From the IMG/VR virus record IMGVR_UViG_3300028569_002826, positions 1-34,523 of that record: a stretch of 34,523 nt of DNA. One strand, written 5' to 3'. The position numbers were made by a program, and so were the translations under genes. The notes beneath the pieces are model-generated. The model worked only from the letters and a program-made list of their open reading frames with translations. It had not been told where the DNA came from and did not search any database. Positions 1 to 34,523 of this stretch are shown here, piece by piece. Position 1 is the first letter of the stretch. Every line of letters starts with the position of its first letter. This DNA is from a virus.

Positions 1-1116
1 CTATTTAGATGTTCCATTTTTCCCCTTCCATGGTTTAGTCATTCGCACAATATTGGCACTCACGTTGGCAATAGCTTCCAAGTCATTGCCGCGGGCCTTG
101 TAGTAGCGCTCCTTGAGCGTCTCGAGCGAAACTCCGAAGTAGGTTGAGATCTTAGTGTCCTGCATCCCGGCCCGGAGAGCGCGGGTGATTGCCGTCACTC
201 GCAGGTCATGGAAGCGGCACTTCACCTTGGCCTCCCTGCGACACCGCGACCAAGCCGTCTTGTTGTCGAGGATGGGGCCGGTGCCTGACGGGTTCGGAAA
301 CAGCCATACTGAGCTCTTAGGGAGAGCCTTCACGGCCTTCACCACTGCATCGGCTATGGGAAAGGCCCGGCCGCGCCGGGTCTTGACCGAGCCGGTAGCA
401 AGCGCGATCGTCCTTCGTTCCATGTCGAACTGCTCCCACTTCAGGCCACAGACCTCTTTCCTACGCATCCCGCAGTAAAGGCCGATTGTGATCTGTGCAT
501 AGAGCTCAGGATTCCCTCGAGCAGCCTTGAGAAGCGCTTCAGCCTCATCAGGCAGGATCTCCCGGCCAGCCTCCTCATAGCCATCCAGGCCCCGCAGAGG
601 GATCTTCACCGGCCGCTGCAAATAGCCCTGATCCAGGGCATAAGACGCCATCGCGAGCAGATACTTGCGGAGCTGGGCCCGCTTGTAGGTGGGATTCTCC
701 TTGGCGAAATCTTCCAGGAACATGGCAGCGGTCAGGGTGTTCAAGTCCCGGATGTAGGGAAACTTCCGATTGAAGTAGTCGCGGATGAGGGAGCCCCGCT
801 GGATCGCGTCCGACATAGTGGTCGCGGCCCACCCAGCTTTCTTCGAGAGAAGGTACTCGTCCCAAACACTCTGGAAAGTCTTAAGCGAGAGCTTTGTGGT
901 CGCCCCCCGACCCATCCATTCCTGGCGCTTGCGCTCCCCGTGAAGCGTCGCCTCTTTGAGGGTTGTAACCTCAGGCGGCATCACCCACATCCGACGGCCG
1001 GCACCGCTCACCTGGAACAGTTGGTTTTTCTCGTAGATAACAAAGCGCCCGGTAGCGCCAGGCTTCACCTCGCGCTTGAGCCATTTCGGAGCGCCTGGAA
1101 CCTTAGCCAGCTTCAT
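1..1116 (-). CDS. int: Tyrosine-recombinase integrase
   Basis: Site-specific recombinase expected to integrate and excise the phage chromosome at attP/attB. The 371-aa protein has a basic N-terminal arm-type region (about 1-75), a SAM-like core-binding domain (about 76-180) and a C-terminal catalytic domain. Visible catalytic residues: Arg218 in GLYCGMRRKEV, Lys245 in GSVKTRRG, His303 and Arg306 in FHDLR, and the nucleophile Tyr338 or Tyr339 in ERYYKA. The usual GHSS motif (second His/Trp) reads FGVSLETL, so that His appears replaced by Val, a tolerated but uncommon variant. The ATG overlaps the TGA of the preceding excisionase-like gene (TGATG), so the two are translationally coupled. The stop codon is the first three bases of the window, so the end is complete. 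Family assignment is firm; direction and att site are inferred. Confidence 0.95.
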   Translation of the reverse strand: MKLAKVPGAPKWLKREVKPGATGRFVIYEKNQLFQVSGAGRRMWVMPPEVTTLKEATLHGERKRQEWMGRGATTKLSLKTFQSVWDEYLLSKKAGWAATTMSDAIQRGSLIRDYFNRKFPYIRDLNTLTAAMFLEDFAKENPTYKRAQLRKYLLAMASYALDQGYLQRPVKIPLRGLDGYEEAGREILPDEAEALLKAARGNPELYAQITIGLYCGMRRKEVCGLKWEQFDMERRTIALATGSVKTRRGRAFPIADAVVKAVKALPKSSVWLFPNPSGTGPILDNKTAWSRCRREAKVKCRFHDLRVTAITRALRAGMQDTKISTYFGVSLETLKERYYKARGNDLEAIANVSANIVRMTKPWKGKNGTSK

Positions 1117-1334
1117 CAGCCTGCAAGCTCCGCTTCACGGCGCTCGCGCTTGGCTTCCTTGTAAGCGTCTAGGTCGTGCGACATGAAAACAAGACGGCCT
1201 CGGTGGTCACGGGTGAAGGCAGGGTGGTCAATGCCCTTCTGGCATTTGTTCCGAAGTGAGCCCGGATTCTTGTACTCAAGATACGCCGCGGCCTCAAAAA
1301 CGTTCATCTCCCGATTCGGCTCACGCTTCTTCAC
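1116..1334 (-). CDS. Excisionase / AlpA-like small winged-helix protein
   Basis: A 72-aa basic protein. The segment MNVFEAAAYLEYKNPGSLRN looks like the first helix-turn of an AlpA/MerR-type DNA-binding fold, followed by RGRLVFMSHDLDAYKEAKR, typical of the wing and last helix of phage excisionases and helix_turn_helix_17 proteins. The start is supported by AGGAGG about 8 nt upstream. It ends by overlapping the integrase start codon, the usual xis-int arrangement. Inferred role: directionality factor and/or int regulator. I cannot tell an excisionase from another small AlpA-like regulator by sequence alone. Confidence 0.7.
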   Translation of the reverse strand: MKKREPNREMNVFEAAAYLEYKNPGSLRNKCQKGIDHPAFTRDHRGRLVFMSHDLDAYKEAKRERREAELAG

Positions 1335-1391
1335 GTCTTCCTCCTGCTCCCCATACGCCTTAAGTCACCGCCCTGAATCCCGAGACCCTGT

Positions 1392-1531
1392 TTCGAGAGA
1401 GTGGCCAGCACTTCGCTGGCCTGATCGTTTTCCAAGGCGGCTACTTAAAGCTTCGAGAGGGAGCGCCCCTGGGAGGTACCGTGCTCAGCTCAGGCACTCG
1501 CCCTTGCCTTACCCGTACGCTCCCTCTCGAA
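1392..1531. repeat. Inverted/direct repeat cluster in the bet-xis gap; possible attP arm sites
   Basis: The 200-bp gap between bet and the excisionase-like gene holds no convincing ORF. The sequence TTCGAGAGGGAGCG (1452-1465) is perfectly inverted at 1518-1531, with 52 bp between the arms. A third related copy, TTCGAGAGAG, lies at 1392-1401, exactly 60 bp from the first arm. Such spaced copies could be integrase or excisionase arm-type sites flanking an attP core. Alternatively the 14-bp arms could form a long stem in the bet 3' UTR. Only the repeats are seen; the function is inferred. Confidence 0.45.
1403..1421. promoter_or_regulatory. Perfect 7-bp hairpin upstream of xis-int
   Basis: GGCCAGC, a 5-nt loop, then GCTGGCC. 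It lies about 70 bp upstream of the excisionase-like start. No T-tract follows on the minus strand, so it is not a standard intrinsic terminator for the leftward transcript. It may be an attenuator, processing site or protein-binding palindrome. Confidence 0.4.
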
Positions 1532-1537
1532 AAGAAT

Positions 1538-2437
1538 TCAATAGACGATGTTGTCCCCAGATCCGTTTTCAAGAAACTCACGAGCCTTCTCGACGAACTC
1601 CAAGACTTTGCCAGTCAGCGGCTTGTTTTGCTTCATGGCGTTGTCTTCGAGCCAATCGCAGTACCCAGAAAGCTCGCGCTCCTGGAAGTCACGCAAAGCG
1701 CGACCCATCCACTTGCCGAACGTGACCTTGAAAGCGCCGAGATTCTCTCCAGCGTCCGAAACAATGCCAGCAACGGGCTTCGGCTCAGGGGCGGCAGCCG
1801 GGCGAGCCGTGGCTGCAACGGGCGGAGGTGGCTCATTTTGTTCCTGCGTGTTGGCCTGAGCCATTTCGTCCGACGTGTAGAGTCCAGAGAGCTCCTGCGG
1901 GAACGCCTTGCGAAGAGCAAGGGCCTCGGCAGTCTTGGCGAGCATCAAGTCGGGCATCTTCAGCCACATGGGGCCAGTTCTTCCATCCTTGAACTTCTGC
2001 ACGTAGGAATCCCAGCGAGCCACAGCCCACATAGGCTCTTTGAAGTCAGAGCGCAGCACGCCGACCTTAGCTGCAAGCGGAGGATTAGAATCGAGCCAGA
2101 CCTCCTCCCACTTGCCATCGGGACCACACCAAAGCGGGCCAAGCTGTCCTGCGTATTTGCCTGAGCGTTCGGCCACAAGGCGGAAGCCGTCAATCGACGT
2201 TTGCACGCCCATGACCTCACGTCCTTCCTTCGAGTCCCAGCGCTTGATCGCGTAAATCTGCCGCGCAAACGGATCAAGCCCGGTGCGCTGGCACTGGTAG
2301 AGAAAGACCTTCAACTCATCATCGGTCGCGCCTTTGGCGATCTGCCGCTTGATGAGATCAATTTGATCCGACGTGAACGCGACAGGAGCCGCAGCCATGG
2401 TTTGGTGTTGGATGACGGTAGCGAGAGCTTGGCTCAT
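1538..2437 (-). CDS. bet: Bet/RecT-family single-strand annealing protein with extra C-terminal domain
   Basis: Phage recombinase that anneals complementary single strands during recombination-dependent replication and repair. The 299-aa protein matches the Bet family: the stretch from [17 protein letters not shown] through [20 protein letters not shown] is the family signature, followed by [20 protein letters not shown] and [18 protein letters not shown]. After a Pro/Ala-rich linker (about 203-225), the last 70 residues contain [14 protein letters not shown] and [10 protein letters not shown], resembling the small FGK-type domain seen at the C-terminus of ExoX-like nucleases and DUF3820 proteins. 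The ATG overlaps the end of the Gp157-like gene. No partner 5'-3' exonuclease is recognisable nearby. The family is certain; the C-terminal assignment is from recall. Confidence 0.9.
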
Positions 2438-2931
2438 GCAACCTCCTTATTCGGGTAGACCTTGAGCGCGTGGCTTGCGACGTACTCGCAGCCAGGGACC
2501 TCGCCGCCCACATCGAGAACTTCCTGAATCTTGGTTTTGTCGGGTACAAAGGTGGTCTTCTCTTTCAGGAACTCTTTCGGGAGAAGTTCTTCGTTAACCA
2601 GGAGTTTCGGCTTCGCGCGCGACAGGCTGAAGCGATAATCCACACCCTTAAGTTGTGGATCATCGGCATCGACCAGGATGTCTTTCACCATTCGGCGAAT
2701 CTTCGATGCGGCACTCTCAAGCGCCTTCGAGACTTCCATGGAGCGCTTTGCTCTGCCATTCCAATACTCAGCCTGCATGTCGATACGCTCAAGCGCCTCG
2801 ATCACGTTGTCCACACTGCGTGGATCGCCAAGGTCAAGGCAGATGCGCTGAATGATCGCGTCTTCCGACTCACCGGCCTCGGCGGCTACCTCAAGCTCGT
2901 TTGTGATTGCGATAACTTCTTTCGTGCTCAC
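2434..2931 (-). CDS. Siphovirus Gp157-like protein
   Basis: A 165-aa protein with the layout of the Gp157 family (Pfam Sipho_Gp157): an acidic helical N-terminus, a central coiled coil with the conserved [20 protein letters not shown] region, then the beta-rich tail [19 protein letters not shown] and [20 protein letters not shown]. The family is commonly found beside phage recombination and SSB genes; its biochemical role is unknown (a resistance role was proposed for a streptococcal member). The start is GTG, chosen because GGAGGAAG lies 5-6 nt upstream and the next gene overlaps its stop. Confidence 0.8.
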
Positions 2932-2958
2932 TTTACTTCCTCCAGGGTTTCAAACAGG

Positions 2959-3117
2959 TCAGAGAATCTCTGAGTCCGATTCCAAAAACATGAGGGTCTC
3001 AGCGGCTTCACGACGGAAGAACTGGGCAAGCGGCGACGGCGCAACGCCCACGGGAGTCGCGGCTTCAATGTGCTGGGCGACGACAAGCGCCGCCATGGCT
3101 TGCGATGCGAGGCTCAT
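2959..3117 (-). CDS. Small hypothetical protein (52 aa)
   Basis: An ORF found by reading the gap: it begins MSLASQAMAALVVAQHIEAA and ends with the acidic FLESDSEIL. Its ATG overlaps the TGA of the upstream zinc-ribbon-like gene (ATGA), with GGTGGAG upstream as ribosome-binding site. The next gene (GTG at 2931) follows after 27 nt. The size, overlap and codon use fit the operon. No family recognised. The Ala-rich N-terminal half could be an amphipathic helix. Confidence 0.6.
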   Translation of the reverse strand: MSLASQAMAALVVAQHIEAATPVGVAPSPLAQFFRREAAETLMFLESDSEIL

Positions 3118-3548
3118 AACTCCACCTCGATCGCTTCCCCGGTATTGAGGAGGCGTGCAGCTTCTTTGTCCGAATATTCATTCCCAGCGTCGTCGGTCCA
3201 GATGTTCTCCGAGTGATCGCGGCACACTTGGCAAATGCCGCAATCGTGAACACGGTGTCCACACATGGGGCAGCCGTGACAGAGCTCAATGGGCTTCAGT
3301 TGCGCGCTCATGACTTCACACTCATCAGAAGTGGCTGTTGGCTGTTGGCGGTTGTCCTGAAGTTCGGAATTCAGGACGGCCTCTGCGCGGTAGATGCGCA
3401 GTGAAGCGGTCTCAGCGAAGTCCCTGGCCTCAATCACAGCTTGATGGGCCTCGGAGCCCTCGATCTCGGATGCGAAGTTCTCCAAGAACTCCTCCAAGGC
3501 CTGAGCGTGGGACTTCATCACTGAGAGTTTCTTTGCGTAGGGGCTCAT
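3114..3548 (-). CDS. Hypothetical protein with zinc-ribbon-like Cys cluster
   Basis: A 144-aa protein with two parts. Residues 1-75 are helical and charged. Residues about 89-113 carry a dense Cys/His cluster (ELCHGCPMCGHRVHDCGIC followed by QVCRDH), with CxxC pairs able to bind one or two zinc ions. The C-terminus (NEYSDKEAARLLNTGEAIEVEL) is typical of small phage early proteins. Start supported by GGAGG upstream and the ATGA overlap with the preceding gene. An internal ATG (MSAQLKPIEL) just before the Cys cluster could give a separate short protein but has a weaker ribosome-binding site. Function unknown; nucleic-acid or protein binding is inferred. Confidence 0.7.
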   Translation of the reverse strand: MSPYAKKLSVMKSHAQALEEFLENFASEIEGSEAHQAVIEARDFAETASLRIYRAEAVLNSELQDNRQQPTATSDECEVMSAQLKPIELCHGCPMCGHRVHDCGICQVCRDHSENIWTDDAGNEYSDKEAARLLNTGEAIEVEL

Positions 3549-3820
3549 GCGTACCTCCGTAGGAGGGACCGATTCAGGGACTCGAGAGAAGGGACATCGA
3601 AATTGGCCTCAGGCTCAACGACCCGCTCGCGCCAGTCGGGGAGGATGCTGTTCAAAATACCCAGTGAAATCGCGCGCCAATCGGAGTCCCAGCGGCCCAA
3701 GTGGGCATTCCATTTCTTCAGCTCAATCGACGAGGACACATAGACCGGCTGGCCCCAGCGCTGATCGAAGTCGATCTCGACCAGATACTCGCGCTTGGTC
3801 GTAAGGATCGCGGTAGGCAT
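3545..3820 (-). CDS. Hypothetical early protein (91 aa)
   Basis: I use the internal start (MPTAILTTKREYLVEIDFDQ) because GGGAG lies about 7 nt upstream. The longer frame back to 3937 adds a low-complexity Ser/Arg/Pro segment that is antisense to another small gene. The product has a beta-rich first half with several Trp residues (RWGQPVY, KKWNAHLGRWDSDW) and a helical C-terminus. It ends by overlapping the next start codon (ATGA). No family recognised. Confidence 0.65.
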   Translation of the reverse strand: MPTAILTTKREYLVEIDFDQRWGQPVYVSSSIELKKWNAHLGRWDSDWRAISLGILNSILPDWRERVVEPEANFDVPSLESLNRSLLRRYA

Positions 3821-3833
3821 GGTCCAACTCCCT

Positions 3834-4010
3834 TCAAAAACTGAGCTTTTTACGGGCGATGATTTGGATGAAATCGGTCGTGCCGACGCGAACGGGAAGC
3901 ACCTGGACGACTTCGAATCCGGTCGTCTCGAACTCATTCAACGTGTCCTCGACGAGCTGAGGATTGGCTGCGAGGACCTTTTTGACGGACCATTTCGTGG
4001 ATTCAGGCAT
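3834..4010 (-). CDS. Small hypothetical protein (58 aa), DUF4177-like
   Basis: An ORF of 59 codons found by reading the gap. It begins MPESTKWSVKKVLAANPQ and contains LNEFETTGFEVVQVLPVR and FIQIIARKKLSF. The pattern of a helix, then GFEVVQV, then a terminal strand with IIARK resembles the DUF4177 type of tiny phage and bacterial proteins (a recalled similarity, not tested). AGGGG lies 5-6 nt upstream of the ATG. It is the second gene of the leftward early operon, after the Cro-like regulator. Confidence 0.65.
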   Translation of the reverse strand: MPESTKWSVKKVLAANPQLVEDTLNEFETTGFEVVQVLPVRVGTTDFIQIIARKKLSF

Positions 4011-4049
4011 GGCTGTCCCCTAAAGTGTTGATTGACGCTTGGCGTTGTA

Positions 4050-4268
4050 TTAGGCGGATTTCTTCTGGGCTTCGTCCGGCGTCCAAAGTTCGGACACTGG
4101 TACGTCTAAAATCTTCGAAAGGGCGATCGCGGTCGCCTTCGGAGGCGTGTTTGCCCCGGTGAGGTAACGGCCAATGGTCTCAGGTGCGACATCGAGCTGT
4201 GAAGCCAGCCATTGGTGTTGGCGCCCCTGCTCTTGCAGTACTTCTTTGAGTCTCAGCCTGTTCAACAT
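4050..4268 (-). CDS. Cro/CI-type XRE-family regulator, probably leaderless
   Basis: A 72-aa single-domain DNA-binding protein. The HTH is QHQWLASQLDVAPETIGRYL, then the third-helix region TGANTPPKATAIALSKIL and VPVSELW, the standard XRE layout. I chose the ATG at 4268 because it sits 7 nt downstream of the -10 of a near-consensus promoter (4275-4303), which would make the mRNA leaderless, as known for lambda cI. An in-frame ATG at 4286 and a TTG at 4295 lie inside the promoter and are less likely. It diverges from the larger XRE protein at 4331, so by position it is the Cro-like antagonist driving the leftward early operon. Confidence 0.8.
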   Translation of the reverse strand: MLNRLRLKEVLQEQGRQHQWLASQLDVAPETIGRYLTGANTPPKATAIALSKILDVPVSELWTPDEAQKKSA

Positions 4269-4274
4269 GAGGCC

Positions 4275-4303
4275 ATTGTCTGTCATTCCTGACAACGTGT
4301 CAA
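4275..4303 (-). promoter_or_regulatory. Leftward early promoter of the cro-like operon
   Basis: On the minus strand: TTGACA (perfect -35, 4303-4298), a 17-bp spacer, GACAAT (-10, 4 of 6 matches, 4280-4275), then 6 nt before the ATG at 4268. The predicted first transcribed base is at or next to the A of that ATG. The spacer is filled by the operator half-sites listed separately. Confidence 0.65.
4281..4302. promoter_or_regulatory. Operator with three TGTCA half-sites
   Basis: The plus strand reads TGTCA, TTCC, TGACA, ACG, TGTCA: three alternating half-sites making two overlapping palindromes with 4-bp and 3-bp centres. They lie wholly inside the leftward promoter (one overlaps the -35), so a bound repressor would block it. 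The position between two divergent XRE genes is that of a lysis-lysogeny operator. The half-sites are seen directly; which regulator binds is inferred. Confidence 0.6.
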
Positions 4304-4330
4304 GTACTCCTTACGGGCTAGGTGCACTCC

Positions 4331-4801
4331 ATGCCTAACAGCTTGAAATACATAAAAGATTTTGTGAGGGACTCTATTGAAAAGCGGAATTGGTCCGAAA
4401 GAGACCTCGCCCGAAGGTCTAATTTGTCGCCACCTACGGTGAACGAGCTATTAGGGAATCCTGACAGAGATGTAAAAACTCAGGTCTTAGAGGCGATTGC
4501 GTTCGCCCTAGGCGTTCCGCCCTTCTATCTGCTCATGAGCCCCGAAGAGCGTGCTCAATGGGACAAGCTCGGCAAGACGCCCGAGGAGAAGGCTCTACAG
4601 ACCATTATCGACGACCCAGAGGCCCTCCTGCGCAGGCTTGAGAAGGTCGAACACGACCTCAGCGTATTTCGTCAGTCTCAGCCCGCGCGTGCCGAGCAGC
4701 ACGATGCGCGCGAGGCCGGTATCCAGGCTGCACTAGAGCTCGCGGAGAAGATAAAGGCCGAACGAGCCGCAGAGGCCCTGCCCCAACGGAAGAAAGGGTA
4801 G
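4331..4801 (+). CDS. CI-like repressor, XRE-family HTH with C-terminal coiled coil
   Basis: A 156-aa protein. The N-terminal HTH includes ERDLARRSNLSPPTVNELLG, followed by VLEAIAFALGVPPFYLL, an XRE/Cro-CI fold. From about residue 95 the chain is strongly helical and charged (EEKALQTIIDDPEALLRRLE and on), suggesting coiled-coil oligomerisation. There is no LexA/CI-type peptidase domain (no Ser-Lys dyad region), so induction would not be by RecA self-cleavage. I prefer the ATG at 4331 (AGGTG about 7 nt upstream) over a GTG at 4322. It is divergent from the Cro-like gene and shares the operator with it. Inferred prophage repressor. Confidence 0.75.
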   Translation: MPNSLKYIKDFVRDSIEKRNWSERDLARRSNLSPPTVNELLGNPDRDVKTQVLEAIAFALGVPPFYLLMSPEERAQWDKLGKTPEEKALQTIIDDPEALLRRLEKVEHDLSVFRQSQPARAEQHDAREAGIQAALELAEKIKAERAAEALPQRKKG

Positions 4802-4892
4802 CCTCACGCTCTTCGCGGAGGGTGGCGACGATCTCCCCCAGGATCAGGAGAGCTTCCTCGACTTCCCTTAAAATTTTCGCGTGTTCTGCCAT
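4659..4892 (-). CDS. Doubtful small ORF convergent with the repressor
   Basis: The part outside the repressor gene (4802-4892) encodes MAEHAKILREVEEALLILGE and IVATLREEREA, a convincing short coiled coil. The remaining 47 codons are antisense to the repressor 3' end and look like a shadow (Arg/Pro/Ala-rich). No good ribosome-binding site is seen. It may be a real small gene with an overlapping end, or a remnant. Confidence 0.22.
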   Translation of the reverse strand: MAEHAKILREVEEALLILGEIVATLREEREATLSSVGAGPLRLVRPLSSPRALVQPGYRPRAHRAARHARAETDEIR

Positions 4893-4930
4893 AGTGAGGT
4901 TGCACGCCGATATGGCCCAATGCGTCTAAA

Positions 4931-4965
4931 TTGTAAATTCCCGTTTATATAACCAGAGTTTACAA
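4931..4965. promoter_or_regulatory. AT-rich inverted repeat upstream of the lipoprotein gene
   Basis: TTGTAAA (4931-4937) is inverted as TTTACAA (4959-4965), with 21 bp between, in the only AT-rich patch of the 206-bp gap between the repressor and lipoprotein genes. TATATAAC (4946-4953) lies between the arms and could be a -10, but no good -35 is spaced from it. Possible separate promoter/operator for the lipoprotein; the rest of the gap shows nothing clear. Confidence 0.3.
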
Positions 4966-5007
4966 AAGCTTAACTCAGGATGGCCAATGGATCGCCGATA
5001 GAGGGGT

Positions 5008-5604
5008 ATGAGAATTCTGGTAATTCTGGGCGCGCTTAGCGCCTGCGCCACCATGCCGCCCGACAGCTACTACGCGGATCAGCACGACGCGATCCTCGAC
5101 AAGCACGCCATCCACCCCACATGCCCGCCACCGGCTGAGCACCCAACGATGAAATGCGGGCTCTACATGTTGGAGTGGGAATCACATGTGGCCCAAGAAA
5201 TCGAGTCGGTGGCCTGCGCCGGTATGAAGCGCGATCAATGCGACGCGATTCTTGCGGATGCACTTCTCGCCAATCTCGAGAAACGATACCCGCACGCGAA
5301 CTGGAAGGCGGCTGACCTTGAGCGCAAGGCCGATCCCGTGAAGTATCGTGGGCAGGCCGGTTTCGAGATGGCCCTACTTGAATCACATAACACGAGGGTC
5401 ACGGACTACGCCGACAAGGCAGTTGGCGCTGAGCGCGAGTCTGACGCCGAGGAAGTGGAATCGAGAAACAATCGAATGGCCGCGGCGATTCGCGAAAACT
5501 ATGGGAACCGAACGTCTTACGGGGAAGAATACCTGAAGCGCCAGCCGACCAAGTGTGTTTCGAAGAAGGTCTTCGGCCAGATCGAGACGACCTGCGACCG
5601 CTAG
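5008..5604 (+). CDS. Lipoprotein encoded downstream of the repressor (candidate lysogenic-conversion factor)
   Basis: A 198-aa protein with a short signal peptide (MRILVILGALSAC) ending in the lipobox LSAC, so Cys13 should be lipidated. The mature part is hydrophilic and mainly helical, with four or more further Cys residues (HPTCPPP, MKCG, VACAG, DQCDA, TKCVS, TTCDR) that could form disulfides, fitting an exported protein. Start chosen on GAGGGG immediately upstream. It is the only other plus-strand gene after the repressor, so it is likely expressed in the lysogen. Known phage lipoproteins in that position often block superinfection or coat receptors; that role here is inference. No family recognised. 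Confidence 0.7.
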   Translation: MRILVILGALSACATMPPDSYYADQHDAILDKHAIHPTCPPPAEHPTMKCGLYMLEWESHVAQEIESVACAGMKRDQCDAILADALLANLEKRYPHANWKAADLERKADPVKYRGQAGFEMALLESHNTRVTDYADKAVGAERESDAEEVESRNNRMAAAIRENYGNRTSYGEEYLKRQPTKCVSKKVFGQIETTCDR

Positions 5605-5605
5605 G

Positions 5606-5935
5606 CTACTTCGCGCACTTCTGCGCTTTGCGGATCAACTGGTCGATGTAGTTCTGCACGTTCTCCCAAGTCGCAGGCGAGAACGAGACGTATTTATCCA
5701 TCTCCGGCAACGGAACCTCAATAGGTCCGCGCGCGGGAGGAGGGTCTTCAAGCTTTGTCTTGATCCCCGCGTAGTAGAAGTCCTCGCGCTTCGTGCCCTC
5801 GCTCAGCGGGAAGCAATCCCCGCGTCCTGCCGGGTAGTTGATGACACAGAGATCGCCAGCGGGGGGCGGCGGAAGGCTGCCACAAGCGCTAAGTAGAAAC
5901 GACGACATCAGGACGCCGAGCAAAACCTTCTTCAT
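5606..5935 (-). CDS. Small lipoprotein of the lysis/envelope cassette
   Basis: A 109-aa protein with a classical lipoprotein signal (MKKVLLGVLMSSFLLSAC), lipobox LSAC, then a proline run (GSLPPPPAGD). The mature chain has two more Cys near the N-terminus (DLCVINYPAGRGDCF) and one at the C-terminus. The Pro-rich, lipid-anchored form recalls outer-membrane spanins (Rz1), but it is longer than usual, so the role is uncertain. Its ATG overlaps the TGA of the transglycosylase-like gene. The stop is 1 bp from the stop of the convergent plus-strand lipoprotein, leaving no room for a separate terminator. Confidence 0.7.
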   Translation of the reverse strand: MKKVLLGVLMSSFLLSACGSLPPPPAGDLCVINYPAGRGDCFPLSEGTKREDFYYAGIKTKLEDPPPARGPIEVPLPEMDKYVSFSPATWENVQNYIDQLIRKAQKCAK

Positions 5936-6600
5936 TGGCAGATCCCTTTCATTCCACTTTGGACGGACTCAAACTCTTCACGATGTTTGCGCTTCATCAC
6001 GTACCAGTAACTTCCAATGGCCTGATCGAAATCGGCCTTCGGCGAGTACCGGAAGAGATGATCCGAGAAGACCTTGAAGGCGCACGCAAACTGCCGATCA
6101 ACGGAGTAAATGTGCCGCGCAGGATTCCCATATTTCAATTTTGCATCAAAGTCAGACAGCGCCATCTCGCGATCATGCGGCCAATCGAAGTCGCACGCCG
6201 GGCCATAGCTGTTCTTGTCCTGGTAGCTCATTTGGAAAAGGCCCTCAGAGCGCACCTGGCGGCCTGTGATCGGGTCTTTGTCCATGGTGCCCTCGATGTA
6301 GGTCATCGTCGCGCGGCAGTTGGACTCAGGACGACAGAGAGCCTCCATGAAGCGAGTCCAGAACTCGACATCGGTTTTCGGCTTCTTCGGGCAGAAGTAC
6401 GCAATCCGATCTCCGGGGATCTCTTTCAGCTTTGGATACTTCGCGAGCTCACGCTCGACGAGAGCCCGAAAGCCAAACGCGAGATCGCCGGGCTTGGGCC
6501 CTATGACCTCGACGACAGGCGGCGCCGGGATATTGGGTTGAGTAGATGTGCAGGCGCTAAGGATGCCTGCCAAGACGACGAGCAAGCTCTTCGGCTGCAT
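5932..6600 (-). CDS. Lipid-anchored lytic-transglycosylase-like protein
   Basis: The 222-aa product starts MQPKSLLVVLAGILSAC, with lipobox LSAC. I chose this ATG because AGGAG lies about 8 nt upstream; a longer frame to 6705 adds a basic segment overlapping the neighbouring gene. In the mature part, RPESNCRATMTYIEG is followed by SEGLFQMSYQD: a Glu (Glu92) followed at about 30 residues by GLFQ matches the catalytic Glu and GLMQ-type motif of soluble-lytic-transglycosylase (lysozyme-like) folds. Inferred role: cleaving glycan strands at the periplasmic face of a membrane, as second muralytic enzyme during lysis. Family confidence is moderate because the motif is divergent. Confidence 0.6.
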   Translation of the reverse strand: MQPKSLLVVLAGILSACTSTQPNIPAPPVVEVIGPKPGDLAFGFRALVERELAKYPKLKEIPGDRIAYFCPKKPKTDVEFWTRFMEALCRPESNCRATMTYIEGTMDKDPITGRQVRSEGLFQMSYQDKNSYGPACDFDWPHDREMALSDFDAKLKYGNPARHIYSVDRQFACAFKVFSDHLFRYSPKADFDQAIGSYWYVMKRKHREEFESVQSGMKGICQ

Positions 6601-6772
6601 GTTTTCTCTCCTCATCGGTTTTTGCATCTTCGAGCTCTTTGCGGTTCTTCGCGTTCTCGGCCTCGTCGAGCTTCCTGAGCGCCAAGTCGCGCAAATAGTC
6701 CGCAAGCCAAAGCCCGAATTTAGTCAGAGCCCAGGTCAGGACACTCGCCGCAATTGACGCCAGGAAGCTCAT
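6557..6772 (-). CDS. Small TM plus coiled-coil protein (spanin/holin-like)
   Basis: A 71-aa protein: a hydrophobic N-terminal segment (FLASIAASVLTWALTKFGLW, about 3-22), then a highly charged helix rich in Glu, Lys and Ala. One N-terminal TM followed by a periplasmic coiled coil is the layout of inner-membrane spanins (Rz), and the last 44 nt overlap the start of a downstream lipoprotein gene in another frame, as in Rz/Rz1 pairs. AGGGG sits about 8 nt upstream of the ATG. It could instead be a class III holin. Function inferred from layout only. Confidence 0.65.
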   Translation of the reverse strand: MSFLASIAASVLTWALTKFGLWLADYLRDLALRKLDEAENAKNRKELEDAKTDEERKHAAEELARRLGRHP

Positions 6773-6783
6773 CTCAGAGCCCC

Positions 6784-7014
6784 TTAAGCCGCGGGCGCTT
6801 GAGGTGCGGCGTCAGGAGCCGGAGCGGGCGCTTCGATGAAGAGATGCTCGATGAAGTCCTTCACGCCTTGGACGAGCTGGTCATCCCACTTGTTCGAAGT
6901 TGAGGCCGCAAACTTCTCCAGCGGAGGAACGACGGCGCCGAGCACGATCTGCTTCAGGAGCGGCTTAAGCAGGGGCTTGATGGATTCGAGCAGTTTCTTG
7001 AAAAATTCGTTCAT
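6784..7014 (-). CDS. Small protein with amphipathic N-terminus, lysis cassette
   Basis: 76 aa from the ATG at 7014, chosen because GGAGGAAG lies 6 nt upstream; a longer frame to 7194 would be out of keeping and overlaps another small gene. It starts MNEFFKKLLESIKPLLKPLL, then QIVLGAVVPPLEKF, a hydrophobic/amphipathic stretch, and ends in a low-complexity Ala-Pro tail (EAPAPAPDAAPQAPAA). It lies between two small membrane-protein genes and overlaps the upstream one by ATGA. Possible holin or antiholin component; no family recognised. Confidence 0.65.
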   Translation of the reverse strand: MNEFFKKLLESIKPLLKPLLKQIVLGAVVPPLEKFAASTSNKWDDQLVQGVKDFIEHLFIEAPAPAPDAAPQAPAA

Positions 7015-7187
7015 GATTTCTTCCTCCAGAAGAAGTTCAAGACCACCACAAAGCAGGCAACGCCAATCGCGCCCGCTGTGACGGCCAAAAGCCAAACTAG
7101 GTCTCGGAGGTTGTCTGCATTCAGGAGCTTTTGCCTGCGGAGAACTGCGTCCACGCATTGAGAGAGCACGACGCTGCCAAGGGACAA
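7011..7187 (-). CDS. Small membrane protein with non-ATG start (holin-like)
   Basis: An ORF read from the gap after the large ejection protein gene. From TTG 7187 it gives 58 aa starting MSLGSVVLSQCVDAVLRRQK. The second half has a clear TM (DLVWLLAVTAGAIGVACF, continuing VVVLNFF) and a basic end, WRKKS. The stop overlaps the next ATG (ATGA). The frame is open further upstream: a CTG at 7229 would add VQDFCREPNLPWVL and make the first segment a longer hydrophobic helix. That CTG lies 5 nt after a hairpin (7235-7253) of a type that sits 5-8 nt before the start codons of three other genes, so CTG may be the true start. Holin or spanin-type role inferred. Confidence 0.55.
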   Translation of the reverse strand: MSLGSVVLSQCVDAVLRRQKLLNADNLRDLVWLLAVTAGAIGVACFVVVLNFFWRKKS

Positions 7188-7234
7188 AACCCAAGGCAGA
7201 TTCGGCTCACGGCAAAAGTCTTGAACCAGAGGCC

Positions 7235-7253
7235 CTCTTCCTGGTGTGAAGAG
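7235..7253 (-). promoter_or_regulatory. Repeated TCACACCA hairpin, copy before the small membrane lysis gene
   Basis: Minus strand: CTCTTC, loop ACACCAG, GAAGAG (6-bp perfect stem, 7-nt loop), preceded by CGCCTCT. Shares the TCACACCA core and CGCCTC flank with the elements at 15706, 23786 and 24850. Its 3' arm runs into GAAGAGGG, a possible Shine-Dalgarno, 5 nt before the in-frame CTG at 7229. Confidence 0.55.
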
Positions 7254-7293
7254 AGGCGAACGGGGACATTCTCGCAGAATTCAGGGGCGGGCG

Positions 7294-9399
7294 CTACTCG
7301 TTTCCTGCGGGACGACGCTTATCAGACTTGCCCCCATCGGAGAGCATTTTGTACCGCGTCAGTAGGTTCGTAAGACGATCCACGTTCTGGGGATCGCCGA
7401 TGGCAGGGATTGAAAGCCTCGATGCTGCGGGCTTTGCCGCAGCAGGGGCAGAGGCCTTGATTGCCTGCTCAATTGGAACCACCCCGGACGCACCGCGCTG
7501 CCGGGCCGAGGCTTTCATCGACTCGATGACGTTCCTGTTGAGGGCCGAGTCGCGGATCGTCGCGACGAAATCCTTAAACATGTTGGACGCCCCAGTCCCC
7601 GACATCGAAAGCACGTCCGGGCCGTGGCGCTCACCAAGCTGGATGAGTTTCTCGAAATCCTCGAACTCTTTGGGATCGAGGAGCTGCTTTAGAACATCCT
7701 TTTTGCGGCGGAGCTCATTCATTGCCGACTTGAAACTGATCGAGTTGTCCCCGGTGCGGGACTTCTCAAGGATCTGATTTAACGCCGCGCCCTTCGCCCG
7801 CTTCATCGTCTCAGGGCTCAGGATCTTCTTCAGGCTCTCAATCTTCTTCGAGTCGCCACCCGAGATGAGCGATTCAAACACATTCTCCGGGGCAGCATTT
7901 TCGCCCACCGCTCGAGCAAAGGGAGCCCGCAGCTTCATTTGCGAGCTGATCGCCTTGTTCTTTTCGAGCAGCGCGCGAAGCTCCTGGGGCCCAAGCCGCT
8001 CGCCGTATTCGCGCGTGAGGCCACCCTTCAGGCCGCCGTAAAGCTCGCCCAAAAGGGTTTGATCCAGGGGAACCTGCCCCATAACCGGCTTGCGGCCGAG
8101 AGCCTTACCGAGCCCTTCGCGGACCTCATTGAGGACCTCATAGGACCCATCCGCCTTGCGAATCCGCTCGACGTAGTCCATGACCTGCTTTGCTTGGGCC
8201 TGAGCCACGTCATCGCCGCCGAGCGCGGCTTTCTGGGCCTTTGTGTAGACCGATTGCAGTGCCTTATCGACGCGACCCCGGGCCTTCTCCCCAAGGGCGG
8301 CACCCGGAACTTCTTTGTTAAGCTTCGAGTAGAACGCGCCGTCTTTTCCAAGATAGTTCGGCGTGGTGATCTCGTCTTGGATCATCTTGCCGACAGATCC
8401 ACGATCGAGCGCGACCCCGCCACCGGCGTTTCTGGCTTCATTCACCAATGCCGACTCGACAACATCGCGTCCCTTGTCAAAGGACTTGAGAGCTTCTTGG
8501 CCGAGCGGCCCTTCGCGGTAGTTCCGAGAGGCGCGCGAGACAAAGCTGCGCGGCCCGAACTCGACAGACTCACTCAACTGAGAGGGATCAATCCCCTTAG
8601 ATTCCGCAAACTTCTTGAGCTCGGCCCAGTCATCAGCCTGAGAGGGACGAACGATGCCCTTCAGAACGTCTAGGCCGTCGCCCGCCACCCGGCCCGTCGT
8701 CTTCACGATCGAGGCCGCAGTCTTCGCTCCAGGGATCGCATTGACGCCTTTCCCGAGAGCCTTACCGGCGGCCTCAAAAACCTCCCCTCCTGCTCCAGGA
8801 GGAAGTGGAGCGGAGCTTGCGCCGCGCGCGAGTCCTCGGCCGAATCCCTTCGCGCCATCGACAAGCCTAGAGCCTGCTAGTGAGAGGCCAGCGCCGAGAG
8901 CTGCGCCAGTGCCAGCGTCAAGCGCAGCCCCGCCGATATCGCCTTCTGTTAAATCGGCTTCCGACCCACCAAGCCCTGCGAGTCCGCCCGAGAGCGCACC
9001 TTTCCCCACCATAGCGGCGAGCTGTGCGCCCTTGCCTGCATTCAATACCGGCACAAGTAGAGAAGCTGCGCCACCCGCAAGCTGTCCACCAAGGTATTCA
9101 TCGGGATTGTCCTGCTCGGCCTTCTTGTAAGCCTTGCGAGACTCGTCCCGCTTGGTCTTGTAGAGGTCGATAAGTCCGCGCTCATCACCTTTCAACTTGT
9201 CGAATCCCGCCTCGACCCCACCCGTGATCTCATCCGCGAAGCCGAGCGAGGCCCCTTGGGCGGCGCCGCGAATACCAGACTCAAGGCCGGAGGTAGATTC
9301 GGTATCCTGCTCAGCATCCGGCGCGGAGTCCCAGTCAAATCCTGCGGCTTTTTTGGGCTCAGCGTCCGGGACGGCATCCCAATCAAAGTTGCCCACCAT
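7294..9399 (-). CDS. Large Ala/Gly-rich virion protein, probable internal (ejection) protein
   Basis: A 701-aa protein. It opens with two copies of an acidic FDWD motif (NFDWDAVPDAEP and GFDWDSAPDAEQ), then GAAQGASLGFADEITGG, a hallmark of large internal virion proteins in many podovirus-like phages. Residues about 100-240 are Gly/Ala-rich and weakly hydrophobic, suited to membrane insertion; the rest is helical and charged. Ends RYKMLSDGGKSDKRRPAGNE. Inferred role: stored in the capsid and ejected to form a conduit for DNA across the cell envelope. It is last of a run of four such genes. GAGGTAAGCA precedes the ATG. Confidence 0.75.
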   Translation of the reverse strand: MVGNFDWDAVPDAEPKKAAGFDWDSAPDAEQDTESTSGLESGIRGAAQGASLGFADEITGGVEAGFDKLKGDERGLIDLYKTKRDESRKAYKKAEQDNPDEYLGGQLAGGAASLLVPVLNAGKGAQLAAMVGKGALSGGLAGLGGSEADLTEGDIGGAALDAGTGAALGAGLSLAGSRLVDGAKGFGRGLARGASSAPLPPGAGGEVFEAAGKALGKGVNAIPGAKTAASIVKTTGRVAGDGLDVLKGIVRPSQADDWAELKKFAESKGIDPSQLSESVEFGPRSFVSRASRNYREGPLGQEALKSFDKGRDVVESALVNEARNAGGGVALDRGSVGKMIQDEITTPNYLGKDGAFYSKLNKEVPGAALGEKARGRVDKALQSVYTKAQKAALGGDDVAQAQAKQVMDYVERIRKADGSYEVLNEVREGLGKALGRKPVMGQVPLDQTLLGELYGGLKGGLTREYGERLGPQELRALLEKNKAISSQMKLRAPFARAVGENAAPENVFESLISGGDSKKIESLKKILSPETMKRAKGAALNQILEKSRTGDNSISFKSAMNELRRKKDVLKQLLDPKEFEDFEKLIQLGERHGPDVLSMSGTGASNMFKDFVATIRDSALNRNVIESMKASARQRGASGVVPIEQAIKASAPAAAKPAASRLSIPAIGDPQNVDRLTNLLTRYKMLSDGGKSDKRRPAGNE

Positions 9400-9402
9400 T
9401 GC

Positions 9403-10413
9403 TTACCTCGCCACACTTTCGAGTTTGCCGCCAGCCGCAAGGGCGTCTTGGAGCTGCTCCCGAGCGATCAACTTCCGTCGGCCATCTGGAGCAATCACCG
9501 TTACCATTGCCGGTTCTTCGCTCTTCGCTCCACCTCGGGTCCTGAGAGCGACGCCAGCCTGGAAATCCTTATCCACGTCCCCAGAGAACTTCTCTAAGTT
9601 TGACATGATCGAGTCTTGCCCGAGCACGCCATCCATCGCCAGCGGGTCCTCTGGGATAATCGCTTCCACGAGGTCGCGATCGCTTTGCGAAAGAACGCCC
9701 AACTTTGCCAGGTTTTTGTATTCGAGGAGAGCGTCTTTCGATAATTGTTTGCCGCGGCCTACGGCTTCTCGGTTGAAGAACTCTGCCCCGTATTTTTTAC
9801 GAAGGGCGACCATCTCCTGAAGCTTTCTGGAGAGTGACTGTTTAGATTGTGCAGCGTCCTTCAGTACTTTGGCGTCGTCTTTATTGCGCGCCGTTCCTAC
9901 TCCCGGTACTTCAAGCGCCTCTGCCTCCTGCTCAGCCTTGCGCTTGCGCTCGTCCATAGCGAATTGCTGGTACTCGGTCGGTCCCGATTCCTTCTGCGGG
10001 CGACCTTGCTCTAGGCGTGCCTTTTCGCGCACTAGCGCCATGTCGTTTTGATGTTGAGCGGCGCGGTCTTCCTTCTTCCCAAGAAGCTGGGCCATGTTCT
10101 CCTTGGCCTTCGCTTGAGCCTGCGACTTCGCCAGCCGGTACTTGTCGAGAGTGCCGCGCAGGCGCTCAGCGTCTTTTCCGTAGACATCAGCATTCTGTGT
10201 CGCAAGGCTGGGGCCTTGTGTGGGAGCGAACTTTCCAGTGAAGAACTCGCCGAAGGATCTGCGATTCGCCAAGTTATCAGCAACGGCGCCAAACAAGCGC
10301 GACTTCTGAGCGTCCGCCTTGGCCTTTTCAATGCCGGACGACATGCTCTCAAAGTCGGACTCAGGAACTTCTAATCCGACATCTTCTTCGTCTTCTAAGT
10401 AATTTTCCATCAT
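9403..10413 (-). CDS. Helical virion protein, probable internal/ejection protein
   Basis: 336 aa, acidic start (ENYLEDEEDVGLEVPESDFE), then almost continuous Lys/Glu/Gln-rich helix (about 60-200), and a compact C-terminal strand motif, MVTVIAPDGRRKLIAREQ, ending QDALAAGGKLESVAR. That C-terminal pattern (V-x-APDG followed by QLQDALAAGG) is common at the ends of phage structural proteins. It sits between two other ejection-type genes. Two adjacent ATGs (10413 and 10410): GGAGG is only 1 nt from the first and 4 nt from the second, so the second may be used. Confidence 0.7.
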   Translation of the reverse strand: MMENYLEDEEDVGLEVPESDFESMSSGIEKAKADAQKSRLFGAVADNLANRRSFGEFFTGKFAPTQGPSLATQNADVYGKDAERLRGTLDKYRLAKSQAQAKAKENMAQLLGKKEDRAAQHQNDMALVREKARLEQGRPQKESGPTEYQQFAMDERKRKAEQEAEALEVPGVGTARNKDDAKVLKDAAQSKQSLSRKLQEMVALRKKYGAEFFNREAVGRGKQLSKDALLEYKNLAKLGVLSQSDRDLVEAIIPEDPLAMDGVLGQDSIMSNLEKFSGDVDKDFQAGVALRTRGGAKSEEPAMVTVIAPDGRRKLIAREQLQDALAAGGKLESVAR

Positions 10414-10419
10414 GCCTCC

Positions 10420-11376
10420 TTAAGCGATGCTGCCCATGTCGCCGTAAGAACCGCCCACGGTCTCGATTTTCTTCTTTTTAGGATCAATCAAGTCGGTCCC
10501 TCCTGCCGCGGAAGAAGCGCCCCCGGTGTAGAGATCCGCCGCAAGCTTCGTGTTCGCGTTGCGAGCCGCCGTGTTCGCGGCGTTCTCGGCTGCGTAGCCT
10601 TGGGCTACCTGAGCGTTTGCTCCCGTAAGCCCATTGAGCTTCGTGACCTTGTTGCCGAAGGCCGTCTGACGATTGCCTTGGTTCACGCGCTGAGCCTCAT
10701 TGCGACCCTCGACATTCGAATTCACGATGTTTTGGCGATTGGTGAGGTTCCCAGCCTGTGCCGTGTTTCGCGCCGCCGTATTCGACTTGTTAAAGTCATT
10801 GATGATGTCCGAGTTGTTCGCTTCCGCGCGATAGTCCTGATCGCGAGCTCCGCCGATGGCATCAAGGTAGGCCTTTTGATACAGTGCCCGTTGCTGGGCC
10901 GCCGTTGCAGCCGTTTCCATGCTCGACTTGCGAGCCCTCTCGGCCGCTTCCTGGTTCCCGATTTCTTGGATGGCGTAGTCCATGCCGCTGCCGCCAAGAC
11001 CACGAGCGTTCATGTTCGAGATGACGGCCTCACGGCTTCCACGAGCCATAGATGCGGCATTGCTGCGCGCATCCTCAAAGCCAAGCTTATCAGCGTCAGA
11101 GAGGCCAGAATCAGCGAGAGACGCAAGCCTCTCAAGCGCCGCATCCTGGGCGGCGGTACGGACTCCGTTCTCTTCCACGAGGTCAAATTGGGCGTCCTCG
11201 GGATTGAAGTCCGCGAGATATTGCAGCTCCTCGGGCGTGTAGGTCTCAGCTCCCGGAACCTCCAGGCCATCCCAAAGGCCTTGGTTGTTGCGAAGCTGAT
11301 CCATTGCCTTGTCGGCGCTGTCGTCAAACAGGCCCCCAATGATCGGAATGCTCGAGGCCGCTTGTTTCACTCCCAT
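10420..11376 (-). CDS. Helical virion protein, probable internal/ejection protein
   Basis: 318 aa. It opens MGVKQAASSIPIIGGLFDDS, then an acidic helical part, then an Asn/Ala/Gln-rich low-complexity helical region (ARNTAQAGNLTNRQNIVNSN and neighbours) and a Gly/Ser-rich tail (GGASSAAGGTDL). It contains SNMNARGLGGSGMDYAI, typical of phage virion proteins annotated as DNA ejection or structural. The position between connector/nozzle and the larger ejection proteins supports a virion role. Ribosome-binding site GGAGGAG upstream of the ATG. Exact function unknown. Confidence 0.7.
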   Translation of the reverse strand: MGVKQAASSIPIIGGLFDDSADKAMDQLRNNQGLWDGLEVPGAETYTPEELQYLADFNPEDAQFDLVEENGVRTAAQDAALERLASLADSGLSDADKLGFEDARSNAASMARGSREAVISNMNARGLGGSGMDYAIQEIGNQEAAERARKSSMETAATAAQQRALYQKAYLDAIGGARDQDYRAEANNSDIINDFNKSNTAARNTAQAGNLTNRQNIVNSNVEGRNEAQRVNQGNRQTAFGNKVTKLNGLTGANAQVAQGYAAENAANTAARNANTKLAADLYTGGASSAAGGTDLIDPKKKKIETVGGSYGDMGSIA

Positions 11377-11395
11377 GACTATCTCCTCCCCTCGA

Positions 11396-12808
11396 TCAGC
11401 CGAGGTACTTGCTTAGGCCTTGTTTTCTGCGGTTGTAGTCGTCGTAAGCTGCGGCCTCGTCTCGACGCTTTGCTAGGTTGTTTCGCTCATTCTCAAGCGC
11501 TCGCTTCTGTGCGATACCCTGAGCCGTGCCGCCGAGGTCATTGAAGGAGGCGTCTTGCGAGAGGAGCCGATCCAGCTCGTCGTAGCGGGACTGCTCGCCA
11601 CCGCCCCAGGTCACGGCCTGGCGAGCGTTGCGCTCAGCGGGCGCGCCAAACGAGCCCACTTTCTCACCGGACCGGCCCAGCGCATCCATGATGTAGTTGA
11701 GGCGGTTACGCTGCTCCTTCGACGTTTCTCCGCCGATGTTGTCCGCGCTGAAGTCGCCATAGATGTCGCCCGCAGCCAAGTCGTCGGCATTGGCCTGCGC
11801 CGCTGCCGCACCGAGACCACCCCGGTAGTAGTCAGACCCTTCAGTGAGCGCACGCGTGAGCGCGTCCTTGTTTTGATTGAACTCGTTTTTGTATCCCTCG
11901 ATCTCGGAGTTTGCCTGCTCAGCAATAGGCGAAAGCCCCGAGAGCTTCGCAAGCGCGCTCTCTTTGACCCGGCCAAACTGGTCGTTCGTCGAATCAAGCT
12001 GGCGCTGAAGCGCGCGCTGCCCGGTTGTGATCCGGCCACCGGCCACGTCGTCATAAACGGAGTCCATGAGGCCACCGAATTGGCTCTCGTCGCTGAGGCC
12101 TTTCTGGTACTTCTGGATATTGTCCGACGGCTGGTAGTTCACGGGCCCGATGTTGAATTGCGAGCTGAGGCGGCTACGAATTCCCTGGACCGCGTCTTGA
12201 TAGTCCTGCGATGCGGGGTCGTACTTCGAGGCGCTCTCGATCATGTATTGTAAATTTGGCGCCCGAATTCCGCGCTGAGCATCCTTGCCAGGGTCGGCAA
12301 TTCCAACCTTTTGCCGCTGCTCAGGGGTCTGAATCACGCCGGTATCGGTCGTGGGCTGGAGATCGCGGAAGGTAGGCTTTTGCCCTCCCACCTGGCCGCC
12401 AGCTCCGCCCAGCTTGATCTTCTGATCCTGGCTACCCCACGACCCAGTATTGATCTTGTTCTCGGCAGCGAGTTTTGAGGCCTGCCCAATGGCGGCATCG
12501 GACTTCTGTTGAAGCCCGCTTTGCTCAGAGTCAAACGCCGAGTTGAATTTTCCCTCGAGCGCGTTCGCCGACCCCGTGTTCCCCTCGTTTGCCTTCATGT
12601 AGGCCTGAAGGTTCACGTGTCCCTGACGGCCGCCCTTGCCTGAGACCATGCCGAGAGCTGAGGCCCCGCCACTGCCGCCTGAGCCAGCCGGGCCCGAGGC
12701 AATCTGATTGCTCTCTCCTGCGCCAAGCTGCGTTCCGCCGCCTGCGCCAGTCTGAGAGTCGTCTTCTTCTTCACCGATGAGCTTTTCTTGACCCGTTACG
12801 ACAGCCAT
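11396..12808 (-). CDS. Gly/Ser/Gln-rich virion protein, probable ejection protein
   Basis: 470 aa. The first 60 residues are Gly/Ser-rich and disordered (GPAGSGGSGGASALGMVSGK), followed by a soluble helical body with repeated Gln/Asn/Ala and an Arg-rich C-terminus (RDEAAAYDDYNRRKQGLSKY). Composition resembles the adjacent 318-aa and 336-aa proteins, and together with the 701-aa protein they form a four-gene block in the place of ejection proteins (P22 gp7/gp16/gp20 or T7 gp14-16 type). GGGGGAGAAG precedes the ATG. Specific role unknown. Confidence 0.7.
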   Translation of the reverse strand: MAVVTGQEKLIGEEEDDSQTGAGGGTQLGAGESNQIASGPAGSGGSGGASALGMVSGKGGRQGHVNLQAYMKANEGNTGSANALEGKFNSAFDSEQSGLQQKSDAAIGQASKLAAENKINTGSWGSQDQKIKLGGAGGQVGGQKPTFRDLQPTTDTGVIQTPEQRQKVGIADPGKDAQRGIRAPNLQYMIESASKYDPASQDYQDAVQGIRSRLSSQFNIGPVNYQPSDNIQKYQKGLSDESQFGGLMDSVYDDVAGGRITTGQRALQRQLDSTNDQFGRVKESALAKLSGLSPIAEQANSEIEGYKNEFNQNKDALTRALTEGSDYYRGGLGAAAAQANADDLAAGDIYGDFSADNIGGETSKEQRNRLNYIMDALGRSGEKVGSFGAPAERNARQAVTWGGGEQSRYDELDRLLSQDASFNDLGGTAQGIAQKRALENERNNLAKRRDEAAAYDDYNRRKQGLSKYLG

Positions 12809-12821
12809 TCAGCTTCTCCCC

Positions 12822-13211
12822 CTATCCTTGCAGCACGAAGAGAGTGACATCGGACTGAGTCGAGCCCCCCTCGGCAAAGTTGATTTTGATTCCGATGCTT
12901 CCGCTTTGTTTTCGCGTGAGCTTCCATCCCGAGATCGTCCCACCGATGCCACTATCGAGAAACAGCACCCCCTGGACGCGCAGGTTCCGGTATTGTGGCA
13001 GTATCTCGAGCTCGATTCCATGCGTAAACTTCCGCTGATCTTGGAAACCGAGGAAGTTGTCCCGAAACGAGAGGTTATTTTTGAGAGCTTGGCCAATCAC
13101 GTCGATGAAGCGGTTGATCCCGCCGAGCAAGACGTTGAGCCACTTCGGGATGTCGCCGCCTGCGCGGTTTAGCTCTTCCATCGAGATACGGACGACCTCG
13201 GAGATTCTCAC
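12822..13211 (-). CDS. Virion-associated hypothetical protein (129 aa)
   Basis: A helical N-terminus (ELNRAGGDIPKWLNVLLGGI, then FIDVIGQALKNNLSFRDN) followed by a beta-rich C-terminal half (ELEILPQYRNLRVQGVLFLD, GWKLTRKQSGSIGIKINF, VTLFVLQG). GTG start overlapping the stop of the nozzle gene (GTGA). The location right after the nozzle suggests a tail accessory or plug protein. No family named with confidence. Confidence 0.65.
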   Translation of the reverse strand: MRISEVVRISMEELNRAGGDIPKWLNVLLGGINRFIDVIGQALKNNLSFRDNFLGFQDQRKFTHGIELEILPQYRNLRVQGVLFLDSGIGGTISGWKLTRKQSGSIGIKINFAEGGSTQSDVTLFVLQG

Positions 13212-15697
13212 TTGCCGATCCTCTCAGATACTTGAGTGAACTCGAGACCGAAGCCGCCAATCGAGAGCTTCTCGAAAGCGTTGTAGTGCCGCACGCCGAC
13301 ATTCAGGCGCGTGCAATATTGCTTGTTGCGGGGCACAACGCAGGCGTAGGCGTAGGGATCTCCGCCCCCGCCCCAGGCGAATTCACCCCAGGCGCCAGAG
13401 CCCCAGGCCGATCCTAGCGTCAGGAGGTCAAGCTCCTCCTCGTCCTCGTCATAGTTCGACGTGAACGTGGCAGATAGCTTCGTCGCAGTGTTTTGGGTCG
13501 GAGTGGAATCGGCAAATATTGCGCAGATCGACGCTTGCTTCACCATTCCGGGCGCGCCCGCGGTCCAGTTCATCCATTGGATGTCGTAGCCGACGTTCGG
13601 GAAGATGTTGGCAGCACCCGTCGTCCAGCTTGCGGGAGGGTCGAAGTCCATGGTCGCACGCCACCCTCCAGCAATGGGCACAGGCGTACCGATACAGATG
13701 TAGGTGTCGCCTTGCTTAATGGCCCATCCACGCTCAGGTGCGCCAGATGCGATACTGAAGTCCACCACGTCGTCATTGATCGCCATGATCGTGATGCTGA
13801 TCTCGGGATCTGCGTAGTCGGAATCGTCGAAGTCCTTCCGCTCGCGGTAGATAGCGCTCGCGCCCGGAATCGACATGAAAAGCTTGTCAACTGCGGGATT
13901 CACGACAGCGTCCAGGATGCCAAATCGCCACCGGGTCCACGTCTTCGTGAAGACGTTGAGCACGTAGGTTTGGTTCGGGCCCGTGTCGCTGGAGATCGTA
14001 GGAACGCTCAGCAGGTAGAAGCGCTCCGACTCGTAGGCCGCAGCCGCAGTCTTTGAGTCCAGAGTTGTGATCGTCAGCAGCTTCTTGATGTTCGGCTCGA
14101 TATCACGTGAAACAACTTCGACGCCGTTCTCGGAGATCGCCACCACGCCCTGGTTTGACAGCATGAAGACTTGGTTCTGTAGTACCACGACGGAATTGGG
14201 CGCCTTGCACGAAACCGTGAGATCCACGGGAGTTATCTCGAAGTTCGAGGCACTATTGCCAGACAGGCGGTAGACGCCCTCCTCCTTGATGATGATGAGC
14301 GAGCTCTGAAGGGGCGCAATCCGAAGGATGGCCTTGTTTCGCGGTCCCACGGGGTAGCGCGAGGCAATCGGCACCGCCTCAAGCTCACCGGGCTTTGAGA
14401 TCGCAAGGAAATTCGGGAGCTCAGCGTTCGAGCTCGTGGTCTTGTCGCTCGTCGCAGGCTGAATCGGGAGAGGCGGGAAGAACATGTCCTCAGCTCCAGC
14501 CGCTTGGGCCTGAGCCTGGAAGGCAGCGCCCCCGATAACCCGCTCTTCGATCATGATCTGGCCGGGCAAGTCTTCCGGGCCCGACAGGTAGAAGGCGTAA
14601 ACGGTCGTGTTCGTCGCGTAGCGGTTTATGACGCTCACGAGCGATCTGGCGGTCACGTCGATATCGACTGCGGCCACTCCCGTCGAAGAAATCTTAACCT
14701 CTCCGGCTGCGGCGTTCTCCGACGCCTTGAAGGTGTAAGTCGTTCCAGCAATTGTAATCTGGTCGTTCACGGCAAGGCCAGTGGTTCCGACGAGCGTCGT
14801 GAATAGACGCTGCTTTGTCTCGAGGTTTGAGAAAATCATGAACTGGTCGCGGTAGAGCGCGATGTCTTTTGCCAGCGGCGGCCGGTCGTTTGCCTGGGCG
14901 ATGCCTTCTTGAGAGGGAGAGGTGTAGAGTGTCTCTCCGCGAAGGTCGTCCACGACGTTGTCGGTTATGGTCACGTACCCAGCCGAGATGTTCGATGAGG
15001 TGACTTCGTGTTGATAGATCAGGCCCATCTCGTCGCCTGAGTCGTCGGACGAGGTGCCGCTAACTTGCGTCGTGCGGTAGAAATTCAGGTAGTCGCCGAC
15101 GTTGATGTCGGTGTTGAGATAAATCGTGAGCGACGTGTTTCGACTTGCGCCAGCAGCATTCACAACCCAGAGGCGCTGCGATGGATAGCCCCGAAGCACG
15201 TTGTCGTTTAGGTCGGTGCGCTCGATCATGACCCGGTAGGCGCACTGATAGTTATTTGCGAGAAAGCCGGACGAGCCGGTGAGCGTGTAGGAGGGGTCCA
15301 GGGCCCGCGGCACTCCTGCTAGGCGAGCTGCGGTGCCAGTCTGGTTTTGAAGCACCTGGATGCCCTGGTCGGTCGTAAAGTAGAAGTTCTTTTGCGCCTC
15401 GACGCCGTTCATGCGAACGCCGCTGGGAGGCGAGTAGGTACCAGAGTAGTCGGCAGCGGCGCCAGAGTTGTCGTAGGCGATCTTGTTGCCGTACTGGGCA
15501 ATCAGCACGTCGTCGTAAACGAGTGTGCGGCTCGGGACCGAGCTAAGCGAGAAGTAGAGACCCCGGCCACGGCGCGGCTCGATGATGTTTTCGCGAGTGA
15601 TGACAACGTCGTCGGCGCGCGAGAGCGCACCTTTCCCCACCGTAAGCGGGTTGTACTGCGTCACGAGCCCGAGGCACCGTGTGACGGTGTCCTGCAC
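13208..15697 (-). CDS. Tail nozzle / stabilisation protein
   Basis: 829 aa, almost entirely beta-structured. It begins VTRCLGLVTQYNPLTVGKGA, followed by the DVVITRENIIEPRRGRG region, the usual start of nozzle proteins of short-tailed phages (P22 gp10, T7 gp12 type). The centre contains NKAILRIAPLQSSLIIIKEE and GVYRLSG, a motif I associate with beta-propeller nozzle proteins. It forms the distal tube below the connector through which DNA leaves. It lies directly downstream of the connector gene. The start is GTG 15697, 8 nt after the hairpin at 15706-15722. The family is likely; the precise homologue is not determined. Confidence 0.8.
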   Translation of the reverse strand: MQDTVTRCLGLVTQYNPLTVGKGALSRADDVVITRENIIEPRRGRGLYFSLSSVPSRTLVYDDVLIAQYGNKIAYDNSGAAADYSGTYSPPSGVRMNGVEAQKNFYFTTDQGIQVLQNQTGTAARLAGVPRALDPSYTLTGSSGFLANNYQCAYRVMIERTDLNDNVLRGYPSQRLWVVNAAGASRNTSLTIYLNTDINVGDYLNFYRTTQVSGTSSDDSGDEMGLIYQHEVTSSNISAGYVTITDNVVDDLRGETLYTSPSQEGIAQANDRPPLAKDIALYRDQFMIFSNLETKQRLFTTLVGTTGLAVNDQITIAGTTYTFKASENAAAGEVKISSTGVAAVDIDVTARSLVSVINRYATNTTVYAFYLSGPEDLPGQIMIEERVIGGAAFQAQAQAAGAEDMFFPPLPIQPATSDKTTSSNAELPNFLAISKPGELEAVPIASRYPVGPRNKAILRIAPLQSSLIIIKEEGVYRLSGNSASNFEITPVDLTVSCKAPNSVVVLQNQVFMLSNQGVVAISENGVEVVSRDIEPNIKKLLTITTLDSKTAAAAYESERFYLLSVPTISSDTGPNQTYVLNVFTKTWTRWRFGILDAVVNPAVDKLFMSIPGASAIYRERKDFDDSDYADPEISITIMAINDDVVDFSIASGAPERGWAIKQGDTYICIGTPVPIAGGWRATMDFDPPASWTTGAANIFPNVGYDIQWMNWTAGAPGMVKQASICAIFADSTPTQNTATKLSATFTSNYDEDEEELDLLTLGSAWGSGAWGEFAWGGGGDPYAYACVVPRNKQYCTRLNVGVRHYNAFEKLSIGGFGLEFTQVSERIGK

Positions 15698-15705
15698 TGC
15701 CTAGC

Positions 15706-15722
15706 CTCTCATGGTGTGAGAG
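15706..15722 (-). promoter_or_regulatory. Repeated TCACACCA hairpin, copy before the nozzle gene
   Basis: Minus strand: CTCTCA, loop CACCA, TGAGAG (6-bp perfect stem), preceded by CACCTCG. The 3' arm GAGAGG is the only purine-rich Shine-Dalgarno candidate and ends 8 nt before the GTG, so the stem would hide it. Confidence 0.6.
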
Positions 15723-15754
15723 CGAGGTGCGATGTTGTGGGTTAGCGGACTGGG

Positions 15755-16726
15755 CTAGATGGGCCAGCCGCCGCGACCAGTCCCGTAACCGCCTTGGGCG
15801 GCTTCCAGGATACTGTTTGTAGGTCGAATGACTTCGAGTTGTGATTCTACCCGATTCGCAATCAAGGGTGAAGCGGCATCAATCATCCGCTGGAGCCGTC
15901 CCTCGGCGCGCGTGGCCTTTTCCATGTGTCCCATGGAGTCAAGCATCTGCACGGCGGTGGCCTGGGCCAGGATGGGATTCAGCTCGGCAGGTATCATCGG
16001 GATGCAGGAGAACTGCGCGGGGCAAAGGTAGTCACCCACCGAGACCTCGAGCGTGCCAGCATCATTTAGGAGCGGGGCTTTTGTGAGCTCGATCGTGGTG
16101 GCAGTAATTGAGACAACTTCCACGTCGTCGGCCCAGGAGAAATAGGGGCTTTTGCCAGAAACGGCGTCCATTTTGGCGCCCACCGCAATGCTCGCAGTGA
16201 GGTCGGTGGCCGTCGTGAACGTCACCGTGCTCGATCCGCTCGAGATGGACGACACAAGCGCGCAGGAGGTCGTAACGATCAACTGCGAGGGCCTGCGGTA
16301 GTACCAGAATTCAAGAAAGCCCCCCGCGGTCCCAGGCGTCGGCAGGAGCATCATCTCATCGCCAAAGAGAAGGAAGTCGCGCGGCGTTCCTGTCTCAGTT
16401 GAGCTGTATTGCGTCAGGTAGCGCGTGTCGGTGCGCGGGATGTACCTTTTGCGATGGCCATTTGCGTCCACAAACCAGAAGTCTTTGATCCCAGTTCCGA
16501 TCGCGCGCTCGGGGAGCGCATACTTCGCCTGTCCCTGGACAATCGGGACGCGGACGTAAGTCAGGTAGAAGTTCTCCCTGGCCGCCAGAAGGCGCGACAC
16601 AAGGCCGAGCTTCAATTCCTCTGAGGCCATTCTGAGAATCGTTGGCGTGTCGAACGTGCTGGCCGCTACCGGGAGCAGCGTCCTATCAATGATCGACTCG
16701 ACAAGATCCTCGGCCAAAACTCCCAT
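15755..16726 (-). CDS. Head-to-tail adaptor / connector protein
   Basis: 323 aa. Residues 1-60 are helical (LVESIIDRTLLPVAASTFDT), then YVRVPIVQGQAKYALPERAI and later DEMMLLPTPGTAGGFLEFWY with YRRPSQLI. This order is typical of gp11/gp4-type adaptors and T7 tail tubular protein A, which form the ring under the portal. A beta-sandwich insertion (about 155-235, SISSGSSTVTFTTATDLTAS) separates the two halves, and the end is helical (IPMIPAELNPILAQATAVQM). AAGGGGG precedes the ATG. It is directly followed by the nozzle gene, which fits tail assembly order. Confidence 0.8.
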   Translation of the reverse strand: MGVLAEDLVESIIDRTLLPVAASTFDTPTILRMASEELKLGLVSRLLAARENFYLTYVRVPIVQGQAKYALPERAIGTGIKDFWFVDANGHRKRYIPRTDTRYLTQYSSTETGTPRDFLLFGDEMMLLPTPGTAGGFLEFWYYRRPSQLIVTTSCALVSSISSGSSTVTFTTATDLTASIAVGAKMDAVSGKSPYFSWADDVEVVSITATTIELTKAPLLNDAGTLEVSVGDYLCPAQFSCIPMIPAELNPILAQATAVQMLDSMGHMEKATRAEGRLQRMIDAASPLIANRVESQLEVIRPTNSILEAAQGGYGTGRGGWPI

Positions 16727-16735
16727 AGAACCCCC

Positions 16736-16915
16736 TTAGAGTTTCTTGATTTCGATCTTGGCTTCACCAGCCTCAGGCATCGGCTCTTCTTCGGAGCGCT
16801 CCTCGTCCATAAGCTCGCCGACGATGTCGATGATCTTCTGGAGTGCGGCCACCTGAGGGCCCTCGTCTTCCACTTTCTCGGGAACCATGGACTCTTCTTC
16901 TTCGCTCTCGTACAT
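16736..16915 (-). CDS. Small acidic protein (59 aa)
   Basis: A 60-codon ORF read from the gap between the endolysin and connector genes: MYESEEEESMVPEKVEDEGP, a short amphipathic helix (LQKIIDIVGELMDEE), then EAGEAKIEIKKL. It has a very strong ribosome-binding site (AAGGAGGG, 4 nt before the ATG). Strongly acidic, predicted mostly disordered. Function unknown; possibly a virion chaperone or regulator. Confidence 0.65.
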   Translation of the reverse strand: MYESEEEESMVPEKVEDEGPQVAALQKIIDIVGELMDEERSEEEPMPEAGEAKIEIKKL

Positions 16916-16924
16916 AAGCCCTCC

Positions 16925-17392
16925 TTAAGGGATGAAAATCAGCGCGCCGGACTTCGGCGGCTTTGTTTGAAGGTGAACCCAGCACCGATGCGGATCTCCC
17001 GCGGTGTGTGTTGCGTTAAGCGACTCCATCCAGAGTCCACATTCCTGCAAAAGCTCAGGTTGAAGTTGAATCGCGGTCCCGATGCTGCGATCGGGGTCCC
17101 AAACGTCACCCGCCTGGCATGTGAGATGGCGCGAGCCCATGGGGATCTCGTCTTTCGGTACGCCTCGCGCGGCATAGATCGCAAGATGAAGCGCTTTTGA
17201 TCGCCAGCCCGAGGTGTAGACCTCCTTGGAGGGGTCTTTTCCGATGCGGCGAAGGATGAGCGCGATCTTGGAGTCGGTTTCGCGAGCGTTCTTTGAGTAC
17301 AGGTCGAGGATGTCTTCCGGGAGCTCGCCGAATTCCTTCCAAAGGCTCGGATGCTTGCCGCCGGACGTGACGTAGGAGCGAAAGGAGATCAT
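16925..17392 (-). CDS. Peptidase M15-family endolysin
   Basis: A 155-aa zinc peptidase of the M15 (D-Ala-D-Ala carboxypeptidase / L-Ala-D-Glu endopeptidase) type, cutting peptidoglycan stem peptides at lysis. Motifs in order: TSGWRSKA (60-67), SRHLTCQAGDVWD (88-99; zinc ligands His89 and Asp96), LWME (120-123) and CWVHLQ (137-142; third ligand His140). The length equals that of single-domain phage M15 endolysins. No signal peptide, so a holin would be needed. The start overlaps the stop of the TM/coiled-coil gene before it (ATGA). The H-x6-D spacing and W-x-H end are characteristic; confidence is good though no search was run. Confidence 0.8.
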   Translation of the reverse strand: MISFRSYVTSGGKHPSLWKEFGELPEDILDLYSKNARETDSKIALILRRIGKDPSKEVYTSGWRSKALHLAIYAARGVPKDEIPMGSRHLTCQAGDVWDPDRSIGTAIQLQPELLQECGLWMESLNATHTAGDPHRCWVHLQTKPPKSGALIFIP

Positions 17393-17577
17393 TGCGACCT
17401 CTCCTCGAGCTTCTCAATGCGTCGCTCGTGCTGGCCCAGGTCGGATATGACCACGGCCATTTTCTCATTCAGGCGCTCGACGCTTTCGCGAAGGAGCCTC
17501 AGCTCGTAGACGACAAAAGCGGCGATGCCGCACGCAAAGAAACTCAGGGCCGCATCTTTTGCTTCAAGCCATTCCAC
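17389..17577 (-). CDS. TM plus coiled-coil protein next to the endolysin (spanin/holin-like)
   Basis: 62 aa from GTG 17577, chosen because AGGAGGG lies 6 nt upstream; the longer frame is antisense-like and overlaps the previous gene. Layout: a short N-terminus, one TM (AALSFFACGIAAFVVYELRL), then a heptad-like helix (LLRESVERLNEKMAVVISDL) ending RIEKLEERSQ. This matches small phage lysis proteins annotated as Rz-like or XhlA-like. It overlaps the endolysin start, so co-translation for lysis is inferred. Confidence 0.7.
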   Translation of the reverse strand: MEWLEAKDAALSFFACGIAAFVVYELRLLRESVERLNEKMAVVISDLGQHERRIEKLEERSQ

Positions 17578-18283
17578 AGACTGCCCTCCTGAATGGATTC
17601 TTCTCGTCGCGGTAGTAGTCGCGCACCCAGTTCTCACGGGGGCCGCGGCGCTCGATGTGTTTTCTGATTCCCCAGCGCACAAGCCAGCCTCCCCACCAGG
17701 GGAGCTGCACGCGGCTTAAAAACTTGATTCGAAGGTCGCTAAGATTCCAATTCCGTGAAATCGAAAGCCCAACTGCCAGCCAGAGAAGACTAAAGGGAGA
17801 GGGCTCCTCACCTGCTGCCAACTCAAGGATTGCCCAGTCGCCTGGTTGAAGCATCTCAGTCCACGACCAACGTCCCGGATGCCGCACGTTGTACTGAAAC
17901 CAGTTGGCACGGCCGTACCTGAGTATCGAATGGGCATATCCTGAATAGTAGTGATGCGAGAGGATCGCCTGCGCGATCACGTTGTCATGCGACTGGCCAA
18001 TGTAGTCAGTGCCACCACGGTGTCCAGGCCACCGGCCATGGAGTCCGGTGATAATCTCAGTGAGCGCCATGTGACGAGAGAAAGCCTTGAAACCCTCAAG
18101 CGACTTTCCTTCAGGGTCAAGCTCTAGCAGTCCTTGCGCGAGTGCAAAGCTTGCGTTCTCGTTCTTGGCGCGCATCGGGTACTTGGGATCAAGCGGCGGC
18201 GCAATGTTGCCCGGCTCATCTTCAAACAAACCCCCGCCATCGGGAGCAATGTAGCGCTCGACGAAGGCGGAGAGGTGGTCCAT
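17564..18283 (-). CDS. Hypothetical protein between fibre and lysis genes (239 aa)
   Basis: Not recognised with certainty. It is mostly helical and Trp-rich with YIGQSHDNVIAQAILSHHYY, a SHDN-type motif that I recall in a group of phage tail-region hypothetical proteins, later RHPGRWSWTEMLQPGDWAIL and a hydrophobic stretch SPFSLLWLAVGLSIS. The C-terminus is basic (WVRDYYRDEKNPFRR). No signal peptide. The His/Asp-rich SHDN segment could be an active or metal site, but this is speculation. The ATG overlaps the fibre gene's TAA (TAATG), and the end overlaps the next GTG gene by 14 nt. Confidence 0.65.
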   Translation of the reverse strand: MDHLSAFVERYIAPDGGGLFEDEPGNIAPPLDPKYPMRAKNENASFALAQGLLELDPEGKSLEGFKAFSRHMALTEIITGLHGRWPGHRGGTDYIGQSHDNVIAQAILSHHYYSGYAHSILRYGRANWFQYNVRHPGRWSWTEMLQPGDWAILELAAGEEPSPFSLLWLAVGLSISRNWNLSDLRIKFLSRVQLPWWGGWLVRWGIRKHIERRGPRENWVRDYYRDEKNPFRRAVCGMA

Positions 18284-20217
18284 TAGTTTCCGACCCTCTC
18301 GACGTTGAAATAAGTATTTGCAGTAGTTCCCGAAATTGTGAGTGTGCTTGCCGAGTTGTTTCCAAGGCCGTATAGGAAGATTTCAACGTAATCCCCAGCA
18401 TTCAACTGAAGCGTCGTGCTTCCATTGAACGCGTTGATTGTCGTTGCGGCAGATGTTCTGTACCCAAACAGACGAGCGGACGCTCCGTTTTTGTAGAGGT
18501 AAAGCCCGTAATCAGATGCGAGCACGTTAGCTGAGGCGAGCAGGACTGCGGAGCTTATGCGGTACTTACCCGATACGGGTGCAGTGAATCTGCTGTTTGC
18601 TGAGCTAAATGATCCGGTCGTGTCAAACACTGCGGAAGAAAAAGCTACCTTAACGAAACTATTATTCGTCGCGATCCCTGTTTGGTTAGACCCTCCAAGT
18701 GTTGCATCCATCGCGACTGTTTCACTCGCCGCGATCTGCGACGGGCCGGAGATACGCGAGATTGAGAAGTAGTTGTCAACAACACTACCTCCGACATTCA
18801 ATGCTCCACCTGAGTTTTGGAAAACTTGAATCCCTACCGTGTCCCCTGCATTGAACAAATATTCTGTTGCACCATTCAAAAACGTACCTGCAGAAGCCGT
18901 AGGGTCGAATATGTATGCCAGTGTGCGGATATTGCTTCCGTTTACACGCAGACGAACCTCACGACCGTTCGTCGAGCTTGCGGCAAAACTTACTTGAGTC
19001 GTAATCCTATACCAGCCGGGGACTGGAATCGTGTAGAGACTTGTACCGGTATTCCAAGCCCCGTGCGTGTCGCTGATTGCGGCATCGAACGCTACGAGTG
19101 TTCCGGTGCTGTCTGGAATTGACTGAGTGGCTGCGCGGCCTGTAGTCATTGCCACGACGCGAGTGTCCGTCTCAGACGACATCTGCACTTGAGACGACCA
19201 TCCGGTGATGGGGACGAGGAAAGATCCGCCAAAAACCGTGTTGTTGGCCCAAGCCGTCCCTAACGTGCCATTGAAATAATTATCTGCCTGTTGGCTAATG
19301 ATTGCGACCGTTGTTGGAGAACCTGTGGCTACGAAAATATTGCCTGACCATGGGGTTTTAGATGCGGTAAGCGCCCCCACAACAGAGTTGTTTACGGCTC
19401 TAGTTATGTCCATAGAAAGGCCGCTTGGCAGCGAAATAGAAACTGGTGATCCAGAATTTGTTCCAGAAGTAACTGTAAACATGACTTCAAGAGAATCACC
19501 TACGCGCCGATACTTGGCGATAGATGCAGAAACAGTTCCTAGGCCAACGTATGTCGGAGTGTAGCTCTGCCAGTCCGTGACTGGCGTTCCCTGCGTGATG
19601 ATCTGCGGAGAGACGCGGACGTCGGATAGCGCCATCGTGTAGGCGGATGCCGACGTGCTGCCAACGTGGATACAGAGGCGGTAGCTGGTCGAGTTAGAGG
19701 CTGCCTGGAAAGTGCCTCTCCAACTTTGTTGAACAGTGGTGCTTTCAATCGAAGAAGGGGCCGGTTGAATCAAAATCGAGTTGGTAACATCGTAGATCCA
19801 GACCGAAAGATCGCTCGTGGCGTAAGTCCCGCTGACTACCTCGTAGGGGAATGATATTTGTAGAACTTGCCCCTTGTCGGCATTGTCGATTGTGATGTCA
19901 TTTGAAACCCCTTGGCCCTGACGGTTAGCCGCGTCTTTGACCAAGTTGAATTCAGACGACCCACGCAACGGAGTTGTGGTCGAGCGAGAGATGGCGAAGG
20001 TCGGTGATCCGCCAGTGCAGTCAACAGGAGAAGCTCCCGCCGCGTCGGCATAAGCAGCCCAGCCTGCCGTGCTCCGCTGAGCAAAGGCGTTCTTGATGTA
20101 GTTTCGCTGGGAGCTTGCTCCGTTGCTGAGAAAGTCTGAATCAAGGTATCTTTGGCTTTGTGTTGAAGCACTAGCGACAGAACCTACAAGTAAAAGCAGT
20201 CCAAGAATCTTTTTCAT
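18283..20217 (-). CDS. Secreted fibre-like protein with C1q-like repeats
   Basis: A 644-aa protein starting with a clean Sec signal peptide (MKKILGLLLLVGSVASAS, cleavage after ASA/S-type site). It has three Cys (two around VDCTGG and YRLCIHV). Residues about 210-330 form a fibre-type beta repeat (WQSYTPTYVGLGTVSASIAK is a motif common in phage tail fibres). Two related jelly-roll (C1q/TNF-like) domains follow: one with PVPGWYRITTQVSF and FNAGDTVGIQVFQN, the other with APVSGKYRISSAVLL and LNAGDYVEIFLYG, ending in NTYFNVERVGN. Likely receptor-binding or surface-adhesion protein. A signal peptide is unusual for a virion protein (see findings). Coupled by TAATG to both neighbours. Confidence 0.75.
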   Translation of the reverse strand: MKKILGLLLLVGSVASASTQSQRYLDSDFLSNGASSQRNYIKNAFAQRSTAGWAAYADAAGASPVDCTGGSPTFAISRSTTTPLRGSSEFNLVKDAANRQGQGVSNDITIDNADKGQVLQISFPYEVVSGTYATSDLSVWIYDVTNSILIQPAPSSIESTTVQQSWRGTFQAASNSTSYRLCIHVGSTSASAYTMALSDVRVSPQIITQGTPVTDWQSYTPTYVGLGTVSASIAKYRRVGDSLEVMFTVTSGTNSGSPVSISLPSGLSMDITRAVNNSVVGALTASKTPWSGNIFVATGSPTTVAIISQQADNYFNGTLGTAWANNTVFGGSFLVPITGWSSQVQMSSETDTRVVAMTTGRAATQSIPDSTGTLVAFDAAISDTHGAWNTGTSLYTIPVPGWYRITTQVSFAASSTNGREVRLRVNGSNIRTLAYIFDPTASAGTFLNGATEYLFNAGDTVGIQVFQNSGGALNVGGSVVDNYFSISRISGPSQIAASETVAMDATLGGSNQTGIATNNSFVKVAFSSAVFDTTGSFSSANSRFTAPVSGKYRISSAVLLASANVLASDYGLYLYKNGASARLFGYRTSAATTINAFNGSTTLQLNAGDYVEIFLYGLGNNSASTLTISGTTANTYFNVERVGN

Positions 20218-21554
20218 TAGTTACTCCTCGAAACGAGTGCGAAGCGGTCATCAGTTGAGAGGTACACAAAGCAGGCGGATTCATACTGGCCGAGAGTTAC
20301 GTCGCCGTTACCGACAAACCCCTTGGCCGAGTCTGCGACAGCAATCGTCACAGTGTTCGTGTCAGAGGTGCCAGTAAGGCAGATGAGCGATCTGTCCTGC
20401 GGTGCCGAGCTTCCGAAAGGAGTTGATGAGAGAGTGACGGCACCTGACGCCCCCTGCACTCGCCAGTGCTGAAGCTTCTGCGCGTTGCTTGTGCCAATCG
20501 CAATCGACCCGGCACCGGCTAGAGATACAGAGTTGTTGGCAGAGAGACCGGCCGTGGCGTCAGACCACGAGAGAACTCCTGAGCCGTCAGTGGTGAGAAC
20601 TTGGTTTGCTGAGCCCGTTCCAGTGGGGAGCGTGAGGGCGTAAGCTCCGGAAAGCGTAGGAGCCTGAAGAGTGATCTTATCTGTTCCTGCTCCTGGGTCC
20701 TCAACTAAAAGCGACGTGGTCGCAGTCACGCTTGCAAATGTGGGGCTAGAAGAAGTGGCGATGTTTTGAGGAGTTGAAAGTGTGATGCTACCTGCCCCGT
20801 TGGTGACGGTGATCTGATCTGTCGTGCCGGTAATGCCTGCCAAGGTGTAGTTCGTTCCGTTACCGATGGGAAGGAAGCCGTTGCTCGGAGTAGTCGAGAG
20901 GCCGGTGCCACCGTTTGCGACAGGAAGAATAGAAGACCCAACTGCGTCGGTATCTGCGAGGTCAATTGAGCCAAACCCGACCGTGCCAGATGCCCGGCGC
21001 AGGATCTCTCCATCGGCGGAAGATGTCGCAAGACTCGGGACACTGCTCGCATCGGTTACAAGTGCCCCACTCGCGCCCGAGAGCGTTGTGAGAAGCCCGG
21101 CCGAAGTCGTGGAGACGACCCTTTCGCCCGTGAGAGCGGTGCTCGGAAAGAGCGGATTGCCGTTAAACGTGAGCTGATTCGAAGAATTGACGGTGAGGAG
21201 CAAGTTCCCGCTGTTTGCGGCGTTGCGCCACCCGATCGATTCAGCGTTCGCAAGACGAAAGAGCCCAGCGCCAGACGGATTCGAGGATCTGGTCGAGAAG
21301 TAGGCCGACTTCAGGCCGTAGCTGGAGCCGAAATCCGCGTCAGCCGTCAGTGTGAACGCACCGCCCGACTTCTGAAGCGTTCCGCTCGATGTGGCCTGAA
21401 TCCAGGACGTGACAACGTCGCCCCAACCCCGCTCGTTCTTCTGCGGGATCGAGTACGCCGATCCGTTCATATAGACGGTAACAGCGGCCCGCGCCGGTCC
21501 CCCAAAGACTAGGCTCCCAAGGAAGAGAAGGACAATTCCTAAAAAGCGTTTCAT
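20217..21554 (-). CDS. Secreted fibre-like repeat protein
   Basis: 445 aa from the ATG at 21554 (GGAGG 6 nt upstream; a longer frame to 21590 has none). Signal peptide MKRFLGIVLLFLGSLVFGG, continuing PARA, then beta repeats poor in charge and rich in Ser, Thr and Gly: SSTALTGERVVSTTSAGLLT, ANGGTGLSTTPSNGFLPIGN, TGSANQVLTTDGSGVLSWSD. These NGGTG and QVLTTDGSGVLSW units are widespread in tail-fibre shafts and in bacterial surface proteins of several lineages. Two Cys occur near the end (LICLTG, SACFVY). It sits between the decoration-like protein and the other secreted fibre. Inferred shaft partner of the 644-aa protein. Confidence 0.7.
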   Translation of the reverse strand: MKRFLGIVLLFLGSLVFGGPARAAVTVYMNGSAYSIPQKNERGWGDVVTSWIQATSSGTLQKSGGAFTLTADADFGSSYGLKSAYFSTRSSNPSGAGLFRLANAESIGWRNAANSGNLLLTVNSSNQLTFNGNPLFPSTALTGERVVSTTSAGLLTTLSGASGALVTDASSVPSLATSSADGEILRRASGTVGFGSIDLADTDAVGSSILPVANGGTGLSTTPSNGFLPIGNGTNYTLAGITGTTDQITVTNGAGSITLSTPQNIATSSSPTFASVTATTSLLVEDPGAGTDKITLQAPTLSGAYALTLPTGTGSANQVLTTDGSGVLSWSDATAGLSANNSVSLAGAGSIAIGTSNAQKLQHWRVQGASGAVTLSSTPFGSSAPQDRSLICLTGTSDTNTVTIAVADSAKGFVGNGDVTLGQYESACFVYLSTDDRFALVSRSN

Positions 21555-21586
21555 CTTTTCCTCCCGGCGCAGGTGCCGACTCAGCG

Positions 21587-22435
21587 TCAAGCGACGCCGA
21601 ATTTGTAGGTCGTGGAAGTGCCGTCGGTGCCGCCAGTGAGGCGCCCGCTGCCAGAAACAGCGATCCCACTAGAGGAATCCACCCCTTCGGCGATCGTATT
21701 CGTGTTTCCTTCGACGCCTTCTTGCTTTGCCGTTACGGTGCAAACTCCGGCAGCCGAAGAAGCCGTGACTTGTGCGTTAACCAAGGCACTTGCAGATCCA
21801 ACAATGGCCGAAGCCAGGCTTGCAGCACTAAGATCAACAGACCCGGCTCCGCCAGCCATAGCACCGGCAGCGACCGTGACCTGGGCCGTCGAACCAGTCC
21901 CGGAAACGGTGATAGCGACAAGTGCCGCAGCAGGTGCAGAGGCCTCAACCGCCGTCTTGACCTGCGTTGCGGTCGATACGCCACTCTGAATCTGCACCGA
22001 GATCGCAGATCCGGTCACAGTTACGACTTCCGATCCAGCGGTCCCGCCAGTCGTATATTCGATCGTGATGCTGTTTCCGGCCACGCCGCGAAGTACGGCG
22101 GTGTATGTGAGGTCCTGGACGATCTTCGTCGCCTTGGCGCCCACGTTCCATTGGTTTCCTGTTGCGCCGCTCGCCACGGCCGTGAAGGTCACGCCATTGA
22201 CGAGAATCGTGTCGCTAGGCTCTCCGGTCTTTGTGAACGTAACCGTCGCCGATGCCGCAACGGCGTTCACGATAGAGACGACCGTCGCCTGGTATAGACC
22301 AAGGGCAAACTTCGTTATGGCCGCCTTGAGTCTGGCCACGAACTTATTCGGATCGCTGGATGCAGCTTTCATTTTTGTTGCAAGGTCGTTCGAGGTGATG
22401 CTCGGCAGCTCGACCTCGATGCGAAACTTCGACAT
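21587..22435 (-). CDS. Probable virion surface (decoration-like) protein
   Basis: 282 aa from the ATG at 22435, where AGGAGG sits 8 nt upstream in a hairpin loop; a longer frame to 22468 adds only 11 residues. A helical N-terminus (NDLATKMKAASSDPNKFVAR) is followed by beta-sandwich repeats: LRGVAGNSITIEYTTGGTAG, GSAISVQIQSGVSTATQVKT and QEGVEGNTNTIAEGVD. The G-V-A-G-N-S-I-T and GVSTATQVKTA patterns are common in phage head-decoration and tail beta domains. Lying immediately after the major capsid gene, it could decorate the head. Function inferred from position and fold. Confidence 0.65.
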   Translation of the reverse strand: MSKFRIEVELPSITSNDLATKMKAASSDPNKFVARLKAAITKFALGLYQATVVSIVNAVAASATVTFTKTGEPSDTILVNGVTFTAVASGATGNQWNVGAKATKIVQDLTYTAVLRGVAGNSITIEYTTGGTAGSEVVTVTGSAISVQIQSGVSTATQVKTAVEASAPAAALVAITVSGTGSTAQVTVAAGAMAGGAGSVDLSAASLASAIVGSASALVNAQVTASSAAGVCTVTAKQEGVEGNTNTIAEGVDSSSGIAVSGSGRLTGGTDGTSTTYKFGVA

Positions 22436-22436
22436 G

Positions 22437-22456
22437 TTTTCTCCTCCTAGAGAAAA
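22437..22456 (-). promoter_or_regulatory. Hairpin presenting the Shine-Dalgarno of the decoration-like gene
   Basis: Minus strand: TTTTCTC, loop TAGGAG, GAGAAAA, then one nt and ATG 22435. A perfect 7-bp stem holds the ribosome-binding site in its loop and its 3' arm. Different sequence from the TCACACCA hairpins but in the same kind of place. Confidence 0.5.
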
Positions 22457-22504
22457 GGCCGAGTACAAGCCCTCAGAGAGAGCTCACACCCGGCCCGTTT
22501 CAAA

Positions 22505-23779
22505 TTAGGTCGTGGGGACGAGGGACGAGATGTAGCCCGACTTCGCCAACGCCTCGGTGCAGCTCGATTGGTGAGTGAAGAGCCGCGACTCGATGCCCAT
22601 GTTGCTCGGCAGGTCGAAGAAGATCTTGCCGCCGGTCACGGGGTTGACGCCCGTGATGTCGGCTGCGCCAACGCGCTTCCAGTACTTCTTCGGCTTGGCC
22701 AGGCAGTAGCCGTAGCCTTCCCAGACCATAGGGTGAGCCTTGATCGTCAGGTCGCCTGCCGACGTGGTGAAGGTGATCTCCTTCACGCCGACTTTGACCT
22801 TGTCGCTTCCCAGCTTGTCGCGTTGAACCGCGACGATGTCGGTGACGAGGTCGTCAAAGTTCTTGTTGTTGATGTAGAAGTTGGCGCCTTCCATGAGTCC
22901 GCCGCGCGACATGATCGCCGACGCCAGACGCTTCGCCTTGTCGAAGTCGAGGGGACCAGACGACGCCGGAGCGTAGCTGATACCCTTCCACTGCGAGTAA
23001 AGCGTCACGTCGATGTTCTGGATGTTGCCGCTCGTGGCGCTCAGCATCTTGTGGATGCCGTCCATTTGGTTCCCGTAGGAGCCCGCGTGGTAGACCGACA
23101 GCGTGCCGGAGCCCAGGGCCGAGATGAGGGCCGTGATACCGGTAGCCGTTCCGGAAACTGTTATCTTCTTGTTGTCGAAATCGACGGAATCGACCGAGAA
23201 GATGGCGTTTGCGCCAGACGAGATGAGCGTGGAGCCGCTGTAGAAGTTGATCGAATCGCTCTGAGCACCGGCCCAAATGCCTTCGGCCCATTTCGCAGGC
23301 AGGATCGCTACCGTTTGATGAGTGGCATCAACCGCTGTACCGGCGCCGGTCGTGTCGGCAATGCCGGAGCCGCCGTAGAGACACTGAAGCTCAAGGAAGC
23401 GACGCAGCGACATCTGCATACCTTCGAAGAAGAAGGGAGCAGCGCGCTCGAAGCTGTTGCGGCTCGACGAGAGCTTGGCGGCGTCTTCGTTGGAGAGCCA
23501 ATCACGCAGGGCCATCTGATAGCCGTACACTTTCGACTTCACTTGAGAGCCAACGATCACGTCACCCAGCGCAAAAGCGCCAGCGGTGCCGTCGCCCTTA
23601 GCGAAGGTCACGCCTTTGGGGACGTTCGTGCGGACTGCCATTTCGAAGTAGTCACCAAGGGCTTCGCCCTTCGAAAACTCGATGTCCTTTTGGATCACGG
23701 CAAAGTCAGGGACCAGATTGGGCACGCCATCGGGGCCGAATACGGCCTTAGCGAGGGACGTGAGATTTTCTGCGGCCAT
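22505..23779 (-). CDS. Major capsid protein
   Basis: 424 aa, without an obvious propeptide, HK97-type fold inferred from size and position after scaffold. Features: N-terminal helix (ENLTSLAKAVFGPDGVPNLV), the E-loop-like region around TNVPKGVTFAKGDGTAGAFA, spine-helix-like FERAAPFFFEGMQMSLRRFL, and a C-terminal domain with ANFYINNKNFDDLVTDIVAV and NPVTGGKIFFDLPSNMGIES. A beta insertion (about 180-235, FSVDSVDFDNKKITVSGTAT) resembles insertion domains of short-tailed phage capsids. The ATG follows the hairpin at 23786-23808 by 6 nt and has no clear Shine-Dalgarno, odd for the most abundant protein. Confidence 0.88.
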   Translation of the reverse strand: MAAENLTSLAKAVFGPDGVPNLVPDFAVIQKDIEFSKGEALGDYFEMAVRTNVPKGVTFAKGDGTAGAFALGDVIVGSQVKSKVYGYQMALRDWLSNEDAAKLSSSRNSFERAAPFFFEGMQMSLRRFLELQCLYGGSGIADTTGAGTAVDATHQTVAILPAKWAEGIWAGAQSDSINFYSGSTLISSGANAIFSVDSVDFDNKKITVSGTATGITALISALGSGTLSVYHAGSYGNQMDGIHKMLSATSGNIQNIDVTLYSQWKGISYAPASSGPLDFDKAKRLASAIMSRGGLMEGANFYINNKNFDDLVTDIVAVQRDKLGSDKVKVGVKEITFTTSAGDLTIKAHPMVWEGYGYCLAKPKKYWKRVGAADITGVNPVTGGKIFFDLPSNMGIESRLFTHQSSCTEALAKSGYISSLVPTT

Positions 23780-23785
23780 TTGAGA

Positions 23786-23808
23786 TCGCTTTCTTGGTGT
23801 GAAAGCGA
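23786..23808 (-). promoter_or_regulatory. Repeated TCACACCA hairpin, copy before the capsid gene
   Basis: Minus strand: TCGCTTTC, loop ACACCAA, GAAAGCGA (8-bp perfect stem), preceded by CCGCC. It ends 6 nt before the capsid ATG. The stem differs from the other copies on both arms yet pairs perfectly, while the TCACACCA core is kept. Confidence 0.65.
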
Positions 23809-23836
23809 GGCGGGGTTATTTAAATATTAAGATTGG

Positions 23837-24844
23837 TTAGCGGCGGTAGCGCGCGTCCCATTCTTCTTGGGTCAATGGTTTGTTTTGGTCTCGGCTTGCT
23901 GCTGGAGTCGCAGGGCCTTTAGATGCGGGGTCCGAGGAGCCGAACTGGAGGGCGCCGCCAGAGCGGAGCTTGCTCACGTCGAACTCTCTCAGAGCCTTGA
24001 GAGACGTTTCCCCGAGCAATTCATGGATACCCTGAGGGTCCAAGCTGCCGAGAAACTTTTGGACCGAAGTCCGGTAGACGCCTTTGATTTTCTCAGCGGC
24101 CTCAACTGCTGTCAATGGGCGCTCGATCTTTCCAGCCTTCGCCGCGCGAATGGACTGCTGCATTTTTGCAGCGATGAGACCGACAGCGTAAGGATCGCTC
24201 ACAGGAAGACCGGAGGCTTTGAACGCTTCGCCAATTTGCTGATCGTAAGACTGAAGTGCGCGCGTCTCTTCGATCTGTCTTGCGCGAGCCACTGCGAGAC
24301 TGCGCTGCTCTTCGCGCGTTGCCTCGTCGGCTGCGACCTTTGCCTCGAGCTCCATGATCCGGCGTTGCTCGGGGCTCATCTCCATGAGCTCGATCTTTTT
24401 TTGCAGCCGCTCTTCAGCAAGGCGATCAAGGGAGTCTTTATCGAGGCCTTCCTTCTCAAGCGATTCCCAAGGGTTTTGCTTGAGCGATTCGCGGAAGCGA
24501 CGCTCGGCCTCGAACTCTTTGCGGGCCTGGGCTGCCTCGCGGGCTTTGGCCTGCATGGATTTCTCCATGCCTTTGACGAGAGCCGCATCTTCAGCCGAGA
24601 GCTTCAGAACGCGGGAGCCGACCTTTACCTCAACTAAGCCACTGGCCTCAGAGGTGCTCGCCTCACCCGCCTGGGCCTGGCCTTCCTGGCCAAATAATTG
24701 CTGGCCCTCAGAAGTCTGTGAGCCTTGCTGTGACGACGAATCGAAACCCGAGCTTGCCTGCCCGGAACTCTCAGATCCGCCGCCTTGGGACGTTGCTCCG
24801 GTGGACGCTGCCGCGCCCGTGGATACAGATGCAGTACCTTCCAT
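23837..24844 (-). CDS. Capsid scaffolding protein
   Basis: 335 aa. The first 70 residues are Ser/Gly/Gln-rich and disordered (ATSQGGGSESSGQASSGFDS); then VEVKVGSRVLKLSAEDAALV, followed by a long charged coiled coil (about 95-205, QAKAREAAQARKEFEAERRF). The end is basic (QNKPLTQEEWDARYRR), as expected of a scaffold tail that binds the capsid. The position between portal and capsid is standard. The start is ATG, with GAGAGGG 3-4 nt upstream formed by the 3' arm of the hairpin at 24850-24868. Confidence 0.85.
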   Translation of the reverse strand: MEGTASVSTGAAASTGATSQGGGSESSGQASSGFDSSSQQGSQTSEGQQLFGQEGQAQAGEASTSEASGLVEVKVGSRVLKLSAEDAALVKGMEKSMQAKAREAAQARKEFEAERRFRESLKQNPWESLEKEGLDKDSLDRLAEERLQKKIELMEMSPEQRRIMELEAKVAADEATREEQRSLAVARARQIEETRALQSYDQQIGEAFKASGLPVSDPYAVGLIAAKMQQSIRAAKAGKIERPLTAVEAAEKIKGVYRTSVQKFLGSLDPQGIHELLGETSLKALREFDVSKLRSGGALQFGSSDPASKGPATPAASRDQNKPLTQEEWDARYRR

Positions 24845-24849
24845 TTACC

Positions 24850-24868
24850 CTCTCATTTGGTGTGAGAG
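24850..24868 (-). promoter_or_regulatory. Repeated TCACACCA hairpin, copy before the scaffold gene
   Basis: Minus strand: CTCTCA, loop CACCAAA, TGAGAG (6-bp perfect stem), preceded by CGCCTCA. The 3' arm GAGAGGG is the Shine-Dalgarno, ending 3-5 nt before the ATG, so folding would hide it. Confidence 0.6.
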
Positions 24869-24883
24869 TGAGGCGATGGGGTT

Positions 24884-25297
24884 TTAGGTCTCTTCGCTAA
24901 CAAAGAACTCGATGCGGCCGGTGGCGCTGTTAACAGAGTTTCCGCTGATCTGAAGCGAGTAGTCGCCCAGAAGGAAGAACTTCTGATTCACAGTCGCAAC
25001 GGCCGGATAAACGATCTCAGTCGTGGTCGTGTCGCGGTTTTGGAGAACACCCGCCAGGGCGTCAACGCTGGTATCTGAGGGATCGCCGAGAGCCACGTCC
25101 CAGTTGTCGGTCGGTGCCGTAGAGCCGGGGTTGGTTACGACCTTCTGAAGGAAGCCCTTCAGTGTGATCGTCGTGTTCGGGACCGATCCGTTCAAGGCAT
25201 CGCCTACGAAATCGACGGTGATTTTCTCGACGAGCTTCTTCTTGTCCCCGAGACCGTAGTCGAAGACTTGCCTTGTGACGGTTGTACTTCCTGCCAT
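24884..25297 (-). CDS. Virion-associated beta protein (137 aa)
   Basis: Mostly beta strands: TTVTRQVFDYGLGDKKKLVE, EKITVDFVGDALNG, TITLKGFLQKVVTN, NRDTTTTEIVYPAVATVNQK, FFLLGDYSLQISG and GRIEFFVSEET. Excellent ribosome-binding site (AGGAGGAAC). A gene of this size between portal and scaffold in short-tailed phages is often a head-associated or decoration protein. Not recognised more precisely. Confidence 0.7.
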   Translation of the reverse strand: MAGSTTVTRQVFDYGLGDKKKLVEKITVDFVGDALNGSVPNTTITLKGFLQKVVTNPGSTAPTDNWDVALGDPSDTSVDALAGVLQNRDTTTTEIVYPAVATVNQKFFLLGDYSLQISGNSVNSATGRIEFFVSEET

Positions 25298-25309
25298 TGT
25301 TCCTCCTGG

Positions 25310-27373
25310 TTAAGCCGCGCCAGGAGGCGCGACGTTGACTTCTGCATCGGGCGGTAGCGGCGTGCCTGCGGGGACCGCTCCGGGCTGAGGGGGCGGCGGC
25401 AAGTCCATGTCGGAACCCTGGCCACCTTGCGGCGGACCGGCGTCGGGCGGCGGCATGGGAGGCGGCGCCTCTCCTGAGAGCTGCGCAAACATGGGATTCT
25501 GGGTCGCGCGCAGGTTCATGTGGTCTTGAACGTGGGCAAAGACGTTTTCGAGCACCCGTGTGGCCTCGGGATCACCCGCGGCAGCCGCAGCACGAAGCTC
25601 GGGGTTTTCGGTGATGCGCAGGTGACGCTGGGCGTGGAAGAGATGGCGCTCGCCGACGATCGCTTTCGCAGGCTTGCCCTCCATGAGCTCCTCATTTTCC
25701 CAGCGCACATATTCCTCGAGCGCGGAATCGTCCTCGATTGCCTGCGTCAGGTTCCCGGTCTCAATGAGCTCGATGTAGGCCTCGGGGCTCTTAAGCAGGC
25801 CCTTGTCCATGAGCTTGTCGCCGATATCGACGCGGCCCGCATAGGTGCGCGTGAGCGGGTTTCCGATGTTGACCGCAACCGATGCGATGCCTTGAAGATC
25901 GTTCTTCGTGAACTCTTTGACGGCCGAGCGGTTCTTCTTGCCCGCAAGCTGCACCACGCGCGAGTTGTTGGCGTGCTTTGCGAGGTTGTCGATGAGCACA
26001 AACGTGCCGACATCTTCCAGAAGCTCGACCCAGCTTTGCTGGAAGCCCGAGGCAAACTGAATTGCCATGGACTGCACAAGTCCCAGCGCCACTCCGGACT
26101 TGAGGTTCGAGTCAGGATTGCCGCGGGCTACCGAGTTCACGCCCGAGATCGTCTCAGCCAGCTTCTCGCAGAGAGCTAGGAAGTCGTATAGCTCTTTTGG
26201 CGTGCCGAGAAGATTCAGCGCCTCAGGCTTCGCGCCACCGGCTGCATTGGGGTTGTACTTGATGCAGGCAAGGCCTTCTGAGAGCTGTTGAACTGCGATG
26301 TCGCCCGTTGACGGCATGAGGATCTTCGAGACACCGTGCGCTTGCACGTTGGTGAAGATCGAAGAGATTGCGACGTTGTAGGCCTTGTTGATTGAGAGAA
26401 GGTCAAAGCCGTGCGTATAGCCCTCGGTCGTGCCAAGCGCCTCGGACGGATTGATGCGGAAGACGGGGAGCTTGCCTTTGGTCTTCGGGTCGCCGTAAGG
26501 AAGCGGGCCGTCGGAGAGCGTGACGCCGGGGCCGCCGATGAACGCACGGCCCGTCGGAACCGCGTCGGTTCTCAGGTGATAGAAATGGAAGACCGCGACC
26601 AGATCGGAATCGACGTTGCGATCGTAGGGAGTAAGTGACTGCGAGCCCTCGAACGTGGCGCGCGAAGGAAGTCCGTCAATCTCGACCGATTTCTCAGGGT
26701 ACCGAGCCTTGAGCTCCCATTTGTTCTCGTAGCGAACGACGAGGACCCAAGGGATCTTGCGGAAGTCGTCGAGCGTGTAGTCGTAGTAAACGTCGAACGG
26801 CGAGGGAGAGCTGCAATCAACGTCGCCCTCGTATTGGGGTATTTTCTTGGGCTGGCCGTCGGACCCGATGGGGCCGTCTTTGACGCCAATCACGCGCCCC
26901 GCGAACACGTCCCAAGGCAGGTACGCGAAGCCCTTCGAGTAGACGAGACCGGCCTCGGCTGCGTTCTTCAGGTAGCGCGCCATGCGCTTTTCTTGGAGGT
27001 AGCCGTCGAGAATCGAGCCGCCGATGCGGGCTTGTCTGAGTGAGGCAAGATCTGAGTTGATGGCGCGCGGATCGAACGACGGCTTTTGGTTCACCGTCAT
27101 ATTGAGCATGTGCGTGAGAAGGTTTCGGTAGTGGTTAACCGCGAGTAATTTGAGTTGGCCCTGCACTCCGGTGCGGCCAATGAAGCTTGTGCTTCCGCCC
27201 GTTCCGTACCCCGACCAGTGATAGCCGTAGTAGAAGCGGTGGGACTCGATCATCCGGTCCCAAAGACCGCAGGCGGACATCTCCTGCCTGAAATTCTTCG
27301 TGTGGTCGGAGAGATATGAGCAGAGATCCTCGGATTTCGAGGATGCGAAATAGGAGTCTTTGCCTACGCTCAC
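25310..27373 (-). CDS. Portal protein
   Basis: 687 aa, the size of P22/T7-type portals. It forms the dodecameric ring through which DNA is packaged. Typical early regions: LWDRMIESHRFYYGYHWSGY, then LKLLAVNHYRNLLTHMLNMT and VNQKPSFDPRAIN (wing and crown contacts), followed by ARIGGSILDGYLQEKRMARY and DCSSPSPFDVYYDYTLDDFR. The C-terminus is Pro/Gly-rich (PPPMPPPDAGPPQGGQGSDM). GTG start overlapping the terminase stop (GTGA). Order terL-portal-scaffold-capsid supports the call. Confidence 0.9.
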   Translation of the reverse strand: MSVGKDSYFASSKSEDLCSYLSDHTKNFRQEMSACGLWDRMIESHRFYYGYHWSGYGTGGSTSFIGRTGVQGQLKLLAVNHYRNLLTHMLNMTVNQKPSFDPRAINSDLASLRQARIGGSILDGYLQEKRMARYLKNAAEAGLVYSKGFAYLPWDVFAGRVIGVKDGPIGSDGQPKKIPQYEGDVDCSSPSPFDVYYDYTLDDFRKIPWVLVVRYENKWELKARYPEKSVEIDGLPSRATFEGSQSLTPYDRNVDSDLVAVFHFYHLRTDAVPTGRAFIGGPGVTLSDGPLPYGDPKTKGKLPVFRINPSEALGTTEGYTHGFDLLSINKAYNVAISSIFTNVQAHGVSKILMPSTGDIAVQQLSEGLACIKYNPNAAGGAKPEALNLLGTPKELYDFLALCEKLAETISGVNSVARGNPDSNLKSGVALGLVQSMAIQFASGFQQSWVELLEDVGTFVLIDNLAKHANNSRVVQLAGKKNRSAVKEFTKNDLQGIASVAVNIGNPLTRTYAGRVDIGDKLMDKGLLKSPEAYIELIETGNLTQAIEDDSALEEYVRWENEELMEGKPAKAIVGERHLFHAQRHLRITENPELRAAAAAGDPEATRVLENVFAHVQDHMNLRATQNPMFAQLSGEAPPPMPPPDAGPPQGGQGSDMDLPPPPQPGAVPAGTPLPPDAEVNVAPPGAA

Positions 27374-28842
27374 GTATACCCTCCAAAGGGAGCAAAGACC
27401 TCGGATAGGTTCTTCTGCTCACTGTTGGCGGGTGTAACGCCGAACGTATGATACCTAGTGGGATCAAGCCCTTTTTGAGGAAAGGGATTGGTCCTGCGAT
27501 CTAGATGCCTATTAAAGTAAATGGCTGCGGCGAGAGCGTCAAGGTGCCCATTCTCTTTGGAGCGCGTGAAGTCCGTCTTCTGTTCGTTCTTCCACATGCC
27601 GACACGAAGCTGCCTGAGCAGGTTTGGACATTTGCGAGAGACTTTGACGCGTCCTTCTTGAACTCGACGACGGAACGCGTGAATTGCTGCGTGAAGGTCG
27701 GCCTTGTCGGGGAGAACGACCGGATATTTGTGCGTCTCGGAGATGTCGAAGAGAAGCTGCTTTGAGGCGTCATAAACGCGCATTTTTGGCGCGCGGATCT
27801 GGCCCTCGCGGTCCTTGAGATGGCCCCAAAGGCGAGACTCCAAGGCCTTTGCTTGGTCAATGATGTCCTTTGTGGCTTCTCCCGAGAGCACGAGCTCTTC
27901 CTCAAAGACATCCCAGTCCCGCTCGAAGTCGTAGTAGCCAAAAAGAAGGCCCGTGTTGTCGTCAAAGCCAGAGTCGCCCCCGACCATGGGGATGAAGTAG
28001 GCCGGGCGCTCGAAGTCTTCCGGCAGAACGTCTTGGCCTTCTTGATCTTCGGGGTTTCGCTCGCCCCACTCTTTGACGACGAGCTTGGTGGCGTTCGGAA
28101 CGTCAAGACAGAGGTACTCGCGCAGCCAGACCTCCGACTTCTCGCCCCCTGCGTCCTTTACGGCCTGGTCAATGGCCTCCTGGTCGAGCGAGGTGTTGTC
28201 GAAAATGGTCTTCCGCATGAAGCGCGACTCACGCTTGGCCTGCTCACGCTCCGGGTAGTATGGATGCGCCAAGTCTTCTGACGGCGTGGAGGCCATGACG
28301 AGCTGTCCGCCGGTTGTGAGAAGCTGCGGCGAGAGGATGGATTTAACAACGTGTGGATGGCTCCAAAAGCCGTACTCGTCGCACACGATGATGTGCGCAA
28401 ATGGGCCGCGAAGACGCTTCCCGCGGTCTTTATCGACGCCGTAGACCTGAATGAACGAGCCATTGGGCCCGACAAAGCGCGAGCCGATGACTTTGAACTT
28501 GAATTTAAGGTGCTCGGGGCAAGTTTCTTGGATGGCCTCAAGAAGCGGCTGCAAAACATCCCGCGCCTGGGCCTTCTCGGGCATGATCCAGCGGCAAACC
28601 CAGCCAGGATTCTGGCGGAGCTGCTCGAGAACGTGGACGAGTACGATCGTGGACTTCCCCCAGCGGCGTGCGCATTCAAGAAACGGCCGCTTAAGGCCTC
28701 GAATGTGGTCGTAAACTTCGAGCTGCTCGTCGCGAAGAAACCAAGGGGCGATAACGCCCAGCTCCCACATGACTGAGAGTGACTCTTCGTTTGTCGCCTC
28801 CTCTGGGACGAACTCACGAAGCGGCTCGTCCTCGAAGATCAC
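27370..28842 (-). CDS. terL: Terminase large subunit
   Basis: 490-aa DNA-packaging motor. ATPase: Walker A variant ARRWGKST (58-65), Walker B IIVCDEY (151-157) with catalytic Glu, coupling motif STPSED (185-190). Nuclease domain: VGGDSGFDDNTGLLFGYYDF (about 288-307) with the first acidic residue, YDASKQLLFDI, and a late NGHLDALAAAIY carrying an Asp. The C-terminus ends with TFGVTPANSEQ. GTG start overlapping the small-subunit stop. The catalytic set looks complete. Confidence 0.93.
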   Translation of the reverse strand: MIFEDEPLREFVPEEATNEESLSVMWELGVIAPWFLRDEQLEVYDHIRGLKRPFLECARRWGKSTIVLVHVLEQLRQNPGWVCRWIMPEKAQARDVLQPLLEAIQETCPEHLKFKFKVIGSRFVGPNGSFIQVYGVDKDRGKRLRGPFAHIIVCDEYGFWSHPHVVKSILSPQLLTTGGQLVMASTPSEDLAHPYYPEREQAKRESRFMRKTIFDNTSLDQEAIDQAVKDAGGEKSEVWLREYLCLDVPNATKLVVKEWGERNPEDQEGQDVLPEDFERPAYFIPMVGGDSGFDDNTGLLFGYYDFERDWDVFEEELVLSGEATKDIIDQAKALESRLWGHLKDREGQIRAPKMRVYDASKQLLFDISETHKYPVVLPDKADLHAAIHAFRRRVQEGRVKVSRKCPNLLRQLRVGMWKNEQKTDFTRSKENGHLDALAAAIYFNRHLDRRTNPFPQKGLDPTRYHTFGVTPANSEQKNLSEVFAPFGGYT

Positions 28843-29234
28843 TTAGGCTTCCCGGCCCGGGCCTTCGATGTGAGCTCCGCGAACTGCTCTTTCGTGAGGG
28901 TGAATCCCTGGGAGGAGAACTTCTTGGCGTCTTCCTTGGCTTCTTCCTTCGACTTGTCGCGCCAGCCGAAGCGGTTACGCATGTTGACGACAAAAAGCGC
29001 GGTTTGGAAGAACTCGGAGCTAAGGCCCTCGACCGACTGGGTTTCCCACCACAAAAGGCAGGAGAGCTTTCCGACCTCATAGGCCTCTTCAAACTCGGGA
29101 TTGGTCTTGATCCAGTTGTAGAGGGTCCTGCGCGAGACACGGGCCACACCGCCAAACGAGTCAAACGACAGCCCGCGAGCCATGTGCTCGATAAGCCGGT
29201 CGCAAAACTCCGGCCGGTAGGCCGATGGGGTCAC
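28839..29234 (-). CDS. terS: Terminase small subunit
   Basis: 131 aa with an N-terminal HTH (CDRLIEHMARGLSFDSFGGV, then ARVSRRTLYNWIKTNPEFEE), as in small terminases that recognise pac/cos, then a central oligomerisation helix (QSVEGLSSEFFQTALFVVNM) and a charged tail (DKSKEEAKEDAKKFSSQG). WRDKSK after NRFGW is common in the family. Start GTG 29234 with AGGAAG 6 nt upstream; it overlaps the stop of the holin-like gene. Confidence 0.85.
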   Translation of the reverse strand: MTPSAYRPEFCDRLIEHMARGLSFDSFGGVARVSRRTLYNWIKTNPEFEEAYEVGKLSCLLWWETQSVEGLSSEFFQTALFVVNMRNRFGWRDKSKEEAKEDAKKFSSQGFTLTKEQFAELTSKARAGKPK

Positions 29235-29476
29235 ATGAACTTCCTAGGTTGGCTTGCGCCCATCATGAGGCCGCCCATCTCGGAGCGAAGCTCGCTGAGC
29301 TGCTCAAGAATTGCGTTGTAGCGGTCGTCTCGCTGGCGCGACACCCAGACCTGGACGCCGATGAGCGCTGCGACCGAGGCTTGAGCAAGGAAGATGGGCC
29401 ATTGTGGTTGAATGATGACGGCCCCGCTGAGAGTCGCCAGGAAGGCGAAAAGGGCCAGGATTAGCTTTTTGTCCAT
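29231..29476 (-). CDS. Two-TM small membrane protein (holin-like)
   Basis: 81 aa from the ATG at 29476, chosen because AGGAGGGAG lies 6-7 nt upstream; the longer frame to 29527 has none. TM1: LILALFAFLATLSGAVII; TM2: IFLAQASVAALIGVQVWVS; then a charged helix (RQRDDRYNAILEQLSELRSE). Two TMs and a charged cytoplasmic tail fit class II holins, though the position ahead of terminase is unusual for one. Its stop overlaps the TerS start, making it first gene of the late operon. It could also be another kind of membrane protein. Confidence 0.65.
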   Translation of the reverse strand: MDKKLILALFAFLATLSGAVIIQPQWPIFLAQASVAALIGVQVWVSRQRDDRYNAILEQLSELRSEMGGLMMGASQPRKFM

Positions 29477-29714
29477 TGGATACTCCCTCCTTCGAGAGTC
29501 CGCAGTTAAGGCTCGCAGGAGGATCACCTGGCGTCACACCAAACACCGGATGACCCCTGGCCCGCATCGAGCCAAGTCCACCTCAAAGACCCCTGCCCTT
29601 TGAACGTCGCACCTTCTCCGCCGTGGGCACATGCAAACGCAATGTAAGCAAATGTATTTCTACAAAAAGTGTGAGATGCTCGGCCTCACCTGTTTCGGAA
29701 CCAAGGGGTTGGGG
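29477..29714. promoter_or_regulatory. Divergent control region between late operon and RHH gene
   Basis: A 238-bp gap without a convincing gene, located between divergently transcribed genes, so both promoters probably lie here, but no consensus -35/-10 pair is clear. Seen in it: paired GCAAACG and GCAAATG (29633 and 29648 region), a short hairpin GTGAG with CTCAC (about 29670-29688), and a 22-bp sequence (29529-29550) nearly repeated at 30291-30310. Confidence 0.4.
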
Positions 29715-29912
29715 ATGGAAAAATCGAAGTACAAGGTGCCGCTCAAGGCGTCAGCGACTTGCACGGAGAATCTGACGGTGCGGGTTTCAAAAGAGTTGAA
29801 GCTGCTTGTGACGGAGCTTGATGAACGCGGCGTGGACGTGCCGGAGCTTATCCGGGGGATCTTGGCGTCAGAGCTTGCTCAGGCGAAGAGCGAGCTGGAG
29901 AAGGCGGCTTAA
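29715..29912 (+). CDS. Small ribbon-helix-helix type DNA-binding protein
   Basis: 65 aa from the ATG at 29715, with AAGGGG about 6 nt upstream. The sequence ENLTVRVSKELKLLVTELDE followed by GVDVPELIRGILASEL has the strand-helix-turn-helix pattern of Arc/CopG-like proteins, with a helical tail. It is on the plus strand, opposite to both flanking operons, and ends overlapping the stop of the gene at 29909 by 4 nt. Its position facing the late operon suggests it may regulate the shared region or itself. An antitoxin role is possible but no toxin partner is adjacent. Confidence 0.65.
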   Translation: MEKSKYKVPLKASATCTENLTVRVSKELKLLVTELDERGVDVPELIRGILASELAQAKSELEKAA

Positions 29913-30211
29913 GGGCCGCGAACTACGGACTGTACCCCTTCTAGCTTCTCGCGGATGGCGTCGAAGTCTCGACACAGAATTTCATTTGCCTTGTTGATGA
30001 TGCCGCAGTCCCTCATCTCGCAAGCCGCCTTGAATGCGGCTTCCAGCTCTTTAACCCGCCCCACAAGCCACGGCCCCCAAATGTCGAAGTGATCTGCGAT
30101 GTCGGCAAGTTGTGACGACGAGCCTTTTTTTACTTCCTCGCGTCCCTCCGCAAGGCACCGCTCAACATGCTTAAGCTTTTGCGCGTTGGTCATCATGTCG
30201 AAGACTTTCAT
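29909..30211 (-). CDS. Hypothetical early protein (100 aa)
   Basis: A mostly helical protein: MMTNAQKLKHVERCLAEGRE, then QLADIADHFDIWGPWLVGRV and KELEAAFKAACEMRDCGIIN, with three Cys. The ATG overlaps the TGA of a 32-codon ORF just upstream (ATGA). It is last gene of the rightmost early block. No family recognised. Confidence 0.6.
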   Translation of the reverse strand: MKVFDMMTNAQKLKHVERCLAEGREEVKKGSSSQLADIADHFDIWGPWLVGRVKELEAAFKAACEMRDCGIINKANEILCRDFDAIREKLEGVQSVVRGP

Positions 30212-30306
30212 CCTAAATCCCCATTCTCTACGGATTCGATGAACTGAAGCACCTTGTGTCCACGTCCCATCATCACAAGTCTCTCTGGGCTGGCGTCACC
30301 AAACAT
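30208..30306 (-). CDS. Very small ORF (32 aa)
   Basis: Reads MFGDASPERLVMMGRGHKVL and ends QFIESVENGDLG. It ends with an ATGA overlap on the following gene, and amino-acid composition is protein-like, but no ribosome-binding site is visible before the ATG. The first ten codons lie in the 20-bp sequence repeated at 29529-29550. Could be a leader peptide or a remnant. Confidence 0.35.
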   Translation of the reverse strand: MFGDASPERLVMMGRGHKVLQFIESVENGDLG

Positions 30307-30324
30307 CGGGTTCGGGGTAGAGAG

Positions 30325-30516
30325 TCATTTGAAAAGCCTCTCATCAGCCAACTCGTCGAGAAGATCGAGAAGCTCGTTCATCAGCGTCCTAACGCCTCTA
30401 TGGTCGCGTTTATGTTTCTCCATGATTTCCCAGATATCAGCTTTCAAGTCCTCCGCTCGACTAATGACTTCTTCGATCTGTCGCTTCACGGCGCCCCCAC
30501 TTGATTCAACGCTCAT
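30325..30516 (-). CDS. Small coiled-coil protein (63 aa)
   Basis: Continuous charged helix: AVKRQIEEVISRAEDLKADI, then KHKRDHRGVRTLMNELLDLL and DELADERLFK. The start overlaps the stop of the DUF6745-like gene (TGATG), so it is translationally coupled to it. No family; possibly acts with that protein. Confidence 0.6.
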   Translation of the reverse strand: MSVESSGGAVKRQIEEVISRAEDLKADIWEIMEKHKRDHRGVRTLMNELLDLLDELADERLFK

Positions 30517-31925
30517 CAGTCAATCACCTCGCGACTCTCCTCAAGGAAATGATCGTATTCAAGCACCTTCTTGATCTCGTAGAATCCAACATCAAGCCCC
30601 ATCGGCTTGTGCTCCGGGTGTCCGATGAAACATCCACCGCTTGCGGCAAGGAACCTGCGGTCACTCAGCTCAAACAAGTCGCCATTTTCTACGACGTGCC
30701 GCACGAGACCGTCGGCCGCTATCTTGTGATCTAGTCGCTTGGCATCACTTGGGATCTCGTCTACTGGAAACACAAGGCAATCACCCTGCTGCTCAACAGT
30801 TCCAACGTCATTTGTCGCGATGGCCGCACCGTCAAGCGTCTTGGGCCAGGAGAACGACTCAAGCTGATTGCGAAACTTGATCGCATCCCGCACCGTTAGA
30901 CACTCGGGCCGCACGCCCTCCACGTGCCATGTTTCGAGCATGGAGGGGTTTTTCATCTTAAGAAACGGGCGGGTCCGGTTGTCACCAAGCTCGATTGAGA
31001 GGAGTTCGTATCCGTTCTCGGAGTCGATCGTCTTTGCGCCGAGGATTTCAATTGCCTTAGCGATGCCGATCTTCCGAACGATCTCACGCCGAATGTCGGC
31101 ATTGGTCTCTTTGAGGATCTGCTCCTTCGTGAAGGCATCGGCCTTGGTGTCCGCGTATTCTTTCGGCACAGTCACGCCATTGAAGCGGTAGAGCTCAAAG
31201 CCGTCGGCGTAATGAAGAGCGGGCCCATCGAAGTTGTGCAGACGGAACTGGGCGTTACGGTGGATCTCGACAGGCTTTTCAGTGAAGACGACGGCACCAT
31301 TGAAGAACCACGTCCAGCCAACATTGCCAGCCAAATCCATAAGGGGTTGCAGGCGCTCGCAAGCCTTGATCCCGCATTCCTCGAGGAAGAAGTTGTAGTA
31401 ACTGAGCCAGCCCGCCTCGTGAGAGGCCCAGAAAGATCTCCACGTCTGAACGCGGACCTGATCGTAGACCTGAGCGCGGACCTGAGCGCCGACCTGAGCG
31501 CGGACCTGAGCGCGGACCTGAGCGTAGACCTGAGCGCTGACCTGATCGTAGACCTGAGCGCGGACCTGAGCGTAGACCTGAGCGCCGACCTGAGCGCGGA
31601 CCTGAGCGCCGACCTGAGCGCCGACCTGAGCGCGGACCTGAGCGTCGACCTGAGCGCTGACCTGATCGTAGACCTGAGCGCCGACCTGAGCGCTGACCCC
31701 GAACTTGCTGTCGGAAAGCAGGGCGGCAGCGATGGCACCTTCGAAAGGCGAATTCTGCCAGACGAAAATTTTCGGCGCGTCGAGCCCGGCAACCTTATAC
31801 GCGCGTACGACATCTTGCTGAGCCTTCTCACGATCCGCGCGGCGCGTATCGAGGCCGACCTTCAGCCACTTGTCGCGGTATTGAGCTAAGGCGGATTCCT
31901 GTGCGGGTGTTAGCGATGCGATCAT
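30516..31925 (-). CDS. DUF6745-like protein with AQVx tetrapeptide repeats
   Basis: 469 aa of unknown function. The layout matches what I recall of DUF6745 proteins of cyanobacteria, myxobacteria and actinobacteria: N-terminal YRDKWLKVGLDTRRADREKA with VWQNSPFEGAIAAALL; a tetrapeptide array (about 77-157, units AQVx or DQVx); then YNFFLEECGIKACERLQPLM, WTWFFNGAVVFTEKPVEIHR, HNFDGPALHYADGFELYRFN and KEQILKETNADIRREIVRKI. Array variation is nearly confined to one position (R, G, Y, S, D). ATG with AAGGAGA upstream. In a phage early operon between small genes, so perhaps host-directed; that is inference. No catalytic motif recognised. Confidence 0.75.
   Translation of the reverse strand: MIASLTPAQESALAQYRDKWLKVGLDTRRADREKAQQDVVRAYKVAGLDAPKIFVWQNSPFEGAIAAALLSDSKFGVSAQVGAQVYDQVSAQVDAQVRAQVGAQVGAQVRAQVGAQVYAQVRAQVYDQVSAQVYAQVRAQVRAQVGAQVRAQVYDQVRVQTWRSFWASHEAGWLSYYNFFLEECGIKACERLQPLMDLAGNVGWTWFFNGAVVFTEKPVEIHRNAQFRLHNFDGPALHYADGFELYRFNGVTVPKEYADTKADAFTKEQILKETNADIRREIVRKIGIAKAIEILGAKTIDSENGYELLSIELGDNRTRPFLKMKNPSMLETWHVEGVRPECLTVRDAIKFRNQLESFSWPKTLDGAAIATNDVGTVEQQGDCLVFPVDEIPSDAKRLDHKIAADGLVRHVVENGDLFELSDRRFLAASGGCFIGHPEHKPMGLDVGFYEIKKVLEYDHFLEESREVID
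31455..31694. repeat. Minisatellite: 20 tandem 12-bp units inside the DUF6745-like gene
   Basis: The plus strand shows GACCTGAGCGCG and variants repeated exactly 20 times without interruption (240 bp), followed by one degenerate unit (GACCCC...). Variation is confined to the last codon and one base (GAGC/GATC). The GATCGTA variant occurs three times, always encoding Tyr-Asp together, so there is higher-order structure. Units are multiples of 3, so gain or loss preserves the reading frame. Confidence 0.95.
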
Positions 31926-31937
31926 TGCTGTGTCTCC

Positions 31938-32204
31938 TTAAATTGTTTCGTGAGAGTCTTTTCCACTCTCCCGATCTTTAGATTCTTTTATGGTGTGAAG
32001 CTTTGCGTCAGCTTGCTTGGCCGCCTGCTCGAGCACCATGCGACCGATCTGCTCAGGCGTGGTGCCATGCTTGATGGCTTCAGCACAGAGCCAGGCCGCA
32101 GCCTTCGGCGTGGGCATGATGCGCATCGAGACGCGACCCTCGGGCGATGCATTCTCGTCTTTTGGCGGGACGACGATTTTGAGATTGCGCTTCCAGTCGT
32201 TCAT
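31938..32204 (-). CDS. Hypothetical early protein (88 aa)
   Basis: I use the ATG at 32204 (AAGGA upstream and ATGA overlap with the preceding small membrane gene); the longer frame to 32279 is an Arg/His-rich shadow. MNDWKRNLKIVVPPKDENAS, then RVSMRIMPTPKAAAWLCAEA and KHGTTPEQIGRMVLEQAAKQ, resembling the strand-helix-helix pattern of small DNA-binding proteins, though not conclusive. Lys-rich C-terminus. Confidence 0.65.
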   Translation of the reverse strand: MNDWKRNLKIVVPPKDENASPEGRVSMRIMPTPKAAAWLCAEAIKHGTTPEQIGRMVLEQAAKQADAKLHTIKESKDRESGKDSHETI

Positions 32205-32326
32205 TTCGAATCCTTGACGACGTGAGCGGTGACGCCGACAGGTGCGGCGATGGGCTTGGGTTTCGTGGTGATAACCCACACGAGAACGGTGACGATGGCT
32301 GCGAGTAAGAACTGAATCCTGGTCAT
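32201..32326 (-). CDS. Tiny single-TM protein (41 aa)
   Basis: An ORF of 42 codons read from the gap: MTRIQFLLAAIVTVLVWVIT, a TM helix, then TKPKPIAAPVGVTAHVVKDSK. AAGGA lies 8 nt before the ATG. It overlaps RusA's stop upstream by 4 nt and the next gene's start by ATGA. The gap-free tiling between its neighbours supports it. Function unknown. Confidence 0.6.
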   Translation of the reverse strand: MTRIQFLLAAIVTVLVWVITTKPKPIAAPVGVTAHVVKDSK

Positions 32327-32718
32327 ACGGCGATCCTTTCTAGTTCGATGTCGATTTGCTCAGACGCGCCGTAAACCTTCACGGCGTAGATCTCGGAGAT
32401 TTGTCCGTCGTCTTTGTAGAACGTGCCATTCATGGCGTCGGTGACGGCTTTGAGCAGGTTGTCGAGGTCAGCACGGGTTTCCTTCGGCTTGCCGATGAGC
32501 TTCTTTGTTGGAGCGCGAAACGTGAACGCAGCGCGCAAGCGAAGAGCGCCGACGAGGGGAGAAACGGGACGAAACCGCAAAGCCGCAGCTTTGAAGTGCG
32601 CCTCAAACACGGCGGTGGTTTCCGGCGTGTAGGCGGTTGGCTTGCCGCGCCAAGTTCTGCCGAAGCGCGGACGACCCTTTGCGATGGGCTTCATCGGGAT
32701 GGAGAAGCGCAGGCTCAT
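32323..32718 (-). CDS. rusA: RusA-family Holliday junction resolvase
   Basis: 131-aa endonuclease resolving branched DNA in replication/recombination. The start is ATG 32718, overlapping the stop of the preceding gene (ATGA); a longer frame to 32796 is a shadow. Motifs: SIPMKPIAKGRPRFGR (N-terminal basic loop), TPETTAVFEAHF, then RADLDNLLKAVTDAMNG with Asp84 and Asp86, and YKDDGQISEI with Asp104: the metal-binding Asp set of RusA. Length fits (about 120 aa). It pairs functionally with Bet in this phage. Confidence 0.9.
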   Translation of the reverse strand: MSLRFSIPMKPIAKGRPRFGRTWRGKPTAYTPETTAVFEAHFKAAALRFRPVSPLVGALRLRAAFTFRAPTKKLIGKPKETRADLDNLLKAVTDAMNGTFYKDDGQISEIYAVKVYGASEQIDIELERIAV

Positions 32719-33239
32719 GCCGTCATCCCCAATGCTTTCTGAATTGAGGCCGGGAAGCCGAACCCATTCTGAAGTGCCCAAGATGCGGGCGGGCAAGTAG
32801 GCCGCGGCTTGTCGTGCCGCTGGCCAGTCTCAAACCTACGCATTTCATTGCGGAAACAGTCTTGGGAATGCTCAACCTGAAGCCTGCCGTTCGTGCATTT
32901 GTGGCAGCCAAAGGCGAATCGGTAGCCGTCTTGCTCGAGGACGAGGACGCCGAAGGTGTCACAGTAGTCGCAGTCAATCGTCGAGAATTTGGAGTCCTGG
33001 CTGCCGGAAGTCGCAAACGACCTGCTATTTGAGATCTTCTGAGAGATCTCCTGCATGGTTGAGATTCCAACGGGCCGAAAGTGCTCAGAGATGACCTGGT
33101 CGATCATCGCGCGGAACGTGTCCGGGTCCATTCGGCCGAAGCGATCCCAGATCAGCTTCAGAAGATCGGCGGAATAAGCTTTCTCTCCATAACGCGCTAT
33201 AAGCCTCTGTGTTTGATTTTGGAAGTCGTCCGCCCTCAT
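32715..33239 (-). CDS. Helicase-loader-like protein with zinc-ribbon motif
   Basis: 174 aa. Residues 1-70 are helical: ADLLKLIWDRFGRMDPDTFR followed by MIDQVISEHF and PVGISTMQEI, a pattern recalling the N-terminal domain of G39P/G40P-type helicase loaders (Trp, then acidic-hydrophobic helix, then F-x-P-x-I). A CDYC (x~16) CHKC motif (about 90-115) is a four-Cys zinc ribbon. It overlaps both the replication initiator upstream and RusA downstream, so a role in loading the replicative helicase is inferred. The loader assignment is moderate. Confidence 0.6.
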   Translation of the reverse strand: MRADDFQNQTQRLIARYGEKAYSADLLKLIWDRFGRMDPDTFRAMIDQVISEHFRPVGISTMQEISQKISNSRSFATSGSQDSKFSTIDCDYCDTFGVLVLEQDGYRFAFGCHKCTNGRLQVEHSQDCFRNEMRRFETGQRHDKPRPTCPPASWALQNGFGFPASIQKALGMTA

Positions 33240-34015
33240 GCGCCACCCTGAGCCTGATCGCCGAACACAGAGGCCCAGAATTCGTCTGGCTGTGCTTTCT
33301 GCGAGCCTCGGTCGTCGTATTTGCCTTCAAGCACGCGTGCGTGTGTGTCCGGCTTGAGGAGCCAGTCGAATGTCGCGCGCCACCCGCGATCGTTCGTACC
33401 CCGGCAGAATTTGGAGTCGGCAATGCGAATCACCACGACGCGCCAATAAGCCTCGTCGGGGTTTTCGCGCCACCTGGCCGTGGCATGGCGGCTCCTCGCG
33501 CTCGAAACGGTCGAGACCTTCGAGAGCGTGCCGCAGTTCTCGTTCCAGATTCGCTGAAGTGGAACCGGACGAATCGGGATGGGGTCGGCGTCAGCCGACG
33601 AAGGCGAAGCCGTCGCCGATGTTGACTCTCCATCGTTCGTTCGTTCGTTCGTAATGTCCGTTCGTCCGTTCGTCCGTAGTGTGTCGGTCGGTAACCGGTC
33701 GGTGTCGCGCGGTAACCGGATGACACCAGTATCATTCAAGTGTCCGATAGTGGTGAGGATTTCTTGCTCACTCACCTTCAGCTGATCAGCAAGCCACTCG
33801 ATGATGATCTCAGCCTTGCCGATGCGGTCTTTCTTGTTCGACTTGGAAACTTCGGCAAAAAGACAGATCGCGATGAACTTTTGGGAGGCCGTAAGACCAA
33901 AGAACTTCGGCTCAGTCGCGATCGTGTTCTGAAGGCGGAACCATGTGTGGCTCGCACGATCTGTTCTTGGATTATAGGATTCCCAATTGGGAACCTCGAT
34001 GAGGATGCTATTCAT
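33236..34015 (-). CDS. Phage replication initiation protein (O-like)
   Basis: 259 aa. The N-terminal winged-helix region contains THWFR-type WFRLQNTIATEPKFFGLTAS and EWLADQLKVSEQEILTTIGH, then a linker rich in Arg, Asp and Thr (with the repeated TDRLPTDTLRTNGRTDITNE run), then a conserved C-terminal part: SRHATARWRENPDEAYWRVV, SKFCRGTNDRGWRATFDWLL and KPDTHARVLEGKYDDRG. The C-terminal FDWLL/LEGKYD block recurs in phage replication proteins. Inferred origin-binding role; an origin could lie inside the gene, where the linker DNA holds short repeats (tccgttcg near 33640-33680). Confidence 0.75.
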   Translation of the reverse strand: MNSILIEVPNWESYNPRTDRASHTWFRLQNTIATEPKFFGLTASQKFIAICLFAEVSKSNKKDRIGKAEIIIEWLADQLKVSEQEILTTIGHLNDTGVIRLPRDTDRLPTDTLRTNGRTDITNERTNDGESTSATASPSSADADPIPIRPVPLQRIWNENCGTLSKVSTVSSARSRHATARWRENPDEAYWRVVVIRIADSKFCRGTNDRGWRATFDWLLKPDTHARVLEGKYDDRGSQKAQPDEFWASVFGDQAQGGA

Positions 34016-34487
34016 TGGCAGTCTTCAATTCCGATGAGCCCATTATTTCCCCGACTTCCCGGAGGGAGAGCTCCCGCTGGACGGCGAGGACGTAAACCGC
34101 GAGATGGCGACCGCTAAGGAAGACTGAAGGGTCAACATCGTCGATTCGATCAGGCGGCAATTCTCCTGCGCTTCCTGCAAGACGATCTTCCGCAATTGAA
34201 GATCCGTCCTCAGCCCCTTCGGCGGGAGCAATGGAGAGCGTATTGCTCTGTCCAAGAATTCTTGCACGACCGCCAGGATGCCGAGCGTCTCCATGTTGGC
34301 TCCGTCGATAGTCGATAAAAGACTGGTCAAGCGTTTGATGCTGGGCGTGGCCCTCGAGCCACTTGAGGGCAATCCAGCCGGCAAAGTCTTCGGACTCGTC
34401 GCCGAGCCCCTTCGCACGGCCGACTTTGATCGCGCGTTTGTAGAGTTCTTCGTAGGTTTTCTTGCGCGGCTCATCCAAAGAGCCCAC
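34008..34487 (-). CDS. Sigma-factor-like HTH protein
   Basis: 159 aa from GTG 34487 (no better start after the in-frame TGA upstream; weak ribosome-binding site). The first half has YKRAIKVGRAKGLGDESEDF, AGWIALKWLEGHAQ and LDQSFIDYRRSQHGDAR, resembling sigma region 2; the end (LAVYVLAVQRELSLREVGEI) resembles the start of region 4 HTH but stops at MGSSELKTANE, shorter than usual. It overlaps the next gene's start by 8 nt. It is the first gene of the early block, so an early regulator is plausible. The alternative is a general small HTH protein. Confidence 0.5.
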   Translation of the reverse strand: MGSLDEPRKKTYEELYKRAIKVGRAKGLGDESEDFAGWIALKWLEGHAQHQTLDQSFIDYRRSQHGDARHPGGRARILGQSNTLSIAPAEGAEDGSSIAEDRLAGSAGELPPDRIDDVDPSVFLSGRHLAVYVLAVQRELSLREVGEIMGSSELKTANE

Positions 34488-34523
34488 CCGCGCTTGCGCA
34501 AAGATTCAGACGTGAGAAAATGA

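Follow-up and report, generated by a model that had tools for sequence, protein, structure and literature searches.

What do four similar hairpins do directly in front of four late genes of a phage, at which level do they act, and what reads them? From a single long transcript, tailed phages have to produce capsid, scaffold, tail and lysis proteins in widely differing quantities, and how temperate phages beyond a few models set such ratios is, to our knowledge, mostly unknown. The arrangement described here suggests a virus that times four late genes by loop-to-loop RNA pairing.

Hairpins at four late ribosome-binding sites

The window, a virus contig of 34,523 bases analysed as a whole, holds genes for an integrase, RecT, RusA and a DnaD-like replication protein together with a podovirus-like late module of small and large terminase, portal, scaffold, capsid, SU10-type adaptor and nozzle-like protein. 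The phage is temperate and podovirus-like, and the minus strand carries the major genes identified. Almost all genes of the late region overlap or stand less than 20 nt apart, with the exception of four spacers that contain hairpins and the spacer behind the capsid gene. Only these five junctions of the late region are wider than 35 nt; the fifth carries a strong terminator-like stem, then TTTTCT, before a probable ATG at 22435.

The four minus-strand intergenic hairpins of the initial annotation, with their common octamer TCACACCA and CCTC flank, were all recovered at their positions with perfect stems of 6-8 bp. Given as flank, 5' arm/loop/3' arm, the scaffold hairpin (24850..24873) reads CCTC-A-CTCTCA/CACCAAA/TGAGAG, has the octamer at 24865-24858 and ends 5 nt before the ATG at 24844 of a scaffold-like protein gene (23837..24844, minus strand) with a homologue in CP017838 and in relatives. 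The capsid hairpin (23786..23810; CC-TCGCTTTC/ACACCAA/GAAAGCGA; octamer 23802-23795) ends 6 nt before the ATG at 23779 of the major capsid protein gene (22505..23779, minus strand), which has homologues at a syntenic position in relatives; its stem, at -9.5 kcal/mol, is the strongest among the four minimal stems. The third hairpin (15706..15727; CCTC-G-CTCTCA/CACCA/TGAGAG; octamer 15719-15712) stands 8 nt before the GTG at 15697 of a nozzle-like or tail virion protein gene (13208..15697, minus strand; PHROG 3287, 511 and 8094) that follows an SU10-adaptor-like gene. The spacing of 5-8 nt annotated initially was thus confirmed for these three genes. The fourth hairpin (7235..7257; GCCT-CTCTTC/ACACCAG/GAAGAG; octamer 7249-7242) had been placed before a membrane lysis gene; a similar spacing results here only if the holin-like ORF with two membrane segments (7011..7229, minus strand; 72 aa; LVQDFCREPNLPWVLSLGSVVL...FFWRKKS; no Pfam family) starts at CTG 7229, 5 nt behind the hairpin. 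No ATG, GTG or TTG occurs at the matching spacing; the frame is open from this CTG, directly after GAAGAGGG, and the CTG is probably the start.

In register, the element consists of CCTC, 0-1 base, a 5' arm of five bases, ACACCA followed by one base (by three in the scaffold copy) and the complementary arm, so that loop length varies between the copies. The octamer lies at the junction of 5' arm and loop in all four, at 13 nt from the start of the scaffold gene, 15 nt from that of the capsid gene, 14 nt from that of the nozzle-like gene and 12 nt from the CTG of the lysis ORF. The Shine-Dalgarno sequence overlaps the 3' arm in the scaffold, nozzle-like and lysis genes. The capsid arm GAAAGCGA is no Shine-Dalgarno sequence, and masking of the latter is therefore not what the four have in common; the capsid start region is partly paired in predicted folds. 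Folding z-scores of the whole leaders were unremarkable for the scaffold and the lysis gene. An intrinsic terminator was rejected for want of a U-run behind the four hairpins. The sequence CGCTCTcACACc may resemble the boxA/nut of lambda, a likeness on which we base no claim; a boxA at this place would be buried in the stem.

Six copies of TCACACCA are present in the window against 0.66 expected, a number reached in none of 100 shuffles. One of them, at 31991, lies inside a coding region, in agreement with the initial annotation, and does not belong to the octamer hairpins. With stems of 6 bp or more, perfect hairpins that had an octamer at the loop in common formed a family of four in the phage and of two at most in 200 shuffled genomes, while a planted TCACACCA was framed by a stem of at least 6 bp in 0.8 % of the contexts. 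An independent motif search over all spacers ranked the same element best in the window, 4/4 occurrences being intergenic. In an alignment of the stems, made without the two additional loop bases of the scaffold gene's hairpin, 20 of 20 cells paired; two pairs were invariant and three of the five had changed on both sides. Sliding the partner columns lowered pairing from 100 % to 55-83 %. The double-sided changes argue that pairing was kept, not sequence, and the stems, four sequences in number, look like selection on pairing. Together with the near-fixed start spacing and the variable loop length this supports the initial claim of selection on RNA structure. Of the proposed phage-wide translational operator, the structured RNA element at several late starts is supported; "phage-wide" is too broad, since only four of the 37 gene leaders examined have the element.

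A hairpin of the presumed leader with the complementary loop

The octamer copy at 29534, on the other strand, had been described as stemless. This is not the case: on the minus, transcribed strand the site reads TGGTGTGA (29541-29534), the octamer complement, and its UGGUGU (29541-29536) is the exact loop of a 15-pair hairpin of -21.6 kcal/mol (RNAfold) at 29520..29557, GGGGUCAUC.C.GGUGUU[UGGUGU]GACGCC.A.GGUGAUCCU. The hairpin lies in a divergent intergenic region of ~240 nt (29477..29714) with the presumed leader of the late operon. This spacer is bordered by a small plus-strand ORF (29715-29912) and by the first gene before the terminase genes, encoding a small membrane-type protein of 81 aa (29231..29476, minus strand; no Pfam family) with a probable ATG at 29476 and AAGGAGG. 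A terminator-like hairpin (29689-29671, minus strand) is located upstream of the leader; about as many such stems are expected by chance. A promoter for the leader was not recognised.

TGGTGT occurs only three times on the minus strand. A hairpin as stable closes at 0.05 % of random positions, and one of 400 shuffled genomes had such a loop hairpin at -21.6 kcal/mol or below, five at -18 kcal/mol or below; these are post hoc estimates, as attention turned to this site only once the octamer had been identified. The 8-nt complement alone appeared in ~21 % of shuffles. Five G-U pairs give the hairpin -21.6 kcal/mol as minus-strand RNA versus -13.1 kcal/mol for the complement strand, thus it is stable mainly as minus-strand RNA.

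The loop UGGUGU is the perfect complement of ACACCA in all four ribosome-binding-site hairpins, and the stretch complementary to the leader is, in each of them, the invariant octamer. Total complementarity to the leader amounts to 8 nt for the nozzle-like and the lysis gene, 9 nt for the capsid and 10 nt for the scaffold gene. When 37 gene leaders were scanned for interaction, opening costs included, the four hairpin leaders took ranks 2-5, behind an unrelated 10-nt match at another gene. Both loops were essentially open in the prediction; opening costs were 0-1.1 kcal/mol for three targets, and the best mode for the scaffold gene comprised 10 nt with partial opening.

Loop pairing and its rivals

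Action of the element at the RNA level is likely. The loop length, variable between the copies, fits RNA better than a dimeric DNA-binding site, which is also disfavoured by the covarying arms. Tentatively, we regard the four hairpins as copies of one cis-acting RNA element at ribosome-binding sites, an element that the late leader RNA would read by pairing loop to loop. This model accounts for stems that vary and still pair, for the invariant octamer and for the octamer complement looped out by a strong hairpin where the operon begins. As the kissing partner the leader hairpin is a plausible candidate, chosen post hoc. The stem would close over or beside the Shine-Dalgarno or start region and display ACACCA in an open loop; the leader loop UGGUGU, acting in trans or within the late transcript, would kiss each of the four target loops and tie translation of their genes to the onset of late transcription. 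The sign may be either: repression by a stabilised hairpin over the ribosome-binding site, or activation by opening of the 5' arm, which contains the first two octamer bases. The pairing itself, its sign (block or open) and the leader transcription as drawn are what we infer. That a late-gene regulon operates by RNA alone, with one leader hairpin controlling, through loop-loop pairing, how four scattered genes (scaffold, capsid, nozzle-like and lysis) are translated, is possible, and we propose it with more reserve.

A phage or host protein that binds CCTC and the ACACCA loop as a translational operator, repressing or activating the four genes, is an unlikely alternative. T4 gp43 acts at its own translational operator. 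A protein would suit a flank and loop kept around a stem of freely varying sequence and the location of the element at the start codon, and the CCTC flank, which pairing with the leader does not explain, leaves room for one. However, no candidate RNA-binding protein was identified, and a protein operator does not predict the complementary leader hairpin.

A transcriptional element is rather improbable, yet to be taken seriously in view of the elements of relatives. Late promoters or activator sites, as a GC-rich counterpart of elements in relatives, would agree with the recurrent late intergenic elements that several relatives have of their own (TTAATACTTTA, TAATACTTATAAT and TTAATAAGTAGTA; TTAATACTTTA and TTAATAAGT each 5/5 intergenic), with the single-element late promoters known in phiEco32 (PMC8948821) and with the fifth octamer copy, on the opposite strand of the divergent region. 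There the plus strand shows CCT, equally spaced (CCTnnnnnTCACACCA), which a DNA motif would lead one to expect. The elements of the relatives, however, lie ~13 to 200 nt from the start and are without hairpin, whereas here the distance is 12-15 nt, the stems covary and the loop length varies. Were transcription to start downstream of the element, hardly any leader would remain. Searches of the window detected neither a sigma nor a T7-type polymerase family; Sigma70_r2 and Sigma70_r4_2 gave no match, and the polymerase search was run without positive control. An N4-type hairpin promoter for a virion RNA polymerase was rejected: the record has no giant polymerase ORF, the largest ORF in the window, in a record that may be incomplete, having 829 aa.

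Improbable as well is a passive mRNA element, be it a 5' stabiliser, a processing site or a spacer hairpin that sets the translation rate with no regulator; hairpins at four of the five wide late junctions and a terminator-like stem at the fifth would be compatible with it, but the invariant octamer and the complementary leader loop would go unexplained. Chance resemblance among four unrelated spacers, for which the four copies in a single lineage may be cited, is extremely improbable, as the octamer excess, the shared hairpins and the double-sided changes all lie outside the shuffles.

Lineage distribution and known systems

Profile searches yielded 80 loci with a portal homologue, three of them on near-identical contigs (DNA identity of about 99.3-99.8 % along extended stretches) with the same hairpin and leader sequences, the rest with a portal 31-40 % identical. 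From these loci and CP017838, leaders of 53 capsid, 65 scaffold and 10 nozzle genes were collected. Hairpins near the starts were found at about shuffle level (capsid 6/53, scaffold 2/65, nozzle 1/10 versus 11.6 %, 3.9 % and 4 %), and the octamer within one mismatch in only three leaders of relatives; gene starts were set as the longest frame, and some leaders are possibly displaced. The initial annotation had named missing conservation of the paired arms at orthologous positions as an argument against its reading, and this is what the distant relatives presented: among the about 80 relatives, only the near-identical contigs have such a hairpin at orthologous positions. Relatives of intermediate distance, which would make the argument decisive, were not found in the collections. 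A search of the relatives (about 80) for recurrent loop families yielded noise from either strand under loose settings, and no comparable motif was common to the scaffold, capsid and nozzle leaders within one relative. Among named phages only very distant kin emerged, the portal search returning two records; the identity in alignments with proteins of the Silvanigrella phage CP017838 is 23-33 %, and this genome has no TCACACCA hairpin. Scans for the motif in IMG/VR and in 84,980 genomes retrieved only three same-species contigs and single matches at chance level, thus the element is untraceable by sequence. In Rfam, no match in the window was above the gathering score, HOTTIP_3 and AsdA being far below it. 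As far as collections show, the element appears private to this lineage. As the pair of loop and anti-loop was found only in near-identical contigs, the two loops show no covariation.

Repeats at the translation starts of a gene subset are described as SAS/ESAS in cluster K mycobacteriophages, about half with an inverted repeat of variable spacer and of unknown function; SAS (GGGATAGGAGCCC, 17-bp arms with a consensus) is restricted to the non-structural half (PMC3203893). The likeness is an asymmetric repeat just at the start of a gene subset, here an octamer 12-15 nt before four starts. In contrast, the genes are here late structural and lysis genes, the sequence is different, and short free stems without consensus surround an invariant loop. 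T4 genes e, soc and 49 have inhibitory hairpins that sequester the ribosome-binding site, and that of gene e is described as dependent on transcript length, its 5' part being omitted by late promoters (PMC3014915). Both systems may place a hairpin over the Shine-Dalgarno or start of late phage genes, here with the Shine-Dalgarno partly in the stem in three and a capsid stem without it, but neither a common loop nor a complementary leader is described for the T4 hairpins. Plasmid copy-number RNAs such as CopA/CopT exert kissing-loop antisense control. Such control is further known from OxyS-fhlA (PMC2946933) and RNAIII-coa (PMC2837412). There the loop of one RNA pairs with another loop that lies at the ribosome-binding site or close to it, as predicted here from a perfect loop complementarity of ~6-7 nt (UGGUGU/ACACCA) with both loops predicted accessible; the difference is one leader hairpin facing four targets within the late operon of the same phage. 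The prophage RNA IsrK of Gifsy-1 is both a short RNA and part of an mRNA and binds and activates its own read-through transcript (PMC4825925). This dual role resembles the one considered for the leader, but IsrK has no repeated ribosome-binding-site hairpins. Late promoters of phiEco32 and 7-11 are short recurrent intergenic elements before late genes (PMC8948821), a layout that matches the recurrent elements in the relatives of this phage; they are DNA promoters without hairpin or fixed start distance, combining an AT-rich element with a phage sigma factor, whereas the present element is GC-rich and hairpin-bound, with no sigma match in the window. The phage element has a feature in common with each of SAS/ESAS, the T4 hairpins, kissing RNAs and IsrK, and the tests made established membership in none.

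If the loop-pairing model is true, a repeated hairpin and a matching leader loop would form a compact, testable RNA circuit for protein ratios and lysis delay, and a single phage leader RNA would be able to address several dispersed ribosome-binding sites.

Late junctions of the window

Directly 3' of the capsid gene, the spacer at 22500-22453 (-) forms a strong stem of about -26.8 kcal/mol, which is followed by TTTTCT and resembles a terminator. For the gene that comes next, ATG 22435 is the probable start codon rather than TTG 22468. Close to the end of the portal gene (25298-25334 (-)), the segment CCTCCTGG is fully complementary to the Shine-Dalgarno sequence CCAGGAGG of the gene at 24884-25297, and it is also contained in a competing hairpin. 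A translational coupling switch for this gene is possible.

Repeats, duplications and an insertion

The gene of the DUF6745 protein carries tandem repeats (QVRAQVGAQV...) at 31494-31698 of the window. Because near-identical contigs stop in this region or align there at several offsets, the copy number may be variable or the assembly may break at this site. In CP017838, the record of a distant Silvanigrella phage, several ORFs and leaders at about 21-26 kb seem to recur at 30-35 kb, a distance of about 9 kb, perhaps as an assembly duplication. The portal protein of the relative L132 (L132:44-2644) has a long insertion, CLKKGTKVLMYDGS... to ...FTVTHN, that looks like an intein.

Late intergenic spacers of the relatives

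The relatives L165, L167, L162 and L192 have long capsid leaders between scaffold and capsid, with a shared-looking GACG-n-GCTATCC segment. A search of these leaders against Rfam gave no match; a structured capsid leader RNA is possible. Genome-specific recurrent elements (TTAATACTTTA, TAATACTTATAAT, TTAATAAGTAGTAtnGTAAG, TTAACAGATA, TTAACAAATA, ATTTTGGCACTT and GTAACACTTATAGTTA) were located mostly or only in the late intergenic spacers of the relatives L133, L134, L150, L167, L165, L190/L132, L158, L198 and L162 as well as of CP017838 (L125). These elements look like a diversifying family of putative late promoters.
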